Part shown: positions 1-64,000 of the stretch, one piece after another | Layout of the letters: each line of letters begins with the position of its first letter | How positions within the stretch are numbered: the stretch's first letter is position 1 | From: a virus | Length of the DNA: 64,000 nucleotides | Direction: 5' to 3' (one strand) | IMG/VR virus record: IMGVR_UViG_3300027851_000024 | Span: 1 to 64,000 of that record | Made by a program: the position numbers and the translations under genes | The notes under the pieces: model-generated | The model's input: only the letters and a program-made list of their open reading frames with translations | The model's database searches: none | What the model was told of the DNA's origin: nothing

Positions 1-1
1 T

Positions 2-2497
2 GTTATTCCTTTATCTGAAAGATTTCAAAATACAAATGTTAATATAAATTTTGAAGTGCGTGAAACACCAGAGCAGAAGATCAGTGATGAGACTTACAAC
101 CAAATGTTCACTGAACGAAATAGTTTGGTCCGAACCATCGGGCAAACTCTTCGCATGCGTGGGCATGAAATCAAGCAACTCTTTGATAAAGGATTAGGAT
201 CAATTTCAACTAGACTCAAGAACGTCGATCCTATGCTCCGTTCAGAGATTAGAAACCTTGACTTTCGAACTGCCCAAAAGATTGTAACCGCCTTACGAAT
301 TGCACATCCACTCCTGGAGAAGACTAAGCAAATGAGTCCGCAAGACAAATTTGTTTGGGATGTAGCTAGGAGAAATTCAGACGAGGTTAAGATAAAAGAA
401 CTGGCAGAGAAGTATGGCATGACTGCTGATCAAGAAAAGTTGCGATCAGTCCTGAATCAAATTCGTGAAGAAGCAAAAGATGTTGGTTACGACGTAGGTT
501 TCATCGAAGAATACTGGCCTCGCATAATCAAGGATCAGGAAGGATTCTTGCAGGCAACAAAAGGAATTTCTCAGCGCCCAGTTATTACTGATGCAATTAA
601 AAAGTATGCAGACAAACTTGGAATGACAGTTGAAAAATTTGAGGCTGAATTTCCTGAGCAGGCAGCAGATATTGCTAGCAACACAATACTGGGGAGGAAC
701 CTTGGCATTGGTGGGCCAGGCAATATTCAGGCTAGGCAATATGAAGTTGTTCCTCCAGAATTGAATAAGTTCTACATGGATAGTGATGCAGCATTGATGC
801 AATACATCTATAGTATGATCAAAAAGATTGAAGCAAGACGTTTCTTTGGTAAGGTTCCAGAGAGAATAGCGAACCTGAAGACTGAAAAGAAACGAAAGAC
901 TGCAATGCTCAAAGAGTATGAACTTACCAACAATACTGCAAGAATAGATGATGTTGCTAGTGACCTGTTGAGGATTGAACAAGAGTTGGATAAGTACAAA
1001 CTTCAGCGAGACTACACAGAGAATATAGGAACGTATATTAATGATCTCAGAATGTCTGGCAGAATCCAGGCAGAGGATGAAAAAACAGTTAGGGACATTC
1101 TTGATGCTAGGTTCCATGAGCATGGAACTACAGGGCCAATTAATGCCTACAAAAATATGGCATACATTGACGTAATGGGATCACCATTGTCTGCGCTGAC
1201 ACAAATAGGTGATCTTGCCTGGGCGATGTATGTTGGTAAGGTATGGACACCAAGAGGCTTAGCTAATACGATTAAGAATGTTGGCAAGGCAACATCAGGA
1301 TCTTTCAGAAACTCTAAATATCTTGGAGGGATTTATAAAACTTTTGGAGGTTCTAAAATAACTAAGGAAGACTTAGGAATTGAAAGGATCGCTCAGGAGT
1401 TTGCAGACGGAACGACACTTGGCAATGCAGTAAGTTGGGTATTCAAAAAAGTACAGCTTGAACGCATAGATTCGATTGGCAAGGAGACATTGATCAACAA
1501 TGCATTTGATAATTACAAAGTTATGGCTAGCACAGAGGCAGGCAGAACAGAATTGTTGAAGCAACTCAAGCCTATATTTGGCACACAATCAGAGAGTGTA
1601 ATAAATGATCTGCTTGCAGGTAATTCGACTGACAATGTGAAGATGTTGCTGTACCATAGGTTGCTTGACTTCCAGCCAGTTGCTTTGTCAGAAATGCCAG
1701 AACAATACCTTAAGTCTGGGAATGGTCGAGTGTTTTATATGCTCAAGACATACACAATCAAGCAGTTTGATGTATTCAGGAATGAGGCTTGGCATAAAAT
1801 TAAGACAGGTGAAAAGGATCAAGTTATTGAAGGAATTGGGAACATGATTAAGCTGGTAAGTTTACTTACACTTGCCAATGCTGGAGCGGATGAATTAAAA
1901 GACTTTCTGCTGGGCAAAGATGTGAAGTTTGAAGATCACGTGATTGAAAACTTCCTTACTATGGGCGGAGCCTCAAAGTATGTCCGGATGCAAACGACTA
2001 GGGAAGGTTTAGGAAGTGGACTTGCCGGCCAGATTTTGCCACCATTCAGATTCATAAACTCCATCAGTAAGGATCTTGGCCAAGGTTATGGTGATTACAT
2101 TGCCGGTGATACAATTAATTTTGACAACACAAGAATTGTAGAATCCATTCCGATCGCTGGCAAGATTTATTATTGGCATTACGGCAGGGGAGAGGATTAC
2201 AAGAAGAGTAGTAACGAGCAAGAGTTTACTAATGTCGGAAAAGAAGTAAAGCTATTTAAGAGGCAGCTTGAAAATGTTGAAGACAAGCGAACTTTTTTGA
2301 ACTCCAACATTGATAAGTTCAAGCAAATGAAGCTGCATGAAAATTTTCAAGCCTCTTTGAATCGGAACCAGGCAGTAATTAATAAGTTGAAAGAAATTGA
2401 ACAGACAACGAATGTGAGGGAAAGACTTGGACAGTTGCAGCAACAACGAGAGATGTTGTTGAACAAGTATTTTGAGGTTGCAGCTGGGTTGCAGTAA
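2..2497 (+). CDS. C-terminal part of giant polyvalent virion protein (5' end outside window)
   Basis: The reading frame is open to the left edge. A GTG at 56 exists but has no good ribosome site, so this is read as the C-terminal 831 residues of a larger protein. The segment around nt 1680-2000 (LKSGNGRVFYMLKTYTIKQF, then a hydrophobic stretch and ADELKDFLLGKD) matches the conserved C-terminal region of large polyvalent phage/prophage proteins carried in virions. The last 120 residues are charged and coiled-coil-like. It is the last rightward gene before the hairpin at 2511. It is probably the same gene as the one leaving the right edge (59881). No enzymatic motif is visible in this part. Confidence 0.75.
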   Translation, partial: VIPLSERFQNTNVNINFEVRETPEQKISDETYNQMFTERNSLVRTIGQTLRMRGHEIKQLFDKGLGSISTRLKNVDPMLRSEIRNLDFRTAQKIVTALRIAHPLLEKTKQMSPQDKFVWDVARRNSDEVKIKELAEKYGMTADQEKLRSVLNQIREEAKDVGYDVGFIEEYWPRIIKDQEGFLQATKGISQRPVITDAIKKYADKLGMTVEKFEAEFPEQAADIASNTILGRNLGIGGPGNIQARQYEVVPPELNKFYMDSDAALMQYIYSMIKKIEARRFFGKVPERIANLKTEKKRKTAMLKEYELTNNTARIDDVASDLLRIEQELDKYKLQRDYTENIGTYINDLRMSGRIQAEDEKTVRDILDARFHEHGTTGPINAYKNMAYIDVMGSPLSALTQIGDLAWAMYVGKVWTPRGLANTIKNVGKATSGSFRNSKYLGGIYKTFGGSKITKEDLGIERIAQEFADGTTLGNAVSWVFKKVQLERIDSIGKETLINNAFDNYKVMASTEAGRTELLKQLKPIFGTQSESVINDLLAGNSTDNVKMLLYHRLLDFQPVALSEMPEQYLKSGNGRVFYMLKTYTIKQFDVFRNEAWHKIKTGEKDQVIEGIGNMIKLVSLLTLANAGADELKDFLLGKDVKFEDHVIENFLTMGGASKYVRMQTTREGLGSGLAGQILPPFRFINSISKDLGQGYGDYIAGDTINFDNTRIVESIPIAGKIYYWHYGRGEDYKKSSNEQEFTNVGKEVKLFKRQLENVEDKRTFLNSNIDKFKQMKLHENFQASLNRNQAVINKLKEIEQTTNVRERLGQLQQQREMLLNKYFEVAAGLQ

Positions 2498-2510
2498 GCA
2501 AGATTGATAG

Positions 2511-2544
2511 TGCCAGAACTTACAAGACATCGTAGGTTCTGGCA
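2511..2544. terminator. Hairpin between convergent operons
   Basis: A perfect 9-bp stem (TGCCAGAAC / GTTCTGGCA) with a 16-nt loop lies 14 nt after the rightward stop and before the leftward stop at 2564. A second smaller stem (ATTACTC / GAGTAAT) follows at about 2550-2575. There is no long T-run on either strand, so strength is uncertain, but the position between convergent genes fits a bidirectional terminator. Confidence 0.6.
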
Positions 2545-2563
2545 TTGTTAATTACTCTACAAA

Positions 2564-3109
2564 CTATGGAGTAATCTCAAATAAAATGTTAGCTGGATTA
2601 TATTTCTTTACATAATACTTTCCGCATGGCTTAGGCTCACAGCAATATCCTCCACGATATACACAGTTTGGCACCATGTAAAGGCTGAGATATTCATCAA
2701 CCTTTTCTACCTCCTTACGAATCTCAAGCATAATATCTCTAGTCTCATCACTGGCCTGATAGCAGAGACGCTTACGACTCATATCGATAAGATGCTGAGC
2801 ATTCAGAAGCATCCTGTGATTGACTGGAGAATTTCGAGTGATTACTTCATCACCTGCGCCACCACGATCAGGTCGATTACTCATGACATAATGCTGCTGC
2901 CCAACTGCTGCATGTCTCACCAGGTGGACACTTACCTTAGTTGGAATGTCTTGCATGGTGATCCAGAACATCTGGGTTCTGCTTGGACTATGTTCCCATT
3001 GATACAGCTGGGCTAGGTTACACTTAGCTGTAAAGCCAGCGTGCATTGTAGATTCAATAGCTAGGTGGGCATCTTCAAGAGTAGTTATTTTCGTAGCTGT
3101 TATCTTCAT
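2564..3109 (-). CDS. ThyX-like protein (flavin-dependent thymidylate synthase superfamily, divergent)
   Basis: 181 aa, the last gene of the leftward region. The core has VHLVRH followed by SNRPDRGG, then NAQHLIDMSRKRL and QASDETRDIM. Spacing and order resemble the ThyX nucleotide/FAD-binding region (RHR...S...R) and its terminal AQ-EIR helix. The canonical RHRxxS signature is altered to RHAAVGQQHYVMS. A C-terminal Cys cluster (PNC...CCEPKPCG) is present. If active it would methylate dUMP or a related nucleotide for phage DNA synthesis, fitting the nearby polymerase and MazG genes. The assignment rests on motif similarity only; a non-canonical substrate is possible. Confidence 0.5.
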   Translation of the reverse strand: MKITATKITTLEDAHLAIESTMHAGFTAKCNLAQLYQWEHSPSRTQMFWITMQDIPTKVSVHLVRHAAVGQQHYVMSNRPDRGGAGDEVITRNSPVNHRMLLNAQHLIDMSRKRLCYQASDETRDIMLEIRKEVEKVDEYLSLYMVPNCVYRGGYCCEPKPCGKYYVKKYNPANILFEITP

Positions 3110-3138
3110 CTTACACCCTCCAGGTGCATTTAATCACT

Positions 3139-3345
3139 TCAGCTTTTACATTCAGGCTCGACAGCATTGCCAGTTGTAATAACTAACTTTTTTGGCTTCT
3201 TAGGAAGGATCTTAAAGCTAGGATTGCCAAGAGCTACGTTCAGTCGCTTAACCATCCCAGCCAGCCAGTCTCCATGAGTGGAAAACCGCATTACTTCGCA
3301 TTCGTCCAGAGCGTTCTGGAGATCTAGTTCAGTTAATTTTTTCAT
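3139..3345 (-). CDS. Small hypothetical protein
   Basis: 68 aa, not recognised. The N-terminal half is helical (LTELDLQNALDECEVM) and the C-terminus is basic (ILPKKPKKL). It overlaps the upstream cysteine-rich gene (3329-3514) by 17 nt, typical of translational coupling in this operon. No catalytic or binding motif is seen. Confidence 0.6.
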   Translation of the reverse strand: MKKLTELDLQNALDECEVMRFSTHGDWLAGMVKRLNVALGNPSFKILPKKPKKLVITTGNAVEPECKS

Positions 3346-3514
3346 AGTCGATGCACATAGTCACAGTAGTTACACCTTCGCCATCTAAGTTATGGTCAGG
3401 GGATTTTAGGCACCAGTTAATTCCATCGAACCAACGGCAGGATTGACATATAAAGATTGATTCTTGGCATTCTTCAGTAAAATCAATGTAGTCATCTTCG
3501 AAGATTTCATTCAT
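3329..3514 (-). CDS. Small acidic Cys-containing hypothetical protein
   Basis: 61 aa. An acidic N-terminus is followed by CQSCRWF, a WC pair and a late Cys. The CxxC plus two later cysteines could bind zinc. Small Cys proteins with a CxxCxWF motif occur in many phage early regions without known function. It overlaps both neighbours by a few bases. Confidence 0.6.
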   Translation of the reverse strand: MNEIFEDDYIDFTEECQESIFICQSCRWFDGINWCLKSPDHNLDGEGVTTVTMCIDYEKIN

Positions 3515-3809
3515 GATTAAGTACCCTTTTAAGCTCGGTTTCGTTTTCAGTCAGCTTAGTATGCAGCATACAGGCATAATGTGCAATTTTCATGAGGTCC
3601 ATGCATTGCTGGCCGTCCCGAGAGTTCTTGCCATATCGATTTAGGTACTTTTTCATTTGGGTAATGAAGTCAGATTCGCTGAACTCAGAACATTGATCTT
3701 GGCCTTTATCGCCATACTGAGGAACTGTATAGGTTTCAATGTGTTGGAAGACTTGCTTAGAGAAGTCAAGCCATTCAGTTGAGCGAATAGAATAGTTGCG
3801 ATCAGTCAT
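3507..3809 (-). CDS. Conserved phage early protein of unknown function
   Basis: 100 aa. Contains YTVPQYGDKGQD followed by YLNRYGKN and DLMKIAHYA, a pattern recalled from hypothetical proteins in phage replication modules, often near nucleotide-metabolism genes. The second half loosely resembles DUF3310 (KYLxR...KN...DLxKA). Wholly alpha-helical by composition. No enzymatic residues can be assigned. Confidence 0.65.
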   Translation of the reverse strand: MTDRNYSIRSTEWLDFSKQVFQHIETYTVPQYGDKGQDQCSEFSESDFITQMKKYLNRYGKNSRDGQQCMDLMKIAHYACMLHTKLTENETELKRVLNHE

Positions 3810-3811
3810 AA

Positions 3812-4444
3812 TTACTCCATACTTGAATTTAGATTTGGCACAATAATTCCACGATCCACCAATTCAAAAAAGCATCTCTTAGTTGCAGTTATATCAGCAT
3901 ACGCGTCATGCGCACCATCGAAACCAGTTCCAAATAAGTGTTCATGCAGCTCGACTAGCTTGGGCCATTTGGCACGGCCAGCCTTGTTTTTAAGGCCACA
4001 CATTTTAACTACTGCCTTATCTTTCATGGTACAATGGTTGGGAAGATCAAGATAGAAGGCAGACCGAGCTTCATCAGTCAGGTTATCAAGATTGCGCTCC
4101 ATCATCTGGTAGACGTAGTTCCAATCGAAAGCAAAGTTATGACATACAACCAAGTCTGCTTGGCGAAGCAATAATCCAAATTGTTCAGCCGCTTCAAGTT
4201 CTTCAATGCCCTCAGCATCTGCACGTTCAACTGAAATACCATGCACCTCTTGAGCATAATAATTCATTGACCTACCATTAGCTTTGATGATGACATTCAT
4301 TTGAGCATGTTCTTCATTCATATCTGCCAAAATCGCTCCTATCTGCACAGTCCAAGCCTGTTCTGGATCATTGGCAGACAAAGATTTTTTAATGAAGTCA
4401 CTGGTTTCTGTGTCAAAGAATAGTACTTTTGTTTCAGAAGTCAT
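3812..4444 (-). CDS. DEDDh 3'-5' exonuclease (DnaQ/RNase T-like)
   Basis: 210 aa. All three exonuclease motifs are visible: FFDTETSDF (DxE metal ligands, about residues 9-17), VVCHNFAFDWNYV (ExoII, about 98-110) and AHDAYADITAT (ExoIII His-Asp, about 178-188). This is a DEDDh exonuclease acting on single-stranded or mispaired 3' ends. It abuts the DUF3987 ATPase gene with no gap, so it is probably part of the replication complex. It may proofread or trim recombination intermediates, although the polymerase has its own exonuclease domain. Confidence 0.85.
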   Translation of the reverse strand: MTSETKVLFFDTETSDFIKKSLSANDPEQAWTVQIGAILADMNEEHAQMNVIIKANGRSMNYYAQEVHGISVERADAEGIEELEAAEQFGLLLRQADLVVCHNFAFDWNYVYQMMERNLDNLTDEARSAFYLDLPNHCTMKDKAVVKMCGLKNKAGRAKWPKLVELHEHLFGTGFDGAHDAYADITATKRCFFELVDRGIIVPNLNSSME

Positions 4445-5716
4445 TTAGTTCTTCTCCATTTGATTTTTCAATACATTCCTATCCATCAACCTGAACACTG
4501 TTCGGTCAAGATATGTAGGGTCTCTTTCTTTGCATTTTCTTTTAATCGTATGATACTGACTACTGGTTATGGAATGTTCAGCCTTGACTACTCCAGCTTG
4601 TTCTGCCATTTCAAGATATCCCCTTAGCTGCTGTGGGTTTTCTACATCCAGGTGAAAGTTCCGTATTACCTCAGTCCAATCGAATACTTCTCGTGACTCG
4701 ATGAAGGAAAGTAGCTTGGCATAAATGTTTGCATTGCTGGATAAGCCTAATCCATAAAAAGCGTTTGGCATTTCTTGTTCTGTGACTTGCATGATTGCCA
4801 GGGCTTGCTCGAAATGCTCAGCCGTGATTATCATTTCATCCGATTCGGCGGCGCTGACAAGCATACAAACCTTGTTTAGATGCAATGGTCTCCTGTGATT
4901 ATAGCCTAAGAAACGATCACTTGGCACTCCAGACTCGTCATACTCTTGCTCATACCATCGAACATAGGTCTTGAGAAAGTCTTTGCTCAGGGTGAACTGG
5001 CCAGATAGGTTGGCAATTTCCTGCAAGTCATTTTCTAACTTCTTTTGTATATCTTCCTCTTCTTCTGTCAAAAACTGCAATGCTCTTCTCTGCTTCGGGC
5101 CTTGTCCAACTACAAAGATAATCCGAGATATCAGGCCACCACCAACTGCATCTTGACTCAATTTAGATTGCAAAAGACTAGGAGTAATGCATCCAAAGAT
5201 GGTCAGCCAACAATTGGATATGTCTTCAGTCTTTCTGGCTAGGGTCTTATACTTCCAAACGTCTGCACAATCGAAAAGGTCAGTCAGACTTGCGAGTAAC
5301 ATCTGATCTCTATCGTTCAGAAAGACTTGGAATTCTTCTGACCAGATGGATACGCTCTTATGCTTGCGGGTAAACCCAGCATGATCGACATAAGTATCTT
5401 CGCTGTCCATGAGTTCTTTATAAAGTGCCTGGGTGGAGCCTAGCGAATCTGCACCTATATTAACATCTAGCTTTTGCACAAAGCTTTTTGCTATCTTCAT
5501 CGCTGTGCCTTTCCGTCCTCCCGGTGGACCGACTAATGCAAGGAACAAATTTGGATAAACATAACCTCGAAGTGCTCCCCAATTGCAATAGCACTTCCGC
5601 CGAAGAGCAGAACTAATGGCAGTTAAGCCGGACCATAAATGGTATAGTTCTGGAGGCTCTGTTCGCTGGGTGTACTTCATATAGTATGACAGCCAATTAT
5701 CTAATTGCCTCGACAT
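4445..5716 (-). CDS. DUF3987-type P-loop ATPase (putative primase/helicase-like replication protein)
   Basis: 423 aa. N-terminal region WLSYYMKYTQRTEPPELYHL is typical of DUF3987 proteins. Walker A is GPPGGRKGT at residues 63-71, and an acidic strand (SIWSEEFQVFL) fits Walker B. The C-terminal third looks like a winged-helix region (MLVSAAESDEMIITAEHFEQAL onward). Such proteins usually sit beside phage DNA polymerases and are thought to act as replicative helicase or helicase-loader ATPases. No separate DnaB or DnaG primase gene is visible, so this is the best candidate for the replication motor. The exact role is inferred. Confidence 0.7.
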   Translation of the reverse strand: MSRQLDNWLSYYMKYTQRTEPPELYHLWSGLTAISSALRRKCYCNWGALRGYVYPNLFLALVGPPGGRKGTAMKIAKSFVQKLDVNIGADSLGSTQALYKELMDSEDTYVDHAGFTRKHKSVSIWSEEFQVFLNDRDQMLLASLTDLFDCADVWKYKTLARKTEDISNCWLTIFGCITPSLLQSKLSQDAVGGGLISRIIFVVGQGPKQRRALQFLTEEEEDIQKKLENDLQEIANLSGQFTLSKDFLKTYVRWYEQEYDESGVPSDRFLGYNHRRPLHLNKVCMLVSAAESDEMIITAEHFEQALAIMQVTEQEMPNAFYGLGLSSNANIYAKLLSFIESREVFDWTEVIRNFHLDVENPQQLRGYLEMAEQAGVVKAEHSITSSQYHTIKRKCKERDPTYLDRTVFRLMDRNVLKNQMEKN

Positions 5717-5781
5717 GGTAAAAGATTGTCCTTATCAAGATGCTCTATGATTGCTATGGATTGCTGTCCATTTATTATCTG

Positions 5782-8700
5782 TTAAAATCCTATCTTTTCA
5801 ATTGCCTTGTCTACAGACTCTTGATTGAAAATACTTATATCTGCCGTGTTGCCAGCCCATTGAGTGCCGATCTTGGCATCCAAGCCGATTGTAAAGCTCT
5901 TACCTTTGTAAGTGAAGGTGTGGGTTAAATGATCTTTAATGATCAACAGTATCTGCACGAGATTTGGAATTTGGCTTTTGTGAAATTGAAATACAAACGA
6001 GTCATGGACAGTTGTCATGCAGCGAATGTCGAATCCATCTTTGCCTAACCTAGGATCATTGACACATTTTATTATTCCTCGGTTAAGCAGCTCTGCGACC
6101 GTAGACTGTGGTTTATATGAATATGCATTTCTGAATAAAGCTGCATTCATTTCACCCAAGAATCGTCTAGGTCGTCCAAACAAGTTGTAAAGAACTCGAT
6201 TCTTCTGAACCTCTTCCTCGATTGAACGATGCCATCTCTTCAATCCTGGAAAGCGATCAGAATACATGTCCAGCAGGCGTTTACATTCTGACTGACTTTT
6301 AAATATTTCCTCCGCTGCTAAATTGTCAGAAAATGTTTGAGGTCCCATCGCATAATTGGATGCGTGCACGACCTTTTTTCCCATATACCTCATTGTGGAT
6401 TTCTGATCAGACTTTTTAGTCTTAGCCTCATGAATTACTTCTTCAATTGGAACTCCAAAGATCTTGCTGGCATTAAAAGAATGTACATCAATGCCTGACT
6501 CGAATGACTGAATCATGTTTGCATCTTGAGTAAGGTATGCAACTACGTGTGCCTCAGCCTTGGCAAGGTCACATTCGCAGAGAATCCAATCTGGATCGGC
6601 AATGAGATAATATTTGAAAATGTATGGCTGATTCTGAAGGTTCGAATTACCTGTAATCTGAATACTATTTCCATTACGAACAAGAAAGAAACTTGTTGGA
6701 GTTTGTAAGCAATATACCATTCCAGTATAATCAAACATACTCCAATGCTGCCTGTTTACACGAGCATACTGCCGTGGTTTAATGTTAATTGAATATAATG
6801 GCTTATTGTTTCCTTGACCATAACCATTGTTATTATCATTATCTACTCTAACAGTACAACTTTTACCAACTAGATGTACTAATGTGTTTACAATTTCTGC
6901 ATTAGCCTTGTTTGTAGTATAATAAATATAACTTCTATTTCTGGTGTGTGCATCCCAATATTGAAGTTCATCAATAAAAGCTTCTTTAGCTTCTAAAGTT
7001 AAATCATACATCCAAGTTCCAAAAGTCTTTCCAGCAAAGAAAAACTTTTTGATTAAACTTGACCATTCAGATGAAATACAAAACCTTCTGTAGCCTGAAG
7101 TAGCTGATTGCTCTGTAAAGTCAATGTTTCCAGCAGCCATTAGCTGTAAGAATCTATTAATTTTTCTCGTCTTTTTAAAGGCTATTCTAATATTAGATTC
7201 TTCAATAGATCCATCTGCCTGAACCATTGCCATTAAACGAAGGAGAAGTGGTGGAAGTTCTTTAGTACCGTTGAAAGATCCACTAAGAGGTAATAACCTT
7301 TCACTAAGGTTAGCAGTTTCATAAGCTGAGTTTACACTAAAAGTCTTATGCCCTGGATGATAAGATGGTATTCTATGATCTGCTGTATAAGCACCCATAG
7401 TTTGTTCATGCTTCAGTAACATCATTTTAGAATCATAAAACTCTTTATGATATTTAGGAGTACACCAGGATAATTTTTTTGTTTTACTATCCCATTGCAT
7501 TGCCTGCATACCATCTTTAAAATATTTTAGTGGAATCCATCCATTAGGAGTTAATACTTCGGCTGTAGGTAATAAACATCCAGTACCAAAGTAGGTCTTT
7601 TCCGTAGCTATTCTTCCAGAAACTGTTCCAGAGATTTTGTGGTTACATCTTAAGCGTTTATCATCATCTACTTGAATATTGAAGTAGGTAGATACCAACT
7701 TTTGATACTTCCGAATCTTGATAATGATCCTGGCTTCTGCTGAACCTTTAACATCTTTTTTTGCAATTCTGTGAAGAGCTACCGTATCACAGGTAACTGC
7801 TCCTGTTTTGCGATTCACGTATGGCTTGATCATACAGATGCCATAGAAATATGCGACCATTTGTTTTGCAGAACCTGGGTTAAGCTCTCTACCTGCGATC
7901 TTATTCAACTCTGCTTGAAGCTCTATCAGTTTGAGTTCATACTCAGATTTGATCTTAGTAATTCCGTCGGTGTCTGTCAGGATTCCGTTGAACTCCATTT
8001 CCATTAAGGGCTTATGAAGGCTCATGGTATAATCCATAGCATCCATAGAATCGAATTCGCCTAACTCTTCGAGAAGCTTTTCTGTTATTGGCAATAGGTA
8101 GGCAGAGTCTTTGGCATTGTATGTCCAGTATTGTGGCCAGTTCTTAATGGCCTTGAGGTGGGATTGCTTTCCTTCATCCTTATAGTAGGGAAAGTAGGTA
8201 TAAGTTGAAGTTAAGTAATCCAGTCCCTTGGGAAGTTCAGTGTAGCATATATGCTGAGCAAGCATGGTGTCGAAATAAAAATTATCTGTTTTAATGTTCA
8301 TTGTTCTGAACGTAAACATGATGTCGAACATTCCATTCTGACATATCTTGCCAATCTTTTCATCATTCAGGATTTCTGCTAAGCCAATCCAGATTTTCAC
8401 TTCCTCTTCGGTAGACCAATAATTTCCTTGGTTGTTCATGAGCGGAACAGACATAGAGATTATTCTGTTCTCATTATATACTGCGAGCGAATAGCAAGTG
8501 ATGAATTCTGGAGTTGCTTCGATGTCAAAGCCTACGTATTGCTTGGTCTTAATTAAGGCATAGAACTGCATTATCTCTTCAAAGCTGGGCTTGATCTTAA
8601 CATCTACGTTGTCAGTCAAAAGTGCCGGGTCTTCAATGATGCGAAGGGCTTTAGTAAAGTCCGCGATCATCGTATAAAAGTGGATGGGCTTGCCATACGG

Positions 8701-9237
8701 GAGGGTGAAAGATGGGTGATAGCTCAGGCCGATTATCTTGCCAGCCAGCTTTTCTTTCAAATGTGGGAAGTCTTCGGCATGGTAAAATGAACCGCGATAT
8801 TTTGTGATTGAATCAAACTTAGGTTCGTCCAGCAAGAGTCTCATTGGAGTTGCACCGAGCAACATTATGACTTTGCCAGGAAAGTGAGACAGCTCATCAA
8901 TTAAGGCTGCTTGCAATTTGGACCAGTCTGGATGACGGTAGCCTTTGTCTGTCCAAAGAACTGCGGTATTGTTTTTTGGAAACTTAGCTTTGCACGCATT
9001 GGTGAGATAGATTTTATATCTTGCAAGTCTAACTGCCGCACAGATGCGATTGAACTGAGAGCCTGTCGTACCTACAAAGGGTTCGTTTTTGATTACTTCG
9101 ATCTCGCCTGGAGCTTCGCCAACCATTGCGATCTCAGCCGTGAGTATGTTGTCTGTCGGGTTGCAATCTACAGCGAGTGCATCGAAAGAACTCTCTTTCT
9201 GCTTTGTGGCTGTAGTTGATATGCTAGGGATTATCAT
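5782..9237 (-). CDS. polA: Family A DNA polymerase with N-terminal UDG-like domain, 3'-5' exonuclease and intein
   Basis: 1151 aa precursor; 840 aa after removal of a 311-residue intein. Residues 38-180 form a uracil-DNA-glycosylase-like domain (GEAPG at 40-44, PFVG at 53-56, HPS at 175-177), lacking the full Cys set of 4Fe-4S family-4 enzymes. Residues 235-390 are the proofreading exonuclease (D239, E241; N302, D306; YNAKD, D378). Polymerase motif A is CDLAKAE (D890, E895). Motif B is R950-x3-K954-x3-H958-x3-Y962, with His where Taq-type enzymes have Phe/Tyr. Motif C is VHDS (H1078, D1079). The intein interrupts the conserved NLQN segment ahead of motif A. Phage replicative polymerase; the UDG domain may target uracil or only be structural. 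Confidence 0.92.
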   Translation of the reverse strand: MIIPSISTTATKQKESSFDALAVDCNPTDNILTAEIAMVGEAPGEIEVIKNEPFVGTTGSQFNRICAAVRLARYKIYLTNACKAKFPKNNTAVLWTDKGYRHPDWSKLQAALIDELSHFPGKVIMLLGATPMRLLLDEPKFDSITKYRGSFYHAEDFPHLKEKLAGKIIGLSYHPSFTLPYGKPIHFYTMIADFTKALRIIEDPALLTDNVDVKIKPSFEEIMQFYALIKTKQYVGFDIEATPEFITCYSLAVYNENRIISMSVPLMNNQGNYWSTEEEVKIWIGLAEILNDEKIGKICQNGMFDIMFTFRTMNIKTDNFYFDTMLAQHICYTELPKGLDYLTSTYTYFPYYKDEGKQSHLKAIKNWPQYWTYNAKDSAYLLPITEKLLEELGEFDSMDAMDYTMSLHKPLMEMEFNGILTDTDGITKIKSEYELKLIELQAELNKIAGRELNPGSAKQMVAYFYGICMIKPYVNRKTGAVTCDTVALHRIAKKDVKGSAEARIIIKIRKYQKLVSTYFNIQVDDDKRLRCNHKISGTVSGRIATEKTYFGTGCLLPTAEVLTPNGWIPLKYFKDGMQAMQWDSKTKKLSWCTPKYHKEFYDSKMMLLKHEQTMGAYTADHRIPSYHPGHKTFSVNSAYETANLSERLLPLSGSFNGTKELPPLLLRLMAMVQADGSIEESNIRIAFKKTRKINRFLQLMAAGNIDFTEQSATSGYRRFCISSEWSSLIKKFFFAGKTFGTWMYDLTLEAKEAFIDELQYWDAHTRNRSYIYYTTNKANAEIVNTLVHLVGKSCTVRVDNDNNNGYGQGNNKPLYSINIKPRQYARVNRQHWSMFDYTGMVYCLQTPTSFFLVRNGNSIQITGNSNLQNQPYIFKYYLIADPDWILCECDLAKAEAHVVAYLTQDANMIQSFESGIDVHSFNASKIFGVPIEEVIHEAKTKKSDQKSTMRYMGKKVVHASNYAMGPQTFSDNLAAEEIFKSQSECKRLLDMYSDRFPGLKRWHRSIEEEVQKNRVLYNLFGRPRRFLGEMNAALFRNAYSYKPQSTVAELLNRGIIKCVNDPRLGKDGFDIRCMTTVHDSFVFQFHKSQIPNLVQILLIIKDHLTHTFTYKGKSFTIGLDAKIGTQWAGNTADISIFNQESVDKAIEKIGF
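6646..7578 (-). mobile_element. Intein in DNA polymerase (311 aa, with LAGLIDADG-like homing endonuclease region)
   Basis: Polymerase codons 554-864. It begins with Cys554 (CLLPTAEVLTPNGWIPL, block A), has a block-B-like TADHRIPS, a LAGLIDADG-like helix LRLMAMVQADGSIEE and a second candidate FIDELQYWDAH, and ends VYCLQTPTSFFLVRNG...ITGN (blocks F and G). The +1 extein residue is Ser865. The penultimate residue is Gly, not the usual His, so the Asn-cyclisation step may be atypical. Removing it restores the uninterrupted family A segment GTG-SNLQNQP. It is more AT-rich than the exteins, consistent with lateral acquisition. Confidence 0.9.
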
Positions 9238-9247
9238 GAGTGGTCCT

Positions 9248-9517
9248 TTAAATTTTACCTTGTTTTAATCCATCTATTAGCCATTTAATTCTAAATGCAG
9301 CTTTCCATCTATCAGAAATGTAGATCATATTATCTTTTATAGATTCAATAGACTTGTATCCATAAGTATCTTCTCCACATCTAAAATCATTTTCTTCCAC
9401 ACTATGTTTTAAGTATAATTTTTCTAGTGTTGGAAGACATTCTAATAATCTTTTATTACCTTTTCCTCTAATATATTGACCTATTGCATAGTTAATATTA
9501 GGTGGCTTCTTTTTCAT
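9248..9517 (-). CDS. Hypothetical AT-rich early protein
   Basis: 89 aa, basic at both ends, unrecognised. Composition is distinctly more AT-rich than the polymerase gene next to it, suggesting a recent insertion. It overlaps the start region of 9514-9783 by 4 nt (ATGA-type junction). No known motif. Confidence 0.55.
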   Translation of the reverse strand: MKKKPPNINYAIGQYIRGKGNKRLLECLPTLEKLYLKHSVEENDFRCGEDTYGYKSIESIKDNMIYISDRWKAAFRIKWLIDGLKQGKI

Positions 9518-9783
9518 ATCCTATCCTTCGTCAATGCTCCTGGATTCGGAGCTTTAATCTCTTGCTTACAGTCCAAACAAAGATAAGAACGAATCCGCAT
9601 AACATTTGCACTAATAATGTTAATTGCAAAGTTATAATTCGGTTCGTTCTTATAACCATTTGGCCAGCTCTTGGATGCGAAGCCTATCTCAAGAGGTACA
9701 ATGTTCTTATGCAGGCAACAGTTAGATCCAGGTTCAGCCGGAGCCTTGTCGGACTTTAACTGCTCTACGGAATATTTTGACAT
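9514..9783 (-). CDS. Hypothetical protein with paired cysteines
   Basis: 89 aa. Contains CCLHKN near residue 22 and LCLDCKQE near residue 70, a possible split zinc site. The centre (NYNFAINIISANVMRIRSY) is hydrophobic and strand-like. It lies between two AT-rich small genes in the polymerase-methyltransferase interval. Function unknown. Confidence 0.55.
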   Translation of the reverse strand: MSKYSVEQLKSDKAPAEPGSNCCLHKNIVPLEIGFASKSWPNGYKNEPNYNFAINIISANVMRIRSYLCLDCKQEIKAPNPGALTKDRI

Positions 9784-9787
9784 AATT

Positions 9788-10036
9788 TTATTCCTTTTTT
9801 ATATCCTCTATAAGTTCTATTATAGATCTATTAAATCTTATATTCATAATAGAAACAAAATCATCATTAAGATCTTCTTTATGAATAGCAATTGCATTAT
9901 TATATAATTTATTATTTTTATATACTCTTAAACGAATTGATATTGTATTATCATCTTGTAAGAGTAAAATTTCTCCATCATTTCCAAAATGCTCTTTTAT
10001 TATATTTAATGCATCAAATAAATCGAACTTCATCAT
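9788..10036 (-). CDS. Hypothetical AT-rich early protein
   Basis: 82 aa with alternating helix-strand pattern (FDALNIIKEHF, EILLLQDDNTISIRLRVYKNN) and a C-terminal helix. Strongly AT-rich compared with the flanking ParB-methyltransferase gene, whose start region it overlaps by 4 nt. Not recognised. Confidence 0.55.
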   Translation of the reverse strand: MMKFDLFDALNIIKEHFGNDGEILLLQDDNTISIRLRVYKNNKLYNNAIAIHKEDLNDDFVSIMNIRFNRSIIELIEDIKKE

Positions 10037-11463
10037 AGCCCCTCCACCTCGGCAGTTATCCCAAGGTAATTTTCAAGCCTCTGGTAAAATTCAGGAATAT
10101 ATTTCTGTGCCTTATCACATCCAAGCGGTGTCATTCTTGCTTTCGCTGCACTGATTAAGCAGTTACCAGAGCCAGCAAACAGAGACATAAATATTGTGCC
10201 AGGCTTGCCTAGAGCCTTTACAAAGTGGTCATACAGTTCAATTGGCTTTTCCCACTGATGGATTCGCTGCGCCGAACTGACCGTGTTAATATTAATTGCC
10301 GATGGAAAACTAGGTGTGTTGAACTGAGCATTTCCTTTGCGGAGCAGCAAGAACATTTCCCAATTACTTACCATGTTAGTTTTTGGTCTGTTAGTGCTGC
10401 CTCCAGTTTTAACCCAAGAACCTGGAGACTGAACACCAAAGCCAATATCCTTAGCAATGTTATTGATCTGTATAAAGTGCTCCTTGCCAGTCCAGACTAA
10501 GCACCAACTACAGTCAAGCATCTTCTCATACACTAACGGCAAGTAATTGAAGTAGAACTCATAAAGTTCTTTCTCATCCCAATCGGTAGCTTTACATTCG
10601 ATCTTGTTTGTCTTACCGTAGTTGTCGTTGAAGTCAATTGCATAAGGTGGGTCAAGTTCTACCATCCCCACAGAGTTGCTTGGAATCTTATCAAGGAAGG
10701 TTTTATAGTTTTCTGCCACATAAATTACGCGAATGTTAGAATCTATAAGGCCATTCTCAGATTCGTCTTCTTGATCCTCTTCGTCAATATCTTCCAGCTT
10801 TTCTTTAGCTTGCTTGGTTTTGTCAAATACTGCTTTCTTGACTGTGTTCTTTTTTGGTGCAGTCATCTGGCCGCTTTGCAGAGCAGCCAATCTTTCTTTT
10901 TCAGTATCGCTGAAGCTGCCCATTCGCTGAAGTGCCTTAGCTTGTTCGCCGAGAGCTTTGTATGCTTCCCTGGCTCGGCCTTTGGTAGTCTGGAGTTTAA
11001 GTATCGGGAAGACTTTCAGTGCCTCAGCAAATGCCAGGTCAGTAGATAAGCCTCCAAGACTGCACTTGAGTCTCTTGGCTGTTTCACGGTAGCCCCAAGA
11101 TTTATTTTCCTTAGCTGCAGCTTCTATCCAATAGTTGTGTAGCTTATATTTTAGGTCTATTTCCTCATGCCACAGAAACTCCTTACGGTCCATGTTGCTC
11201 AGGAGTTCAATCAGGAAGTGGTCGTCTTCTGTAATGCCGTCAAAGACTCGGACTTCGATTGTTTCACGACTGAGTTTTTTGAGTGCTTCGATCCTGTGAA
11301 GTCCATCAATTAGGACGTTATTCGAGTCTATGAGGATCGGATGAAGCTGGCCGACCATAGAGATGGAATCGGCAAGGCTGGAGATGTCGCCAACATCCAT
11401 GCGAGCACGGTCTTTGATAATAATCTCTGCTATTTTTCTTTCTTCTATCTGGAATAGTTGCAT
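10033..11463 (-). CDS. ParB-like nuclease/DNA-binding domain fused to DNA methyltransferase
   Basis: 476 aa. Residues 1-95 are a ParB/Sulfiredoxin-like domain (LHPILIDSNNVLIDGLHRIEAL at about 40-61). Residues 95-160 are an HTH-like helical segment. An acidic linker (about 222-240) leads to a class-beta methyltransferase with DPPY at 271-274 and the SAM-binding FAGSGN near 430, so the catalytic motif precedes the SAM motif. The DPPY motif implies N6-adenine or N4-cytosine methylation. Phages use such fusions to protect their DNA from restriction or regulate their own genes. The target sequence cannot be deduced. Confidence 0.82.
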   Translation of the reverse strand: MQLFQIEERKIAEIIIKDRARMDVGDISSLADSISMVGQLHPILIDSNNVLIDGLHRIEALKKLSRETIEVRVFDGITEDDHFLIELLSNMDRKEFLWHEEIDLKYKLHNYWIEAAAKENKSWGYRETAKRLKCSLGGLSTDLAFAEALKVFPILKLQTTKGRAREAYKALGEQAKALQRMGSFSDTEKERLAALQSGQMTAPKKNTVKKAVFDKTKQAKEKLEDIDEEDQEDESENGLIDSNIRVIYVAENYKTFLDKIPSNSVGMVELDPPYAIDFNDNYGKTNKIECKATDWDEKELYEFYFNYLPLVYEKMLDCSWCLVWTGKEHFIQINNIAKDIGFGVQSPGSWVKTGGSTNRPKTNMVSNWEMFLLLRKGNAQFNTPSFPSAININTVSSAQRIHQWEKPIELYDHFVKALGKPGTIFMSLFAGSGNCLISAAKARMTPLGCDKAQKYIPEFYQRLENYLGITAEVEGL

Positions 11464-11472
11464 AACTTTCTC

Positions 11473-11763
11473 TTAGTTTAAATTTTGAAACTGCTTCTTG
11501 ATTAATTCAATCTGATCTGCTGAAAGCTTACCAAGTAAGTCACTAGCAGCCTTGGTTGGGTCTGCCAGCATTTTCTTGCCTTTCTTAGTTCCGCTGTTCT
11601 TGGAAATGTTTTTCATCGCAGACTTGGTAATCTGCTGAGATTTGACCAAGGCAGCGTTCAGGGCACTTGTTCGCATTGTACGGACTTTTTCAATTATCCT
11701 GGCTTGCTCAGGATATGACATTTCGAGAAATGAACGAGTGTAAATCCGATCCATTAGTGGCAT
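11473..11763 (-). CDS. Small basic helical protein with shared C-terminal tail motif
   Basis: 96 aa, Lys/Ser/Thr-rich centre (SAMKNISKNSGTKKGKKM) and a C-terminal helix DLLGKLSADQIELIKKQF. A similar tail ends three other early proteins (17433, 22895, 26761). Basic character suggests nucleic-acid contact. It sits between MazG and the ParB-methyltransferase. Function unknown. Confidence 0.6.
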   Translation of the reverse strand: MPLMDRIYTRSFLEMSYPEQARIIEKVRTMRTSALNAALVKSQQITKSAMKNISKNSGTKKGKKMLADPTKAASDLLGKLSADQIELIKKQFQNLN

Positions 11764-11772
11764 GATTTGCTC

Positions 11773-12099
11773 CTATCTATGATCTCCAGAACCACCAAGC
11801 TGGTTACGTTCTTTACGATCAGCTAGTTTTTGAATGTTCATGATTGCAATATCATCAAGGCTAATTTCAAGGTCGTAAGCTATACAAGCTATATACCACA
11901 AAGCATCACCAAGTTCATAAGCGATTTCAATCTTTTTAACATCGGTAAAGTTACCATCGTTGTCACGATAAATCTTTTTTACTTTATCAAGGACTTCACC
12001 AGCTTCTCCAGCTAACCCTAATACATGACAGAAGAAGGCATATTTTTCTGAGTAAATATCGGTGGACTTTGCCGAGATTTGATATTCGTTAAAGGTCAT
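11773..12099 (-). CDS. MazG-like nucleotide pyrophosphohydrolase
   Basis: 108 aa, single-domain size. Contains GLAGEAGEVLDKVKK (ExxE metal-binding helix) and AYELGDALWYIA (ExxD), the four-helix all-alpha NTP-PPase signature, and ends with a GSGDHR tail often seen in phage MazG proteins. It would hydrolyse non-canonical or excess (d)NTPs, or lower (p)ppGpp signalling during infection as proposed for other phage MazGs. It overlaps no neighbour and lies in the ligase-methyltransferase segment. Confidence 0.85.
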   Translation of the reverse strand: MTFNEYQISAKSTDIYSEKYAFFCHVLGLAGEAGEVLDKVKKIYRDNDGNFTDVKKIEIAYELGDALWYIACIAYDLEISLDDIAIMNIQKLADRKERNQLGGSGDHR

Positions 12100-12102
12100 G
12101 GC

Positions 12103-12312
12103 TTATTCCTCAATTCCAGGCAGCGTTAATGGTTTGCCCTTATACATATAGTCAAGGACTTCACTTAGTTTGCCTCCAATGATGATGGATTTCAGCGAGA
12201 GGAATATTTGCCGAAATAGTTTCGTTTGCTGGCCATGGTGGAAGTGTTCCTGGACTTGCTCATACAAGTCTTTGTCGATCCTAGCAGTTACTTTACATTC
12301 TTCTTTGTACAT
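12103..12312 (-). CDS. Small ribbon-helix-helix-like protein
   Basis: 69 aa. CKVTARIDKDLYEQVQEHF followed by a helix (TKLFRQIFLSL) gives a strand-helix-helix pattern like RHH DNA-binding proteins. A small operon regulator or nucleoid-type protein is possible. It is 2 nt downstream of the ligase start-side neighbour, in one transcript with ligase and MazG. Not identified by name. Confidence 0.6.
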   Translation of the reverse strand: MYKEECKVTARIDKDLYEQVQEHFHHGQQTKLFRQIFLSLKSIIIGGKLSEVLDYMYKGKPLTLPGIEE

Positions 12313-12313
12313 T

Positions 12314-14071
12314 TTAATTTTCCTTTTTTAATAATGCAAAAAGTTGTTCCTCAGTTATTTGAGGAATGTTATAACGGGTTGCCTTTTCGATTTTGTTTCT
12401 TCCAGGATCATCTCCGACGACAAGATAGTTTGTCTCTCGTGTGACTCCGGAAGAGAACTCATATCCATAACCGTTCAAGATTTCGATCATAGCTTCTCTT
12501 GATTGGCTTAATGATCCGGTGATACAGTAAATTGCTTTTGCCTCAGTGGGGAGTGGAGCAAATGAAAAGTTTTTCATCTCCGTAATAGCATTGGTATAAA
12601 TACTCGCTGCGGTTACAAAGCTTTGTTTGGCCCGATCGGTTATGTGGATATTAATTTCTCCTGTCTTAAGATATTGGCACAAGCGCAAAGCTGACTTATA
12701 TGCTAATCCTGGCAGACCTAAACCTGATACAAAGTGTGCCATGTGGACTTGGTTATTCATACTGAATACTTGCTCAGCGATGTTGCTATAAATGGTTACA
12801 CCAATCTCATTTATGATGTCTGGCACAATGTCGTAGCTAAGTGGATCGAGTAAGGCCCAAGGCTTGGTTGACAGTACAGAATAACATTTTTCATTCTGGA
12901 GTAGCTTCTCTATAATGCCTTCTCCGACTCCGTCAATCTTTATGCCCTTTTGAGAGTAAAAGTAAGCAATGGATACGATGAGCTTGGCGATGCATGTTGG
13001 ACCATTACAGACAAGATGGACTCCTTCCCATTGCAGAATCTCAGTACATTTTGGACAATGTATTGGCAGAAGATTTTTGTATTCATTTAAATTTCTGGTT
13101 GTTAAAATCTTTGGAATTATTTCACCAGCCTTGCCAACAGAAATAGTTGATCCTGGCATGATTTGACGATCTTTAATCCACTGAGCGTTATTGCCAGTTA
13201 CTCTGTTATTAGTAGTTCCACAAAGCTCGATTGGCTCATATACAACTGTTGGTATTGCCCTTCCGAGTCGGCTTATGTTCCATTCGATATTTGTAACTTT
13301 GGTTTCTTTAACTTGGATTGGAGGCTTCCAGGCGATGCTCCAGTTATTGGTCTGTCCATTATTACCGGCGACTAAGCGAACTTTCTCGTCTGCAACCTTG
13401 ATCATCAGCCCATCCATTGGATAGATTTTTGACCAATTACTGTATGTCTCAAGCAGAAAATCTCCCATAGCTTCGAGGCTACCGGAGTAAGTATAGTCAG
13501 AAAACAGGCTGCCATAATTATGTGGTATGGCTGTCATCATGGCGCTTGGCTTATCATATTTGCGAGCTAGCCATCCAGCCACAACATTGCGAGGATTTGC
13601 TCCATAGGCTGGATTCCACTCGGCTAATGGGATGAGTATCTCAACTGCCTGAAAATGCTTAAGCTGGAAGGGAAACTTGATGTGAGGTAGCATGTGAGTT
13701 ATGTCTGTTCCACACCTGCCGTCGCCTTCAAGAGTTAATGCAATGCCTGAGTCTGTGAGTGTCACTACTGCTGCACAGCCATCATATTTTGGCTCGATCT
13801 TGAGGACGTAAGAGCCAAACCTTGTGAGGAATGGCTTAAGATCAGTCATGTTGAAAGCTTTGTTTGTCCCATAAATTGGTTGTTTATGCCAGGTTTTTCC
13901 TGTCAGGGATGCTCGGTTTTGTGCGGTATGGTAGAGAAGGTTATTATGTGGGTCGATGGCATAGAGTTGTTGCCAGAGCAAATCGTATTCGCTATCTGTC
14001 ATGAATGGTATGCCAGAAGCATAGGCCATATTTGCTTGGCGAATTTCTTCAATTAGTTGTTCTCTTGTCAT
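12314..14071 (-). CDS. ligA: NAD+-dependent DNA ligase
   Basis: 585 aa, shorter than bacterial LigA (about 670). Domain Ia: ASGIPFMTDSEYD near 18-30. Adenylation motif KYDG at 95-98 with Lys95 as nucleophile, and EGDGRCGTDIT as motif III. An OB-fold segment with IMPGSTISVGKAGEIIPK is followed by a four-Cys zinc finger (CPKC...CNGPTC), HhH-rich region and a C-terminal BRCT domain (IYCITGSLSQSREAMIEIL onward). Seals nicks in phage replication and recombination. Its start has a clean AAGGAG ribosome site and is preceded by the structured 500-nt leader region. Confidence 0.93.
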   Translation of the reverse strand: MTREQLIEEIRQANMAYASGIPFMTDSEYDLLWQQLYAIDPHNNLLYHTAQNRASLTGKTWHKQPIYGTNKAFNMTDLKPFLTRFGSYVLKIEPKYDGCAAVVTLTDSGIALTLEGDGRCGTDITHMLPHIKFPFQLKHFQAVEILIPLAEWNPAYGANPRNVVAGWLARKYDKPSAMMTAIPHNYGSLFSDYTYSGSLEAMGDFLLETYSNWSKIYPMDGLMIKVADEKVRLVAGNNGQTNNWSIAWKPPIQVKETKVTNIEWNISRLGRAIPTVVYEPIELCGTTNNRVTGNNAQWIKDRQIMPGSTISVGKAGEIIPKILTTRNLNEYKNLLPIHCPKCTEILQWEGVHLVCNGPTCIAKLIVSIAYFYSQKGIKIDGVGEGIIEKLLQNEKCYSVLSTKPWALLDPLSYDIVPDIINEIGVTIYSNIAEQVFSMNNQVHMAHFVSGLGLPGLAYKSALRLCQYLKTGEINIHITDRAKQSFVTAASIYTNAITEMKNFSFAPLPTEAKAIYCITGSLSQSREAMIEILNGYGYEFSSGVTRETNYLVVGDDPGRNKIEKATRYNIPQITEEQLFALLKKEN

Positions 14072-14102
14072 TGGTAATCTCCTTTAGAAAATTATTTTCA
14101 TT

Positions 14103-14230
14103 TAATAACTTTAAGCCTCAGATAAGTTTCTGTCTTTCACTATTGGCCAAGCAGCTACTTTGACAGGCTTATGACTCCTAAGTGATCAGCTTAGGTATGT
14201 TCTCAACACCTCTGAGGCTTAAAATTATTA
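14103..14230 (-). ncRNA. Candidate structured RNA A (leader of ligase)
   Basis: Outer helix: TAATAA plus TTAAGCCTCAGA at 14103-14122 pairs with TCTGAGGCTTAA plus TTATTA at 14211-14230. That is 18 bp interrupted only by a 2x2 internal loop. Inside are a helix TAAG/CTTA and CTGTC/GACAG (14123-14171) and a 6-bp hairpin CCTAAG/CTTAGG (14177-14195). On the minus strand it ends 32 nt before the ligase start codon. It matches no riboswitch or ribozyme consensus I know. Confidence 0.5.
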
Positions 14231-14252
14231 ACTGACCTAGAGCAATTAGGTT

Positions 14253-14283
14253 CATGGAGGATACAAAGTTCATATCCTCCATG
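14253..14283 (-). other. 11-bp perfect hairpin
   Basis: CATGGAGGATA / TATCCTCCATG with a 9-nt loop. No T-run follows on either strand, so it is not a classical terminator. It lies between structured element A and the 14320 hairpin. Confidence 0.6.
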
Positions 14284-14440
14284 TTCCTTAGCCCTTCGTT
14301 GCTTTTTGCATATCGGGCAATCCTATATAACTATAGGATCAATTTTCATTCCTACCCAGAGGCCAGAACTCTGTGGAATAAATAGTTAAAACAAATTATA
14401 TGGTGAAAACTATTTAATTGGTTCTCCTTTCGCTAGGTTC

Positions 14441-14460
14441 GTTCATTTTTGAACAGCAAG
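14441..14460 (+). repeat. Dispersed GTTCA-N4-TGAAC element, copy 1
   Basis: GTTCATTTTTGAACAGCAAG, in the structured gap upstream of ligase. The right flank CAGCAAGTT matches copy 4 in reverse orientation. Confidence 0.65.
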
Positions 14461-14473
14461 TTTTATTAGTTAA

Positions 14474-14567
14474 AAAGATATTCAGACCCGTATCGTATTT
14501 CAGGGCTTGTGAGTCAGCACCGCCATAGCTTGGTTCCCAAGACAGGCTATTAAATAGCAATATCTTT
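14474..14567 (-). ncRNA. Candidate structured RNA G (downstream of SSB-like gene)
   Basis: A 9-bp closing helix AAAGATATT (14474-14482) / AATATCTTT (14559-14567) encloses a nested stem near 14525-14550 (ATAGC/GCTAT with CTTGG-TTC-CCAAG inside). It starts 6 nt after the stop of the SSB-like gene on the leftward transcript. The architecture resembles element A at the other end of the same gap. Confidence 0.4.
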
Positions 14568-14572
14568 ATTAA

Positions 14573-14995
14573 TTAAACTACTCGAACAATCTCATTCCTC
14601 GGTGCTCCAATCTTAATCGGATTTCCTTCGTCGTCAGTACTCATGCCATCGTTATAATTCAGTTCAGCCGTAAACTCCAAGCCAACCAGATCAGATTCGT
14701 CAGTCTCCTGGTCGGGATCTAAGCCGAGAGCGCGAAGGAAATCTTTAACCATCCGCCACATCAAGTTGTTCTTATCTTCATCGTCGCCCTGATAGTCTTT
14801 GTAATTACCATACCAGAGTGTGTGGAAGATAGTAGATGCGTTGTCTTCGCCATCGATGTTGATAATCAACTGGCAGCCGTAACGGCCAGTTCGCTGAGAC
14901 TTGGTTTCTTTGACCTTGGTGATGCGGAGATCATACTCGCCAGCTTCTACGGGTGCCTTGTCGGGAATCTCACTCAGATTAGGAATCATTGCCAT
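14573..14995 (-). CDS. SSB-like / DUF669-type single-strand DNA-binding protein
   Basis: 140 aa. VEAGEYDLRITKVKETKSQR followed by QLIINIDGEDNASTIFHTLW is the strand pattern of small OB-fold phage proteins that accompany Sak4-type recombinases. The C-terminal half is acidic (DEDKNN, DQETDESD). No canonical DDIPF tail; the end is NEIVRVV. It is two genes downstream of the Sak4-like ATPase, supporting a role as the phage ssDNA-binding partner. The assignment is by pattern and context. Confidence 0.6.
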   Translation of the reverse strand: MAMIPNLSEIPDKAPVEAGEYDLRITKVKETKSQRTGRYGCQLIINIDGEDNASTIFHTLWYGNYKDYQGDDEDKNNLMWRMVKDFLRALGLDPDQETDESDLVGLEFTAELNYNDGMSTDDEGNPIKIGAPRNEIVRVV

Positions 14996-15011
14996 GGTAG
15001 TGCTCCTTGAA

Positions 15012-15062
15012 TTGTTTGTTTTAGTTTAGGTTAGTTTGGTTTAGTTTGGTTTGGGTTAGTTT
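15012..15062 (-). repeat. Degenerate TTTAG/TTTGG tract in intergenic leader
   Basis: The plus strand reads as about nine units of TTTAG, TTTGG or GGTTAG in a row; on the transcribed strand this is an AAACYAA-rich, unstructured stretch. It lies between the SSB-like start codon and the stop of 15061-15243. It may keep the ribosome-binding region unpaired or mark slipped-strand expansion. Confidence 0.6.
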
Positions 15063-15243
15063 ATTCGTTTGTTTGTTTTTTGTTTTTATCCTCCTTAACT
15101 TTGATTATCACATCAACCGAATCTTTTTCACAAGATTTGGCTGTTAATAAAGCTTGTAAAAGGCACTGCTTTTCAGGACTTTCATCAGCAACCTCAAAAG
15201 TTACTATGCCAGAATAATTATCTACTTCGATTCCAATCTTCAT
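15061..15243 (-). CDS. Small hypothetical protein
   Basis: 60 aa, acidic core and a charged C-terminus (VKEDKNKKQTNE). Strand-rich N-terminus (KIGIEVDNYSGIVTFEV). It is located between the Sak4-like ATPase and SSB-like genes, so a recombination accessory role is possible. Not recognised. Confidence 0.55.
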   Translation of the reverse strand: MKIGIEVDNYSGIVTFEVADESPEKQCLLQALLTAKSCEKDSVDVIIKVKEDKNKKQTNE

Positions 15244-15266
15244 AATTAAAACTCCTTTAATTAATC

Positions 15267-16058
15267 TTATTGAGGAATAATCGTCTTGCCTGCAAGATAA
15301 GCAGTTGCAAGCTGGTCCATCGTGATGCCTTCAACCTTAGGCATATCAAAAACCCTGGACTTAGCTTCAAATGCAAGTTTTTCTGTAAAGAAGATTTGCC
15401 GTTTAGTTCCTTGAGTTGTCAGCAGATATGCTTCATCAAAATCGGCAGCTAGCAGCTGACGAAACTGACCATTGACAGCGGGATATCTTGCTACTACTTC
15501 TTGGTCAGAATTCATGAGCGTATGAAGATGGACTGTGACTGCAACTGCACAAGGAAGCTCTTGGAGTGAACTAACTAATGTTGTCATCCAGTTCAAGAGC
15601 TGGCCCCAATGCGCAGGTGCCATTCCTAACTTCATGTCGATCTTTTTACCAATGCCGCTTGGAGTTATTCCTGACTTCTTTTCGATTTCATGAATCGCCT
15701 TCTTGTTGGCATTGGTCAAGCTGTCCAACACCAACATTCCGCCTTGTTCCTTCAGCCACTCAAAAAGCCCAGCTTTTTCATCCTCCTGGAAAGTATGCCA
15801 GAAATCTGAAAATAACAAATTATCATGAGAAAAATTATCCAGAGTAATATCAGTTCGATTCTTAGATATCTTCTCAATGGTCTTTTCACCTCCTTTGTCG
15901 AACATGTAGTAGTGCAAAGGTCCCTTGGTGTAGGTGGCTGTGAAGTGGGTTTTGCCAGATCCGGAATTGCCAGTTAGCAGGAATTTGAGATCAAAGATTC
16001 GCTTGCGTTCAGTTAGTTTGGTTTTGTTAAAACTTGGTTTTGCTTCTGATGGGTTCAT
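15267..16058 (-). CDS. Sak4-like RecA-fold ATPase (phage recombinase)
   Basis: 263 aa. Walker A GNSGSGKT at 30-37; Walker B GGMLVLDSLTN with Asp112. The MFDKGGEKTIEKI segment after Walker A and the conserved TVHLHTLMNSDQE region match the phage nucleotide-binding (AAA_24/Sak4) family. These RecA-core proteins promote annealing or strand exchange with a phage SSB. It neighbours the PD-(D/E)XK nuclease (16157) and the SSB-like gene (14573), a typical recombination module. Confidence 0.8.
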   Translation of the reverse strand: MNPSEAKPSFNKTKLTERKRIFDLKFLLTGNSGSGKTHFTATYTKGPLHYYMFDKGGEKTIEKISKNRTDITLDNFSHDNLLFSDFWHTFQEDEKAGLFEWLKEQGGMLVLDSLTNANKKAIHEIEKKSGITPSGIGKKIDMKLGMAPAHWGQLLNWMTTLVSSLQELPCAVAVTVHLHTLMNSDQEVVARYPAVNGQFRQLLAADFDEAYLLTTQGTKRQIFFTEKLAFEAKSRVFDMPKVEGITMDQLATAYLAGKTIIPQ

Positions 16059-16085
16059 TTAAAACTCCTTTAAATGAAATTAATC

Positions 16086-16154
16086 TTAGACTTCTACATG
16101 TTTCCATGTAATTCCTGCTTTTATCTTATAAATAGCTTTTCTATTTATTTTCAT
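16086..16154 (-). CDS. Possible 22-aa microprotein
   Basis: ATG at 16154 with a weak GAGG site 9 nt upstream, reading MKINRKAIYKIKAGITWKHV plus two residues. It starts 3 nt past the stop of the nuclease gene. Very AT-rich and basic. It may be a real coupled micro-ORF or chance. Confidence 0.25.
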   Translation of the reverse strand: MKINRKAIYKIKAGITWKHVEV

Positions 16155-16156
16155 TA

Positions 16157-17128
16157 TTATACCTCAGCTAATCTCCTTTTAGTTTCTAAATCATGTAAAT
16201 CAGGATTCCATTCAGAATGAATAAACCCTTGAGGCGCTTTTTCCATCCAGTGCAACGGATTGTTTCGGAGTCTGCAAAGATCGTAATATGGACAAACTGA
16301 GCTAAACGTAGTGCAAGCATAGCCTGGATTCCGGTGGAAGGATTGCAATACATCCGAGCGTTCCCGGCAGTTAATCTTATCTTCTTCGAGAAGGTTTAGG
16401 TTGTGCTGAATCTCATCGGCATAATGACAAAGGTTAGCCAAGAAGTGTTCGATTGCAGCAGAGCGTTTGGTAATTGTAATTGGTACAAAATCAATCTTGC
16501 TTTTCTGGCAAAGTGCTATGCGATAAGTAATGGTTGGAATCTTATCATAAAAAATTCTGCCAGCGGTTAGATAACCATCTGACTGGAATGACATTTCAAA
16601 GGTTTGAGGTGTTGTGGAGTAGATGGCCTTAGCGGTTTTGTGATCGAGAATATCGATGCCATCAGCACCATTTGAAAAGATCAGATCGATTCTACCTATA
16701 TAATTTGGAAGCTTTGAATCTTTGGTTGACAGATCAATACTGAATGGTGCTTCAACAGCGAGGATTGACCGATCTTTTACGTCAGCTACCAGGAAGCGGT
16801 CCCAATATGCTTTGTACATATTAGCAGCATGGCCAGGACTCTTGGGAAAGATTGCATCCTCGTTTTTCCAATAAGGCTCGCCGTCGAGCTTCCAGAGTTT
16901 GTTAAAGCTCCGAATTGAATGTTCAGTTGCTTCGAGAACAGATAGTGTTTGATTGTCTTTCAGAAGGTTGTACGTAGATTCGAGGCCGTAATGCCAGCAG
17001 GAGCCGAAGACAAGGTGAATGGATTGTCCAGCAGGCTTGAGGTTCAACACGTACTGGAATAAGAACCGCCTGGGACAGGTGAGATAAGTTGATAAAGCAG
17101 AGTAATCGATTTTTTCATGGAAATTCAT
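16157..17128 (-). CDS. RecB/Cas4-like PD-(D/E)XK nuclease
   Basis: 323 aa. Starts YSALSTYLTCPRRFLFQYVL (Cys and Tyr typical of Cas4/RecB-like nucleases). YIGRIDLIF supplies the first acidic residue and IDILDHKTA the D-x-K catalytic pair, near residues 141-175. C-terminal cysteines (YACTTFSSVCPYYDLCRL) with the N-terminal Cys are arranged like the 4Fe-4S cluster of Cas4/AddB-type enzymes. It would resect DNA ends for the adjacent Sak4-like recombinase. Its start is preceded by structured elements at 17149-17417. Confidence 0.82.
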   Translation of the reverse strand: MNFHEKIDYSALSTYLTCPRRFLFQYVLNLKPAGQSIHLVFGSCWHYGLESTYNLLKDNQTLSVLEATEHSIRSFNKLWKLDGEPYWKNEDAIFPKSPGHAANMYKAYWDRFLVADVKDRSILAVEAPFSIDLSTKDSKLPNYIGRIDLIFSNGADGIDILDHKTAKAIYSTTPQTFEMSFQSDGYLTAGRIFYDKIPTITYRIALCQKSKIDFVPITITKRSAAIEHFLANLCHYADEIQHNLNLLEEDKINCRERSDVLQSFHRNPGYACTTFSSVCPYYDLCRLRNNPLHWMEKAPQGFIHSEWNPDLHDLETKRRLAEV

Positions 17129-17432
17129 TTGAGAACCTTCTCATTGAATTTTAACCAAGTGGCCGACTCTGATAACGTCTTATCAGCGATACCTGTCAGT
17201 TCAGGTCAGATGGTGCGCATGGACTTTTCTATCCAATGCGTTCCCGGCACAAAAGAGTTGAAGGTTAAAAGAATCGCTGGGCTTCCACCAGCTCCCACTT
17301 CGCTTTAACGTATGCGTGTCCTATACGACCTGACTTTCCAGGTTGTCAGATGAGTGCTCGGCTACTTTCACCAGGGCGATCTAGTCGCTGCCTATTGCCG
17401 ATAGTTTTCTCGGACACACCCAATTTGCTAAA
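17129..17432 (-). other. 304-nt noncoding gap with two clustered multi-hairpin structures
   Basis: No credible gene. 17149-17270 forms a closed cloverleaf-like unit and 17276-17417 a second multi-hairpin unit (GCTGG/CCAGC at 17276-17292, CGTAT/ATACG at 17309-17327, ACCTG/CAGGT at 17328-17343, GCGA/TCGC near 17376-17388, CCGA/TCGG at 17398-17413, and a long-range GTGTCC/GGACAC 17315-17417). It is transcribed leftward as the leader of the nuclease gene. Confidence 0.7.
17149..17270 (-). ncRNA. Candidate structured RNA H1 (leader of RecB-like nuclease)
   Basis: Closing helix TTTTAACC (17149-17156) / GGTTAAAA (17263-17270). Inside are three hairpins: CTGATAA-CGTC-TTATCAG (17169-17186, 7 bp), ACCTG-TCAGTT-CAGGT (17191-17206) and CGCAT-GGA...TCC-A-ATGCG (about 17216-17240). 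A four-way-junction arrangement of this size, 20 nt from a start codon, suggests a regulatory RNA. No known family is recognised. Confidence 0.45.
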
Positions 17433-17795
17433 TTACCGATTGTTGAACTGAGCCAGGATGGCGTCACGAACTTCCGGAGGCAGATTGCCGAGAGCTTCCA
17501 GGGCTTTCTCTTCAGGAGTCTTAGTAATCCTCAGAGTCGGCTTCCAGTCGCTGAAGTCCTCGGCCAGGATGGCGTCGTCAGCATTGCTGAACTCACCATT
17601 ATCGTCCTTCTCTTCCAGTTTGCGCCGAACGACTGCCCTGAACGAAACCTTCAGCTGATTCTTAATCATGTTCAGTGCCAGGTCATCGCCAAGGCTCTGT
17701 ACCATCTCTTCGACAGTGCCGAGGTTCAGAACTGCGGGCTCGGTAACGGTGATCTCACGATTAGCCTGGTTTGAAACTACTTTGATCATGCTCAT
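17433..17795 (-). CDS. Hypothetical early protein, first gene of the recombination operon
   Basis: 120 aa, acidic. Starts MSMIKVVSNQANREITVTEP; the GGGAG ribosome site 7 nt upstream supports this ATG. C-terminus EALGNLPPEVRDAILAQF resembles the ends of three other early proteins. It is the first gene after the promoter at 17998-18026 and heads nuclease, Sak4-like and SSB-like genes, so it may be abundant and early. Function unknown. Confidence 0.65.
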   Translation of the reverse strand: MSMIKVVSNQANREITVTEPAVLNLGTVEEMVQSLGDDLALNMIKNQLKVSFRAVVRRKLEEKDDNGEFSNADDAILAEDFSDWKPTLRITKTPEEKALEALGNLPPEVRDAILAQFNNR

Positions 17796-17828
17796 TTTGA
17801 ATCTCCCTAATTAGGTGGTTGGTAAAAT

Positions 17829-17841
17829 GGGCCTTATGCCC
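17829..17841 (-). promoter_or_regulatory. GC-rich hairpin in leader near ribosome site
   Basis: GGGC-CTTAT-GCCC stem about 35 nt upstream of the 17795 start codon. In the same leader a perfect AAGGAGGT (minus strand, 17910-17917) has no ORF behind it. Both could influence translation of the first operon gene. Confidence 0.35.
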
Positions 17842-17997
17842 AAAAGCTAGAACAACTAAATTTGCTTGGTACATCCAAAGAAGTGCACAGATAAGTTTTG
17901 TTGGCTTTGACCTCCTTGTTATGGTTGTAAGTTGTGTCCTATCTAATCATAAAGGGCAATTTCGGGCTTTATTTGGCTTTTGCCGTAATGTTTTTTC

Positions 17998-18026
17998 ACT
18001 ATACCCGAAAAACCCGCCGAAAGCAA
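17998..18026 (-). promoter_or_regulatory. Leftward sigma-70-type promoter for the recombination operon
   Basis: On the minus strand TTGCTT (18026-18021), a 17-nt spacer and TATAGT (18003-17998). It lies in the 292-nt gap upstream of 17433-17795, the only long gap before that operon. It predicts a leader of about 195 nt before the first start codon. Confidence 0.7.
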
Positions 18027-18087
18027 GACCTTTTTTCGCCTTCTTAATCTTTTTCACCCTGCCTTAAATGCCTCAAGCACAACCAAA

Positions 18088-18393
18088 TTACTTAATCTCA
18101 TAACTTTCCATCAACTGGTTATGCTTTTCTTCCAATCCGATCTCGTCAACAGCATCAGTTGCCTGCATCTCCTCGGTAATGTCAACAAGCATGTAGACTT
18201 TACCACCTTGGGTGACCTGGCAAATGCCTAAGCCTTCAAGAGTTATGACGGGCTTAGTTTTTGCTTCAGCCTCGAGGTTTGTCAGGATTTTATTCTTATC
18301 ACTTATCTCATTTATAAGAGGAAAAAATGTTATTCCAGCCCCAATTAATATGCCAGCAACAAACATTGAGGCAATGGATTTGTTATCGTTCAT
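18088..18393 (-). CDS. Single-pass membrane protein
   Basis: 101 aa from the ATG at 18393, chosen for the AGGAG site 4 nt upstream and the ATGA overlap with the preceding gene. A transmembrane segment (IASMFVAGILIGAGITFFPL) is followed by a coiled-coil-like linker and a small soluble domain. With 18390-18497 it forms a coupled pair of small membrane proteins. Function unknown. Confidence 0.6.
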   Translation of the reverse strand: MNDNKSIASMFVAGILIGAGITFFPLINEISDKNKILTNLEAEAKTKPVITLEGLGICQVTQGGKVYMLVDITEEMQATDAVDEIGLEEKHNQLMESYEIK

Positions 18394-18497
18394 AACACTC
18401 CTATAATGCAAATGATTAAAAGAATAGCCACATAAAATAGGCCAACTTTGTCTCGAACAGATGTTTCAGCTGAAAAGTCTACCTTGTAGTTGTTCAT
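18390..18497 (-). CDS. 35-aa small membrane protein, coupled to the next gene
   Basis: Reads MNNYKVDFSAETSVRDKV followed by the hydrophobic helix GLFYVAILLIICIIGVL. A GGAG site precedes the ATG at 18497. Its TGA overlaps the ATG of 18088-18393, giving strict translational coupling. It has one C-terminal transmembrane helix. No named family. Confidence 0.6.
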   Translation of the reverse strand: MNNYKVDFSAETSVRDKVGLFYVAILLIICIIGVL

Positions 18498-18751
18498 GAT
18501 GCTCTCCTTTTGAGGTCTTGAATTGCTTCAAGGATAGAAAGTTCTTTCTGCTTTGAGATGTCAAGTGCTATCCGAGTGTTATTAATTATCTGCTCGGCAG
18601 CCATAGCTTTGCGATATAGTTTGTCTCGTTGAGCCTTGTAAAAGGCTACTTCTTTCACAAGGTTTTTGACAAACGCAGCTATGTCTGCATCAGATGAAAG
18701 ATTATGTTCTTCTCGGATTGAGAATAATACATCAATGGCAGCTTTAGACAT
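18494..18751 (-). CDS. Hypothetical helical protein
   Basis: 86 aa from the ATG at 18751 (GGAG 6 nt upstream); in-frame ATGs further upstream lack ribosome sites. Mostly alpha-helical with a coiled-coil-like middle (VAFYKAQRDKLYRKAMAAEQ). It overlaps the neighbouring small genes on both sides by a few bases. Unrecognised. Confidence 0.6.
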   Translation of the reverse strand: MSKAAIDVLFSIREEHNLSSDADIAAFVKNLVKEVAFYKAQRDKLYRKAMAAEQIINNTRIALDISKQKELSILEAIQDLKRRAS

Positions 18752-18938
18752 GTTGGTCTCCATTAGTTTGGTGGTTAGCAACTAAGATTCGCTTCCCATG
18801 AGAGGTGATAAAGTAAATTAGTTCGTTTGGACGCTTGGTTATGGCATGTTTATGGTTCCAGGCATAAAAATATTCTCCTCGTCCGGTCTGGTAAAGGTTC
18901 ATTCCGATTAGTTCTGGCAAGAATTTGCGTGGGATCAT
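18744..18938 (-). CDS. Small basic hypothetical protein
   Basis: 64 aa, aromatic- and His-rich (QTGRGEYFYAWNHKHAITKR). It overlaps the next gene by 8 nt. No known motif. Confidence 0.55.
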   Translation of the reverse strand: MIPRKFLPELIGMNLYQTGRGEYFYAWNHKHAITKRPNELIYFITSHGKRILVANHQTNGDQHV

Positions 18939-18941
18939 AGA

Positions 18942-19256
18942 TTAGATTTCCTCTCCTCTGGCCTTAGCCAAAACTATTTTTGCTTTTTCAAACCATTTAG
19001 CATAAACTCGCTCCCCTCTATTAAATGCCTCTTCTTCATCAACTGCTTCTTGCAAAAGGTTATAAAGTTCTGGTGCAGTAGAGACTAAATAAACATTAGC
19101 TGTTGCTTCTTCTATTTCTTTACAAACAAATGGACACATATAACCATCATATTCACCAGCGATTACTAGATTTTCATTTGAATCTAATATAGAGGCTAAG
19201 TCTTTTGAGCCACAAAAAGTTATCTGCCATGGTCCTGGGGTGAATTTAGTTTTCAT
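18942..19256 (-). CDS. Conserved phage protein of the KFTPGPW type
   Basis: 104 aa. Begins MKTKFTPGPW and contains ATANVYLVSTAPELYNLLQE, the two hallmarks of a widespread phage/prophage family of unknown function. Its stop side is 3 nt from the next gene; its start overlaps 19256-19618 by one base. More AT-rich than its neighbours. Confidence 0.7.
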   Translation of the reverse strand: MKTKFTPGPWQITFCGSKDLASILDSNENLVIAGEYDGYMCPFVCKEIEEATANVYLVSTAPELYNLLQEAVDEEEAFNRGERVYAKWFEKAKIVLAKARGEEI

Positions 19257-19618
19257 TATTTATCCTCCTTATTAAGGATTTTATAATCTTCTCTTCCATC
19301 TAATATAGAATCATTCTTTTCACTTATCATTACTAATTTTGGTGTTACTGAACCTTTTTTAGCAATTATGTTTTCATAAAACTTATGAATCCAGGTTCCT
19401 TTTTCTAATGAAGTGGAATCTTTGGTCAGGTCCATGATTATGGCAATACATACCTCGCTTGACACTCCTTCTTGGTAAAGATTTACTATTTTGGTTAGTT
19501 GTCGATTAAGCATGGCGTTCCTCCAGTGAAGGTTGAGAAGGTTGGATACAAGTGATCTTGAGATGGTGTAATGGCCAGGTGGAAGAGATTCGAATTCTGA
19601 TTGAGTTGTTATTTTCAT
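19256..19618 (-). CDS. Hypothetical early protein
   Basis: 120 aa, starts MKITTQSEFESLPPGHYTIS. Helical centre (LLNLHWRNAMLNRQLTKIV). It overlaps the helicase stop region by 4 nt. AT-rich. Not recognised. Confidence 0.6.
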   Translation of the reverse strand: MKITTQSEFESLPPGHYTISRSLVSNLLNLHWRNAMLNRQLTKIVNLYQEGVSSEVCIAIIMDLTKDSTSLEKGTWIHKFYENIIAKKGSVTPKLVMISEKNDSILDGREDYKILNKEDK

Positions 19619-21105
19619 TGATTGTTCTCAATTATTTGCTCTAGCTGATATTGTTCGTATGCAACTTTGCGGGCTTTGTCAAAAGTGATTGGCCAACAGG
19701 CTTCGCATTTGCTCAGATCGAGTTGATGCAACGCTCGAGATGCAGCCACGTACAAGATGTTGGTTTCCTCAGTTGTGGGGTTCACATTATCTGTAGGGAC
19801 TTTAAAATCATTGGCCAGACGTACCTTTGACCATTCCAAGCCTTTTGCCTTATGCGCAGTAGTTATGGTTACATCGGCTTCGGCTGGATCTTCGACAGTT
19901 GATTCAAGTATGTTGAGTAATCTTTCTCGCCCATAGGTTTCAATCAATTTCAGAATTGGCTTGATATCTCCGCCCATCGGTGAGTCTGCATACTCGACAA
20001 GATCATGGAAGTTCTTGAAGAGGAAGAGGTCAGGATGATTGGTATAGCCTTTTAGCTTAAGTTGAATGATTGAATTGATAAGGTATGTTAGCTGCTGTGT
20101 TCCTCCTAAGATGTGGACAGACAAACCTCGTCCGAGGGCTTCAATGGTTTCAGCTATAATGCCTTTGTTCGTGCGACAGAGGATAGCGTCTACAGAGGGT
20201 AGAGGCTCATAATGGATTGAAGAAATCACATCATCATTACCGTGAAATGACACATACTCGAAGTTATATGGATAATAGCCGGAGATTATTGTGTTGGCCA
20301 TATTTGCAATGTCTTCACCGAAGCGGAAACTTCTAGTAATGTAGAGCTTTGTCAAATGGTCATCTTGCAGAGCATTGACAGCCCCACGCCAAGAGTAGAT
20401 TTGCTGGAATTGGTCTCCAACAAAAATCTTCTGGCAGCTTTGATTTTTGATTACCTGAGCGATTACTGGGTTGCTATCCTGGTATTCGTCAAAGAAGATG
20501 AAGTCTTTGTTAATGATTGGATTGGTAAGTGCCCAGATTTTTAAATAAACATCGTGAGTTATGGGCATAGGTTTGGTTACGTCAGCCATTTCGTTGAACA
20601 CAAGATTTGCGTGTTGAATCAGATCTTCACGCATAACATCCAGATCTGCGTCTTGCAAGATGGTTAGTTTTGGCAAATGTTTGTATTGCATAACTTCGTC
20701 GCTAGAATAACAGTACTTGCGGATCGTATTTAGGATTAAGTAACCTTTGTTGGCAGGAGAGTTATAAAGCTGCCAGTCTCCGATGTCGAAAGTATCTGCA
20801 AGTTGTTTGCCAGTCAGTTTTTGCAGCTTTTTCCTGTACTTGAAGCCAACAGATCCATAGGCTAGTGCATGGCCAGTTTTACAAGTAACAGTACTGGCGA
20901 ATTTAGTTGCAGCTTCTTGGGCGAGGAGCTTGTTAAAAGAAATTGACAAGCCCAAGCCTGGCATCTTTCTTGCCATTGCTAAGAGCAAGAAAGTTTTGCC
21001 ACTCCCAGGAGGTGCCTGGATTGCATAATCGTTGCCGTCAAGAATGGTGTTCACGTGCGATTCTTGTTCAGCTGTTAGAGTTTTGCCTTTATATTTCATT
21101 ACCAT
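19615..21105 (-). CDS. UvrD/Rep-like superfamily 1 helicase
   Basis: 496 aa, compact compared with host UvrD (about 720). Motif I APPGSGKTFLLL (about 33-44), motif II FFDEYQDSNP, motif III VGDQFQQIYSWRG, motif V TAHKAKGLEW and motif VI YVAASRALHQL are all present. The 1B/2B insertions are reduced. It likely unwinds DNA 3'-5' in replication restart or recombination. A strong AAGGAGG ribosome site precedes MVMKYKGK. Confidence 0.88.
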   Translation of the reverse strand: MVMKYKGKTLTAEQESHVNTILDGNDYAIQAPPGSGKTFLLLAMARKMPGLGLSISFNKLLAQEAATKFASTVTCKTGHALAYGSVGFKYRKKLQKLTGKQLADTFDIGDWQLYNSPANKGYLILNTIRKYCYSSDEVMQYKHLPKLTILQDADLDVMREDLIQHANLVFNEMADVTKPMPITHDVYLKIWALTNPIINKDFIFFDEYQDSNPVIAQVIKNQSCQKIFVGDQFQQIYSWRGAVNALQDDHLTKLYITRSFRFGEDIANMANTIISGYYPYNFEYVSFHGNDDVISSIHYEPLPSVDAILCRTNKGIIAETIEALGRGLSVHILGGTQQLTYLINSIIQLKLKGYTNHPDLFLFKNFHDLVEYADSPMGGDIKPILKLIETYGRERLLNILESTVEDPAEADVTITTAHKAKGLEWSKVRLANDFKVPTDNVNPTTEETNILYVAASRALHQLDLSKCEACWPITFDKARKVAYEQYQLEQIIENNQ

Positions 21106-21118
21106 GGCTTAACCTCCT

Positions 21119-21346
21119 TTAATAATCATAATCTGGTTCATCTAGCTCAGCTTCAGGTACATCAGCCTCGCAACAATCGGTGACTGGGTTGCCGTAATCA
21201 GATGGATAATGAATTCCAGCCTGGCCGTGAGTGCAATGAGTTCCTGAGTAACTGAATGATGTATCTATGGCAATTATCTTGCAGGGCTGATGGCAGGCTG
21301 GACACTTAAAATCTGGTGGAGTTACCCAAGTTGGAAGTCTTTTCAT
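21119..21346 (-). CDS. Small zinc-site protein, conserved in phages
   Basis: 75 aa. CPACHQPC near residue 15, then GTHCTHGQAGIHYP and DCCEADVPE. The cysteine and histidine pattern suggests a zinc site. Similar small proteins recur in phage early regions; function unknown. Its start lies inside the end of 21306-21491 (different frame). Confidence 0.6.
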   Translation of the reverse strand: MKRLPTWVTPPDFKCPACHQPCKIIAIDTSFSYSGTHCTHGQAGIHYPSDYGNPVTDCCEADVPEAELDEPDYDY

Positions 21347-21491
21347 TTTCTATTGCCTCAATTTTGGTTATCTGATTCCAGTCTGCTGGGTCAGTTTCAG
21401 TAGAAAGGATTATACCGATTAGGATAGCTACAGATGTACCACCAAGTACAAATCCGCAAAGAAACAAGATTGCTTGTTTTAAATTATTCAT
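21306..21491 (-). CDS. Small single-pass membrane protein
   Basis: 61 aa. N-terminal transmembrane helix (AILFLCGFVLGGTSVAILIG) and a short polar tail. It overlaps 21119-21346 by 41 nt and 21488-21994 by 4 nt. Function unknown. Confidence 0.55.
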   Translation of the reverse strand: MNNLKQAILFLCGFVLGGTSVAILIGIILSTETDPADWNQITKIEAIENEKTSNLGNSTRF

Positions 21492-21994
21492 TTGGACACC
21501 AAATAACAGGCAAATTCAGCAGAGGTTAAGATCATAGCCTTGTGGAACTTTACACTATTTTCGCCATCAACAGATATTCTTAAGGTTGCATCGGGATCAT
21601 TTTTACAGTGATCCATTCGTTTTACGGATATTTCTTCAAGAAGACTTGTTAGAGGCTTTAACTGATCGGCTGGGGTTCCCTGGACGTCGACGATTCCACA
21701 TTCTTCCAGAATTTCTCTAGCACGAATAACTGCTGGAGGTTCTTTCGGGAGTTCGAACCTTATCAATTGGTTGTTAACGATTCGATGCAATGATTCGCGC
21801 CAATTGGTAAGCTGTGGGAAGCCTTTTACAATACTGGAGACTGTTATATATTGCCTGCCTGGGATGGCTTGTTCAACAGAGGTCATTGGTGCCCATTCGT
21901 CATGATCAATGAATGGTTTGACTACATAAAATGACCACTTGCCATCTGCATCCATGGCTGCCCACTTCCAGCGACTGTCAATATTTAGGTTCAT
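21488..21994 (-). CDS. Hypothetical early protein
   Basis: 168 aa, with a Trp-rich N-terminus (SRWKWAAMDADGKWSFYVVK). A soluble alpha/beta composition with one late Cys-containing helix (AEFACYLVSK). No family recognised. Confidence 0.6.
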   Translation of the reverse strand: MNLNIDSRWKWAAMDADGKWSFYVVKPFIDHDEWAPMTSVEQAIPGRQYITVSSIVKGFPQLTNWRESLHRIVNNQLIRFELPKEPPAVIRAREILEECGIVDVQGTPADQLKPLTSLLEEISVKRMDHCKNDPDATLRISVDGENSVKFHKAMILTSAEFACYLVSK

Positions 21995-22007
21995 TCAGGG
22001 CTCCTTT

Positions 22008-22268
22008 TTATTCTAGGTCAGTCATTGTTAAACCCTTGGTTACGCGGGTTTGGCTGAATTTCTGACGAATGAAGTTGATAGATTCTTCAGTTGGAATCTC
22101 TTTCGGATCATCACAGAGATAAATGATTCCATAGTAAAAAGTAAGTTTGATGACTTGACTGATTGTGGTTAGTTCAGCTACTGGTATGCCCTTAGCAATT
22201 AGGCCGTCTCTAGCCTTGGCCAGGTCTTCAACAGTCATGCGAACTGATACTACGCGGGATTTGCTCAT
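22008..22268 (-). CDS. RHH-like DNA-binding protein, paralog 1
   Basis: 86 aa. VVSVRMTVEDLAKARDGL then a linker and TTISQVIKLTFYYGIIYL: a strand followed by two helices, as in Arc/CopG ribbon-helix-helix proteins. The adjacent gene 22272-22676 has the same layout with related residues, so the pair probably arose by duplication. Candidate transcription regulators of the early or late region. Confidence 0.6.
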   Translation of the reverse strand: MSKSRVVSVRMTVEDLAKARDGLIAKGIPVAELTTISQVIKLTFYYGIIYLCDDPKEIPTEESINFIRQKFSQTRVTKGLTMTDLE

Positions 22269-22271
22269 TAG

Positions 22272-22676
22272 CTATTCCTCTTCTTCGTTAAGTTCATCTT
22301 CTTCGTCCATCCAGTCAGTTGGAGGACTGAAATCAGTTACAACAGAAATGTCAGACTCGGTAATATCAGATGGAAGTGGCATAAAAAGAGTTGGATTCTT
22401 CAAACTTACTAGGTTTTCTTCATCATCTGCCAGGCTGGAGAGGTTGATTTCTCTTTTCTTTGGAAGGATTATGAAATTCTTAACTTCATTCATGATGTTT
22501 GGGTCTACCTGACCAGATTGGCCGAGGGTCATTTTGGCCAGATAATCTGTATAGATGATTTTGACTAGTTGGCTTAAGCTAGTGAGCTGAAAGCTTGGCT
22601 CAAGTGCACGGACTATCTGCAGGCCCCTGGCAAGTTGATATGGAGATAGACGAAATGTTATGATTGGATTACTCAT
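22272..22676 (-). CDS. RHH-like DNA-binding protein, paralog 2, with acidic tail
   Basis: 134 aa from the ATG at 22676 (GGAG site); the longer frame upstream overlaps another gene and is rejected. IITFRLSPYQLARGLQIV and TSLSQLVKIIYTDYL parallel 22008-22268. The C-terminus is strongly acidic (DWMDEEDELNEEEE). Possible regulator; the acidic tail might contact RNA polymerase or mimic DNA. Confidence 0.6.
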   Translation of the reverse strand: MSNPIITFRLSPYQLARGLQIVRALEPSFQLTSLSQLVKIIYTDYLAKMTLGQSGQVDPNIMNEVKNFIILPKKREINLSSLADDEENLVSLKNPTLFMPLPSDITESDISVVTDFSPPTDWMDEEDELNEEEE

Positions 22677-22695
22677 TATAAAGCTCCACTGAAAA

Positions 22696-22884
22696 TTATT
22701 CTTCTTCTTTACATTTATTACAGTTAGGTTTAGCCGCAGTATAAAGACCACAAAACTCACAACAGTAATTAATATTTCCAGGATATTTTTTAATATGCTC
22801 ACATACACAATTAAAACCAAACTCTGGATTTTCACAGGTACAAGAATTAGTTTCTTTAAAAAAGAGTTCTTTATCGATTATCAT
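22696..22884 (-). CDS. Cys-rich small protein
   Basis: 62 aa with nine cysteines: CTCENPEFGFNCVCEH, CCEFCGLY and CNKCKEEE. Probably binds one or two zinc ions. AT-rich, unlike its neighbours. Function unknown. Confidence 0.6.
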   Translation of the reverse strand: MIIDKELFFKETNSCTCENPEFGFNCVCEHIKKYPGNINYCCEFCGLYTAAKPNCNKCKEEE

Positions 22885-22894
22885 TGTAGCTCCT

Positions 22895-23353
22895 TTATGC
22901 TGACTGCTGGTTAATGCTTGAGTTTGCCTGAAAGGTGCGAAGAATCGCTTCTTGCTGCTCCTGGTTCAGAGATGCAAGAATCTGTTTTGCAAGAACCTCA
23001 ATATTGATAGGCTCTTTGGCTGTGGGAATTTTTGCAACTTTGGCTGTTTCCCTCTTTTGGATATTGAACTTACTTATGCTGATGTTATAATCTATGATCC
23101 GGTACAAATCTGCTTTCTCTTTCCAGGCTTTAGCTGCCTCTTGGTAAGCGAGCTGTGTCTCTTCTTTCTTCTTGTTTAGTGGAATGAGTTCAGATTTTGT
23201 AGCTGTTGCCAAGTTGCTAAGTGCTTTATGATAGCAGGTCTTGCAAAGATGTTCATGCAAGTTCAGTTGGTGGAGGTTATGAAGTTCGATTTCACTCATA
23301 TCAAAGCCGACCGCGGGATTGATGGTTTGGCAAACTGGGCAAAGTTTTTGCAT
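22895..23353 (-). CDS. Zinc-finger plus coiled-coil early protein
   Basis: 152 aa. CPVCQTINP at residue 5 and LCKTCYHKAL near 36 form a treble-clef-like pair. A coiled coil follows (LNKKKEETQLAYQEAAKAWK). The end ILASLNQEQQEAILRTF matches the shared tail motif of 11473, 17433 and 26761. It may link nucleic acid to a protein partner; function not known. Confidence 0.6.
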   Translation of the reverse strand: MQKLCPVCQTINPAVGFDMSEIELHNLHQLNLHEHLCKTCYHKALSNLATATKSELIPLNKKKEETQLAYQEAAKAWKEKADLYRIIDYNISISKFNIQKRETAKVAKIPTAKEPINIEVLAKQILASLNQEQQEAILRTFQANSSINQQSA

Positions 23354-23371
23354 GGCAGGCTCCTTTTAAGG

Positions 23372-23653
23372 TTATAAAGAATACTTCTTATTTTCTTCAG
23401 TTTCTATTATTTCACGTAACTCATTTTCAAAATTATCTCCCCTCCATGAATTACCTTTAGCAAAAGCAATTCCACATTTTTCAATTCTATCTAAAGATAT
23501 AACTGCACATGATCCTGGCTCGTCAAATAATGTTGCAAGGAAAGTCTCTTCTTTGATTGATTCATCTGGAGCATGTAAAAATATGATAGCGTAGAATCCG
23601 TTTCCACTGACACCATTTCTGTGATAGCTGTATTCTTTTATTTTGATATTCAT
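23372..23653 (-). CDS. Hypothetical phage protein (RNGVSG family)
   Basis: 93 aa from the ATG at 23653 (AAGGAG six nt upstream). YSYHRNGVSGNGFYAIIFLH starts a short alpha/beta domain seen in many phages without known role. The reading frame extends upstream but overlaps 23664-23879. AT-rich. Confidence 0.6.
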   Translation of the reverse strand: MNIKIKEYSYHRNGVSGNGFYAIIFLHAPDESIKEETFLATLFDEPGSCAVISLDRIEKCGIAFAKGNSWRGDNFENELREIIETEENKKYSL

Positions 23654-23663
23654 GGCTGGCTCC

Positions 23664-23879
23664 TTAACACTTGATGATTGAAAGTTCTCCGGAAAGATCG
23701 TTGATTGCCAGGTAGTCAATGGCACTCAGGCTGAAGCATTCAAGTGCGTATTGTTCGGCTGCGAGGGGTGATTGGCCATAGGTCTTTATGTACTCAGGAG
23801 GGACATTCATCTTGTAGAGTTGTGGATTAGTATTGCAGGGCGTTGGCTTTAGGCGATAGACTACTGAATATGGCATCAT
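23664..23879 (-). CDS. Small hypothetical protein
   Basis: 71 aa. MPYSVVYRLKPTPCN then GQSPLAAEQYALECFSLSA. No recognisable motif. Three nt separate it from 23882. Confidence 0.5.
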   Translation of the reverse strand: MMPYSVVYRLKPTPCNTNPQLYKMNVPPEYIKTYGQSPLAAEQYALECFSLSAIDYLAINDLSGELSIIKC

Positions 23880-23881
23880 GA

Positions 23882-24097
23882 TTATTTTCCTTTCCTTAAT
23901 AGGGCGAAGATTTGGCTGCTTGGGCAGTGAGAATTGATGATCTGGTCATTATGCTTGAGGTAATTCCCAGCTTTGAGCCAGCTGGTCAGTTCGAAGTATG
24001 TAACTTCTGAAAGAAACTTGAATCCGCAGTAGGTATCGCTGGATGAGAAGAACCGAATTGTGGGCCTTTTAATCTTGGGGCGTTTTCTAATTGGCAT
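23882..24097 (-). CDS. Small basic hypothetical protein
   Basis: 71 aa from the ATG at 24097 (AGAGG about 7 nt upstream); an alternative ATG at 24136 inside the GTTCA element has no ribosome site. N-terminus PIRKRPKIKRPTIRF is very basic. First gene of its group, just downstream of the GTTCA element at 24131. Confidence 0.5.
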   Translation of the reverse strand: MPIRKRPKIKRPTIRFFSSSDTYCGFKFLSEVTYFELTSWLKAGNYLKHNDQIINSHCPSSQIFALLRKGK

Positions 24098-24130
24098 GAT
24101 GCTGACCTCTGGAAGTGGTTCAGAATGGTC

Positions 24131-24152
24131 GTTCATAAATGAACAGCCAAAC
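24131..24152 (+). repeat. Dispersed GTTCA-N4-TGAAC element, copy 2
   Basis: GTTCATAAATGAACAGCCAA followed by AC. It has a 14-bp inverted repeat plus the conserved right flank CAGCCARNC. In the leader of the 23882 gene. Other copies: 14441, 27694, 36850 (reverse) and 62151. Confidence 0.75.
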
Positions 24153-24207
24153 TGAAATTTCGACTGAACAAGATTGAGTGTAAGTTGAGGTGGTTATAAC
24201 TTGGATA

Positions 24208-24251
24208 CGACGAAGCTGACTGTGTGTTGTTACCAGTGGGTGACTTCGTCG
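24208..24251 (-). other. 8-bp stem with 28-nt loop
   Basis: CGACGAAG / CTTCGTCG flank a loop containing the complementary-looking TGACTG and GGGTGAC. It is noncoding, between the 34-aa membrane protein and the GTTCA element. No T-run, so terminator activity is unlikely; a regulatory hairpin is possible. Confidence 0.5.
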
Positions 24252-24261
24252 CCTGGCATGG

Positions 24262-24366
24262 TTACTGTCCAATCTGTTCGATGTAATTGATCAGGCCGTA
24301 CGTAATTAATATGAAGAACGTGGCAATTGCTAAGCGTTTAAAGAATGATAGTTTTTCAGTTTTCAT
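24262..24366 (-). CDS. 34-aa small membrane protein
   Basis: Reads MKTEKLSFFKRLAIATFFIL followed by ITYGLINYIEQIGQ: a basic N-terminus and one transmembrane helix. The ribosome site is weak (GTGAG). Its start lies 9 nt after the stop of the 50-aa gene upstream, fitting operon translation. Confidence 0.5.
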   Translation of the reverse strand: MKTEKLSFFKRLAIATFFILITYGLINYIEQIGQ

Positions 24367-24375
24367 GGCTATTTC

Positions 24376-24528
24376 TCACTGAAGGTTAATCTTAACTCCG
24401 ACGCCTTCTGCAATTACGATGCCCATGGCAATTGCATCGTAAACTGCATCCTCGCCGCATAGGCAAATCATTGAATCGAGATAATCATGTTTGAACGGGT
24501 CGAGTAGTAAGAAGTCCAGAATGTCCAT
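24376..24528 (-). CDS. 50-aa acidic hypothetical protein
   Basis: Starts MDILDFLLLDPFKHDYLDSM and ends VGVKINLQ, with a clean AAGGAGC site 5 nt before the ATG. Contains ICLCGEDAVYDAIAMGIVI. Function unknown. Confidence 0.6.
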   Translation of the reverse strand: MDILDFLLLDPFKHDYLDSMICLCGEDAVYDAIAMGIVIAEGVGVKINLQ

Positions 24529-24572
24529 TGTTTGCTCCTTGGTTAGGGTTATCTGTCTTGCTAACTCAACAA

Positions 24573-24609
24573 CAGGACAAAGACTTTACACTTTCCAATC
24601 TTTGTCCTG
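24573..24609 (-). other. 10-bp perfect inverted repeat
   Basis: CAGGACAAAG / CTTTGTCCTG with a 17-nt loop in the 99-nt gap between the 50-aa gene and 24628-24960. There is no T-run after it on the leftward transcript. Possible mRNA-processing or attenuation hairpin. Confidence 0.55.
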
Positions 24610-24627
24610 ATGTTCAGGTAGCCAGAT

Positions 24628-24960
24628 TTAGTTCCAGGTTCGATGTGTTTCAGCTACATGCTCTATTCCATTATATTCATTAATATACCAATCAATCTCA
24701 TCTGGAATTTCAATTACTTTCAATTCACTATTTCTATCATTTGCTTCCTGCTGAAGCTCTTCAACAGTTTGAATAAGCTCCTTGGAGTTTCTATCAATAT
24801 CGTAAACTGAAAAATATGAGTTGGCATTAAAATCTGGAGAAGTATAAAATTCATCTGAATCATTTTTACTCAAGGTAATGCCAGCCAGTTCTGCATACCT
24901 TAAAATTGCTTTTTCAGACAATCCAAAGCCACCAAAACAAGTATTGATTACAACTTTCAT
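24628..24960 (-). CDS. Conserved phage protein (VVINTCFGGFGLS family)
   Basis: 110 aa. MKVVINTCFGGFGLSEKAI is a recognisable start of a phage/bacterial family of unknown function; the rest is acidic (IEIPDEIDWYINEYNGIEHV). AT-rich compared with adjacent genes. No catalytic role can be assigned. Confidence 0.7.
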   Translation of the reverse strand: MKVVINTCFGGFGLSEKAILRYAELAGITLSKNDSDEFYTSPDFNANSYFSVYDIDRNSKELIQTVEELQQEANDRNSELKVIEIPDEIDWYINEYNGIEHVAETHRTWN

Positions 24961-24977
24961 AATGGTCTCCTTTAAAG

Positions 24978-25190
24978 TTATTTAATGCTGATCAGATAGC
25001 CATCCTTCATCTGGCCTTGTGCATACCATTTGTGTGGCTGCGGATAATGCGGGCCTTCCAAATAGACTGTACCATTGGCTGGCAGGGCTGGCCCAAATGG
25101 CCCGGGCTGATAGCAAGTTATCTTTTCTCCGGCTGCCAGGGCAAGTTTAATCTCTTTCTTAGTTTTGAAGTTTTTGGTTGTGTATGCCAT
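24978..25190 (-). CDS. Small Pro/Gly-rich hypothetical protein
   Basis: 70 aa. FKTKKEIKLALAAGEKITCY then PGPFGPALPANGTVYLEGPH. A compact beta-type domain is likely. The 56-nt gap upstream holds a small hairpin GCACC-TTC-GGTGC at 25233-25245. Confidence 0.6.
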   Translation of the reverse strand: MAYTTKNFKTKKEIKLALAAGEKITCYQPGPFGPALPANGTVYLEGPHYPQPHKWYAQGQMKDGYLISIK

Positions 25191-25246
25191 GTTGGTTAGC
25201 TCCTTTTTGGTTGGTTACAGGCCGGCACCTTCGGTGCTTGGAATGG

Positions 25247-25534
25247 TTAAACAACTCTGAAGAAATTATTAATTCTGCCACTGGCATCAAATGTGTAAGC
25301 TGTGGCTGCACGGTTACGTACTTCAATCCATAGAGCTTTTTCAGGTTTAATGGTTCCAGCTTGAATCTGATCTCGCAATCTAAACAGGTAACTAACATCA
25401 CAAGTGCCTATCACCTGCTCGCCTGTCCAAAGGTTGGGAGTTGTTTCCATTTGCTCTGGTCTCCAAGTAGTGCATTGTGGCTGTAAGTGCTGCAATTCCT
25501 CTGGCTGTCTGGCATAATAAAATGTGATGTTCAT
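25247..25534 (-). CDS. Hypothetical early protein
   Basis: 95 aa from the ATG at 25534, chosen for the AGGAGG site 5 nt upstream and the 4-nt overlap with 25531-25791. MNITFYYARQPEELQHL then a Trp-rich middle. No recognised family. Confidence 0.6.
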   Translation of the reverse strand: MNITFYYARQPEELQHLQPQCTTWRPEQMETTPNLWTGEQVIGTCDVSYLFRLRDQIQAGTIKPEKALWIEVRNRAATAYTFDASGRINNFFRVV

Positions 25535-25791
25535 CTTTGCCTCCTGGCATTCTTTATGGCTTGTCTCAAACTTTCTGCAATTGCCAGCTTTGGATTGTTT
25601 TTGCTGATTATGAGAGCTTCCAGCCTGAGCTTTAGGCTCTCTATTTTGTCCCATGAAAATTCATGATTTCTTGCAATGTAGGCCAGGCTAGCTTTGCATG
25701 GATCACAGACATTTGATCGACCTTTAATAATGGTTATGGCTTGCCTGCAAATGTTGCACCGTGATTTGACTGTTTCAATCTTTGCTGTCAT
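25531..25791 (-). CDS. Zinc-finger-like small basic protein, first gene after promoter
   Basis: 86 aa. CNICRQAITI and CDPCKASL form a CxxC...CxxC zinc site at about residues 12-32; the rest is a basic helix ending NARRQR. It is the first gene downstream of the promoter at 25936-25964, so it would be expressed early. Probably nucleic-acid binding. Confidence 0.6.
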   Translation of the reverse strand: MTAKIETVKSRCNICRQAITIIKGRSNVCDPCKASLAYIARNHEFSWDKIESLKLRLEALIISKNNPKLAIAESLRQAIKNARRQR

Positions 25792-25935
25792 GTTCCTCCT
25801 GCTGGTGATCTCAATCCATTGGCTAAGATGCTACTTACGTTTGCTTTGTCGGTTATGTGCCAGTAAAACATTTTATGTGTCCTCCGAGTTTTGTCCAGGC
25901 TGGCTGGTGAAATAAAATGGTGATATTGTAAGGGA

Positions 25936-25964
25936 ATTGTACCGTATACGTGGTGGGTTGTCAA
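25936..25964 (-). promoter_or_regulatory. Leftward consensus sigma-70 promoter
   Basis: On the minus strand TTGACA (25964-25959), a 17-nt spacer and TACAAT (25941-25936). It sits about 145 nt upstream of 25531-25791 and next to the repeat-rich origin candidate. Transcription from it would run away from the origin. Confidence 0.75.
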
Positions 25965-25973
25965 CATGTTTTT

Positions 25974-26378
25974 CGTAAACGGTCGGTGCGGGTGGTCGTG
26001 GCTATGTTGTAGCTACTTTGTGGAACCTATATAGTACGGGTGGCGGGTGGCGTAGCCATGCCGGAAAAGCAACAAGGGTGGCCGTGGTTGCACGTGGCGT
26101 AGTCACTGGCTATGTGGGTATGGCTGACGGTGAACGTGGCGTGACGGGGCAAAATAGCGGGTTTTAACGGGGATGGTGGGAAATGGCGTTGACTGATTAC
26201 CCGTAAACGTAAACAATTGCCCCCCCTCTTGGCCCTCGTATTTAAGTATTCAATAAAAAAATTATATACTAACATAGACCCACCCTCTCCTCCACCCTGT
26301 TTTCTGTAAACGTTTACACCTATCATTCCCTTTAAAGGGGGGGGGGCAAACGTTTACTACTACAATCAAACAGTAAAC
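25974..26378. other. Candidate replication origin with GTAAAC iterons
   Basis: GTAAAC occurs near 25975, twice in tandem at 26203-26214, as the palindrome GTAAACGTTTAC at 26306-26317, as AAACGTTTAC at 26348-26357 and again at 26373-26378. The sites flank an AT-rich stretch bounded by a C tract and a 10-nt G tract. Iterons, an AT-rich opening region and noncoding status fit a replication origin, but no initiator gene is identified. Confidence 0.5.
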
Positions 26379-26403
26379 AGTCTAAATGGTGAGGACAAAC
26401 AAA

Positions 26404-26436
26404 AAGACCAGCAAGGAATAATCCCCAGCTGGCCTT
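26404..26436 (-). terminator. Rho-independent terminator after 26475-26690
   Basis: On the minus strand AAGGCCAGC ... GCTGGTCTT (9 bp with one G-T pair) is followed directly by TTTTTGTTTG. It lies 39 nt past the stop of the 71-aa gene, closing the first leftward operon before the origin region. Confidence 0.8.
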
Positions 26437-26474
26437 GTTTGGGTTGCTAAACAGCAAGTTTTGAAGGATTGTAA

Positions 26475-26690
26475 TTACTTGTTCAATTCAATCCAGATGC
26501 CGACCTTAATCGCGCGGTTAATCTTATCGGGATAAATTCCAAGAAATTTCAAAACTCCGGTGATATTGCTTTCGTCGGTACCTAAGATACAACGAACAAC
26601 TCGCATATCATCCCGGTTCGTGGTCTTTTTAATATCCTGACCTATCTCCATTCCTGCCTTTACATCTCTTGCAATTTTCAAAATTTTCAT
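26475..26690 (-). CDS. Small early protein next to origin
   Basis: 71 aa from the ATG at 26690 (GGAG 10 nt upstream); a longer frame begins inside the hairpin at 26709-26739. Charged N-terminal helix (MKILKIARDVKAGMEIGQDI) and VGIWIELNK end. Bracketed by two terminator-like hairpins, so separately controlled. Could be an early regulator; not identified. Confidence 0.6.
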   Translation of the reverse strand: MKILKIARDVKAGMEIGQDIKKTTNRDDMRVVRCILGTDESNITGVLKFLGIYPDKINRAIKVGIWIELNK

Positions 26691-26708
26691 GTTCTTAATT
26701 CTCCAAAA

Positions 26709-26739
26709 GCCGGACATACCCGTTACAGGCATATCCGGC
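26709..26739 (-). terminator. Hairpin terminator/attenuator after 26761-27177
   Basis: GCCGGATAT ... ATGTCCGGC stem on the minus strand followed by TTTT, 21 nt after the stop of the 138-aa gene and just upstream of the 71-aa gene's ribosome site. The short T-run suggests partial read-through. Confidence 0.65.
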
Positions 26740-26760
26740 AATAGTTAAGGTTGTTTGTAG

Positions 26761-27177
26761 TTATTCAGCTTGATTTGCTTTAATCTGTGCCATTATGACC
26801 GCCAGCTGTTCCGGTGTCAACTTGCTAAGAGTATCAATGGCCGTTGCAACCTTGTTTCCGGTTTTCGGCCTTGTCGTCACGGTCCACTTCATAGCGTCAA
26901 CCTTATCCTGACCGCTTTTCTCCGTCCAAGCTTCGCCTTTTTTGACTGCCTTAAAACTCGCTCTGCAATCGATCAATCCTTTTTGCAGACCTGCCTGTAA
27001 GAGCGCATGCGTGAAACCATGTTCATTCGCCCATGCGAGCAATTGCTCGGAGCTTTCAAACTGTTCAGCGGTCGGAAACAATGACCTTGGCAAACTGTGT
27101 TCTACGTTCCTTCCAACTGCGGGAACACTGGTTTCGGTCTCTAACGTGTCCAGGATTTCAAAGATACTTTTAGCCAT
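26761..27177 (-). CDS. First leftward early protein (138 aa)
   Basis: 138 aa. Starts MAKSIFEILDTLETETSVPA, has KWTVTTRPKTGNKVATAID and ends with helix DTLSKLTPEQLAVIMAQI, the tail motif shared with 11473, 17433 and 22895. It is the first gene after the strongest leftward promoter (27264-27292), so one of the first proteins made; takeover or regulatory roles are plausible. No domain recognised. Confidence 0.65.
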   Translation of the reverse strand: MAKSIFEILDTLETETSVPAVGRNVEHSLPRSLFPTAEQFESSEQLLAWANEHGFTHALLQAGLQKGLIDCRASFKAVKKGEAWTEKSGQDKVDAMKWTVTTRPKTGNKVATAIDTLSKLTPEQLAVIMAQIKANQAE

Positions 27178-27263
27178 GATAAAACTCCTTTATCTGGGAT
27201 TTTGCTTGCTTTGCCCGGACAATCCGAGCGATGACTAACGTACCTTTACGCTAGCCATGCCTA

Positions 27264-27292
27264 CTTATATAAAATCGTTTCAGGTCTGTCAA
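27264..27292 (-). promoter_or_regulatory. Main leftward early promoter
   Basis: On the minus strand TTGACA (27292-27287), a 17-nt spacer and TATAAG (27269-27264): near-perfect sigma-70 consensus. First gene start is 27177, about 80 nt downstream. Strong host-type promoter for immediate early expression. Confidence 0.8.
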
Positions 27293-27587
27293 GAATTATT
27301 TTTCGCCTTGTTTCATTTTTCTAATTGCCTCTCCATTCCCAATTACAATATCTCCCCAGTTCTGCCTTGTCAATCTTTTTTCTTTTCACCATTCCTGCAC
27401 GATCATATCTATATGATGCTATCCCGATCAGCCTGGACAAACTTGTTTGCTGTCTGACCTGCTAGCCTGGTGTACCTGCTAGCCAGGGGAACAATCTTTG
27501 TCATGCGTGACCTGCCCGCATGTGGATGCCTCGATTCCTATTCTTTGAATTAGGGTTTCTCATATAATTTGCGGAAACAACGACTTT

Positions 27588-27671
27588 TGAACTGCCGTCA
27601 TTTGGATCCAACCAACTAATCAACACACCTCTCAAAATTTATATCCTTAGAAGTGATCTGAACTGCCGTCA
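27588..27671. repeat. Two direct copies of TGAACTGCCGTCA upstream of late genes
   Basis: Perfect 13-bp copies at 27588-27600 and 27659-27671, 71 nt apart; 43 nt further the GTTCA element presents TGAACAGCCAGTC, a related half-site. The three sites downstream of a TATAAT box at 27563 look like binding sites of a regulator of the late operon. Confidence 0.65.
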
Positions 27672-27691
27672 ATTCACACCTTTCCACAGTA

Positions 27692-27901
27692 GTGTTCACA
27701 GATGAACAGCCAGTCAGACAGGAAAAGCCAGTTAACATCATCCACCTCGGGAACAATTTTCAATTAGCAACATTGCAACTTGGAATCATAGAAACTTGTT
27801 ATGCATTAAGAACTGGCAGGCGGCCTTCATATTATGACCGGGCGACCATGCGTGCCGGCATTAAGGAATTTTCAGGAAAATTAAGGATTTCCACACTTTA
27901 A
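27692..27901 (+). CDS. Possible small ORF ahead of terminase
   Basis: 69 aa from a GTG inside the GTTCA element, without a ribosome site. Later part (TCYALRTGRRPSYYDRATM) looks protein-like, but no family is recognised. It could be a real leader gene with a downstream non-ATG start or untranslated leader. Confidence 0.3.
   Translation: MFTDEQPVRQEKPVNIIHLGNNFQLATLQLGIIETCYALRTGRRPSYYDRATMRAGIKEFSGKLRISTL
27694..27715 (+). repeat. Dispersed GTTCA-N4-TGAAC element, copy 3
   Basis: GTTCACAGATGAACAGCCAG followed by TC, at the head of the late transcript. The right flank CAGCCAGTC is identical to the copy at 62151. Confidence 0.75.
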
Positions 27902-27999
27902 GGTTGACCTTTCCCTTAGAATATGTTCCTATAAAGTAGGAAACGTCCACCAGCTTTACATCATCCATCTTAACCACTTCACCAGTCAGGACACCAGCT

Positions 28000-28704
28000 A
28001 TGCTCAAGGAGTTAAAAAGTCAGCATCGCAACATAGTTCAAATGTCCTTTAATGGGTATTCGAACAACGAGATCGCTGAACGCCTTGGCATGGCCCATAC
28101 AACTGTATCAAGTATTCTCCGCTCACCGCTAGGTCAGGCATACTTGCATGGTTTGCAAGACCGCGCACACGAGGCAACTCTTGATGTTAGAAAAAAGTTA
28201 GTTAGCCTCAATCGCGCTGCACTCGATACATTTGAGCATTTGCTCGACTCTAGGTCACGCAAAGCTGTACCGGCCGCAGTTCAGTTCAACGCTGCCCGAG
28301 ACGTACTGGATCGCAATGGTTATAAGGCTCCCGATCGTCTGAGCGTTGACATGACTTTCCAGACCAAGACTGACGAAGAGCTTGATGCTGAAATTGCAGC
28401 AATCGAAGCCTCGATCAACAAAACTCACGGTAAAAATCTTCCAGAGATTAAGAAATCCTTAAAGTCTACATTAACTGAATCAACTGCACAAACTCTCTCT
28501 TCCCCCAAACCTTTCACAGTTGTTCCAAGTTTTACGGATTCCAAAATCGAGGATGACTTAACTCTGGAAGATTTATTCACTGATGACAATGACCAGTCTG
28601 ATCTGTTTAGCGAAACTGATTTTGAAGAGCCCATCTTGGTAGAAGATCCGACTGTTTTGGAAGACCTATCCTTTGATCCATTCCATAACATCAAGAGGCC
28701 ATAA
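28000..28704 (+). CDS. terS: Terminase small subunit
   Basis: 234 aa. N-terminal helix-turn-helix (YSNNEIAERLGMAHTTVSSI, about residues 19-38) recognises phage DNA. A helical oligomerisation region follows (ALDTFEHLLDSRS), then an acidic C-terminus (about 175-225) that probably contacts the large subunit. Its TAA overlaps the ATG of the large terminase, as expected for co-translated packaging genes. Confidence 0.82.
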   Translation: MLKELKSQHRNIVQMSFNGYSNNEIAERLGMAHTTVSSILRSPLGQAYLHGLQDRAHEATLDVRKKLVSLNRAALDTFEHLLDSRSRKAVPAAVQFNAARDVLDRNGYKAPDRLSVDMTFQTKTDEELDAEIAAIEASINKTHGKNLPEIKKSLKSTLTESTAQTLSSPKPFTVVPSFTDSKIEDDLTLEDLFTDDNDQSDLFSETDFEEPILVEDPTVLEDLSFDPFHNIKRP

Positions 28705-30173
28705 TGGTAGATCTGGCAACTCTTGATCGTGATCAAAAAGAGCAATACTTAAAACTTTTGCAAGCCAAGAACGTTCGGCTGCGCCAAAATAAGATAGCTC
28801 AATATTATCCCGAGGATGGTCCGTTAAGTCGGCACAACTATCCTAAGCACATGAGGTTCTTTGAGGCAGGTTCGAGTTATTCTGAACGCTGCATCATGGC
28901 TGCAAACCGCGTGGGTAAGTCTGAGGGTATCGGAGCATACGAGACAACTCTGCATGCTACGGGCCGTTACCCAGGTTGGTGGGTTGGCAAGAGATTCAAT
29001 AAGCCAATTACAGCTTGGGCCTGTGGGACGACCAGCACGACTGCCAGAGATATCGTTCAGTTTAAACTCATTGGAAATCCCGAGGACTTCGGTACTGGCC
29101 TGATTCCAGAAAAATACATAATCAAAACTACTCCTAAAGCCGGCGGAGTTCCAAACGCAGTAGATACTATCCTTGTTAAGCACATCTCTGGTGGCATATC
29201 CAGAATTAAGATCAAATCTTATGCTGAAGGCCGGAAGTCGTTTGAAGGTACTGAGCAGGATTTAATTTGGCTGGATGAAGAATGTCCGATGCCGATCTAT
29301 ACTGAATGCATAACTCGAACCATGACTACGAATGGTTTGATTATGCTGACCTTTACGCCTCTTGAGGGCCTCACTGATACTGTTCTTCAGTTCATGCCAA
29401 ACGGTAAGATTGAAGAAGTCCAAGATGGTAGTAAGTTCTTAATCCAAGCGACTTGGGATGATGCTCCGCATCTGACCACTGAACAGAAAGAAAAACTCTG
29501 GGCAGCCCTTCCACCCCATCAGCGAGACGCTCGGTCGAAAGGTGTTCCGCAGTTAGGGGCAGGTGCAATTTATCCAATCCTCGAATCGAATATTACTGTC
29601 GAAGATTTCCCAATTCCAGATCATTGGCTTCGCTGCTATGCGTTGGATGTAGGATGGAAAAAGACTGCCTGTCTTTGGGCAGCAACTGATCCGACCAGTC
29701 AGATAACTTACTTATATTCCGAATATTATCAAGGACAGCAAGAGCCAATCATCCATGCTGATGGAATCAAAGCAAGGGGAGTGTGGATTCCAGGCGTGAT
29801 TGATTCTGCTGCGCATGGCCGTTCGCAAGAAGATGGAAAGCAACTTTATGAAATTTACACTACGCTGGGGCTTGACATTGAGAACGCTAACAAGTCTATT
29901 GAAGCTGGCTTATATCAAGTTTGGCAAATGCTTAGTACTAATAGGCTGAAAGTGTTTGGTTCACTGGTTAATTGGTTTTCAGAGTTTCGCATTTACCGTC
30001 GTGACGAGAATGGACAGATAGTTAAAGACAAAGACCATCTTATGGACTGCATGAGATACTTGGTTATGTCTGGACTCAAGCGAGCAATCGCCAAGCCGTA
30101 CTGGGAATTTGCAGCGTGGGAAGAATCTGAGCTGTACAATCAGCAAGAAACAAACCTTGTTACAGGATACTAA
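28704..30173 (+). CDS. terL: Terminase large subunit (ATPase/nuclease)
   Basis: 489 aa. Walker A-type AANRVGKSEG (about 64-73), Walker B LIWLDEECP (about 188-196), coupling motif TFTPLEG. RNase H-like nuclease residues are in YALDVGWKKTACLW (about 312-325) and near the end DKDHLMDCMRYLV. It cuts and pumps DNA into procapsids. Packaging type (headful or cohesive) cannot be told from the sequence. Confidence 0.93.
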   Translation: MVDLATLDRDQKEQYLKLLQAKNVRLRQNKIAQYYPEDGPLSRHNYPKHMRFFEAGSSYSERCIMAANRVGKSEGIGAYETTLHATGRYPGWWVGKRFNKPITAWACGTTSTTARDIVQFKLIGNPEDFGTGLIPEKYIIKTTPKAGGVPNAVDTILVKHISGGISRIKIKSYAEGRKSFEGTEQDLIWLDEECPMPIYTECITRTMTTNGLIMLTFTPLEGLTDTVLQFMPNGKIEEVQDGSKFLIQATWDDAPHLTTEQKEKLWAALPPHQRDARSKGVPQLGAGAIYPILESNITVEDFPIPDHWLRCYALDVGWKKTACLWAATDPTSQITYLYSEYYQGQQEPIIHADGIKARGVWIPGVIDSAAHGRSQEDGKQLYEIYTTLGLDIENANKSIEAGLYQVWQMLSTNRLKVFGSLVNWFSEFRIYRRDENGQIVKDKDHLMDCMRYLVMSGLKRAIAKPYWEFAAWEESELYNQQETNLVTGY

Positions 30174-30510
30174 ATATGTTTATTCAGAGAGTAAATGAGG
30201 GTGAAAAATTACAATATGGATTAAACTTACTCTCTAATGAAATGACTCTTATTAGTTTTAAGTTTTGTATTCCTTTTTGGTTATTTTATTCTAAAGATTA
30301 TTTTGATTTTGATGATTGTTCTTTGTGTACAGGCTTTAGGGTTGGTATAATTTATTTTTCCTTTCGTATTCGTAGACTGGAAAACTTTTCTAAGAAAGTT
30401 AAAAGATTTATTTTTCATTATAGTTTTGGTTCTCGCCCTATTGGTAAACAAGAGATTACTCTTTCTCCAAAAGAAATAAAAGATTATATTGTTCCTGCAG
30501 GATACTAAAT
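30163..30510 (+). repeat. 13-bp direct repeats flanking an inserted gene
   Basis: CAGGATACTAAAT occurs at 30163-30175 (end of terL) and 30498-30510 (start of portal). It brackets the AT-rich 30176-30508 gene exactly, preserving the stop/start junction on both sides. It looks like an insertion scar with terminal duplication. Confidence 0.7.
30176..30508 (+). CDS. AT-rich inserted gene between terminase and portal
   Basis: 110 aa, aromatic- and Lys-rich, with a hydrophobic patch (ISFKFCIPFWLFY) and WLFYSKDYFDFDDCSLC. Codon use and AT content differ sharply from terL and portal. Flanked by 13-bp direct repeats. No family recognised; behaves like a moron. Confidence 0.55.
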   Translation: MFIQRVNEGEKLQYGLNLLSNEMTLISFKFCIPFWLFYSKDYFDFDDCSLCTGFRVGIIYFSFRIRRLENFSKKVKRFIFHYSFGSRPIGKQEITLSPKEIKDYIVPAGY

Positions 30511-32722
30511 GGCAACTAATTACGAATTTCCTGTAGAGGAACTTGTTAATCCTGGCAATCCAGCGACGCCGATGGCGAATGCGATCATCGCAGACGCTAG
30601 ACCGACGCAGTCGGCCGCCTTTGCCAACACTAATCTGCCAGACGACGAGATTGCTTCTCTTGCCCGCGAAGTTCCGTTCTGGGCGACTGAAGAGCCGGTC
30701 GAAGATATTATTGCTCCAGTTGCATCTGATCCTATGCTGACTGCCTTAGTAGAGAAAGAAGCTCTGCGGGCTGAAGCAGTTGTATTGATCACGAATCTGG
30801 CAGACAGGCAATCTAAAGATGTCATCGCAGATTTGACAACCAAGGTGCTGGAAGGTTATAAAATTGATCTAGCAAGTCGCGCCGAGTGGGAAAAGCTCAA
30901 TGAGCAAATCATCGACCTGGCGAAGCTCTTAGTTAAGAAAAAGGTTTACGCAGGTGAAGTTGTAGCGAATGTTAAGTATCCGCTAATCATTAATGCTTGC
31001 ATTCAGTTTGCAGCCAGAGCATACCCTGAGCTGATCAAAGGTAACGAGGTTGTCAAGGGTAAGGTAGTCGGGACTGATCCAAACAACATAAAGTTTGATA
31101 AGGCTCAGCGAATTTCTCGATTCATGTCTTTCCAGCTTCTTTCACTGATGGAAGACTGGGAAGAAGGAGTTGACCAGTTACTTTTTACATTGCCTGCAAT
31201 CGGATGTGTGTTCAAAAAGTCTTACTTTGATTCGATTGAGAGGAAGTCTGTATCGCAAATTGTCTTCGCTGATGATTTGGTTGTAAATTATTTTGCAGAA
31301 AGTCTGGAGCGAGCACCACGAGTTACACACAAAATCTATTTGTACCATAACGAAATTGTAGAGCGCATCAACTCTGGAGTGTTTATCAAGTTTGATGTTG
31401 CAGAACTTGGACAAGCTACATCTGATAAGACTGCTGACGTAGATGATGATACTCCACATTTATTTCTTGAACAGCACAGATGGTACGATCTGGATGGTGA
31501 TGGCTATCAAGAGCCATACGTCGTAACTATTCATGAGCAATCTCAGAAGTTGGTTCGCATCTCTCCCAGATTTGCCACAGATGGCATTATTCGCAAATCT
31601 GATGAAGCTGGAGTAGTTGATTCGAACGGACCGATTGTAAAGATTATTCCAGAACAGTACTTCACGCGATTCCTGTTTATGCCTGCCATTGATGGAGGCT
31701 TCTATGGTATGGGGTTTGGCTCTCTTCTGATGAGCAGCAACTCCGCCATAAACACAGTTATTAATCAGCTTCTTGATGCAGGAACGCTTTCAAATCGTCA
31801 GAGCGGATTCCTAGGAAGAGGTCTTAAGCTCGGACGGGGCAAAGCAATTCAGGTCAAGTCAGGAGAATGGAAGCCAGTCGATGCGACCGGAGACGATCTG
31901 CGCAAGAACATCTTTCCAATGCCAGTGCGTGAGCCAAGTAATGTCTTGTTCCAATTGCTTGGACTGCTGATCGAAAGTGGAAAAGAACTTGCCGGGATGA
32001 CAGAGATTCTTGCTGGCAACTCTCCAGGCGCGAATGTTCCGGCAGAATCGGTCTTAGCATTAATTGAACAGGGCCTACAAGTCTATTCTGCAATCCACAA
32101 GCGGCTTTATCGCAGTCAATATAAGGAGTTCATTAAGTTACGACGGCTTAATGCTCTTTACTTAGATCAGATGACATATGCTGCTGTACTGGACGATCAG
32201 GCAGCAATTGTTCAGGCTGACTTCTCTAGTGCAGATTTCGATGTAGTGCCTGTTGCTGATCCGAACAGCACCACAATGATGCAGCGGTTGCTCAAGGCTA
32301 AGGCCATGCTAGAGTTGAGGGGCCAAGGTTTGAACGATCAGGAAATCTTGAGGCAATACTTACTTGCCCTGGACATTGAAGATGTGGAAAGGTTCTTCCC
32401 AGCTGAAGATGAGCCTAATCCTGAGGAAGAACTAACTGTTCAGAAGCTCCAGGCGGAGATTGCAGAACTGAGTGCAAAGGTTCAAAAGCTGAACGCAGAA
32501 ACTCAGAAGATTTATGCAGAAGTGCCGAAGACACAACTTGAACAAGAAAAGATAATCGCTGGTATAGGCCATGATGATATGAAGCTAGCTCTTCAGGATA
32601 AGCAAATCTCTGGGCAGCTTGAACTTGGCAGGAGTCAGCAATCACTGGGTAAGGCCCCTGGTGGGTTGAAAGAAAGTACGATGAAACGCGAATATGGAAT
32701 GAAAAGTAATAACCAAGAATAA
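30509..32722 (+). CDS. Portal protein (P22-type length)
   Basis: 737 aa. The central conserved stretch (KIIPEQYFTRFLFMPAIDGG, then GFGSLLMSSNSAINTVINQL) and the LLGLLIESGKELAGMTEI helix are typical of podovirus-like portals. C-terminal 90 residues are a long Glu/Lys/Gln coiled coil (ELTVQKLQAEIAELSAKVQK), perhaps the barrel. It forms the dodecameric ring through which DNA is packaged. Lies after terminase and before capsid genes. Confidence 0.85.
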   Translation: MATNYEFPVEELVNPGNPATPMANAIIADARPTQSAAFANTNLPDDEIASLAREVPFWATEEPVEDIIAPVASDPMLTALVEKEALRAEAVVLITNLADRQSKDVIADLTTKVLEGYKIDLASRAEWEKLNEQIIDLAKLLVKKKVYAGEVVANVKYPLIINACIQFAARAYPELIKGNEVVKGKVVGTDPNNIKFDKAQRISRFMSFQLLSLMEDWEEGVDQLLFTLPAIGCVFKKSYFDSIERKSVSQIVFADDLVVNYFAESLERAPRVTHKIYLYHNEIVERINSGVFIKFDVAELGQATSDKTADVDDDTPHLFLEQHRWYDLDGDGYQEPYVVTIHEQSQKLVRISPRFATDGIIRKSDEAGVVDSNGPIVKIIPEQYFTRFLFMPAIDGGFYGMGFGSLLMSSNSAINTVINQLLDAGTLSNRQSGFLGRGLKLGRGKAIQVKSGEWKPVDATGDDLRKNIFPMPVREPSNVLFQLLGLLIESGKELAGMTEILAGNSPGANVPAESVLALIEQGLQVYSAIHKRLYRSQYKEFIKLRRLNALYLDQMTYAAVLDDQAAIVQADFSSADFDVVPVADPNSTTMMQRLLKAKAMLELRGQGLNDQEILRQYLLALDIEDVERFFPAEDEPNPEEELTVQKLQAEIAELSAKVQKLNAETQKIYAEVPKTQLEQEKIIAGIGHDDMKLALQDKQISGQLELGRSQQSLGKAPGGLKESTMKREYGMKSNNQE

Positions 32723-32739
32723 TCTTACAGGAGATTAAA

Positions 32740-33033
32740 ATGGACTTTGGAGATGCTATAAGAGCTGCCAAGCAGGGCAAAAAGATTGCACGAAAGAAAT
32801 GGAATGGAAAGAATATGTTTGTAGTTTATATGGAGCCTATGCAACTTCCTCCATTTAATACTCAGGGAACTTCTCGTAAGGTTAATGATAGGACGGCCAA
32901 GTTTATTGGTGAAGATAAACCACTTAATTGCCAGCCTTACTTTGCAATGTATAATGCTCAGGAAGAATGGATTCCAGGTTGGGTAGCTTCTCAGTCTGAT
33001 ATGCTTGATGAAGATTGGTTTATTGTTGATTAA
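32740..33033 (+). CDS. Tad2/DUF2829-like anti-defence protein
   Basis: 97 aa. FGDAIRAAKQGKKIARKKWN at the start and IPGWVASQSDMLDEDW at the end are the two signatures of DUF2829, the family of Tad2 proteins that sequester signalling nucleotides of the Thoeris system (related members bind other cyclic nucleotides). Length fits a complete domain. AT-rich and located between portal and head genes, like a moron. Anti-Thoeris activity is inferred from the family. Confidence 0.8.
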   Translation: MDFGDAIRAAKQGKKIARKKWNGKNMFVVYMEPMQLPPFNTQGTSRKVNDRTAKFIGEDKPLNCQPYFAMYNAQEEWIPGWVASQSDMLDEDWFIVD

Positions 33034-33044
33034 GGAGGACTAAT

Positions 33045-33212
33045 ATGGATGAGTTGGAAAAAAAGAAGAAGGGCGCATTTTCTTTCTTGCGTGCAATCGG
33101 TTTGGGTAAAAACAAGAAAGGCACTCCAGATAAGAATGTGTTCTATGCAGGCAATGTAGTAACAAATGCGCAGAAACGCAAAAAGATGTTAGACGAAGCA
33201 GCAGGGAAATAG
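33045..33212 (+). CDS. 55-aa basic protein
   Basis: Starts MDELEKKKKGAFSFLRAIGL and ends KRKKMLDEAAGK; an AAGGAGG site lies 5 nt upstream. Lys-rich, helical. Small head-associated or DNA-binding protein possible. Not recognised. Confidence 0.6.
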   Translation: MDELEKKKKGAFSFLRAIGLGKNKKGTPDKNVFYAGNVVTNAQKRKKMLDEAAGK

Positions 33213-33233
33213 ATCAACTTAAAAGGATACCCA

Positions 33234-33488
33234 ATGATCTCAGCAGAACAATTCCAAGAATGGAAAAATCATCCAGTAACTAAAGAACTATTTGTAGAGC
33301 TTAAGAAATCTAGGCAGGAAATAATTGACCTTCTTGCTAATGGACGTAGTATTGGAGAAGACGCGCAGACAACGCATGGCCTTACAAGCAAAGCAGTAGG
33401 TCAAATAGAAGGATTGAATCAGCTTCTAAATATTTCGTTTGAAGGGGATTCTGTAGCTAGCGAAGTTGACGAACGAAGCGGTTATTAA
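33234..33488 (+). CDS. Small helical protein in head module
   Basis: 84 aa. KELFVELKKSRQEIIDLLAN and VGQIEGLNQLLNISF suggest two helices, a pattern of small phage head-module proteins. Position between portal and co-chaperonin suggests an assembly role; unproven. Confidence 0.6.
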   Translation: MISAEQFQEWKNHPVTKELFVELKKSRQEIIDLLANGRSIGEDAQTTHGLTSKAVGQIEGLNQLLNISFEGDSVASEVDERSGY

Positions 33489-33518
33489 GTATAACAACTA
33501 TTTAAAAGGGTAATAGTT

Positions 33519-33851
33519 ATGAGCACTGACATTATGGATATTAATCAATCTGGCATCTTACCAACTGGTGGGCATTTGTTGGTTCTTCCTGAGAAGGTTG
33601 AAGAAAAGACTAAGGGCGGAATCTATATTCCAGAAACTACTCGGGAAAAAGAACAACAGGCTGCGACGATTGGAACTCTAATTGCTGTCGGACCATCGGC
33701 CTGGAAAGATCTCGATGATGGTTCACCGTGGGCAACTGCTGGAGACAAGATAAGCTATTCTCGCTATGCCGGTGTGACCATGACTGGCGAGGATAACGAA
33801 TCTTATGTATTGATTAATGATAATGATGTTTTGGCTCGGTTACTCTTTTAA
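33519..33851 (+). CDS. GroES-like co-chaperonin (Cpn10)
   Basis: 110 aa. GGHLLVLPEKVEEKTKGGIY (beta strand and mobile-loop region), IGTLIAVGPSAW and GDKISYSRYAGVTM correspond to GroES landmarks; length is close to GroES (97). As T4 gp31 replaces GroES for folding gp23, this protein may adapt host GroEL to the phage capsid, encoded two genes downstream after the scaffold. Fold by similarity; partner inferred. Confidence 0.85.
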   Translation: MSTDIMDINQSGILPTGGHLLVLPEKVEEKTKGGIYIPETTREKEQQAATIGTLIAVGPSAWKDLDDGSPWATAGDKISYSRYAGVTMTGEDNESYVLINDNDVLARLLF

Positions 33852-33863
33852 ATAGGTGTTATT

Positions 33864-34808
33864 ATGTCCGAAGAATTTGTACAAGACATTATTGCGAGTG
33901 CAGAAGCTAAGAGTTCTTCTACAGAAGCAACAGACAGCATCGGCAAGGCTGATACCTCTGTTGTGGCAGCTAAATCTGGTGATGATCAATCTCCCAATCA
34001 AACTAAAACTGATAATAATAGAGCTGATACTAATCAGACCAAATCTACGCCATCTGTAGAAGAACTTGCTGCACAGCTTGGTTGGCGTGCAGACCATGTG
34101 GGTGAAGACGCTGTTGATGCGGTTACTTATATTCTGAGATCGAAAGATATTCAGAAGTCCATGAGTAAGCATAACAAGGACTTGAAAGAAAACCTTGGAA
34201 CTGTTCAGGCATCAATCAATGCTCTGAAGGAACATAACGAGCGGGTTTATAGGGCTGAAGTTAAGCGCCTTGAAAGTGAGATAGCTGCTCTTAAGAAAGA
34301 ACGCAAATCTGCAATTGAGCTGGCTGATGTTGATAAGGTCGAAGAGCTGGATGCCCAAATTGAAGGACTGCAGAAAGATATCACTGCGCCAAAAATGGAC
34401 ACAGGTTCCAAGCCTGATGAAGTTGCCAATCCAGTATTTGATGAATGGATTACGGATAATCAGTGGTATTTGGAAGATCAAGAAATGGCACAGTTTGCAG
34501 ATACGGTAGCGCAGAATTATGTAGGTGCTCCGCTGCCAAGGATTTATTCACTGGTGAGGCAGAAAGTACAGGAAGTGTTTCCAGAGAAGTTTAGTTCAAC
34601 TCAGAACTCTACGGTTGCAAAGGTTGTGTCTAAACCCGTTGGTCCGGTTTCTCCAGTTGATAAAGGATCAAACGGTAAAGGTTCTGGAGCTTCATTTACT
34701 AAGTCTGATCTGACACCAGAGCAGCTTAATATAATGAATCAGTTTGTTCGCGGTGGAATCATGACTGAAGAACAATATATTAATGACATTGCAAGAATGC
34801 AAGAGTAA
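33864..34808 (+). CDS. Scaffolding protein
   Basis: 314 aa. Thr/Ser/Asn-rich disordered N-terminus (to about 65), coiled-coil centre (YRAEVKRLESEIAALKKERK, about 135-175), a small folded region and a basic-to-helical C-terminus (LTPEQLNIMNQFVRGGIM). Acidic, helical, and directly ahead of the capsid genes, all typical of phage scaffolds. Confidence 0.72.
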   Translation: MSEEFVQDIIASAEAKSSSTEATDSIGKADTSVVAAKSGDDQSPNQTKTDNNRADTNQTKSTPSVEELAAQLGWRADHVGEDAVDAVTYILRSKDIQKSMSKHNKDLKENLGTVQASINALKEHNERVYRAEVKRLESEIAALKKERKSAIELADVDKVEELDAQIEGLQKDITAPKMDTGSKPDEVANPVFDEWITDNQWYLEDQEMAQFADTVAQNYVGAPLPRIYSLVRQKVQEVFPEKFSSTQNSTVAKVVSKPVGPVSPVDKGSNGKGSGASFTKSDLTPEQLNIMNQFVRGGIMTEEQYINDIARMQE

Positions 34809-34823
34809 TAATTGGAGATTAGT

Positions 34824-35240
34824 ATGTCTGAGCAAAACACAACAAATAGTACCTCTAAGCCTGTGGAACAAGTCCGCAAAAGAATACCGTTAGGATCACG
34901 TAACATCTTAACTGCACCGCAAAAGCCGGGATTCGTGCGCCGGTTTGTGAATGACACTGGAGATCGCATTCAGATGTTCAAAGACGCTGGATGGAACGCT
35001 GTTGACGATGGATCACCTGTTGGAGATTCCAAGATTGGCAGACCTACACATATCGGGAGTGCTGCTAATCCTCATGTGGGTGGTGGTCAGCGAGCAGTTC
35101 TAATGGAGATTCCAGAAGAGATTTATGAGGCAGACCGAGCCGAATCACAAGCAAAGATTACTGAGGTTGAAAATCAAATTAAGCGAAACTCTCGTAGTGA
35201 GGGTAAAGATGGCTTGTCAGGAAGTGTTACAATTTCTTAA
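34824..35240 (+). CDS. Conserved head-module protein
   Basis: 138 aa from the ATG at 34824 (GGAG 5 nt upstream), in preference to a TTG at 34812. RKRIPLGSRNILTAPQKPGF then VRRFVNDTGDRIQMFKDAGW is a phrase found in head-region proteins of several podoviruses. May be a minor capsid or scaffold-associated component. Confidence 0.6.
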   Translation: MSEQNTTNSTSKPVEQVRKRIPLGSRNILTAPQKPGFVRRFVNDTGDRIQMFKDAGWNAVDDGSPVGDSKIGRPTHIGSAANPHVGGGQRAVLMEIPEEIYEADRAESQAKITEVENQIKRNSRSEGKDGLSGSVTIS

Positions 35241-35267
35241 ATTAAATCTTTTTGTTGAGGTAAAGAT

Positions 35268-35864
35268 ATGGCTAATTTAGATACTCCTTTCGGTTTTAAA
35301 CCGGTTAAGCATTTGAATGGTGCTCCTTGGAATGGCAAAGTAAATGTTTATTACATTCCAAGTACGGATAACACAGCAGTTTTTGTAGGTGATGCAGTTA
35401 AGGGTGCTGGAGCTGCTGATACGACTGGCAAGTATCCTACCGTAACTCAGGCTACTGCGGGTGCTGCTGTTATTGGGGTTGTAATTGGTTTTGGTGATAA
35501 TCCGTATACAATGACCCATCCTGATACTCCGAATCGTTCCTATCGACCGGCAGCTACAGCTATGTATGCATTTGTAGTTGATGATCCGCAGGTGATTTTT
35601 GAGGTTCAGGAAGACAGTGATGCAAACTCTATTACTGCTGCAATGGTCGGGCTCTCGGCTAACTTTGTAGTTGGTGCAGGATCAACTGTTACTGGTAAGT
35701 CTGCAATGGAGCTTGACTCCAGTGACACTGCAACTGATGCTGCTGGTAATTGCCGGATTCTGCGCTTGGCTAATCGGGAAGATAATGAGCTTGGCAACTA
35801 TGCTAAGTGGGAAATTCTTTTCGGCGAGCATGAACTTGGCCTTACTATTTCGACTGATGTTTAA
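35268..35864 (+). CDS. Probable capsid decoration/cement protein
   Basis: 198 aa. Starts MANLDTPFGFKPVKHLNGAP, a pattern known upstream of major capsid genes. Ala/Thr/Gly-rich beta composition, with QVIFEVQEDSDANSI. Likely decorates or stabilises the capsid; could be a minor structural protein. Confidence 0.65.
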   Translation: MANLDTPFGFKPVKHLNGAPWNGKVNVYYIPSTDNTAVFVGDAVKGAGAADTTGKYPTVTQATAGAAVIGVVIGFGDNPYTMTHPDTPNRSYRPAATAMYAFVVDDPQVIFEVQEDSDANSITAAMVGLSANFVVGAGSTVTGKSAMELDSSDTATDAAGNCRILRLANREDNELGNYAKWEILFGEHELGLTISTDV

Positions 35865-35916
35865 TTAGTTGAACATTAACTATAACTATTTATTCATCAA
35901 TTAAGGGAGAAACATA

Positions 35917-36840
35917 ATGGGTATTATTACTACTAGTAATTTTGCAAAAGATCTGGTGCCTGGTGTTAAGACTTGGTTCGGTCAGAAGTATAAGGAGTAT
36001 CCGATTGAGTATTTGGATATTTTTGAGAAGGGCAGCTCTGATAAGGCTTTCGAAGAGGAAGCCGGCGTGACTGGGTTTGGTCTGGCAGCAGTTAAGACTG
36101 AAGGCGCTGGGATTGCGTATGACGAGCAAGAGCAGGGATTTGTAAGTCGGTATACTCATGTAACGTACGGCCTTGGGTTTATTATTACTCGGGAAATGTA
36201 CGAAGATGGTATTGCAGTCACTGTAGCTCTGCGTCGTGCAAATGCTCTGGCCTTCTCCATTCGGCAGACCAAAGAGATCATTGCTGCTAACGTACTGAAC
36301 AGGGCGTTCACGGCTGCTTATACTATGGGAACTAATTCTGATGGCAAGGAACTTTGTGCTACTGATCATCCGAACAAATCAGGTGGTACTTGGCGGAACG
36401 AGCTGAGTGTTGCTGCGGATCTGAGTGAGGCTGCACTGGAACAGGCTTGCATTGACATCGCTGGATTCACAACTGATCGTGGCCTGAAGATTGCGATTAT
36501 GCCTCAGAAGTTGATTATTCCCACGGCTCTTGAGTTTGACGCTATGCGGATTCTCGAATCTATTGGGCAGTCTGGCACGGCGAATAATGACATCAATGCG
36601 ATTCGGGCGAGCAAAAAGTTCCCGCAGGGCATTGCTGTAAATCATTACCTCACGGATACGGATGCTTGGTTCATCAAAACCAACTGCCCAGATGGCCTGA
36701 AGTATATGGAACGGCGGCCGGATGCGTTTGGGACTGAGAATGACTTTGACACTGAGAATGCCAAGTTCAAAGCAACTTTCCGGGGTTCGTTCGGTTGGTC
36801 CGATCCTCGAGGGATATTTGGTTCACCTGGTGCAGCGTGA
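35917..36840 (+). CDS. Major capsid protein (HK97-fold type)
   Basis: 307 aa. Contains GFVSRYTHVTYGLGFIITRE (spine/E-loop region), TDHPNKSGGTWRN, and KLIIPTALEFDAMRIL near the C-terminal A-domain. Similar to Mu-gpT-like and podoviral capsids with HK97 fold. A GGGAG ribosome site and position after scaffold and decoration genes support high expression. Confidence 0.85.
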   Translation: MGIITTSNFAKDLVPGVKTWFGQKYKEYPIEYLDIFEKGSSDKAFEEEAGVTGFGLAAVKTEGAGIAYDEQEQGFVSRYTHVTYGLGFIITREMYEDGIAVTVALRRANALAFSIRQTKEIIAANVLNRAFTAAYTMGTNSDGKELCATDHPNKSGGTWRNELSVAADLSEAALEQACIDIAGFTTDRGLKIAIMPQKLIIPTALEFDAMRILESIGQSGTANNDINAIRASKKFPQGIAVNHYLTDTDAWFIKTNCPDGLKYMERRPDAFGTENDFDTENAKFKATFRGSFGWSDPRGIFGSPGAA

Positions 36841-36849
36841 TAACTTGCT

Positions 36850-36870
36850 GTTCATAAGTGAACGACCAAA
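36850..36870 (-). repeat. Dispersed GTTCA-N4-TGAAC element, copy 4 (reverse)
   Basis: GTTCATAAGTGAACGACCAA. In reverse complement it reads GTTCACTTATGAACAGCAAG, matching copy 1 (14441) on the conserved right flank. It begins 10 nt after the capsid stop. Confidence 0.7.
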
Positions 36871-36882
36871 CTAACAATGATA

Positions 36883-36919
36883 ACTAGCCGTTCTTAGCGA
36901 CGAGTTACGGGCGGCTAGT
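36883..36919 (+). terminator. Hairpin after capsid gene
   Basis: ACTAGCCG / CGGCTAGT, 8-bp stem with a 21-nt loop, followed by CAATTTTGGG. Weak T-run; it may partially terminate or stabilise the capsid mRNA 3' end. Confidence 0.5.
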
Positions 36920-36991
36920 CAATTTTGGGTAAATGAAAGTTAAAATCTTTCAGGCAGTTCCTTAAAAGGAAGTGTCCCAGTGGAGAAAATT

Positions 36992-37930
36992 ATGGGCGTA
37001 ACGAACTTTCCGAATGGTCTTACTTTTGATACTACCAAATATGTATCAATGACTTCAGGATCTACGGTGCCAACAACTGGTGCTGCTGGATATAATATTG
37101 GATGTGTTTTCATTAAGACTGATGTTGCTCGTGGACAGGCTAGTCAATGGGTAAATATCAACACAGCTACATCGTGTTTATTTGTTCCGACTGGACCTGT
37201 TTTTGGGTATGGTATTAAAGTTGCTGGTGGTCCACTTACTTCGACGACTGGAAGTGCAAGTCAGAGTGTTTCTTTGGAAGGCTTAATCATGGATAGTGAT
37301 CTAGCCTTTGCGGGGCATGAAGTATCTGATGATGCTGATCAGATTATAGCAGCCATTTCTAATGAGGGGTCAATTGCTATTACTGGATCTGCAGATCCTC
37401 TTGCTGCTCATGGATATGCTTATGCTGCATTGAGACATAAGTGTGTTCCTGAATGGGATATTTTTACTGCAGGTACACACGTAACTACTGGTGGATCTCC
37501 TTCAGAAGGCTTTACAGTAGCTGGTGTTCTGGCAACTGATCTTGTTTTCGTTAATTATGGGGCTACTAACGATACAGATACTATTCTTGAGGCTATTTGT
37601 GCTGCTAATACTATTACTGTAAGATGTTCTGCAGATCCTGGCACTGCACATAGTTTCCATTATGTTGTTATTCGTCCCAGGGGAACGTTCAAACCAAGTC
37701 ATTATATTGTTTATGCTGGAACGCACACAACTGTTGGTGGTGCAGCAGCTGAACCTGTCACAATAACTGGAGCACTTTCTACTGATATACCTATCGTAAT
37801 CTATAACACGACTGACGATAGTGATACTATTTTGAAAGTTGTTATGACCACAAATACTATGACAGTAACTTGTTCTGCGGATCCTGGGGCGGCACATGCC
37901 TTCACTTACATGCTTCTTCGGGCATATTAA
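36992..37930 (+). CDS. Structural protein with three tandem about 75-aa repeats
   Basis: 312 aa from the ATG at 36992 (GGAG 6 nt upstream). After a 70-aa N-domain, three copies align: each begins G(P/T)H-TT-G, continues with V-L/ITG-L-TD-, has D-DTIL--- and ends TCSADPG-AH-F-Y-(V/L)LR. They are probably Ig/jelly-roll-like surface domains, such as head fibres or decoration. Followed by a clear terminator. Confidence 0.6.
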   Translation: MGVTNFPNGLTFDTTKYVSMTSGSTVPTTGAAGYNIGCVFIKTDVARGQASQWVNINTATSCLFVPTGPVFGYGIKVAGGPLTSTTGSASQSVSLEGLIMDSDLAFAGHEVSDDADQIIAAISNEGSIAITGSADPLAAHGYAYAALRHKCVPEWDIFTAGTHVTTGGSPSEGFTVAGVLATDLVFVNYGATNDTDTILEAICAANTITVRCSADPGTAHSFHYVVIRPRGTFKPSHYIVYAGTHTTVGGAAAEPVTITGALSTDIPIVIYNTTDDSDTILKVVMTTNTMTVTCSADPGAAHAFTYMLLRAY

Positions 37931-37939
37931 AAAAGAACT

Positions 37940-37979
37940 TGTAATAATAAGGGAAACTTTATTATTACAGGTTTTAGTT
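37940..37979 (+). terminator. Rho-independent terminator
   Basis: TGTAATAATAA / TTATTATTACA, 11-bp stem with an 8-nt loop, then GGTTTTAGTTT. It lies 9 nt after the 37930 stop and separates the head module from the fibre genes. Confidence 0.75.
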
Positions 37980-38025
37980 TAATGTGATCATCTAGCTAAC
38001 AATAATTCTTATATCGGAGAATATT

Positions 38026-38310
38026 ATGAGTATGATTATTCCTAAGCAAACTGCGGCTATGACTGCCAGGCATTATTTTCCTGCACATTCGCTGCCGAAA
38101 ACTGTTGCGGTTGCTGGTATTCTTGTAGCAGAGACTATTGCAGTGAACATACTTGATGAGGCTGGTGTAGCTTTGGCTCTTTATGACGAGTTTGGCGCAG
38201 CCGTAGTTATGACCGCAACGTCTCCTCCGTTGAAGATTGACAGCCCGATTACATTGCAATTTGTAAAGGGCGTAACCGCTAATGCAGTCGGTGTGCAACT
38301 GGTGGATTGA
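38026..38310 (+). CDS. Small structural/fibre-associated protein
   Basis: 94 aa, beta-rich and Ala/Val-rich (ETIAVNILDEAGVALALYDE, then VKGVTANAVGVQLVD). Good GGAG site. Its TGA overlaps the next gene's ATG. Resembles small head-fibre-like proteins in layout; not named. Confidence 0.55.
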   Translation: MSMIIPKQTAAMTARHYFPAHSLPKTVAVAGILVAETIAVNILDEAGVALALYDEFGAAVVMTATSPPLKIDSPITLQFVKGVTANAVGVQLVD

Positions 38311-38924
38311 TGACTGTCACAAAGAGCATATTCAAGAGCATCTTCAAGAGATATTCTCATGGGTTTGCTGGAGGTGAAGGGAATTACCCAGATCCGACTA
38401 ACTTGCTCGCCTGGTATCGCACAGATATCATTGACAGCAAGCTCAGAGCGTATCTCCCAACTGCCAACCACACCACCCAGCAGGTCAAGGCCAGCGGCTT
38501 TGCCGGTGCTGGCAGTGCATCCTGTACTGGCCTCCTGACCACAGACACCATCACCGCCAGTGGCCCGAGCGATCCGGTATGCACCGTTAATGGCACTCTG
38601 ACATTTCCCGCAGGAAGTGATTGCTGGGATATCTACGTGCATCGGGATGGTGTGTTGTGGGCGTACTGGCCGGGGATCAATGTGGGGGCTACGTTTGAGC
38701 TGGATGCGAGTGGGAACGGCCATCACCTGTACCTCACTACAACGACGATTGCCGAGGTGCTGGATGGCACCGGGACGAACTGGTGTAATGAGATGGGGTT
38801 CACGGTGGCCGATGGATCGCAATATATATCTGCAATTACATTTGGGAAAATAGCAATTGGATCGAGGATTCCAGTAACTACATCTGGAGTTGGATGTGCG
38901 GCTTACTCAGCGGTAGGAGCGTAG
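38310..38924 (+). CDS. Fibre/adhesin-like structural protein
   Basis: 204 aa from the ATG at 38310. LLAWYRTDI near the start and TFELDASGNGHHLYL at about 130-144 are typical of LamG-like phage fibre domains. The first 500 nt are GC-rich, then composition drops abruptly near 38816. Likely a truncated or recombined fibre module next to the large spike. Confidence 0.55.
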   Translation: MTVTKSIFKSIFKRYSHGFAGGEGNYPDPTNLLAWYRTDIIDSKLRAYLPTANHTTQQVKASGFAGAGSASCTGLLTTDTITASGPSDPVCTVNGTLTFPAGSDCWDIYVHRDGVLWAYWPGINVGATFELDASGNGHHLYLTTTTIAEVLDGTGTNWCNEMGFTVADGSQYISAITFGKIAIGSRIPVTTSGVGCAAYSAVGA

Positions 38925-38925
38925 G

Positions 38926-41460
38926 ATGGCGACACTATATGTAAATAATACAGGTCAAACTTACACAGATCCAGATGGTAATATCTGGGGTGTTGGAAAT
39001 GATACAACCGGGAACGGATCTTTCACTGCACCCTATGCAACAATTACAAAGGCTCTAACAATTGTTGTTACAAACGACACATTGATACTGTCTCCATCAA
39101 CATTTGTTTCTGGGGTAGACTTTGCGGTTACTGGATTTTCTTTTCATAATAAGGACAATGTCACTTTCCGTGGAGCAGACCCAGCGAATAAATCTGTTTT
39201 AAATGGATCTGGGATGGGGGCCTCAGCAGGCGGGACCGCTGGAACCTCAATGATCTACTTATCCAGCGGAATGAATTGCAAGTATATCGAATTTAATGAG
39301 GTAGCAGCAGGGGCAGCTAAGGAATACAGTACATCTTATTGGCACTATGCTGTTGGGGCAGTAGGGACAATTACCAGCCCAATAAATATTAGTTATTGTA
39401 GTTTTACAAAAAACTACAGGGCAATCAACCTAAATGGCGCTGAAGCTACAGACTGGGTAATAGATAGATGCTTGTTCGATGAAAATCTTGATAAGGTTAT
39501 TCATGCTGGGTCTGTAGTATCTGGTTCTGTCATAGTCGCGCTTATAACTAGATGTGTTTTTTCTGGTTTATTGATTCCAGGGGTCAGGACTGTCTGCAAT
39601 ATACAAGGCGTGTATGCTGAAAATATAAACGCAGGAAACTCCTTAACCTTGTATAACAATACATTCGCTGGGATATCTTTTCCTATAATCTCCACTAATG
39701 GATATACCGGAGTTCTGATAATCAAGAACAACGTATTTTATGGAACCTCATTAGGGTATAGTATATCGAAAGGGACGGCAACCACTCTGACTGAAGGGAA
39801 TAATGCGTGGTGCGGGAGCAAGCCGTCTACACATTTCGCATCTATCGCTCAAAACTTTACCCCAGATACAAGTGATTTATCTGACTATGCTCATGCTAAA
39901 ACGGCAAGATACAAAGGATGGTACGTATTAAGATTTGACGACCGACCTTCAACCTCTACTCCCGCAAAGGATTCATATTATACAGATGCAGGAACGGTGC
40001 TATATAATCACGGGTTAAAAGGATCTTATGCCTTTGATGTTGCCGGACTGACAGCGCAGGATATCACTACAGCACTAGCACTTATTGCTCAAGGACATGA
40101 AATATCATGTCACTCGTATTCCCACATGAGTATGAATAATGCGTCTGGTTCAGCAAACAATATTCCATTTTCTGTGACCGGTCCAGTAGGGAGCAATATT
40201 ACCATTACCCGATCTGGCACTGCTCCACTTGACATTACCACTATAACTCTTACCGAGGGTGTAACATCAACACAGATAACATATCCAGCAGTGTCAGAGT
40301 TATTGTACAATATGACTGATGACCCTACTGTGTACTCTGTTGTTGAGACAGGAACAGTCCAAGGTAGTGTTGTTGCAAATTTTGATCTTGGGTCTCTGAA
40401 GGGTTTAAGGGATTACATAGACAGTTTAACTAACTGGTCGGCAACTGCGTATAATGCGGGGGAGTATGATCACGCTGAACTGACACTGGCAAGGAATATA
40501 GCAGCGATTAATCAGGACAACCCGTCATCTACAGCACTTCCATGGGATACTGTACCACTGCACTGGTGGGAAATGAGATACCCAAAGCTTGTTCTTGAAA
40601 ACCTTCTCAGTGTTACGGTTAATACATTTACATACCCAAACTATAAATATGATTCTCTAGCAAAAACCGACCTGCTTCTGCATGGGTATTCAGTTGGCTT
40701 GGGAGAGATGATAGTTTCAGACGCAGATGCGTATGATGCTGGTTATGCTGTAATGTTCAATATAATAACAACTTTACTATATTACTATAGGCTTTTGTCT
40801 AACGATGTTTTGCAAGATCGCTTTGAGTCAGTGGCCGAAATTATTGGTAATGGGCATAAGATTTTCAGCCTTATGGCACATGTTGCTGCTGATTTCTCCG
40901 TTGCACAGTGGGAGGTCTTGGCATCTACCTTAGCTGGATATTCAGACAGAGCAGTGTGTGTAACTGGTAACGAACTTGGAGAATTGATATCATCATCTCC
41001 GCTATGGTCAACAGCAGATGGGGGGTTGACATATAGACGTACTGATTGGACAGAGTTTTCAGGAAACTACCACTTGCCTGTCACTTCTCCGTGCGTAGGT
41101 AGTGGAGCAGATGTTGGTATCACGACTGATATAGACGGCAACCAGTTATATTCACCGTATAATATCGGATCATACAGTGGAGACGGTAGTGATATGCAAA
41201 TGGCTAGTATTGCTTATCCAGGCCCCCTCGGACTCGACGCACCAGTAACCGTAGGCACAGTCTACCCGGATATCACCATCACCGCACCTCTTGGGGCTGA
41301 GATGCAGGCTGTAACCCCGTTTACCGCTGGTGCTGCTGTAAATCTGGCAACGCTCGTGCCATCGGCAAAGGTGCGGATCGGGACAAAGGGGATGTTGGTT
41401 TACGATACCGATCTGACGGCGGCTGAGATTGTCAGAGCCGATAAGATTGTTGGGGCATAA
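38926..41460 (+). CDS. Tail spike-like protein: beta-helix plus polysaccharide deacetylase-like domain
   Basis: 844 aa. Residues 1-300 show the solenoid pattern of right-handed beta-helices (YCSFTKNYRAINLNG, DRCLFDENLD, NNTFAGISFP). From about 330, YVLRFDDRPSTST fits the NodB/CE4 DD motif, QGHEISCHSYSHMSM (about 389-403) the metal-binding HSxSH motif, and NTFTYPNYKYD a later active-site strand. This suggests deacetylation of capsule, peptidoglycan or exopolysaccharide. The C-terminal 80 residues are GC-rich and compositionally different. Function inferred from motifs. Confidence 0.7.
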   Translation: MATLYVNNTGQTYTDPDGNIWGVGNDTTGNGSFTAPYATITKALTIVVTNDTLILSPSTFVSGVDFAVTGFSFHNKDNVTFRGADPANKSVLNGSGMGASAGGTAGTSMIYLSSGMNCKYIEFNEVAAGAAKEYSTSYWHYAVGAVGTITSPINISYCSFTKNYRAINLNGAEATDWVIDRCLFDENLDKVIHAGSVVSGSVIVALITRCVFSGLLIPGVRTVCNIQGVYAENINAGNSLTLYNNTFAGISFPIISTNGYTGVLIIKNNVFYGTSLGYSISKGTATTLTEGNNAWCGSKPSTHFASIAQNFTPDTSDLSDYAHAKTARYKGWYVLRFDDRPSTSTPAKDSYYTDAGTVLYNHGLKGSYAFDVAGLTAQDITTALALIAQGHEISCHSYSHMSMNNASGSANNIPFSVTGPVGSNITITRSGTAPLDITTITLTEGVTSTQITYPAVSELLYNMTDDPTVYSVVETGTVQGSVVANFDLGSLKGLRDYIDSLTNWSATAYNAGEYDHAELTLARNIAAINQDNPSSTALPWDTVPLHWWEMRYPKLVLENLLSVTVNTFTYPNYKYDSLAKTDLLLHGYSVGLGEMIVSDADAYDAGYAVMFNIITTLLYYYRLLSNDVLQDRFESVAEIIGNGHKIFSLMAHVAADFSVAQWEVLASTLAGYSDRAVCVTGNELGELISSSPLWSTADGGLTYRRTDWTEFSGNYHLPVTSPCVGSGADVGITTDIDGNQLYSPYNIGSYSGDGSDMQMASIAYPGPLGLDAPVTVGTVYPDITITAPLGAEMQAVTPFTAGAAVNLATLVPSAKVRIGTKGMLVYDTDLTAAEIVRADKIVGA

Positions 41461-41476
41461 ACATGGAGGGCACGGA

Positions 41477-41830
41477 ATGAAAAAATGGATGCTGTTGTTA
41501 CTGTTGCTGCTGGCGATTCCTGCTATGGTGAGTGCAGGCATGATTACAAAGAGTGAGACGTTTTCGTGGAGCTACACCGCCGAAGCAGAGGCAGAGATAA
41601 CCGGATTTGAGATTTACCAACTCGTCGGGACGTTGCCTGAGAAGGCGGTGATCAGCAAGATTCCGAAGACGGCAAGGATCGCGACTGGAACAATCACGTA
41701 TGACACCGGAACGGTTACTCGGTTTTATATTAAAGCGTACAATGATGCCAACCCTGATGCGATAGAGTTCTCTGGGCCAAGTAACACAGTGCGGATACAT
41801 GCGACTCCTGGCAATTTTAAGCGCAATTAG
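41477..41830 (+). CDS. Exported Fn3-like protein 1
   Basis: 117 aa from the ATG at 41477 (GGAGGG 6 nt upstream). Strong signal peptide KKWMLLLLLLLAIPAMVSAG, then a single beta-sandwich-like domain (TFSWSYTAEAEAEITGFEIY). Periplasmic or surface location predicted. Overlaps the next gene by 32 nt. Confidence 0.6.
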   Translation: MKKWMLLLLLLLAIPAMVSAGMITKSETFSWSYTAEAEAEITGFEIYQLVGTLPEKAVISKIPKTARIATGTITYDTGTVTRFYIKAYNDANPDAIEFSGPSNTVRIHATPGNFKRN

Positions 41831-42128
41831 CATCCTGCTATGGGCATCGGAGGCAATGGCAACAAGCATCCATGTCACATGGGGCTACACTCCACCGATG
41901 GATCCAGCAGTAACTGGCTATCGGCTGTATCAAGAAGGTGTACCAGTATGCTACGGATCAGGCCCGACATTACAGGAGATGGACTGCAAGGTTACGCTGG
42001 TGAAGAAGGTAACAACCTACACGCTGACCGCAATGTTCGTAGATGGAACGGAATCACCCCACTCTGCCCCCTATGCTTTTGATATGGACGGCAGACTTCT
42101 GGCCCCGTGGACCTTCAACAAAAACTGA
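41799..42128 (+). CDS. Exported Fn3-like protein 2
   Basis: 109 aa with signal peptide (MRLLAILSAISILLWASEAM) and a beta-sandwich (TWGYTPPMDPAVTGYRLYQE) resembling that of 41477-41830. The start lies within the end of the previous gene in another frame. The paired Fn3-like exported domains may act at the host surface. Confidence 0.6.
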   Translation: MRLLAILSAISILLWASEAMATSIHVTWGYTPPMDPAVTGYRLYQEGVPVCYGSGPTLQEMDCKVTLVKKVTTYTLTAMFVDGTESPHSAPYAFDMDGRLLAPWTFNKN

Positions 42129-42136
42129 GGACAATT

Positions 42137-42442
42137 ATGAAAAAAATTCTAGTAGCGCTATCTGTATTATTGCTTAGTAGTTGTGCTTACAATAACAGGG
42201 AGACAGTAATAACTATCTACAGTGGCTCTGATACTACTATAGATGCATCAGGTGCTAGTAATACTACCGATACTGGCCAGATGCCAACTGCAGATTTAAC
42301 CCCACTTGTTGAAGCTGCTCAGGCTGCTATTGGTGGTAAGGCTAGTAGCTTTATAGATAAGATCACTGATGTGATTGGTGGAGATAGTAAGGAAGAAGAG
42401 GTAGTCGTTCCGTTGACTGGAGACATTGAAGAGGTAGATTAA
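42137..42442 (+). CDS. Predicted lipoprotein
   Basis: 101 aa. MKKILVALSVLLLSSCAYNN has an n-region, hydrophobic core and LSSC lipobox, predicting lipidation at Cys16. The mature part is Ser/Thr/Asp-rich. GAGG ribosome site. Possibilities are an outer spanin-like or superinfection-exclusion lipoprotein; no small inner spanin partner is obvious nearby. Confidence 0.65.
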   Translation: MKKILVALSVLLLSSCAYNNRETVITIYSGSDTTIDASGASNTTDTGQMPTADLTPLVEAAQAAIGGKASSFIDKITDVIGGDSKEEEVVVPLTGDIEEVD

Positions 42443-43206
42443 TGAACCGATTGATCCCACTTATTATAGCTTTGCTTATGTCTATTCCAATCTATTCTTT
42501 GGCAATTACGGATACGGAAATCTGTGTGCAGAAGTGCCTGGACGGAGGAACAGTAACTCCTCCTACACCAACAGGTGCTACCTTTCCGCACAAGATCACA
42601 TTCGAGAATAGCGCAGATCAGGCGCAAGGTAACGCAGCAATATTGTTTAGAACTATCCCTGATGGAACCGTTAAGTCCATATCTGTTAATGGCGAAGTAG
42701 CAACTCTTGGTAGGCCTTATAAAGGTGCATCTGTATTTCTATTATCAAAACCAGGAGAACAGTATTCCAGGCCTTTAAAGTTTACTATTACCACTAGTGA
42801 TGGAAAGTTCTGGACTGCCACTAGTGGGGCCACGGAGAACACAGACACTCCAGTCGCTACAGGGGACTATAAGAACAAAGCAACCTATACATCTTATGGT
42901 GTTCGTAATGGTGGAAGGCAGGCATGGAGAATACCGAAGAAAGGTCCAGACTTTGGACAGCCTATTAAGTTTGTATTCTCTTCAGGCAAATCTTTTACAG
43001 TTAAGAATACCTCAAAGAACTGTAGGGATCAGGAGTCTTGTAGTAGGAATAGTAGAGCACCTATGTATGGTTTTGTATTCAAACCTGGAATAGGACCTAA
43101 TGGTGAAGGAGATGACAATACTGGAACTGCTCATGGAGGGATTTATTTACATGCTCCGTACGGAGACTCTAGCAAGCAAGTAACTGTCTATTATAATGGG
43201 AGATAG
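42442..43206 (+). CDS. Exported protein of unknown function
   Basis: 254 aa with a signal peptide (MNRLIPLIIALLMSIPIYSL). The mature domain is beta-rich and has two C-terminal Cys (KNCRDQESCSRN). The start overlaps the lipoprotein stop by one base. Not recognised. Confidence 0.6.
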   Translation: MNRLIPLIIALLMSIPIYSLAITDTEICVQKCLDGGTVTPPTPTGATFPHKITFENSADQAQGNAAILFRTIPDGTVKSISVNGEVATLGRPYKGASVFLLSKPGEQYSRPLKFTITTSDGKFWTATSGATENTDTPVATGDYKNKATYTSYGVRNGGRQAWRIPKKGPDFGQPIKFVFSSGKSFTVKNTSKNCRDQESCSRNSRAPMYGFVFKPGIGPNGEGDDNTGTAHGGIYLHAPYGDSSKQVTVYYNGR

Positions 43207-43211
43207 TATCT

Positions 43212-43394
43212 ATGCGCGTAATCATTGATTCTAATCTGACTGTAATAGAAAAGACAGATGGTATCAATTACGTGCAAGATACAACATGTAAAGACTGGCA
43301 ATACTGCTTTTCAGTTAAAGATAATAACATGCAACGACAGTGCAAGAACTTCAAGAAGCTTTTAACTGGTGTTAAACTCTGTGCTAGAAAATAA
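43212..43394 (+). CDS. Small Cys-containing protein
   Basis: 60 aa with four Cys (CKDWQYC, QCKNF, LCARK). No signal peptide. Located between two exported proteins; function unknown. Confidence 0.45.
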   Translation: MRVIIDSNLTVIEKTDGINYVQDTTCKDWQYCFSVKDNNMQRQCKNFKKLLTGVKLCARK

Positions 43395-43398
43395 AATT

Positions 43399-43869
43399 AT
43401 GTTTAAGAATCTGGCAATTTTTATATTACTTATACTGTCTGCAACTACAAGTAATGCTACTCCTGCATTGGTAGTTGATGTAGTAGATGGAGATACAATT
43501 AAGGTCTTTGCTGCTGACAAATTAACTACAGTTAGACTATATGGAATTGACTGCCCTGAGAAGAAGCAAGCTCGTGGAATTGAAGCTAAAGCATTTATTG
43601 AATCAATGGTTGAAGGTAAGACTGTTGATGTAAATTCTATAAACACTGATAGATATGGAAGAACAGTTGCAGTTGTAATGTTTGGAAATCAATGTGTTCA
43701 AGAGCAATTGTTAGTTTCTGGCCTGGCTTGGGTTTATCCTCAGTATTGCAGGAAAGAATTTTGTCCTGCATGGATGGCATTACAGAAAATTGCAAATACG
43801 AATAAGTATGGACTGTGGACTGATCCTATGCCAATTCAGCCATGGGTTTGGAGGAAGCAGAAACGATGA
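43399..43869 (+). CDS. Secreted staphylococcal nuclease-like thermonuclease
   Basis: 156 aa from the ATG at 43399. Signal peptide FKNLAIFILLILSATTSNAT, then SNase signatures VVDGDTIKV, VRLYGIDCPE and TDRYGRTVAVV. The family cleaves DNA and RNA with Ca2+. An exported phage nuclease could degrade incoming rival DNA in the periplasm or extracellular DNA at lysis. Its TGA overlaps the next ATG. Confidence 0.85.
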   Translation: MFKNLAIFILLILSATTSNATPALVVDVVDGDTIKVFAADKLTTVRLYGIDCPEKKQARGIEAKAFIESMVEGKTVDVNSINTDRYGRTVAVVMFGNQCVQEQLLVSGLAWVYPQYCRKEFCPAWMALQKIANTNKYGLWTDPMPIQPWVWRKQKR

Positions 43870-44276
43870 ATGGATGGCTAGAATATCGGGCAGGATTCAA
43901 ATATCAACTAACTAGCAATTATTCAAAACAGACAGAGATACTTGGATTTGATATTGACACAGCATACATTAAGTTAGCAAGTGATGGATTGCTTGCGCTC
44001 AAATGTGGATATGCTAGTGATGGTCCGAGTGGCCTAACAATAGATACTAGGAATTCAATTCGAGCAGCATTCGTTCATGATGCACTTTATTATCTGATTA
44101 GAAACGGTTATCTTGATCAAGAATGGAAGAAGTATGCAGACAAACTATTCTATGAGATATTGCTTGAAGATGGAATGTGGAAACCTCGAGCTTATATCTG
44201 GTACTGTGGTGTTAGGTGGAAAGGTGCCGAGTCACTGTATCCTTCAAAAGAGAAACCGGTTCTAAGAGCACCGTGA
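43866..44276 (+). CDS. DUF1353-like phage protein
   Basis: 136 aa from the ATG at 43866 (GGAGGA 10 nt upstream, ATGA overlap). GYASDGPSGLTIDT then AAFVHDALYYLIRNG is the DUF1353 core (conserved Asp-Ser/Gly and HD). Commonly found near lysis genes; function unknown. Confidence 0.7.
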   Translation: MNGWLEYRAGFKYQLTSNYSKQTEILGFDIDTAYIKLASDGLLALKCGYASDGPSGLTIDTRNSIRAAFVHDALYYLIRNGYLDQEWKKYADKLFYEILLEDGMWKPRAYIWYCGVRWKGAESLYPSKEKPVLRAP

Positions 44277-44280
44277 CAAT

Positions 44281-44736
44281 ATGGGATGGAAGGAGTGTGA
44301 ATTGGAACCAGTGAACTCGAATGATATGGAAGTATGGAAATGGCTTCTTACTATCTTTGTAGGTGCTATAAGTGGAATGATTACAGCAGCAGTTACCATA
44401 GGCAGTTTGATTTATAAACTTAATACAAATGTTTCAGATGTTAATAATGTAAAAAAGGTGCTGTTTAAAGATTCTGGTGGACTAAACGTAATGACTGAAT
44501 CAAGACATACAGAAGTTTGTGCCTTTACTATGAAGTATTTTGAGCAGGATTTTGATCACATAAAAGAACAGATGGAAAAGTTGGAAGAAAAAATTGACAT
44601 TGTTTTATCTAGTGCTCATAAAGCAGACGTTATTAGTACAGAAGATATTAAAGTTCTGCATAACTTAATGTTGGAGATAAATAAAAAGGTAGGGCAGGGC
44701 CTACAAAGGGCTAAAGATTCTGAAGGTCATAGTTGA
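44281..44736 (+). CDS. Membrane protein of lysis region (holin candidate)
   Basis: 151 aa. Transmembrane segment WLLTIFVGAISGMITAAVTI (about 20-39) followed by a soluble helical part with a coiled coil (QMEKLEEKIDIVL). Its position two genes before the lysozyme suggests a holin or inner spanin. Single-pass topology makes a classical holin less certain. Confidence 0.5.
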   Translation: MGWKECELEPVNSNDMEVWKWLLTIFVGAISGMITAAVTIGSLIYKLNTNVSDVNNVKKVLFKDSGGLNVMTESRHTEVCAFTMKYFEQDFDHIKEQMEKLEEKIDIVLSSAHKADVISTEDIKVLHNLMLEINKKVGQGLQRAKDSEGHS

Positions 44737-44737
44737 T

Positions 44738-44911
44738 ATGAGTACAGTTACAAGGATTGAAGAACTGCTAAGATGTGCTACTGTAATTCCTGAGAAGGAC
44801 AAGGCTGGAATTATTACAGCACATGGAGTTGATTGTACTGTAAGAATAAAGGCATTGAATGATTGTTTGAAAATTGCCAAGGATGAGGAAAGAAAGAATG
44901 AGCGTAATTGA
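44738..44911 (+). CDS. 57-aa small protein
   Basis: Starts MSTVTRIEELLRCATVIPEK, ends KDEERKNERN. Helical, charged, three Cys. Starts 1 nt after the 44736 stop and overlaps the lysozyme start by 14 nt. Unknown. Confidence 0.5.
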   Translation: MSTVTRIEELLRCATVIPEKDKAGIITAHGVDCTVRIKALNDCLKIAKDEERKNERN

Positions 44912-45296
44912 AGATCTCAAGAGGCATGAAGGATTTAGAGCAAAACCATATCTAGATACTGAAGGACATCTTACGATTGGGTATGGATTAAATCTTGATG
45001 CCGGGATTAGTAAAGAAGAAGCTCAAATGATTCTTGCACATCGGGTGAGGAAAGTGCAGTTTGATCTTATCTCTAGGTTGTCATATTGGAATAGGCTATC
45101 TTCGGTTCGGCAGGATGTATTAATCAATATGGCTTACAATCTAGGAGTTGAAGGCTTGATGAAGTTTAAAGTTACCCTTAGTATGATTGAAGCCGGAAGG
45201 TATGAAGAGGCAGCGAGGCAGATGCTCCAAAGTAAATGGGCTAAACAAGTTGGTAAGCGAGCTATTGACTTATCTAATATGATGCTAGAGGGTTAA
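44898..45296 (+). CDS. GH24 lysozyme (T4-type endolysin)
   Basis: 132 aa from the ATG at 44898 (GAGGAAAG site). HEGFRAKPYLDTEGHLTIGYG carries the catalytic Glu-8-Asp-5-Thr triad (E11, D20, T26). NMAYNLGVEGLMKF matches the C-terminal lobe. No signal peptide, so release needs a holin. Hydrolyses peptidoglycan at the end of infection. Confidence 0.9.
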   Translation: MSVIEDLKRHEGFRAKPYLDTEGHLTIGYGLNLDAGISKEEAQMILAHRVRKVQFDLISRLSYWNRLSSVRQDVLINMAYNLGVEGLMKFKVTLSMIEAGRYEEAARQMLQSKWAKQVGKRAIDLSNMMLEG

Positions 45297-45303
45297 TATA
45301 TAA

Positions 45304-45417
45304 ATGATTATTAGTATTAAAAATTTTAACCTAGCCCAGAACCGCCCTGCCACTGATCGTCCGTGGCGTGACGGGATGTGCGGGCATACTGAGTACATTG
45401 TGATGGAGAATAAATAA
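45304..45417 (+). CDS. 37-aa putative small protein
   Basis: Starts MIISIKNFNLAQNRPATDRP and ends TEYIVMENK. TAA overlaps the ATG of 45417. Weak ribosome site (AGAGGG, about 11 nt away). Its second half is GC-rich like the following gene's start. Confidence 0.4.
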   Translation: MIISIKNFNLAQNRPATDRPWRDGMCGHTEYIVMENK

Positions 45418-46439
45418 TGGCCCTGTGGACACCGGCAGAAATAGGGTCAGCCGTGGCTTTGTGGCTGGACGCTAGTGATTCAACAACGATCACTATTGAT
45501 ACCGGGATCGGTGAGTGGCGAGACAAATCCGGCAACGGAAGACACCCGGCAAACACTACCGATGCAGCCCAGCCTGGACTCATCAGCGCTGAGCTGAATG
45601 GATTGGACATCGCCAGGTTTGATGGATCAAATGATTCGTTAATTTTTCCAGGATCTACCGCAACAGATTATCCGTTGAAATTCAGCACTGCCAGTTTTGC
45701 CGTGCTGGCAATTATCAAGCCATCGGCGCTCGTTGCCACGGTTAATATCTTTTTCGGGTCCCGTGCAGCTGCAACTGGCTGGTTTGCCGGGTTTGGGACA
45801 AATGATCCATATTTCAGGCTATATGCCGACGCCGAAAAATGGGAACCAGCTCCGATGACCGCAATAACTGCCACAACGACGTGGCAAAGTTTTGTTGCTA
45901 CGGCTCCTCGTGGAGCGACCGGGAAATACCGAAAAAACGGGACAACATTACAATCGACGACCAGCGCGGTTGGAACTCAATCGCTGTCGAACTCGTTACA
46001 GGTCAGACTAGGGAGTTACGTTGACGCGAGTAACGTTACAACTGGGCAATTTAACGGAGATATTGCTGAATTACTGCTGTATGAAGGGGTCATTACCGAT
46101 GATTTAATTCAGTTATGGGAAGGGTATGCCCACTGGAAATGGGGTTTGCAGGATGATCTCGCCGCCGACCACCCATACAAATCCGCCGCGCCGACGCTAA
46201 ATAAAGTTTCAGGAGTAGTAACTGTAAATGGATCTCCTGCTGCTAGAACTGTCGCAGTTTTTCTACGATCTGATTTTACATTACTTGGCACTACAACATC
46301 AAATGCAACTACTGGGGCCTTTGAGATATTAAATGGTTTGATTCCACCAGATGCTAACGCACTATTAGTAACAGCAATTGACTCAACTGGTACCTATAAT
46401 GCTGTTTCAGTAGATTATATAACTTCGGTTAGCTCATGA
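45417..46439 (+). CDS. LamG-like adhesin/fibre protein
   Basis: 340 aa. Opening PAEIGSAVALWLDASDSTTI, then WRDKSGNGRHPANTT and SLQVRLGSYVDASN are typical of concanavalin/LamG-like phage adhesins. A C-terminal carboxypeptidase-regulatory-like domain (SGVVTVNGSPAARTVAVFLR) begins at about 262, where composition switches from GC-rich to AT-rich. Likely binds host glycans. Mosaic origin. Confidence 0.65.
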   Translation: MALWTPAEIGSAVALWLDASDSTTITIDTGIGEWRDKSGNGRHPANTTDAAQPGLISAELNGLDIARFDGSNDSLIFPGSTATDYPLKFSTASFAVLAIIKPSALVATVNIFFGSRAAATGWFAGFGTNDPYFRLYADAEKWEPAPMTAITATTTWQSFVATAPRGATGKYRKNGTTLQSTTSAVGTQSLSNSLQVRLGSYVDASNVTTGQFNGDIAELLLYEGVITDDLIQLWEGYAHWKWGLQDDLAADHPYKSAAPTLNKVSGVVTVNGSPAARTVAVFLRSDFTLLGTTTSNATTGAFEILNGLIPPDANALLVTAIDSTGTYNAVSVDYITSVSS

Positions 46440-47356
46440 GTTATACCCCACCAGCAGGAGATGCAATAGTTCTTAATTTCAGTGGGAGTTATACCCCTCC
46501 TACTGGAGATGAGATAGTTCTTGCTTTTGGAGATTCTGTTCCGAATGCAAGCACTGAGTTAAGTGCTGTAGCATCGAATACCTCGATTGGACTTAAAGTA
46601 TATAGTGAAAGTGTTGAAGTATTTGCAATAACAGATATTTTAGTTACTGGGATCAAACTGTCAATATCTCTTGCTGATCTGGTGTCCGTTGCAGAGATAA
46701 ATGCTGTTGGAGAAGTTGGCACATCATCAGCACAAGGATCAGCAACTCTAGTTGCTATAGGTACGCTTAGCTCAATTGGAGTTAAGGTTGCAGTAAATTC
46801 TTGCGAGCTGGTAGTTTATGGAGATTTAGTTGATACTTCAACAAAGATTGGTGCAGGTACAGTTAGCATCTCATCGTTAGTTGAAGCAACTGCTACCTCT
46901 ATTAAAGTCGGAATAGGAGCTAGTACAATATATGCTACAGCAACTATTACCGTTGATGGAGAATCAGTTTTTGCACTACCTTATAGAACAGTATATCTAA
47001 CTGCAATATCTGCTATAGAGGTAACAGGAACAAAACTTGCTCGTGGTCCTCCTGAGTTATCATCAATTGCTGAAAGTATATCTTTCGGAATAAAGGTAGC
47101 AACTGATGAAGCTGAACTATCAGCAATAGCAGATGTAATAACTGATGCACTTACAATTCATGAAGTTGAATTATGGGAAGAAGTCTCAAGAATAACTAGG
47201 ACGTTCACTGAGCAGTCTGTAATTTCTAGGCAGTATTCAGGAACGTCACTGATTGACAGAATACTTACAGAAAATTCAGCATTAACTACAGAGTATTCTG
47301 GTAACTCATTGGTAACTAAAGTTTTTAAAGCAATATCACATTTGAGGAATACATAA
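46436..47356 (+). CDS. Repeat-rich tail/fibre protein
   Basis: 306 aa. A duplicated N-terminal motif SYTPP(A/T)GD-IVL-F (residues 2-14 and 18-30). Then seven or eight about 25-residue repeats of the form (E/A)LxAxAxxxxxGxKVaxx (for example ELSAVASNTSIGLKVYSES and ELSSIAESISFGIKVATDEA). The charged C-terminus (EEVSRITRTFTEQS) differs. Probably an elongated stalk or fibre. Confidence 0.6.
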   Translation: MSYTPPAGDAIVLNFSGSYTPPTGDEIVLAFGDSVPNASTELSAVASNTSIGLKVYSESVEVFAITDILVTGIKLSISLADLVSVAEINAVGEVGTSSAQGSATLVAIGTLSSIGVKVAVNSCELVVYGDLVDTSTKIGAGTVSISSLVEATATSIKVGIGASTIYATATITVDGESVFALPYRTVYLTAISAIEVTGTKLARGPPELSSIAESISFGIKVATDEAELSAIADVITDALTIHEVELWEEVSRITRTFTEQSVISRQYSGTSLIDRILTENSALTTEYSGNSLVTKVFKAISHLRNT

Positions 47357-47724
47357 TGGGCGCTTTTGTAGCAGCAGCAAAAAACACGATGCTTGATGCA
47401 CTCACTGTTGATCGGCTTTCACTGCATTCTGGTGCACCTGGAGCAGATGGACTGTCAAACGAATTATCTGGTGGAACGCCTGCATATGCACGCAAAGCTT
47501 GTGTTTATGCAGCAGCTTCTGGGGGAGAAAGACTATTGAACGCTGATGTGACTTTCGATGTTCCAGGATCGACAAGTGTTCAGTATGTTGGGAAATGGAA
47601 CTATAATGGTGGAACGATGATCTTTCACGGCTCCGACCAGGTAACGACTGAGTCTTATGGCGCGCAAGGGCAATACATCGTCAAGGCTACTACATCGAAA
47701 CTTGCACTGACTGATCCGGCATAA
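47356..47724 (+). CDS. Minor tail/structural protein
   Basis: 122 aa. RLSLHSGAPGADGLSNELSG matches a family of short phage structural proteins with an HTxxPG-x-GxNE motif, also found in 51143-51550. Overlaps the previous stop. Tail or baseplate component by context. Confidence 0.6.
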   Translation: MGAFVAAAKNTMLDALTVDRLSLHSGAPGADGLSNELSGGTPAYARKACVYAAASGGERLLNADVTFDVPGSTSVQYVGKWNYNGGTMIFHGSDQVTTESYGAQGQYIVKATTSKLALTDPA

Positions 47725-47733
47725 GGAGTTATT

Positions 47734-48042
47734 ATGACTGCTCCTAGTGGATTTTTCAAAGGGCAAGTTGGGGCTAAGATTATTTTAGAGACTGGTGATA
47801 GTGCTGCAATATTGGCTACTGCAACAGTTTTGAGGATTAACTACTGTTTGCCTTCAGGAAATACTGGATCGTGGACAGCGGCGCTGGAAGGTACATCATT
47901 GGCATATACAACTACTGCTATAACAAATCTTTCAGAATCAGGCTTGTACAAAATACAGGCATATGTCGAAGGGCCTGGATGGAAGATGCCTGGAGAAATT
48001 GTCGAGATGTATGTTTCTGCTCCGATTGTAGCTATAGCATAA
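47734..48042 (+). CDS. Small beta-rich structural protein
   Basis: 102 aa. Single Ig-like domain pattern (LRINYCLPSGNTGSWTAALE, then LYKIQAYVEGPGWKMPGEIV). Common after adhesin genes in podoviruses. Tail-associated by context. Confidence 0.6.
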   Translation: MTAPSGFFKGQVGAKIILETGDSAAILATATVLRINYCLPSGNTGSWTAALEGTSLAYTTTAITNLSESGLYKIQAYVEGPGWKMPGEIVEMYVSAPIVAIA

Positions 48043-48055
48043 AGGACCCATCTTA

Positions 48056-48256
48056 ATGTATGTACTAACTATTGATCAATCCCGCTGTGCAGACTGTGGG
48101 AATTGCGAACGAAGATTGCCTGGGCTGCATTCGAAAGTAATAGATAATAAGTTGCTTGTGAATGAAGTTAATTCTGATGTAGATTTTGTTGCGATATTTC
48201 GTGCGCTTGCTGACTGTCTTACTGAGGCATTAAGTTTTCGGAGGTTCAATGGCTGA
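48056..48256 (+). CDS. Ferredoxin-like small iron-sulfur protein
   Basis: 66 aa. IDQSRCADCGNCERRLPGLH places Cys at 11, 14 and 17 and Pro at 22. A fourth Cys (C54) sits in ALADCLTEAL near the end. This is the layout of single-cluster 4Fe-4S ferredoxins of about 65 residues (CxxCxxC...C). It could carry electrons or simply use the cluster structurally. Unusual inside a tail gene cluster. The cluster assignment is from motif only. Confidence 0.65.
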   Translation: MYVLTIDQSRCADCGNCERRLPGLHSKVIDNKLLVNEVNSDVDFVAIFRALADCLTEALSFRRFNG

Positions 48257-48440
48257 CCAACTCGATGTAGCGTGGGAACAAACTGAGATACATCTGAGAG
48301 AAGCATTAGCTAATCGAAGAATGTTTTATGGTGAATCCAGGACTCATTGCCGGGACTGTGAAGAACCTATTCCTGAAGGTCGTCGCAAAGCTGTGCCTGG
48401 CTGCCAATATTGTGTTAAGTGTGCTGAGGAGTATGAATAA
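48249..48440 (+). CDS. DksA/TraR-type C4 zinc-finger protein
   Basis: 63 aa. CRDCEEPIPEGRRKAVPGCQ then YCVKCAEE gives C-x2-C-x17-C-x2-C, the DksA/TraR zinc finger with its conserved IP-x-RR segment. Short like phage/plasmid TraR (about 73 aa), which binds the RNA polymerase secondary channel and mimics DksA/ppGpp. It may redirect host transcription. Confidence 0.82.
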   Translation: MADQLDVAWEQTEIHLREALANRRMFYGESRTHCRDCEEPIPEGRRKAVPGCQYCVKCAEEYE

Positions 48441-48685
48441 TGAGTTATAGACCTGGAGATTATTTAGTCATTTGTGATCAATGTGGATTCCAAAGATATG
48501 CGTCTGAATGTCGGATGACTTGGGACAAGTTGTTTGTTTGTGCAGATACATGTTGGGAAGAAAAGCATCCACACTACACAGATCCGAAACCGCTTGGAGA
48601 AAAACAAAGTGTTCCAGTTCATAGACCAGAACCAACAGAAACTTTTATTGATCCTTCCGATCCAATAACTCCAGATGACTTATAA
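48440..48685 (+). CDS. Conserved phage zinc-ribbon-like structural-region protein
   Basis: 81 aa. CDQCGFQRYASECRMTWDKL then VCADTCWEEKHP: two Cys pairs with the SE-x-R-x-TWD signature common to small phage proteins next to tail connectors. Starts at the last base of the preceding stop. Probably structural or assembly-related. Confidence 0.65.
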   Translation: MSYRPGDYLVICDQCGFQRYASECRMTWDKLFVCADTCWEEKHPHYTDPKPLGEKQSVPVHRPEPTETFIDPSDPITPDDL

Positions 48686-48690
48686 AACTT

Positions 48691-49359
48691 ATGGCTACTT
48701 TTCTTGCTTTAAAAACTAGGGCTGATGTGCTTGTTGATAATCCCGCAGTGACAAATCTGTTGGGAGGCTTTATCAATCAGGGAGTTTCTGAAATTGCTGG
48801 TGGCATTCCATCGTTATTGGATGGCATTGATAATCCACTTCCAAATTCGTTGACTCCACCGCTGCCAGAGTTGTTCACGATTGGGACTGTAACGACTTCT
48901 ATTGTTGCTGCCTATGTAGATATGCCAATTAACTTTCAGCGAGATTTACAGTTAGCAGTATCCTACACTGGAAGTGAAATTGACATCGCTCATTCTTTCA
49001 TAGAGTTTGCTGAAACCTATCCGTTACTGAATAAGTCTGGGCGGATTTCTGAAGTAGCTGAGCATGGAAAGAAGTTGTATTATCAGGGAATTCCCACTGT
49101 AGCCGAAACAGTTACGTTGCATTATTATCGAAAGCCTGTTGCTATGGTACTTGATGCAGATGTTCCTGATGGCATTCCTGAGCATTTACATATATCTTTG
49201 TTGGTAAACTTCGCTGCTTGGAAAGCTTACGAGCGTCTTGAAGAAAATCTGGAAGGCCAGACTCCAAACACTGATAAATATAAAAGGTTTTTCATGGAAG
49301 CAATGAGGACATTTGAATTATCGATTCCATCATATTCTCGTGGATTTATGCTCAGATGA
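48691..49359 (+). CDS. Putative head-tail adaptor / tail tube-type protein
   Basis: 222 aa. VDMPINFQRDLQLAVSYTGS and KAYERLEENLEGQTPNTDKY resemble podoviral adaptor/tail tubular proteins that sit below the portal. Helical ends and position directly before the nozzle-like protein support it. Confidence 0.55.
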   Translation: MATFLALKTRADVLVDNPAVTNLLGGFINQGVSEIAGGIPSLLDGIDNPLPNSLTPPLPELFTIGTVTTSIVAAYVDMPINFQRDLQLAVSYTGSEIDIAHSFIEFAETYPLLNKSGRISEVAEHGKKLYYQGIPTVAETVTLHYYRKPVAMVLDADVPDGIPEHLHISLLVNFAAWKAYERLEENLEGQTPNTDKYKRFFMEAMRTFELSIPSYSRGFMLR

Positions 49360-49370
49360 AGGTGGTCTAA

Positions 49371-50627
49371 ATGGCTAATAAGCAAACATTTGTAACAAGG
49401 CTTGCACTTGGGCCTTTTAAGGGAATGAATAATAGGGCCGAAGATCATGCCTTGCCAGTAAGTACAGATGAAGATCCGAGAAATGCGGTTCGAAATGTAG
49501 TCAATGCTGACTTTACTAATGCGGGCAAGGTTAAAAGACGCAAAGGAAGTACTAAGAAATGTGATGGGCTTGGTATAAAATATGGCTTTTCATGCTCACA
49601 GGGACAGTTCATAGTTGAAGGTAACACTTTAAAACTGATCAATGCTGACTGGACTAAGACAACCATTTATACCGGAGTGCTTGGAACTAGTTTTGCCCAT
49701 TTTGAATTTAATGGAGAAGTCTTTTTTAGTGATGGCTTGATTGGACTGAAGATCATATCTGGTGTAGCACAACGATGGGGAATGGCTAATCCAGCAGCGC
49801 CAATAGTCTATACAGCTGCTGGAATACTTGGGGCAGGAACATATCTTTGTTGTATAACATTTTATGATGCACTTGGTAATGAATCTGGAGCAAGTGATAT
49901 TGTTTCGTTGGATGTGGATGCAAATAGTAGCGTTGTTTTTGCTAATCTTCCAACTTCAGCAGACAGCCAGGTTGTTGGCATAAGAATGTACATGACTACA
50001 GCGAATGGAAATGTCTTCTATCAGTGTGGTGATACAGCAATCGGAACGCTTAGTTACTCGGTTGTGCTCCCTCATGATGGAGGAAAGTTAATAGAGACGT
50101 TGTTCATGACTCGGCCACCTGCAGGACAGATTATTAGAGAGCATAATGGGAGGTTCTTAATTGCAGCTGGACCTTACCTATATGTGACAGAAGCATACTC
50201 AACTGATCTTGTATCACAGCTTAGTAAAAGTGTATTTCAGTTCAGCAACGATATTACGATTGTCGAGCCTGTTGATGATGGAGTATGGATTGTTGCAGAC
50301 AAAACTTTCTTTTTTGCAGGCAGCGGGCCAGAAAACTATCAGCAAGTAACTAAACTAGAGTATGGAGCAGCACTTGGCACTGGACAGAAACTAGAAAATG
50401 GAATGGTATGTTGGTTTTCAATAAGGGGATTAATTATGGCAGGAAATGGAGGAGATATAAAGAACATTCAGGAAGCTACAGTAGCGCCAGATTACAGCAG
50501 TTCTGGAACAGCCTTAATCCGGAAAGAGGATGGAATGAATCAGTTTATAACGAGTCTTAAAACGCCAAGTATGTCAACAATGGCTGCATCGAGCTGGATT
50601 GATGCTGAAGTTATCAGAAGGAGTTAA
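49371..50627 (+). CDS. Tail nozzle-like beta-propeller protein
   Basis: 418 aa. Starts with LGPFKGMNNRAEDHALP and NADFTNAGKVKRRKG, a pattern of podoviral proteins with propeller folds (P22 gp10 / T7 gp12 nozzle class). Repeated blades such as HFEFNGEVFFSDGLIGLKII and IIREHNGRFLIAAGPYLYVT. Likely forms the tail nozzle or stabiliser. Confidence 0.65.
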   Translation: MANKQTFVTRLALGPFKGMNNRAEDHALPVSTDEDPRNAVRNVVNADFTNAGKVKRRKGSTKKCDGLGIKYGFSCSQGQFIVEGNTLKLINADWTKTTIYTGVLGTSFAHFEFNGEVFFSDGLIGLKIISGVAQRWGMANPAAPIVYTAAGILGAGTYLCCITFYDALGNESGASDIVSLDVDANSSVVFANLPTSADSQVVGIRMYMTTANGNVFYQCGDTAIGTLSYSVVLPHDGGKLIETLFMTRPPAGQIIREHNGRFLIAAGPYLYVTEAYSTDLVSQLSKSVFQFSNDITIVEPVDDGVWIVADKTFFFAGSGPENYQQVTKLEYGAALGTGQKLENGMVCWFSIRGLIMAGNGGDIKNIQEATVAPDYSSSGTALIRKEDGMNQFITSLKTPSMSTMAASSWIDAEVIRRS

Positions 50628-50630
50628 TGA

Positions 50631-51134
50631 ATGGAAATATATAATCCAGGATTCATCTATACTGTTGAGCATATTGGTGTGGATGGAAAGATTAAATCGG
50701 TTGAAAAGATTCATAACCTGATGCCTACAGTAGCGGTTGATTACTTGCTTAATGCTGCCTTTATGGGAGGGTCAGCATACTCGACTTGGTATCTGTCGCT
50801 GTTTGATAATAACAGGACTCCTCTTGCAGCAGACACTATGACTACGTTCATGGCTGACTGTGGTGAAGATACAGTTTATACAGCTGTCGGAGGAGCTAGG
50901 CCAACGATTTCTTTTCCTCCAGTAGCTTCTGGAGTATTAACAACTGTTGCTAGTCCAAATGAATTGGCATTTCCTAGTGCAGCGACAGTGCGTGGAGCAT
51001 TTGTTACTACCGGAGTTACGAGAGGTGGAACTACTGGGCTTCTTTGTTCTGCTGTGTTGTTCTCAACTGCCAAAGTGCTTGCTGCTGGAGAATCGCTTCG
51101 TGTTCCAGTTGGCTTTGCACTTATATCTGCGTGA
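50631..51134 (+). CDS. Tail-associated structural protein
   Basis: 167 aa. GGARPTISFPPVASGVLT then ATVRGAFVTTGVTRGGTTGL is a module frequently found in phage tail clusters. Beta-rich. Start immediately after the nozzle gene. Confidence 0.55.
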   Translation: MEIYNPGFIYTVEHIGVDGKIKSVEKIHNLMPTVAVDYLLNAAFMGGSAYSTWYLSLFDNNRTPLAADTMTTFMADCGEDTVYTAVGGARPTISFPPVASGVLTTVASPNELAFPSAATVRGAFVTTGVTRGGTTGLLCSAVLFSTAKVLAAGESLRVPVGFALISA

Positions 51135-51142
51135 GGTGAGAT

Positions 51143-51550
51143 ATGTCTTGTTTAAGTGATTATGCAGAAAATTTGGTTCTTACGTGGCTGTTGACAGCAG
51201 ATGCTCCTGCTGCTGCCGCAAGGCCGACTGCTTGGTTTGTGGCTCTTCATACTGGTGATCCAGGAGAGACTGGAGCGAGCAATGAGGTGCTGGTAGCTAC
51301 TGATGCAGACTATGTTCGTAAGGCTATTACGTTTGCGAATGGTTCAGGTGGACAATCGTTAAGTACTCTTGAAGTTTCGTGGACAGTTAATTCTGCGTCT
51401 GCTGGATATACTGTGACTCATGCATCTGTTTGGGATGCCCTGTCTGCTGGCAACTGTCTGTTTAAGGGGCCGCTTCTTGCTTCTCGTGCACTGATTGCTA
51501 ATGGAGTTCTTACTTTTTCTGTTGGCGAAATTGTCGCCACTGCTGATTGA
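51143..51550 (+). CDS. Tail-associated structural protein (HTGDPG family)
   Basis: 135 aa. TAWFVALHTGDPGETGASNE near residue 30, then SVWDALSAGNCLFKGPLLAS. Same family as 47356-47724, suggesting duplication. Tail component by context. Confidence 0.6.
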   Translation: MSCLSDYAENLVLTWLLTADAPAAAARPTAWFVALHTGDPGETGASNEVLVATDADYVRKAITFANGSGGQSLSTLEVSWTVNSASAGYTVTHASVWDALSAGNCLFKGPLLASRALIANGVLTFSVGEIVATAD

Positions 51551-51558
51551 GGTGAATC

Positions 51559-52029
51559 ATGAGCTTTAAACTTTCGACTGGAATGCGTAATCACCTGATG
51601 GCAACTGATGACTTTGCTGCAGGCGTTAATGGTGGGTTGATCAAGATTTATGGAAGCCCGACAAGTCAGGCTGCTGCGGATGCATTAATTCCAGCGAGTG
51701 CTGATGCTGCTCTTGGATCTGCGACGTTGCTTGTAACTATTTCTGTGTCGGGTGGTGGAACTGGGTTGAACATGGACACTACACCATCTTCAGGTGTGCT
51801 GACCAAAGCATCTGCCGAAGCATGGTATGGGACTAATGCTGCGTCTGGATATGCTTCATTCTATCGATTCGCTGCCATTGCTGATGATGGAACTCTCAGC
51901 ACTACAGCAAAGCGCTGTCAAGGAACAGTTGGTATTCTTGGGACTGATCTGATTGTTGCTTCGGCGTATTTGACACTTGGGCAAGAGCAGAGAATTGATA
52001 GTTACGCTATTGGAATTCCTTCGGAGTAA
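51559..52029 (+). CDS. Tail-associated structural protein (FKLSTGMRN family)
   Basis: 156 aa. MSFKLSTGMRNHLMATDDFA then LIKIYGSPTSQAAADALI is a recognisable start of short phage tail proteins. Beta-sandwich composition. Good GAGG site. Confidence 0.6.
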   Translation: MSFKLSTGMRNHLMATDDFAAGVNGGLIKIYGSPTSQAAADALIPASADAALGSATLLVTISVSGGGTGLNMDTTPSSGVLTKASAEAWYGTNAASGYASFYRFAAIADDGTLSTTAKRCQGTVGILGTDLIVASAYLTLGQEQRIDSYAIGIPSE

Positions 52030-52032
52030 TAT

Positions 52033-53961
52033 GTGATAACCTTTGATGGAGATCGTAGCCTCAAACGTAAATGGTTTGCAAAGAAGCAACTTGCAATCAT
52101 TCAAGAAATTGATGTGCCTGCAAAAGCTGTGAAGTGGGACGGATTTAATTTCAAAGTCTGGCAGCTTGGGGAAGATCTGAATGGTGGCAGAGTAACCGCG
52201 CCGATGGGAGCAGTGGTTGCATGTTCGTCTGCGAATGGAATTAAGATTGCGGTTGCTGATTACTGGGCTGGTGGATTCAATGCTGAGCAAGACCTATATG
52301 TGGTTTTTAAGGATCTTGGGGTATCAGGAGAATTTACTACGTTCTTTGAAGGTGCAATTGATATTCCTCCTGATCCTATTCCATCAGACTACGAACCTAC
52401 ATATTACCCGATGAAGTTCATTCCGGCAATCGGAACATCATGGTTTGGCCTTGTTGATGGCGATACTGTTGGGCCAGATTCTGTAGAGGTGGATAATTTT
52501 CCATGTGGGCCTGTTCCGTTGCCATGGAAAGGTGAAGCATACGACATCATGGTCGGCGGAACCATGAAATATGACCTTGATGGGAATGGAGTGTATGACT
52601 GGTTTAGGCATGTGTTTGAGAAGAACACTTCATTTTATCTTGCTGCCGGCCAACAGGCATTACGAAAGAATTGCATAGCAAAACACATAGAGTATGATAT
52701 AAATTTCGATCCTCTACGGACATATCAAAAGACTGGAACAGATCGATATACTTCATACCATGGAGCATATATTTACGACTTCGTTGATAGTATCAAAGTT
52801 GTTGGTTACAACATTGATGTAACAACAAGTACAGTTGATAATATTCAATTCAGTGAAATCCTTACAACTGCAATGCCAGAAACATTGCGGTTGATCCTTA
52901 TTCATACTTTGAATGATGGTTCTTGTGAACCTATAGGATCTTATGCAACAGACAATATGTTTTTTCATGCAGTAAATGCTACAACGCATATCTGGTCATC
53001 AGGCGGAGAATCGTGTGCAGCCAAAGATTATTATGATGACAATCCAGGCAATGATGACTGGAGATTGTTCTATTCAATGACAGTTGATGGAGTTACACAT
53101 CTTGTCAATTATGGGCAGTTTGGAGCATTGCTAAACTCGCTATCGTTGCATGGAACTTCTGGTAGTTGGTACGATGCGATGAGGATGTTTTCTCAGTTGG
53201 TCGGTGCATATCCGAATTGCAATTGGACAGTACCGTATGATTCAATAATGTTTCATGATGATGATAATAATCTTTATACATGGACTAGACCTTATGGCCC
53301 TGTGAAAATATCTAAAGATGGAATAGAGGTAATTGAAATGTCTATTCCATCTGAGGTTGTTGATAATGACGGAGTGCGGCCTGAGATAACGTATGCGGGA
53401 AGGTTTGTGGATTACAGATTGTACCTATGTATTTGTAATAAGGTGAAGGAAGAAGTGAAGGCAGTATATATCGGTAATCCATTTCCTGATGATGAAGATG
53501 ATAGTGATGATTGGATAAAGTTACCTCATGTTGATCCAAGAATAGTACATGTTACTAATCCAGATGAAGACGTAGTAACTTGTGTATTGTTTCATGTGCG
53601 GCCTGTAAGAGTTACTCCGACAAGTGTTTTTTTGATTGGAATAACAAAGGATACTACTCTTTATATAGATGATCAGACTGGAGAGTATATTAGAGATGAA
53701 AGTGGTGAGCTTACTAAATCATATCATTATCATTTCGCCTCGTTAATTTGGTCAGTTGATTTAGAAGGAAACGCTACTACAGATATCTGGACTCAGTTGG
53801 CGAGACTTCCTTTTACTGCAAGTGATAATGATAATTTGCAAGTTGGCCTTTATGGAGATGATAGCAGAGTAAATGAGCTAGCAGCATACTTGACTCCACC
53901 TCCGATTATGCCACAATCTCCAGTCGGGCCTTACGATAAATATTCAATAGGATTGCCATGA
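52033..53961 (+). CDS. Large tail protein
   Basis: 642 aa from a GTG preceded by GGAG. Mid-region SIKVVGYNIDVTTSTVDNIQ and C-terminal LQVGLYGDDSRVNEL-LTPPP. The last 60 residues are duplicated in 56325-56531. It overlaps 53958 by 4 nt. A tail hub or receptor-binding base is plausible; no enzymatic motif seen. Confidence 0.6.
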   Translation: MITFDGDRSLKRKWFAKKQLAIIQEIDVPAKAVKWDGFNFKVWQLGEDLNGGRVTAPMGAVVACSSANGIKIAVADYWAGGFNAEQDLYVVFKDLGVSGEFTTFFEGAIDIPPDPIPSDYEPTYYPMKFIPAIGTSWFGLVDGDTVGPDSVEVDNFPCGPVPLPWKGEAYDIMVGGTMKYDLDGNGVYDWFRHVFEKNTSFYLAAGQQALRKNCIAKHIEYDINFDPLRTYQKTGTDRYTSYHGAYIYDFVDSIKVVGYNIDVTTSTVDNIQFSEILTTAMPETLRLILIHTLNDGSCEPIGSYATDNMFFHAVNATTHIWSSGGESCAAKDYYDDNPGNDDWRLFYSMTVDGVTHLVNYGQFGALLNSLSLHGTSGSWYDAMRMFSQLVGAYPNCNWTVPYDSIMFHDDDNNLYTWTRPYGPVKISKDGIEVIEMSIPSEVVDNDGVRPEITYAGRFVDYRLYLCICNKVKEEVKAVYIGNPFPDDEDDSDDWIKLPHVDPRIVHVTNPDEDVVTCVLFHVRPVRVTPTSVFLIGITKDTTLYIDDQTGEYIRDESGELTKSYHYHFASLIWSVDLEGNATTDIWTQLARLPFTASDNDNLQVGLYGDDSRVNELAAYLTPPPIMPQSPVGPYDKYSIGLP

Positions 53962-54473
53962 GCATCTTACAAAAAGATTATGTATATGAGATTATCCAAG
54001 GAGAATCATACACAACTTCAACTCCTGGAATACCTGCAACTGATGGATACTGGACTTCGCTTCCACCGACTTCAGTTGTGAATGTAACTGATCCAGTTTC
54101 TGATTCAGTTGTTACTACTGCGGCGATAAATGAAACGCCTGGATATGTTAGACTTGCAACATGGACAGAAGTAAAAGGTATCTGGCCTTGGCTTACTTCT
54201 GAATGTGCAATTCAGGTAAAGATTCTTGAAGGGATATGTTCAAGTCCAACTCTTGGATCAACTATCTTTACTCAGTATTCATATCGGAAAGAAGATCAGC
54301 CATTAGATGGTGGTCGGTTGCTTATGTATACGGTTTATATTGTGATTCAACGAATCAATGGTGGGGTTGCTTTCTGTGCAGTCACCGGACCAACAAGTAA
54401 TATTACAATTGAGTCTAATCCAATTTATATTCCAAATTATGAGTACACAGCGGGGACTATAGATGGCTGTTAA
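53958..54473 (+). CDS. Tail module protein
   Basis: 171 aa, beta-rich, with VNVTDPVSDSVVTTAAINET and AFCAVTGPTSNITIESNPI. Overlaps the neighbours by 4 and 11 nt. Unrecognised beyond tail context. Confidence 0.55.
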   Translation: MSILQKDYVYEIIQGESYTTSTPGIPATDGYWTSLPPTSVVNVTDPVSDSVVTTAAINETPGYVRLATWTEVKGIWPWLTSECAIQVKILEGICSSPTLGSTIFTQYSYRKEDQPLDGGRLLMYTVYIVIQRINGGVAFCAVTGPTSNITIESNPIYIPNYEYTAGTIDGC

Positions 54474-55125
54474 TCCTGGTGATGCGTTTCCGATACTTGG
54501 TGGAGGATATGATAGTACAGGGACAAATTTAATACCGTTCCCAGTAGTATCTTCTTCTTCAATTCCAACATCTTCTTTGTATGTTCAACCAACTGTAGAT
54601 GATACAAAGATATGGCATCCTCCTACACCAGCAGTTCCAGGCACGACTGTAACGCACACTACACCGAGTAAGATTAATAAACTGCTCAATAAAGGATGGA
54701 ACAGTTGGGCACGAAGCATTAATCCACTGGTAATCGGAGAGGTTTGTGTCTTTACAGTCATGGATGGTGTATCAGGAGCGATTCTTGGCATTGGTCCAGC
54801 AGGACTAGAGACTAGCGGCCCTGGAGCATTTTCACATTCTATTATTTGTGATGTTTCTGGAGTGCATATCCGTGAGAATAATACTCAGGTCAAGACACTG
54901 AAAGACCTTCAGACAGCAGTTTCTGTTCTGAGGATTCATCGGCAGGAAGATGGAAGCATTGTTTATGTAGCTACGACAGGAACAGAAACACTGATATATA
55001 CAAGTCTTTTTCCATGTCCAAAGTATCTGACCTTATATGTCTATGGCCTGCTCTACTCTAGTGGGGACAAAGTAACAGCAACACAGTTCGCTGATTATGG
55101 TGATGTTCAATATGGAGCCTGCTAA
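54463..55125 (+). CDS. Tail module protein
   Basis: 220 aa. Thr/Ser/Pro-rich N-terminus (about 60 residues), then a beta-sandwich-like domain ending LYVYGLLYSSGDKVTATQFA. Overlaps both neighbours by a few bases. Not recognised. Confidence 0.55.
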   Translation: MAVNPGDAFPILGGGYDSTGTNLIPFPVVSSSSIPTSSLYVQPTVDDTKIWHPPTPAVPGTTVTHTTPSKINKLLNKGWNSWARSINPLVIGEVCVFTVMDGVSGAILGIGPAGLETSGPGAFSHSIICDVSGVHIRENNTQVKTLKDLQTAVSVLRIHRQEDGSIVYVATTGTETLIYTSLFPCPKYLTLYVYGLLYSSGDKVTATQFADYGDVQYGAC

Positions 55126-56306
55126 TGGATGCTGTATTTGGATTTGTTGTTAATAACTGTGATGTTATATTCCCTGCTGAGTTTGGAATAACATTTGGCA
55201 GAGGTCAATTTGCATCTGCAACATTCTCAAGTGAGTTTGGACTTATTCCAAGTGGAGAATCGAACTATGGCTATGCTATGCTTCCGAGTTTTGCCAGCAT
55301 AGGAGGCGAGATTCCTACTGGATATGGAGTAGGCTCGACTGAACTTCCAGCATTTACCTCAACTGGCAGCGGAGGATTTTATATTCCGCCTGAACCAGTA
55401 TGGGGATATGCTGAGTTGCCATGGTTCACTTCATTTGGTCTTGTCAAGACCAGTTCTCCAGGAACAGGAAGTTCAACGATTCCGGCATTTGAGTCTATTG
55501 GAGGAGAGGGTAATTACGGAATTGGTGAAGCCACATTGCCTGCCGTGCAGTCATATGGTATTGAAGGTCCAGCAGCTAATGTTGCTAATGCAATAACTGG
55601 AATCTACCTGTTTGATGGGATTGGAGTTGGTCAGGATCAGATTGTCTTTGTTGATTGGAATGGACAGATAGTTGACAGTATTTCAGGCACACGAATATTG
55701 ATTGATAGTATTCTTGTTAGTCTTGAAATTAGTGACACTTACTCAGTACTTGGATTGCTTCTAGCATCACTGGATGATTCATTATCAATTACTGGTTCTA
55801 TAGTTGCAAGTGTTGGAGATGGAACAAACTTTGCGCCTGCAATTGATGCATCCTCCAGGGTGTGGGTAGTAAATATTGATACAGGTGCAACTAGTCAATA
55901 TGATGATTATGGTTATATTTCTTTCTACTCGTATGGAGGAAAAAATTACGGTGTGGCAGAAGATGGAATCTATGAACTAACTGGAGATACTGATAATGGA
56001 GTTGAGATAGATGCTCTGGTAGATTTTGGTCGAACTGATTTAGGCTCCATATATAAAAAGAGAGTTACTTCTGCGTATGTGGATGTTGGGTCGGATGGCA
56101 AAATGGCCTTAGTCATAGAAACTGATGGACAGACATCAAGCTTTGAAGCAAACGATTATAGTACAGCAGTATCACGGCATAGAATTAACATGGGAAGTGC
56201 ATTGTCTGGCTATTATTGGAATCCAGTTCTGACAAATAACAATGGATATGATTTTGATCTTGCAAGTATTATGCTTGAAATTATGCAATTAAATAGGAGA
56301 CTTTAA
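55125..56306 (+). CDS. Tail protein with LP-x-F-x-S-x-G repeats
   Basis: 393 aa. From about residue 48, five short repeats of (G)YG--LP-F-S-G type (GYAMLPSFASIGG, ELPAFTSTGSG, AELPWFTSFGL, STIPAFESIGGEG, TLPAVQSYG). The C-terminal region ends in a long helix (IMLEIMQLNRRL) whose codons lie in the 22-bp repeat duplicated at 57797. Likely a tail fibre or hub protein. Confidence 0.6.
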   Translation: MDAVFGFVVNNCDVIFPAEFGITFGRGQFASATFSSEFGLIPSGESNYGYAMLPSFASIGGEIPTGYGVGSTELPAFTSTGSGGFYIPPEPVWGYAELPWFTSFGLVKTSSPGTGSSTIPAFESIGGEGNYGIGEATLPAVQSYGIEGPAANVANAITGIYLFDGIGVGQDQIVFVDWNGQIVDSISGTRILIDSILVSLEISDTYSVLGLLLASLDDSLSITGSIVASVGDGTNFAPAIDASSRVWVVNIDTGATSQYDDYGYISFYSYGGKNYGVAEDGIYELTGDTDNGVEIDALVDFGRTDLGSIYKKRVTSAYVDVGSDGKMALVIETDGQTSSFEANDYSTAVSRHRINMGSALSGYYWNPVLTNNNGYDFDLASIMLEIMQLNRRL

Positions 56307-56324
56307 TGCCAACTGCAGCTTAAA

Positions 56325-56531
56325 ATGATCATGCCAACATGGAGTATTCATAGCAAGTTGCCGTTTTTGCATGATGAATATAACTTAAACTGTTATCAGG
56401 TTGGTTTGTTTGGTGATGATCAAATGGTAAATGAACTTAGAAATTTTACTTCTCCTCCTCCAGTTTTATCTCAGATGCCATGGACGCCTAATTATGCTAT
56501 CTATGATACCTTGTGGGATTTTGTAATATAA
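56325..56531 (+). CDS. Fragment duplicating the C-terminus of the large tail protein
   Basis: 68 aa. YQVGLFGDDQMVNELRNF--PPP aligns with LQVGLYGDDSRVNELAAYLTPPP at the end of 52033-53961. It represents only the last domain, with the rest missing, so it is either a domain-sized paralog or a decayed remnant carried in with the inserted cassette. Confidence 0.5.
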   Translation: MIMPTWSIHSKLPFLHDEYNLNCYQVGLFGDDQMVNELRNFTSPPPVLSQMPWTPNYAIYDTLWDFVI

Positions 56532-56544
56532 TTTGGAGTAATAT

Positions 56545-57642
56545 ATGTCTATAATAACTAATGAAAGGTTATTGCTCAGTAGTGCTGATGTCTTAACTGC
56601 ATATTCAACTCAGATGGTTTATCATGTTCCTACAGAAAAATTAGTTTGCTTATTTGCAGCAACAGATACTACTGCAGCAAGTTCCACAATAAGGTCTAAA
56701 TATGTATCATCTACTGGTAATATATCTGCATTAGCTGACACAGGAAATCCAATTGTATATACAATTAAACAACCTGGTGGTGTAGAATTTGGTCTTGGGG
56801 GAGTACAAGATAGATTGCTTTTTAGAAGTAGAACAGATTATGTAGCAAGTTTGACTGTAGATACAAACGGAATGATCTCAAATGGAGAAGCTGCTGTACA
56901 GAGTGATCTTTTGCCTCAAATGCTATCTGACAATGTACTTTGCTGCATGGGAGGAATATTTGGGGTTGGAGTTTACGCATATATTTATTCATATAGTGGA
57001 GGGGCAATCTCATTTACAACCTCTACTCAAATAAATAATGATACTACAAGTTCAAACAGTGATGCTTGTTTTTCTGTTGATAAAACTACAGGGGATTTTG
57101 TTTACTTATATAGGATTAGTAGTTCTCCATATACTGGAAAAATTATTAGAGGGAATATTGCTCTTAATGGGACTGTGTCTGGAGTTTCAACAGAAACAAC
57201 TGGACTTGTTTCTCAAACCGCTCCGGTTATGGACGCTCCTAGTGGAGCATCTATTATTACTACAAGATCAGACTTTTCAGGAACATATAAAGATTCGTAT
57301 TGTTTGTTAAATGATGGGAATATATTTACTCCATTTTCACCTTGGCTTGGTTCTGCCCCAGAGTGTATTAGAAAAGTTGGTACAGAATATTATATAATGA
57401 GGGGAACATATAATGGAACAACTAATCTTACAAGAATAGCATCTAATGGTGATTTAATTGAATCAACTGAAATTCCCAATAGTGTGTATCTGCAAAAGCA
57501 TGAAAATATTTGCTATGTTCCAGAGTTGCAGAAGGTTTTTTTAACATACAGTCGATCTGGAACTTGGGGTGTAATGCTTGCAGAGATTGATTTGTCTGAA
57601 GCATTCTGGACAAATTTTATAGGGCAAACAGAGATAACATAA
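56545..57642 (+). CDS. Beta-propeller-like tail/receptor protein in inserted cassette
   Basis: 365 aa. Repeats of about 45 residues with V-Y/F...G pattern (VCLFAATDTTAASST, FVYLYRISSSPYTGKIIRGN, KVGTEYYIMRGTYNGTTNLT, VFLTYSRSGTWGVMLAEIDL) suggest a propeller. AT-rich, unlike the flanking tail genes. May give an alternative receptor specificity. Confidence 0.5.
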   Translation: MSIITNERLLLSSADVLTAYSTQMVYHVPTEKLVCLFAATDTTAASSTIRSKYVSSTGNISALADTGNPIVYTIKQPGGVEFGLGGVQDRLLFRSRTDYVASLTVDTNGMISNGEAAVQSDLLPQMLSDNVLCCMGGIFGVGVYAYIYSYSGGAISFTTSTQINNDTTSSNSDACFSVDKTTGDFVYLYRISSSPYTGKIIRGNIALNGTVSGVSTETTGLVSQTAPVMDAPSGASIITTRSDFSGTYKDSYCLLNDGNIFTPFSPWLGSAPECIRKVGTEYYIMRGTYNGTTNLTRIASNGDLIESTEIPNSVYLQKHENICYVPELQKVFLTYSRSGTWGVMLAEIDLSEAFWTNFIGQTEIT

Positions 57643-57797
57643 TGACGACACTTATTAAAAATTGGAATTATATAATCGTTCCTGCAGGTACAGGTAGTGC
57701 GTTAGCTACTCAAGAATCAGTCTCTACTGTTACATATCCTGTGGGAGATTATGTTGGTGATGCCTTACCAATAATTCAAACTTATCCAATTTATTGA
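57642..57797 (+). CDS. 51-aa small protein ending the cassette
   Basis: Starts MTTLIKNWNYIIVPAGTGSA; its TGA touches the second 22-bp repeat. Coupled to the previous gene by TAATG. Part of the inserted cassette. Unknown function. Confidence 0.5.
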   Translation: MTTLIKNWNYIIVPAGTGSALATQESVSTVTYPVGDYVGDALPIIQTYPIY

Positions 57798-57815
57798 ATT
57801 AAATAGGAGACTTTA

Positions 57816-58784
57816 ATGGCTGATGCAGCGGAAATTATAAATCAAATCATTGCAAATGCGATTGCGACTGCAAATAAATCAACTTATGAAGCACAACGAG
57901 CAGCAGATGATTTGGTCAGGAGTAGTGCAGGATTTTATCTTACTCCACCAACAACAGTAACAGGGTTTAATGTTGAGGCGGTAGAACCAGATATACCGAC
58001 AGCAGCAGACTCAACATACGATTATCAGGCTGAACGTGATGCGTTGATTGCTTTGTTATCAAGTAAGCTAGCAAACTTTTTTACCACTTATTATCCTCTG
58101 GCAAGTGATGCTTTTGATGAAGCCACAACTTGGTTGGTCAACACGATTACGAATGGCGGAACTGGGATTCCGGCTGCACTTGAAGATCAGATAGTCCAGC
58201 GAATGCGAGACCGAATTATTAGGGATGGTCAAAGGGTTGCAAGTGGTATCTCGGCTGGCTATGCTGCGAGAGGATTTTCTCTAGTTCAGGGACCGATGAT
58301 TTATGATTTGAACCAGGCAACATTTGAGCAGGCTGGCAAGATTGGAGAGGCCTCAACAGCCATGGCTACGAAGCAAGCTGAAATTGCTATCGAGACTATT
58401 AAGTTTGCAATTGGTAAAGCCATCGAATCTCGGATTGCTGCAATGAATGCGGCAGTAGATTATATTCGGGCGCTTTCTGTAGCTCCTGATGCAGCTTCCA
58501 GGATTGCAGCACTGAATACTGATATTAAGGCTAAGATGATGAGTGCTGCGGCAGATTGGTACAGAGCCAGACAGTCAAGGGATCAAATGATATTGCAATC
58601 CAAACTGGCAGAGCTTACTGCTGGGATTGATGTCTACAAGCATAGGCGAGATAATGCAACACAAAGTGATCAGGTGGATGTTCAGGCACTTGCAGCCGCT
58701 GCTGATGTTTTTGCTAAGACTGCTCAGGCTGCATTGACATCTTTGAACAGTGTTGTTGCTACGACTGCAAGCACGTTTGCGTGA
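57816..58784 (+). CDS. Helical virion protein (internal protein or tail needle-like)
   Basis: 322 aa, almost wholly alpha-helical and Ala-rich (ANAIATANKSTYEAQRAADD; IESRIAAMNAAVDYIRALSV). Resembles internal virion or tail-needle-type proteins by composition. Preceded by the second 22-bp repeat with AGGAG site. Confidence 0.55.
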   Translation: MADAAEIINQIIANAIATANKSTYEAQRAADDLVRSSAGFYLTPPTTVTGFNVEAVEPDIPTAADSTYDYQAERDALIALLSSKLANFFTTYYPLASDAFDEATTWLVNTITNGGTGIPAALEDQIVQRMRDRIIRDGQRVASGISAGYAARGFSLVQGPMIYDLNQATFEQAGKIGEASTAMATKQAEIAIETIKFAIGKAIESRIAAMNAAVDYIRALSVAPDAASRIAALNTDIKAKMMSAAADWYRARQSRDQMILQSKLAELTAGIDVYKHRRDNATQSDQVDVQALAAAADVFAKTAQAALTSLNSVVATTASTFA

Positions 58785-58813
58785 TAACAATCATTAATTA
58801 TTGAGGTTAAGCT

Positions 58814-59881
58814 ATGGCTCTTAGTACTATTGAAGAAGAAAGAAAACGTAAAGAAGCAGCAGCTAAACAACTTACTCCTACTACTGATCCCTTTCTTGCC
58901 TCGATTGCTAGAGGAGATTATACTACGCCTAAACCAGTTGTTAAGCAAGCACAGGCTACTCCAGGCAATATAATGAGTGAATCTTTCTATGGAGGGGCAG
59001 ATTACTCACCTAGAACAAGACCTCAGATAGGCCAATCACAGCCAGATGGAAGTAGATTGGTAATTGATCAAAGAGCATCAACTCAATCTAATACTATAAA
59101 TCCACCACCGCTTAAAGAAATTCCCAATGCTCAGAGAGATGCTGAGTTGGGCAAGATGACAGCTTCAAGGAATGGAAATATAGTTACATATGATATTGGT
59201 GGAAACACTCTTTCATATGATGCAAGCCAGACTGATCCAAGTAAAATTAGCTTAAGAAATATAAACAAATCTTCTGGTAATGCCCCTACTTGGGATGATT
59301 ATCATGTACAGCAAAGGGCTAGATATGAGGCTGCAAATCCTCGTAAATATGCTTCTTCTGAATCAACTCCAATAACACCGAAGCCTATTGAAGATAATAG
59401 TTTTGGTGGATTGTTTCTGCAAGGATTACAAACTAGAAAAAATATGTCTGAAGCTCAGATGGCGGATCTTCGGGCAAAGCAAGAGGTTGCTCGGGCAGAG
59501 GTAATGAATCAAGCAAATCGTACTTTAGTAGATGTGGATAGAAATCGGTTGCTTGAAATGGATGTACAAGGACAAAATAAGTTACGGGATATTCAAGGTC
59601 AGGTAGCACAACAGCCACCAGTTACTGAAAGTACATTAAAGCCTATGATAATTGAAGAGGCTGATCCAAATGATCCAACTGGAATGAGTAAGAGGCAGCG
59701 AATCATGATTCCAAATGCGGAAGGTACTGGATATGTTGATGGAATGACTGGGCAGGCACCAGCAAGTACAGTTCCACAAGTTACCCCTGAACAAAGAAGT
59801 AAGATCAACGCATTAATCAAAGCTAATCCAAACATTGATAGGGCAACTATTCTTCAGAAAATAGCTAATGGAGAAATTTAA
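58814..59881 (+). CDS. Internal virion protein-like
   Basis: 355 aa. Charged N-terminal helix (IEEERKRKEAAAKQL), Pro/Gln/Ser-rich disordered middle, then a coiled region (AQMADLRAKQEVARAEVMNQ). Directly before the giant polyvalent gene (TAATG overlap), it may be co-packaged with it. No enzymatic motif. Confidence 0.55.
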   Translation: MALSTIEEERKRKEAAAKQLTPTTDPFLASIARGDYTTPKPVVKQAQATPGNIMSESFYGGADYSPRTRPQIGQSQPDGSRLVIDQRASTQSNTINPPPLKEIPNAQRDAELGKMTASRNGNIVTYDIGGNTLSYDASQTDPSKISLRNINKSSGNAPTWDDYHVQQRARYEAANPRKYASSESTPITPKPIEDNSFGGLFLQGLQTRKNMSEAQMADLRAKQEVARAEVMNQANRTLVDVDRNRLLEMDVQGQNKLRDIQGQVAQQPPVTESTLKPMIIEEADPNDPTGMSKRQRIMIPNAEGTGYVDGMTGQAPASTVPQVTPEQRSKINALIKANPNIDRATILQKIANGEI

Positions 59882-62800
59882 TGGATGAGTTTGATAAGCT
59901 GTTTGGAGTTGCTGATAACGAACCTGATGAGTTTGAAAAGATGTTTGGCATTAGCAATGCAGCGACTATAGATACTTCTGAGCCTGAACGAACTGTTGGC
60001 TCAACAATAAAGGATGTAGGCGTATCTCTTGCTAAAGGTGTAGTAGGTGCTGGCCAAGGACTGATAGGACTTGCAGATATTCCAACAGGCGGGCATGTTG
60101 GGAAGGGTCTTGAATCGGTAGGAGTCAAACCTGATGAATGGCAGCAGGATTTGTCAAAGCAATACTCACCTGCACAGCAAGCAGCAAATCAGCAAGTAGA
60201 TGCAGCGACTGGATTTGTTGATACTGCTAAAGCAATGATTTCGAATCCAAGCACGATTGCTCATGGCATTGTAGAGACGCTTCCATCCGTAGCTGCTGGT
60301 GGTGTGATTGGTAGAGGTGCCCTGGCAGTAGGATCACGGTTCGCTCCAAAAGCAGTTACATCTCTCGGCAAGACTGGATCTGCTATTGCAGCTGGAGCAG
60401 TTGGTGAAGGTACAATTGGTGCAGGGCAAACGGCTGAGCAGATTAGAAACCAGTCGCAAGATGACTTATTGACTGGAAAGCAGGCAGGCTTGGCAGCAGC
60501 GGCTGGACTTGGTACTGCGATATTTGGAGTTGTTGGTGGAAGGTTGGCAAAGAAATTTGACTTTGCTGACGTGGATACGATGATTGTCAATGGGCTGAAC
60601 CCAGCCAAAAAGGAAGGTCTCAAAGGAGTTGTCAAATCAATCCTTGGTGGAGGCATTACTGAAGGTGTGTTCGAAGAACTTCCGCAGACTGTCCAAGAGA
60701 CGATCTTCACAAATGCTGCACTTGATAAGCCATTGCTGGAAGGTGTGCCTGAAAGTTCTGCCCAAGCTATTATTCTTGGCGGAGCAATGGGTGGTGGTGC
60801 AAACTTGTTGCCAGGCAAAGATGCTGGGCCTGTAAAAACTGAGGCAGAGCTTGAACTGGATAGGCGTGCAGGAAATATTCTTATCCAGAAAGATGATCAG
60901 ATTGCTCAGAGTGTACAGAAATTAAATGAAGATCTTAAAGCTGGGCAGGAGTTGCTAGCTGACCTTGATAAACTTGATCAGAAGGCAAGAGAACTGAATG
61001 TGTCTCCAGCTGAGTTAACTAGAAAAACTGTTTATGACACCAAAAATACTCAGGATCTTCTGGATCGAATTAAGTCAGAAATGACGAAGAAGGAAGAGAT
61101 TGCTAAGAAAGAATATGAGGCGCTGTCGCCTGAAGATAAGCAAGTAAAAGATATTGAAAATAAACTAATTGCACAGCGTCAAGCTGAGGCTCAGCAGATC
61201 AATAGTGATCTTGAGGCAATTAAGAAGCGAGAAGAAATTGCTCGTAAGCAATATAAGGATGAAAAAGATCCTGAGAAGAAATCAGCAATTGCTGAACGGG
61301 CTATTAGTTTGAGGAAGGAAAAGGATGCGTTGCTGAACCGTCAGTTACAAATTCAAGAAGTGAATCAAGCTAAAGAATTTGCTCCTGTAAAGAAAGCTGA
61401 TGAACTTCGTCAGGAGAAAGAAAACTTTTATAATAGACTTTGGCTTGGAGGAACTAGTAAAGATGCAGCAGAATCTGCGCAAGTATTTAATGAAAAATCT
61501 ACTGAACAGCAAGATATCTTAGATAGGCTTTTGAATCAAATTGCAGCTACTCAGGATCAGCAAAAGAAACAAGAGCTGCAGAAAGTCTATGATGGATTGT
61601 TTCAGACTTTTGAACGTGATGCTCAGGAGGCTGCTCAAACTTTTGAAAGTCAAGATCTTAGTCAGTTTGATCAATTGGTTAGGGCTAAAGATCAGGAACG
61701 CCTTAATAAAGTTCTTGAAGCTATAGTTGTAGAGCCGGATCCTCAGGCACGACAGAAACTCTATGAGCAGATGTTTATGCTGCCTGGAGTTAAAGATGCT
61801 GCTGCTTCAGCTGAAGTGTTTGCTCAGCAGGGTGAAGATGCAGACATGGTACAGAGACGTAAAGAGTTGAAGCAGATCATGAGTAGGATTACTCAAGAGT
61901 CTGATCCTGCAGTCAGGCAGAAACTTTATAATCAGATGTTTCAACAGCCTGGAGTTAAGAGTGCTTTGGAGTCTGCGGAAGTATTTACTTCTACGGATGT
62001 AAAAACAAAAACAGGCAAACCATATAAAAGTAGAGAGTATCTTGAAGGAATTATTAGTGAATTACCTAATCCTGAAAGTTATGATATAATAGAAAGTCCT
62101 GAAGGATTTACTGCTGTAAAGAAAGTACTTGGTTCAATTGACAACAGTGCGTTCAATAATGAACAGCCAGTCGGTGAGGTTCCACAGTTTCAGGTTGGTG
62201 AAACTCAAAACCTTGTTAAGAATATAAGCCTTACTGATATTCAAAAAGCCTTCAATGATCAGATTGTTACAAAAGCTGAAGACGGAACTATATCTATCAA
62301 ATTAAAAAATGGAAAAGGCTTAACGATTAATAGCATTCAATCAGCTGGGGATGGTTTCATATCCTTTGCGATTGAAACTGGCCAAATGTCTAAGGAGGGT
62401 AAAATTCTTGGCATTACTGTAGGTAATAAGATTCTACTAGACAAAAACTTTGCTGACAATAAAACTCTTTGGCATGAAAGTATGCACGTCTTAGAAAATC
62501 TTGGCATGATCACAGAAGCTGATAATAGCGCTCTTAATAAGGAGTTTAATAAACTTCGGAAAGCAGGCAAGCTAAAGTTTGCTCTCAGCACATATAACAA
62601 TCCTGAATTATCAGAAAATGAAAATAAGAAGCAGCGCATGATTGAAAATCGGGCGAACATGTTTGCTCAGATTATGACTGACAGAGATGCATACCGCAAC
62701 ACTGGGTTTGGGAAAGTCATTCAAAGGGTGATGGATTTCTTTCAGCAGCTGCTAGCTATGGGTAAGCAGACTGTTAGTGGGCTTGCAAGAGAGGTAGAAT

Positions 62801-64000
62801 CTGGCAAGATTTATGAACGCAAAGTTGGTAATCAAACAATTTCGACGACTGTTCCAATGGCTGAAGAAGCAGCAAGTAAGTGGCACTCAGCCTTGGAGAA
62901 TGCAGTCAATAGTTTTCAGCAAAAGATTGGAACGCCTGACCAATGGAAAGGAATGATCAAAGGTTATCCTGGCATCAAGCAGGAAGAACTTGATTGGATT
63001 GGGCTGGATGAATGGTTGGACAGCAAAGATGGGAAGGTTAGCAAGGATGAGTTGGTTAAGTTTATTGCGGAAAATAATGTCAGGTTGGAGGAAGTTGTAA
63101 AAGGTTGGACTGTAGAAAAAGAACAAAGGTTAACTGATCTTGATAATAAATTACGAGAAACTGGTAATTTATCTGTTGATGAGCAGGATGAATATAACAG
63201 TTTAATTAATGAGGAATCTTTTTCAAAAACATTAGGATCTGATACAAAATATGCTAACTATCAACTTCCTGGAGGAAAGAATTATCAAGAACTTTTAATC
63301 ACGTTGCCCTTGGGAAATAAACCTAGTAAAGAACAAGCACAACTTTTTAATTATAGAAAACAACTAGAAAATAAATATGGACAAAATCTTACTTATGACG
63401 ATCTAGTTGAAGCTATAACAAGAGAAGAAAAAATAGAACTCAATAAGTTAGAAGACTTATTTTATGCAAATGAATCTAAACCTATTGATTCAAAAGATAG
63501 ATATAAATCATCTCATTGGGACGAACCAAACATTCTAACTCACATCAGGTTTAATGAACGAACTGATGCTGATGGAAACAGAGTGTTGTTTCTTGAAGAG
63601 GTGCAGAGCGACTGGCATCAGGCGGGAAGGAAAACAGGCTATGATACAACAAAGGAATACGATAAAATAAAAGCCTTTGCTGAGCAGCATGGAATAACAA
63701 TTAGAACTGGACCAAAAGAAACATTACCAGTGAAAGAGCGAGTATTTTTAAGGCGAGCTGCTGAAAATACTATTGGAATAGATCTAATGGAGGATATGCT
63801 TGATGCACATGAAGCAGAAATACAATATTCTATTCCATACGCTCCGTTCAAAAAGTCTTGGCCGTTGCTTGCAATGAAGCGCATGATAAGGTATGCCGCG
63901 GAGAATGGATTTGATAAGATTGCTTGGACTACTGGACAGCAGCAAGCAGACAGGTATGGTGAAGCTAATATTAAAGCTGAAGGCATGAAAGGCTTCTACG
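59881..64000 (+). CDS. Giant polyvalent virion protein with HExxH peptidase, partial (runs off right edge)
   Basis: 1373 codons present. Residues 30-240 carry hydrophobic Gly/Ala-rich segments that might insert into membranes. Residues 300-700 are a long charged coiled-coil region with four imperfect repeats (KLY--MF--PGVK-A--SAEVF type, nt about 61420-61990). HESMH at 865-869 with downstream IENRANMFA fits a zinc metallopeptidase. LFLEEVQSDWHQAGRKTGY near 1236 and AWTTGQQQADRYGE near 1348 mark a domain found in large polyvalent phage proteins. Such proteins are packaged and injected with DNA and may counter host defence. Likely continuous with the left-edge gene. Confidence 0.8.
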   Translation, partial: MDEFDKLFGVADNEPDEFEKMFGISNAATIDTSEPERTVGSTIKDVGVSLAKGVVGAGQGLIGLADIPTGGHVGKGLESVGVKPDEWQQDLSKQYSPAQQAANQQVDAATGFVDTAKAMISNPSTIAHGIVETLPSVAAGGVIGRGALAVGSRFAPKAVTSLGKTGSAIAAGAVGEGTIGAGQTAEQIRNQSQDDLLTGKQAGLAAAAGLGTAIFGVVGGRLAKKFDFADVDTMIVNGLNPAKKEGLKGVVKSILGGGITEGVFEELPQTVQETIFTNAALDKPLLEGVPESSAQAIILGGAMGGGANLLPGKDAGPVKTEAELELDRRAGNILIQKDDQIAQSVQKLNEDLKAGQELLADLDKLDQKARELNVSPAELTRKTVYDTKNTQDLLDRIKSEMTKKEEIAKKEYEALSPEDKQVKDIENKLIAQRQAEAQQINSDLEAIKKREEIARKQYKDEKDPEKKSAIAERAISLRKEKDALLNRQLQIQEVNQAKEFAPVKKADELRQEKENFYNRLWLGGTSKDAAESAQVFNEKSTEQQDILDRLLNQIAATQDQQKKQELQKVYDGLFQTFERDAQEAAQTFESQDLSQFDQLVRAKDQERLNKVLEAIVVEPDPQARQKLYEQMFMLPGVKDAAASAEVFAQQGEDADMVQRRKELKQIMSRITQESDPAVRQKLYNQMFQQPGVKSALESAEVFTSTDVKTKTGKPYKSREYLEGIISELPNPESYDIIESPEGFTAVKKVLGSIDNSAFNNEQPVGEVPQFQVGETQNLVKNISLTDIQKAFNDQIVTKAEDGTISIKLKNGKGLTINSIQSAGDGFISFAIETGQMSKEGKILGITVGNKILLDKNFADNKTLWHESMHVLENLGMITEADNSALNKEFNKLRKAGKLKFALSTYNNPELSENENKKQRMIENRANMFAQIMTDRDAYRNTGFGKVIQRVMDFFQQLLAMGKQTVSGLAREVESGKIYERKVGNQTISTTVPMAEEAASKWHSALENAVNSFQQKIGTPDQWKGMIKGYPGIKQEELDWIGLDEWLDSKDGKVSKDELVKFIAENNVRLEEVVKGWTVEKEQRLTDLDNKLRETGNLSVDEQDEYNSLINEESFSKTLGSDTKYANYQLPGGKNYQELLITLPLGNKPSKEQAQLFNYRKQLENKYGQNLTYDDLVEAITREEKIELNKLEDLFYANESKPIDSKDRYKSSHWDEPNILTHIRFNERTDADGNRVLFLEEVQSDWHQAGRKTGYDTTKEYDKIKAFAEQHGITIRTGPKETLPVKERVFLRRAAENTIGIDLMEDMLDAHEAEIQYSIPYAPFKKSWPLLAMKRMIRYAAENGFDKIAWTTGQQQADRYGEANIKAEGMKGFY
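62151..62172 (+). repeat. Dispersed GTTCA-N4-TGAAC element, copy 5 (inside coding sequence)
   Basis: GTTCAATAATGAACAGCCAG followed by TC, within the polyvalent gene (codons for FNNEQPV). The only copy inside a long gene. Confidence 0.65.

Follow-up and report, generated by a model that had tools for sequence, protein, structure and literature searches.

The question raised by this locus is whether two non-coding gaps in a phage early operon encode structured RNAs and, if so, what purpose such RNAs might serve. The window, that is the whole 64,000-nt stretch of DNA analyzed here, lies within a 65-kb virus record. Its early genes occupy the minus strand as far as roughly 27 kb and its late genes the plus strand, and terminase and portal genes identify a tailed phage. 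The closest large terminases, from EBPR podovirus 1 and Chlorobiaceae phage CV-1-33, have 51-53% identity and are therefore too distant for naming the host. No near relative of the window was found at the DNA level in the phage collection, while IMG/VR contains many contigs with a ligase and a nuclease 85-93% identical to those of the window. The gaps and the genes around them are as follows.

12314 to 14071, minus strand: NAD-dependent DNA ligase, downstream of gap 1
14072 to 14572: gap 1, between the SSB-like gene and the NAD-dependent ligase gene
14573 to 14995, minus strand: single-strand-DNA-binding (SSB)-like protein (phrog_378, weak match), upstream of gap 1
16157 to 17128, minus strand: RecB-like PD-(D/E)XK exonuclease, downstream of gap 2
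17129 to 17432: gap 2, between the gene of a 120-aa protein and the RecB-like exonuclease gene
17433 to 17795, minus strand: conserved 120-aa protein, function unassigned, upstream of gap 2

Every gene flanking the gaps is on the minus strand, so any transcript of a gap would be a minus-strand RNA. Long inverted repeats had been described in both gaps by a first-pass annotation, and the coordinates and arms that it gave for the elements here called E, C and A were correct. The following elements were found in gap 1.

14098 to 14235, minus strand: element E, a 25-nt near-perfect closing helix around further hairpins, terminating 27 nt ahead of the start codon of the ligase
14246 to 14388, minus strand: element D, a row of hairpins
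14437 to 14467, minus strand: 5' half of hairpin H, left as a remnant; nearly all relatives have the complete hairpin, e.g. UUGCUGUUCACUUA.../...UAAGUGAACAGCAA
14474 to 14567, minus strand: element C, a 9-bp closed unit with arms 14474-14482 and 14559-14567

Folding was compared with that of dinucleotide shuffles on both strands. Gap 1 as a whole gave a z of about -5, while most other gaps of the window lay between -1.7 and +1.8. The arms of E (14098-14122 and 14211-14235) are 25 nt long and 92% complementary, and one of its inner hairpins has a 7-nt loop (CCUAAG-CUGAUCA-CUUAGG). E folds well below its shuffles (z -3.8 minus, -6.1 plus), and 4 of its 25 pairs are changed on both sides in its sole homologue, contig L025, with 98% of the cells paired; in this comparison of two sequences the covariation score was equalled by 33 of 500 shuffles. 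E is probably a real RNA structure, and the alignment is suggestive of conservation by selection on base pairing. Its helix is long enough for E to be, possibly, an RNase III site or another mRNA-processing site. The inverted E copy of L025 is in line with that contig's own SSB gene, and the contig end resembles an assembly fold-back. When homologues of E and D were searched elsewhere, no contigs were found beyond those already known.

Element D contains the hairpins CAGAG-UUCUGGC-CUCUG, GAUCCUAUA/UAUAGGAUU, GCCC/GGGC and an 11-bp CAUGGAGGAUA/UAUCCUCCAUG. Its region (14236-14470) gave z -5.9 on the minus and -5.8 on the plus strand. Among four sequences, 8 of its 33 pairs are changed on both sides and 89.8% of the cells are paired, and the covariation score was reached by none of 500 shuffles. 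C is unsupported as a structured RNA: it folds near its shuffles (z -1.25 minus, -1.26 plus), and no homologue was found.

Gap 2 harbors a second group of elements.

17130 to 17143, minus strand: small hairpin TGAGAAGGTTCTCA, whose middle contains AAGG, the ribosome-binding sequence of the RecB-like gene
17149 to 17270, minus strand: element A extended by an 8-bp outer helix (arms 17149-17156 and 17263-17270)
17162 to 17249, minus strand: core of element A, an 88-nt four-way unit with three hairpins enclosed by GCCG/CGGC; the GACG loop of the last one is invariant
17279 to 17349, minus strand: element B, the conserved half of a multi-hairpin unit, with hairpins ACCUG/CAGGU, CGUAU/AUACG and GCUGG/CCAGC

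A (17149-17270) gave z -4.0 on the minus and -2.7 on the plus strand. Its description as an 8-bp-closed element holds for the arms, which are present, but relatives do not keep the outer helix in that form; what they conserve is the core. In seven distinct sequences, 95.6% of the cells of its 23 pairs are paired and 7 pairs are changed on both sides; no shuffle of 500 reached the covariation score, and the signal was lost when the partners were slid by one to three columns. The last hairpin varies around its GACG loop as CCAGCAU/AUGUUGG, CUAACAU/AUGUUAG, CUGAUAA/UUAUCAG and CCAGAAA/UUUCUGG. A loose pattern for A matched many contigs, and among the matches listed inspection left this phage group only. 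The full B unit (17276-17417) had been annotated as one multi-hairpin structure. It folds near chance (z -0.6 minus, -1.8 plus), as does gap 2 as a whole on the coding strand (z -0.6 minus, -2.05 plus). Despite this, the half at 17279-17349 is accepted on account of its compensatory changes: 4 of 15 pairs are changed on both sides among four sequences, and all are paired. Homologues of B with 92-93% identity are found in L008 and L022, and part of it in L005. Coding readings were also considered. Some relatives have an open frame (...KAKWELVEAQ.FF) in B, but this reading was rejected because the hairpin changes are compensatory; for A it was rejected because one extra base in the window disrupts the frame.

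Taken over both gaps, E and D lie 4 to 6 standard deviations below their shuffles and A up to 4, while C and the full B unit are within chance, so that the folding proposed in the first-pass annotation was borne out for only part of its elements. Compensatory stem changes, which had been set beforehand as the check, were found in A, D and the half of B. A and D are almost certainly genuine, selected RNA structures. It could be argued that the inverted repeats act as single-stranded DNA structures, i.e. as replication or recombination signals, since the helices fold about equally on both strands and the neighbours are recombination genes. However, the elements are intergenic and follow the direction of transcription, the gaps of relatives contain complete tRNA frames (see below), which points to RNA, and G-U is kept over A-C in the helices (16 against 6 cells); this count favours the mRNA strand, weakly because that was the strand used to draw the helices. 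We consider a DNA-level role highly improbable.

These RNAs belong to no described family, in agreement with the first-pass annotation. Rfam 15 gave nothing at gathering score in the whole window, with one sub-threshold chance match in the region, and in nine relatives it gave only a tRNA at L030, plus one with a replaced anticodon arm at L020. ARAGORN found no tRNA in the window and none in most relatives, and reported no tmRNA. The features of a tRNA (7-bp acceptor, D-arm, anticodon arm, T-arm with a TTCRA loop) are absent from the elements of the window. ToxI-like tandem repeats are absent from the region, and the neighbours tested encode DNA-metabolism or unassigned proteins; mimics of such antitoxin RNAs, carried by a phage that lacks the toxin, would be compatible with this. 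Intrinsic terminators (GC-rich hairpin plus U run) numbered 4 against 3.3 expected, and promoter counts likewise equalled those of shuffles. The only terminator-like site on the coding strand among the elements is the last hairpin of B (17276-17292); none was found at the closing helix of E or in D. The RNAs of the window are thus undescribed, lying outside Rfam and the open-access literature searched. The suggestion of a phage-encoded structured RNA family stands as far as the RNAs are structured and in no described family, but they are not one family. Non-coding gaps in phage early operons are usually overlooked, and here they contain several undescribed structured RNA families with covariation.

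Are these RNAs bound to the genes that follow them? The core of A (about 87 nt) is identical in most sisters, loops included. It lies immediately before the nuclease gene in the window, L007, L008 and L020, and is separated from it by other genes or by about 120-1160 nt in L005, L006, L011, L016, L017, L019, L022, L023 and L034. Since the gene behind A varies while the core is identical, a private leader of the nuclease is hard to reconcile with the data. Variants of the small hairpin TGAGAAGGTTCTCA also precede other genes in relatives. The view of the elements as fixed regulatory leaders of ligase and nuclease was therefore abandoned, as the pre-ligase element, too, is unrelated in the closest relative. 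Riboswitch-like sensing of the downstream genes would fit the junction-type folds, the conserved loops and the ends of A and E about 27-33 nt before start codons. The differing genes behind A, the lack of an Rfam match and terminator-like sites no commoner than in shuffles make such sensors very unlikely.

The gaps are sites of replaceable modules, in which the position is kept and the RNA sequence exchanged. Among close sisters (85-93% identical proteins) the orthologous gaps range from 27 to 1444 nt, reaching 2843 nt in the distant L032, and they are filled with small genes and non-coding modules. Compared with its nearest relative, L005, the window has DNA identities of 90% in the SSB gene and 86% at the ligase start, but of 26% in the gap between them (22% when shuffled). 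Closed multi-hairpin elements with unrelated interiors are found before the ligase in L005, L011 and L031 (z -4.0, -4.7 and -4.3, values somewhat flattered because the boundaries were chosen by the closing helices). A whole RNA is thus exchanged between relatives at sites where the genes stay nearly unchanged.

In most sisters an RNA with a tRNA frame lies immediately upstream of A. The frames of these relatives have all of a 7-bp acceptor, a D-arm of tRNA-Leu type (TGGCGGAATTGGTAGACGC) and a perfect T-arm (GCAGGTTCGAATCCTGC), and in place of the anticodon arm they carry a payload, unrelated in sequence and 45 to about 120 nt long. Similar frames are found in the ligase gap of L007, L019 and L025. 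The window itself has no tRNA frame and carries A and B of this chain without the framed member, so that its elements are linked to the framed class by position and a shared habit, not by homology. A scan of IMG/VR for the frame pattern with a 50-80 nt payload gave 78 viral loci, and frames recur in dozens of unrelated viral contigs; in 84,980 prokaryote genomes a stricter pattern gave 2 loci, against the 78 viral ones obtained with the looser pattern, which marks the frame as linked to viruses. For 52 frames, which are distinct loci whose canonical position is fixed by the D-arm, the acceptor has 7/7 pairs in 49 and 6/7 in the rest (3.3% with permuted partners). The next gene downstream is co-directional in 45 of 49 cases. 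A canonical anticodon arm (5 bp, 7-nt loop, U33) was sought at the canonical offset, and at least 4/5 pairs with U33 were found in 2 of 36 frames. ARAGORN made one call among 67 frames, a tRNA-Arg on a different stretch.

The payloads have little structure of their own. In four sisters the acceptor GTAGTGG/CCACTAC is common and the downstream DNA 93-98% identical, with payloads at 21-36%, while one payload is common to L020 and L023, in which its sites and its acceptors differ. A framed RNA also lies in an unannotated gap, between the NinG and DUF2303 genes, of the isolated Bacteroides phage BS-TP2; between this phage and its relative L202 the flanks are 98% and 87% identical and the payload is unrelated. 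No payload was antisense to its own locus beyond shuffles. Mimicry of rRNA by the gaps and payloads was not above shuffles; the framed RNAs of L007 and L019 have a 16-nt exact match to 23S rRNA (AGTAGCGGCGAGCGAA), a candidate rejected because shuffles score the same or higher.

One could regard all of this as functionless debris, left in a variable region by the decay of tRNA genes and by recombination, as the turnover is high, the payloads are little structured alone and ARAGORN calls no tRNA in the window and most relatives. Such an origin could apply to C. The compensatory changes in A, D and B, the perfect acceptors in 49/52 frames and the identity of A in many genomes contradict it for these three elements and for the tRNA frames; as a general account it is very unlikely.

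A stronger contender is cis-acting punctuation of the mRNA, in which RNase III and RNase P/Z cuts would separate or stabilize early messages or tune translation, whatever the interiors, after the manner of the early mRNA of phage T7. The intergenic and co-directional placement agrees with this, as do the long closing helix of E, the Shine-Dalgarno sequence within the hairpin before the nuclease gene and the parts read by RNase P that the frames retain. However, irrelevant interiors would drift like their flanks, while the payloads are at random identity (21-36%) next to flanks of 87-98%. The payloads were replaced and did not drift, an argument for an interior that matters and is subject to diversifying selection. 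An A core identical in most sisters, loops included, also exceeds the needs of a cleavage site. We regard punctuation as the main rival, somewhat less probable than the reading that follows.

Mainly because of payload replacement we prefer small structured RNAs in exchangeable cassette sites that may serve as trans-acting decoys for host defences directed at RNA, a reading to which we give a probability of about 0.42. The gaps would be cassette sites for small non-coding RNAs within the early replication and recombination operon, presumably co-transcribed with it. Host enzymes may release the RNAs, RNase P/Z from the tRNA frames and RNase III at long closing helices such as that of E. Once freed, they could, as decoys or competitors, sequester host defence proteins that bind or cut RNA, and payloads might be exchanged because hosts differ in the proteins targeted. 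Payload swapping favours the decoy role against host defence, which the first-pass annotation had listed among its suggestions, the target protein being putative. A general design of frame plus payload for trans-acting phage RNAs, with payloads swapped to match host defences, is more speculative and somewhat unlikely. If true, the frame, either a tRNA elbow with its acceptor or a closing helix with its junction, would display an exchangeable payload, and these loci would be an RNA counterpart of protein anti-defence islands, largely missed by tRNA finders and Rfam scans.

Several known systems resemble these RNAs in part. In the early mRNA of phage T7, RNase III sites are hairpins between early genes. 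They are likewise intergenic and on the mRNA strand, but the elements described here are multibranched units whose loops and junctions are invariant and which are replaced wholesale from one sister to another. In tmRNA the anticodon arm of a tRNA frame is also replaced by other RNA, although the framed payloads are far shorter and neither ARAGORN nor Rfam calls a tmRNA. YrlA, a bacterial Y RNA associated with Rsr, has a tRNA-like domain and was suggested as a possible competitive inhibitor of anticodon nuclease (PMC7790460). Like the framed RNAs it is non-coding and tRNA-like, and the suggestion made for it offers a parallel for blocking instead of replacing; unlike them it is host-encoded with Rsr/Ro60, and the scanned phage loci have no Y RNA family match in Rfam. 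The phage tRNAs that evade retron-Eco7, PrrC and PARIS are tRNA-shaped phage RNAs set against tRNA-targeting host defence (PMC11555353), but they are intact tRNAs, while the frames lack a canonical anticodon arm and the window lacks a tRNA. Those evading retron-Eco7 need their anticodon for rescue (PMC11555353), and anticodon-less frames are therefore not simple replacement tRNAs. No description of anticodon-less tRNA-framed phage RNAs was found in the open-access literature, the scope of our search (subscription papers lay outside it). A further likeness is with the phage-encoded stable RNAs of T4, rnaC (139 nt) and rnaD (119 nt), annotated without function (AF158101). T4 rnaC has a canonical T-arm (CCGGGUUCGAAUCCCGG) and a 3' acceptor strand, with long hairpins replacing the normal tRNA body; the elements of the window have no T-arm. 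No sequence relation to rnaC or rnaD was seen, and these are located within a cluster of tRNAs instead of between replication genes. Odd tRNA-like stable RNAs of phages have been known since T4 RNA C, and the frames with a replaced anticodon arm add to them; as framed RNAs occur in unrelated phages, including the isolated BS-TP2, the role of such odd stable RNAs is directly testable.

Between the SSB-like and NAD-dependent ligase genes, nearly all related IMG/VR viral contigs (for example L008, L007, L020, L030 and L027) carry a strong hairpin, here called hairpin H, with a stem of about 14 bp and a fold z of -7 to -9 (folding energy against dinucleotide shuffles). Its stem sequence differs among relatives. 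In the window, the following features were found in the early region:

14437-14467: remnant of hairpin H, with only the 5' half retained
17130-17143: small hairpin of the GAGAGGATTTCTC type, with the ribosome-binding site at its centre, ahead of the RecB-like nuclease gene
24137-24627: another early gap, which on the minus strand has a fold z of -3.4 and contains a long hairpin, CATCAGGACAAAGA...TCTTTGTCCTGTTG

The gap at 24137-24627 contains small open frames as well. Small hairpins of the GAGAGGATTTCTC type, likewise centred on the ribosome-binding site, also precede other cargo genes (small genes in orthologous gaps) in L005 and L034. At the end of contig L025 (1-1190), the sequence resembles an inverted fold-back with its junction inside a cargo gene, which is probably an assembly artefact.

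Several relatives encode tRNA-framed RNAs, in which an unrelated payload replaces the anticodon arm. Those of L007 (6879-7994) and L019 (7098-7994) share the 16-nt AGTAGCGGCGAGCGAA with universal 23S rRNA, a match without significance against shuffles; in L019 it is placed in a hairpin-like context. The tRNA-framed RNA of L016 (3676-4280) has an additional hairpin-sized insert in its D-loop, so a tRNA frame can accept insertions at several positions. In the gap preceding the nuclease gene of L017 (1069-2512), a tRNA 3' half, CTTGCAGTCATAGGTTCAATTCCTATTCTTGCCTCCA, lies about 40 nt upstream of the matching 5' half, GGCAAGGTAACTCAGTGGTAGAGTGGCAAG, an arrangement like that of circularly permuted tRNA genes.

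Follow-up and report, generated by a model that had tools for sequence, protein, structure and literature searches.

Canonical ParB proteins combine a ParB-type N-terminal fold with a helix-turn-helix (HTH) and bind short palindromic sites, the canonical parS being TGTTTCACGTGAAACA. In phage N15, several dispersed centromere inverted repeats are bound by a SopB-type (ParB-type) protein. KorB of plasmid RK2 is a ParB-family CTPase that lacks a methyltransferase, works with KorA, and silences from OB operators located 4 to >1,000 bp upstream of promoters, so that operators lie both near and far from their targets on one replicon (PMC11790492). The stoperators of mycobacteriophages L5 and Bxb1 are likewise dispersed, with many copies far from promoters and a motif that diversifies with the repressor; they are 13-bp asymmetric sites, numbering 20–30 per genome, bound by the immunity repressor and, in L5, oriented with transcription (PMC6550527). 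Fusions of a ParB-CTPase to an N6/N4-methyltransferase have been described as frequent in phages (PMC12704722); no description of their function or DNA site was found there, and a search of the open-access literature found no published DNA site for such fusions.

Here, we analyzed a 64,000-bp window (bases 1–64,000 of an IMG/VR virus record totalling 65,034 bp) that contains five copies of GTTCA-N4-TGAAC and encodes a ParB–methyltransferase fusion with the same architecture as those phage fusions. Sequence comparisons indicate that the five copies are probably the cognate parS/OB-like recognition sites of this fusion, and a cognate site family is proposed for its relatives. As in canonical ParB–parS systems, a ParB-type N-terminal fold and a predicted HTH occur with short palindromic, parS-like sites, which in many members of the family are ~16–17 bp long with TGTT...AACA ends, and in the window take a 16-bp form. 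Unlike those systems, the C-terminus of the fusion is a methyltransferase and not a dimerization domain, no ParA was noticed among the phage genes examined, 4–17 sites are present genome-wide, the window sites are asymmetric, and ParB Box II and Box III are degenerate in the window clade. Since the nucleotide motifs are degenerate, the dimerization domain is replaced, and no ParA was seen, we class the locus as a parS/OB-type dispersed site system and not as a canonical ParABS member. N15 offers the same combination of several inverted repeats across a phage genome with a ParB-type binder, but is a plasmid prophage with ParA and without a methyltransferase fusion. KorB appears to be the nearest functional analogue, a regulatory role in the phage being a proposal.

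A dispersed, oriented element and its conservation

A pattern scan of the complete 65,034-bp record returned exactly five perfect copies of GTTCA-N4-TGAAC, and zero matches to a reversed control pattern. All five copies reported in a sequence-only reading of this DNA were thus recovered at their positions as the sole perfect ones, along with the inverted orientation of the copy at 36850 and the shared right flank (CAGCCARNC or CAGCAAGTT). GTTCA-N4 was the top repeated palindrome with 5-bp arms in the window. Among 40 Markov-shuffled genomes, none had a palindrome in five copies (any arm, gaps of 0–12), while three copies were attained in 33/40 and four copies in 7/40. Tolerating one mismatch added four sites only, giving a window total of nine versus 2.6 expected.

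Site A (14433–14462, minus strand, core 14441–14454, strong arm on the right) is located between genes for an SSB-like protein (14573–14995, minus strand) and NAD ligase (12314–14071, minus strand), a position shared by G001, G005, G010 (with an N5 spacer), G012, G039, G043, G045, and other relatives. Site B (24123–24152, minus strand, core 24131–24144) heads an early operon containing the RHH pair 22272/22008, overlaps a small early ORF at the ORF's 5′ end, and has counterparts in G003, G042, G043, G045, G049, and G051. Site C (27686–27715, minus strand, core 27694–27707) lies in a divergent region ahead of TerS (28000–28704, plus strand), and its counterpart falls inside TerS in G005, G007, G055, G058, and G061. 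Site D (36842–36871, plus strand, core 36850–36863) is 9 bp past the stop codon of the major capsid gene (35917–36840, plus strand); in most clade members the counterpart follows the capsid stop by 5–26 bp, and in G055 by 87 bp. Site E (62143–62172, minus strand, core 62151–62164) is inside the polyvalent gene, in antisense. The initial description of four copies in operon-edge gaps was only partly correct: site A is flanked by genes on the same strand, and site D is inside a same-strand operon.

Relatives were gathered via the terminase and via the ParB–methyltransferase, most of them being metagenomic and possibly incomplete contigs, and their genes were called using a simple longest-ORF method. 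Every ParB–methyltransferase-positive clade contig of at least 50 kb contained 4–8 sites, with reversed-pattern controls near 0, and terminase relatives outside the clade had almost none. Recurrent positions were those following the SSB-like gene, preceding the early operon that holds the RHH pair, ahead of or within TerS, shortly past the capsid stop, and within the polyvalent gene, where there was always one copy. The sites are thus kept in both position and number clade-wide, so that the absence of conservation in related phages, named in the sequence-only reading as refuting it, does not hold. A separate search with the capsid protein for a host returned only 44–51% relatives, in MAG contigs. 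An origin of the copies as the remnants (scars, in the sequence-only reading) or termini of a very small mobile element would suit their dispersal and common flank, but is scarcely credible, being refuted by the orthologous positions, the fixed orientation at each locus, the similar copy number across the clade, and the occurrence of different cores at the same geometry in related phages.

A motif was built from 94 non-redundant copies, with the core fixed by definition, producing a conserved element of ~25–30 bp that is larger than the 14-bp core and forms an oriented pseudo-palindrome, in which GTTCA-Tnnr-TGAAC is preceded by a strong arm (AACTkGnY) and followed by a weaker one (RnM). The oriented model (log-likelihood −2386.9) outperformed all 12 sets in which the halves were re-dealt (mean −2425.7, best −2402.2), and the window sites were significantly asymmetric. 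In one sub-clade (G009, G010), the sites occupy matching genomic positions with a spacer of 5 bp. Orientation was constant per locus at the main positions (23/23 antisense in the polyvalent gene, 5/5 antisense in TerS), while overall 67 sites had the same orientation as transcription and 58 the opposite. Spacing was even in some genomes (p about 0.006–0.07), and not in the window (p=0.24). Since several copies, including the one past the capsid gene, directly follow stop codons and have a 5-bp stem with a 4–5-nt spacer, RNA hairpins acting as terminators, processing sites, or in translation control were considered. Complementarity between the flanks (positions 8–13) was 0.301 within a site versus 0.398 between sites, or 0.429 versus 0.515 when G-U pairs were allowed; half-sites were less alike within than between sites, therefore showing no compensatory pairing. 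The core is moreover invariant rather than covarying, and copies inside genes are antisense. The complementarity test thus disfavors the hairpin reading, which we consider extremely improbable.

The polyvalent gene provided 22 distinct in-gene copies, in which selection on DNA could be separated from selection on protein. The codon preceding TTC ended in G in 21/21 frame-2 copies, yet encoded seven different amino acids, and in the G010 copy the left arm was in another reading frame. The naive probability of the G-ending codon, 9e-25, assumes that related sequences are independent and is to be read as “very small” only. Because the variable codon keeps its third-base G and the G010 arm lies in another frame, DNA and not protein is under selection, and on this codon evidence the polyvalent-gene copy is conserved as DNA.

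The ParB–methyltransferase fusion and its module

The proposed binder (10033–11463, minus strand, 476 aa) is a ParB-like DNA-binding domain fused to an N6/N4 DNA methyltransferase. PHROG ParB families cover residues 11–236 and N6_N4_Mtase (PF01555) residues 267–458, showing the ParB fold plus PF01555 architecture. The ParB N-terminal (CTPase-fold) domain is indicated by the PHROG matches and a PDB match (6ryk), and PF02195, not reported for the window protein itself, was detected in 10/10 relatives tested. The putative HTH was placed by alignment and by a weak PF17762 match in L369 (E=0.04), its predicted recognition helix being SLGGLSTDL (residues 135–143; 11035–11061, minus strand), and CS[LI]GGLSTDLAF was kept in 18/18 clade proteins. 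The methyltransferase catalytic motif DPPY (residues 271–274; 10642–10653, minus strand) was assigned by alignment and the Pfam N6_N4_Mtase match. In the window clade, Box II (11293–11304, minus strand) reads GLHR and Box III (11185–11199, minus strand) SNMDR; the window protein thus lacks the intact GxRR and ENxxR motifs present in 29/30 aligned family members. AlphaFold models of the fusion (pLDDT 43) and of RHH1 (pLDDT 62) were too poor for use.

Sites were next sought in 17 phages encoding distant or intermediate ParB–methyltransferases (Desulfofustis phage MD01, OP947158, and 16 others) and in 15 control contigs without one. OP947158 has only replication and recombination genes in common with the window, including a 25%-identical ParB–methyltransferase, and contains six copies of GTCCCA-N3-TGGGAC. 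Across site-bearing phages with ParB–methyltransferases of 25–58% identity, the phages' own palindromes were usually 15–17 bp, often with the TGTT...AACA ends of parS. YGTT-N9-AACR occurred in 17 copies in G079, 13 in G082, 13 in G083, 9 in G084, 9 in G089, and 5 in G080, and YGTT-N10-AACR in 7 copies in G077, with 0–1 YGTT...AACR palindromes in controls. No clear site set was found in some ParB–methyltransferase contigs, such as G078 and G081. At most 1/15 control contigs had dispersed palindromes of its own, the exception being Alcaligenes phage QDWS535, with a TCCTAA-N2-TTAGGA set mostly clustered in the early region. Controls with window-like capsid, portal, or terminase genes had no sites, which argues that the sites follow the module. 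The genes common to all 17 phages were only those encoding the DUF3987 primase/helicase (4445–5716, minus strand), the family A DNA polymerase PolA with an N-terminal UDG-like domain (5782–9237, minus strand), and the ParB–methyltransferase.

These comparisons bear on which phage regulator reads the sites, for which RHH-like proteins and the ParB-domain protein had both been proposed. Operators of a nearby small RHH repressor (22272/22008 or 12103) would suit site B, which forms the leader of the operon carrying the RHH pair, and the copies 20–57 bp upstream of the RHH1 gene in G005, G006, G038, G058, and G061. However, RHH1 and RHH2 match none of the 17 ParB–methyltransferase phages, many of which have cognate palindromes, OP947158 has no RHH homolog, and the invariant site core contrasts with a conservation of only ~40% for RHH1. 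An RHH binder is therefore very unlikely. The general proposal of protein-binding sites is very probably correct, and module linkage and helix covariation strongly favor the ParB-domain candidate.

Since a primase scan showed that primase, PolA, and ParB–methyltransferase nearly always occur together as a fixed module, presence or absence could not separate them, and site sequence was instead compared with protein sequence in 30 phages with a determinable motif, which are related and thus not independent points. The ParB HTH was the segment whose distance correlated with motif distance (r=0.264, p=0.010; partial r=0.212, p=0.014); no significant correlation was seen for the NTPase part, the methyltransferase domain, primase (r=0.109, p=0.18; partial negative), or PolA (r=0.168, p=0.064; partial p=0.225). 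These Mantel results varied with the metric chosen for the motif: under a cruder distance the partial effect was weaker (p=0.05 for the inner arm and p=0.12 for the whole site), and the outer arm tracked overall relatedness. As predictors of the inner arm among 1551 10-residue windows across the three proteins, those in the recognition helix (LKCSLGGLST, SLGGLSTDLA, and CSLGGLSTDL) ranked 1, 2, and 4; PolA windows followed closely, and ranked above them once the outer arm was included. An unbiased single-column covariation scan did not single out the HTH. By eye, helix and site paired as [SA]xG[GTAS] with GAAC, DHK with CCCC, and SHA with TTACC.

The same data weigh on a reading in which the sites serve primase or PolA, for example in secondary priming or as origin sites. 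Both proteins co-occur with sites in all 17 tested phages, and for some PolA windows the correlation with motif distance approaches that of the HTH. Against this, the primase as a whole is untracked and PolA only weakly tracked by motif distance while the ParB HTH is tracked, and there is no strand bias of the kind expected of priming sites; to our knowledge, neither protein reads ~25-bp double-stranded palindromes. We regard this reading as quite unlikely.

Proposed mechanism and consequences of binding

With the ParB–methyltransferase as binder, a fusion dimer would read the GTTCA...TGAAC arms using its ParB-type HTH, and sites at 4–8 points of the genome would place or load the fusion on phage DNA. 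The significant asymmetry of the window sites is not something that a symmetric dimer would call for. Once placed, the attached N6/N4 methyltransferase would work in cis on phage DNA; in addition or instead, the bound fusion would organize or silence surrounding genes. Conservation of GxRR and ENxxR in nearly all family proteins makes NTP-gated clamp loading plausible for the family, while the degenerate Box II and Box III of the window clade make a fixed anchor possible, and the window-clade fusion may act as such an anchor rather than as a sliding clamp. As to the consequence of binding, cis methylation or counter-restriction is a reasonable candidate that falls somewhat short of probable, transcriptional silencing is conceivable though rather improbable, and a role in genome organization or replication is unlikely.

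Silencing would make the same binder a KorB- or stoperator-like regulator that blocks or tunes transcription from sites inside operons. Sites in short intergenic gaps within operons and just past stop codons are consistent with this, as are the copies shortly upstream of the RHH gene in G005, G006, G038, G058, and G061, and the KorB precedent of OB operators near to and far from promoters (PMC11790492). However, phage sites show no predominant orientation relative to transcription, unlike L5 stoperators, and are always antisense in the polyvalent gene; in several gaps the site lies too close to the start codon to leave room for a promoter; and no integrase or repressor-controlled lysogeny genes were noticed among the genes examined. 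ParA was likewise not found in the subset of window genes scanned. The stoperator likeness raised in the sequence-only reading thus extends to possible silencing and not to orientation, and we hold this account of the sites to be possible, with the balance against it.

The fuller version of the methylation reading, which we put forward tentatively as somewhat doubtful, is that the ParB module loads the methyltransferase at dispersed parS-like sites, and that methylation would thereby extend in cis over the whole phage genome but not over that of the host, with clamp sliding in most of the family and anchoring in the window clade, and with site and helix co-diversifying between phages. The analysis provides a predicted cognate site for many ParB–methyltransferase fusions, with a rough helix-to-site correspondence, and raises the testable question of whether a methyltransferase is steered to its own replicon by a ParB-type module. 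If so, viruses would have a means of marking their own DNA, and the fusions would offer a toolbox of new ParB-site specificities.

Genome form

The two ends of the 65,034-bp record overlap by TGTT (positions 1-12 versus 65023-65034; ...AATGGTAATGTT | TGTTATTCC...), and joining them at this overlap restored GNVIPLSERF in the polyvalent reading frame. Because the joined ends regain this segment in frame, the genome is probably complete and circularly closed, its record having been opened within the polyvalent gene.

Palindromes in related phages

No perfect GTTCA-N4-TGAAC sites were present in G013, a relative whose terminase is 78% identical to that of the window. Two degenerate GTTC-N7-GAACAAACT copies were found there, at 12117 and 36884, one of them at the capsid 3' end, and these are perhaps a site set that is drifting or decaying. 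Alcaligenes phage vB_Af_QDWS535 (L225, OK172329), with a capsid 55% identical to the window capsid, carries ten copies of TCCTAA-N2-TTAGGA, concentrated in the early region (mostly 35819-48092), which are probably operators of an unrelated regulator.

Polymerase, RHH-like and ParB-methyltransferase genes

The family A DNA polymerase (5782-9237, minus strand) has a uracil-DNA-glycosylase-like domain (PF03167, residues 33-181) at its N-terminus. Its gene contains a near-site, TTGGTTGTTCA-N5-GGAACAGAC (8425-8457), and comparable near-sites occur in six relatives of the clade.

Two ribbon-helix-helix-like (RHH-like) genes are adjacent, the first at 22272-22835 and the second at 22008-22268; a TDFSPPxDW motif is conserved at the C-terminus of the first gene's protein, and relatives carry paralogs of this gene at other places.

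In the ParB-methyltransferase fusion (10033-11463, minus strand), the nucleotide-binding motifs are degenerate in the window clade, reading GLHR and SNMDR, whereas GxRR (Box II) and ENxxR (Box III) are retained in 29 of 30 aligned family members, which suggests that NTP hydrolysis was lost in the window-clade lineage.
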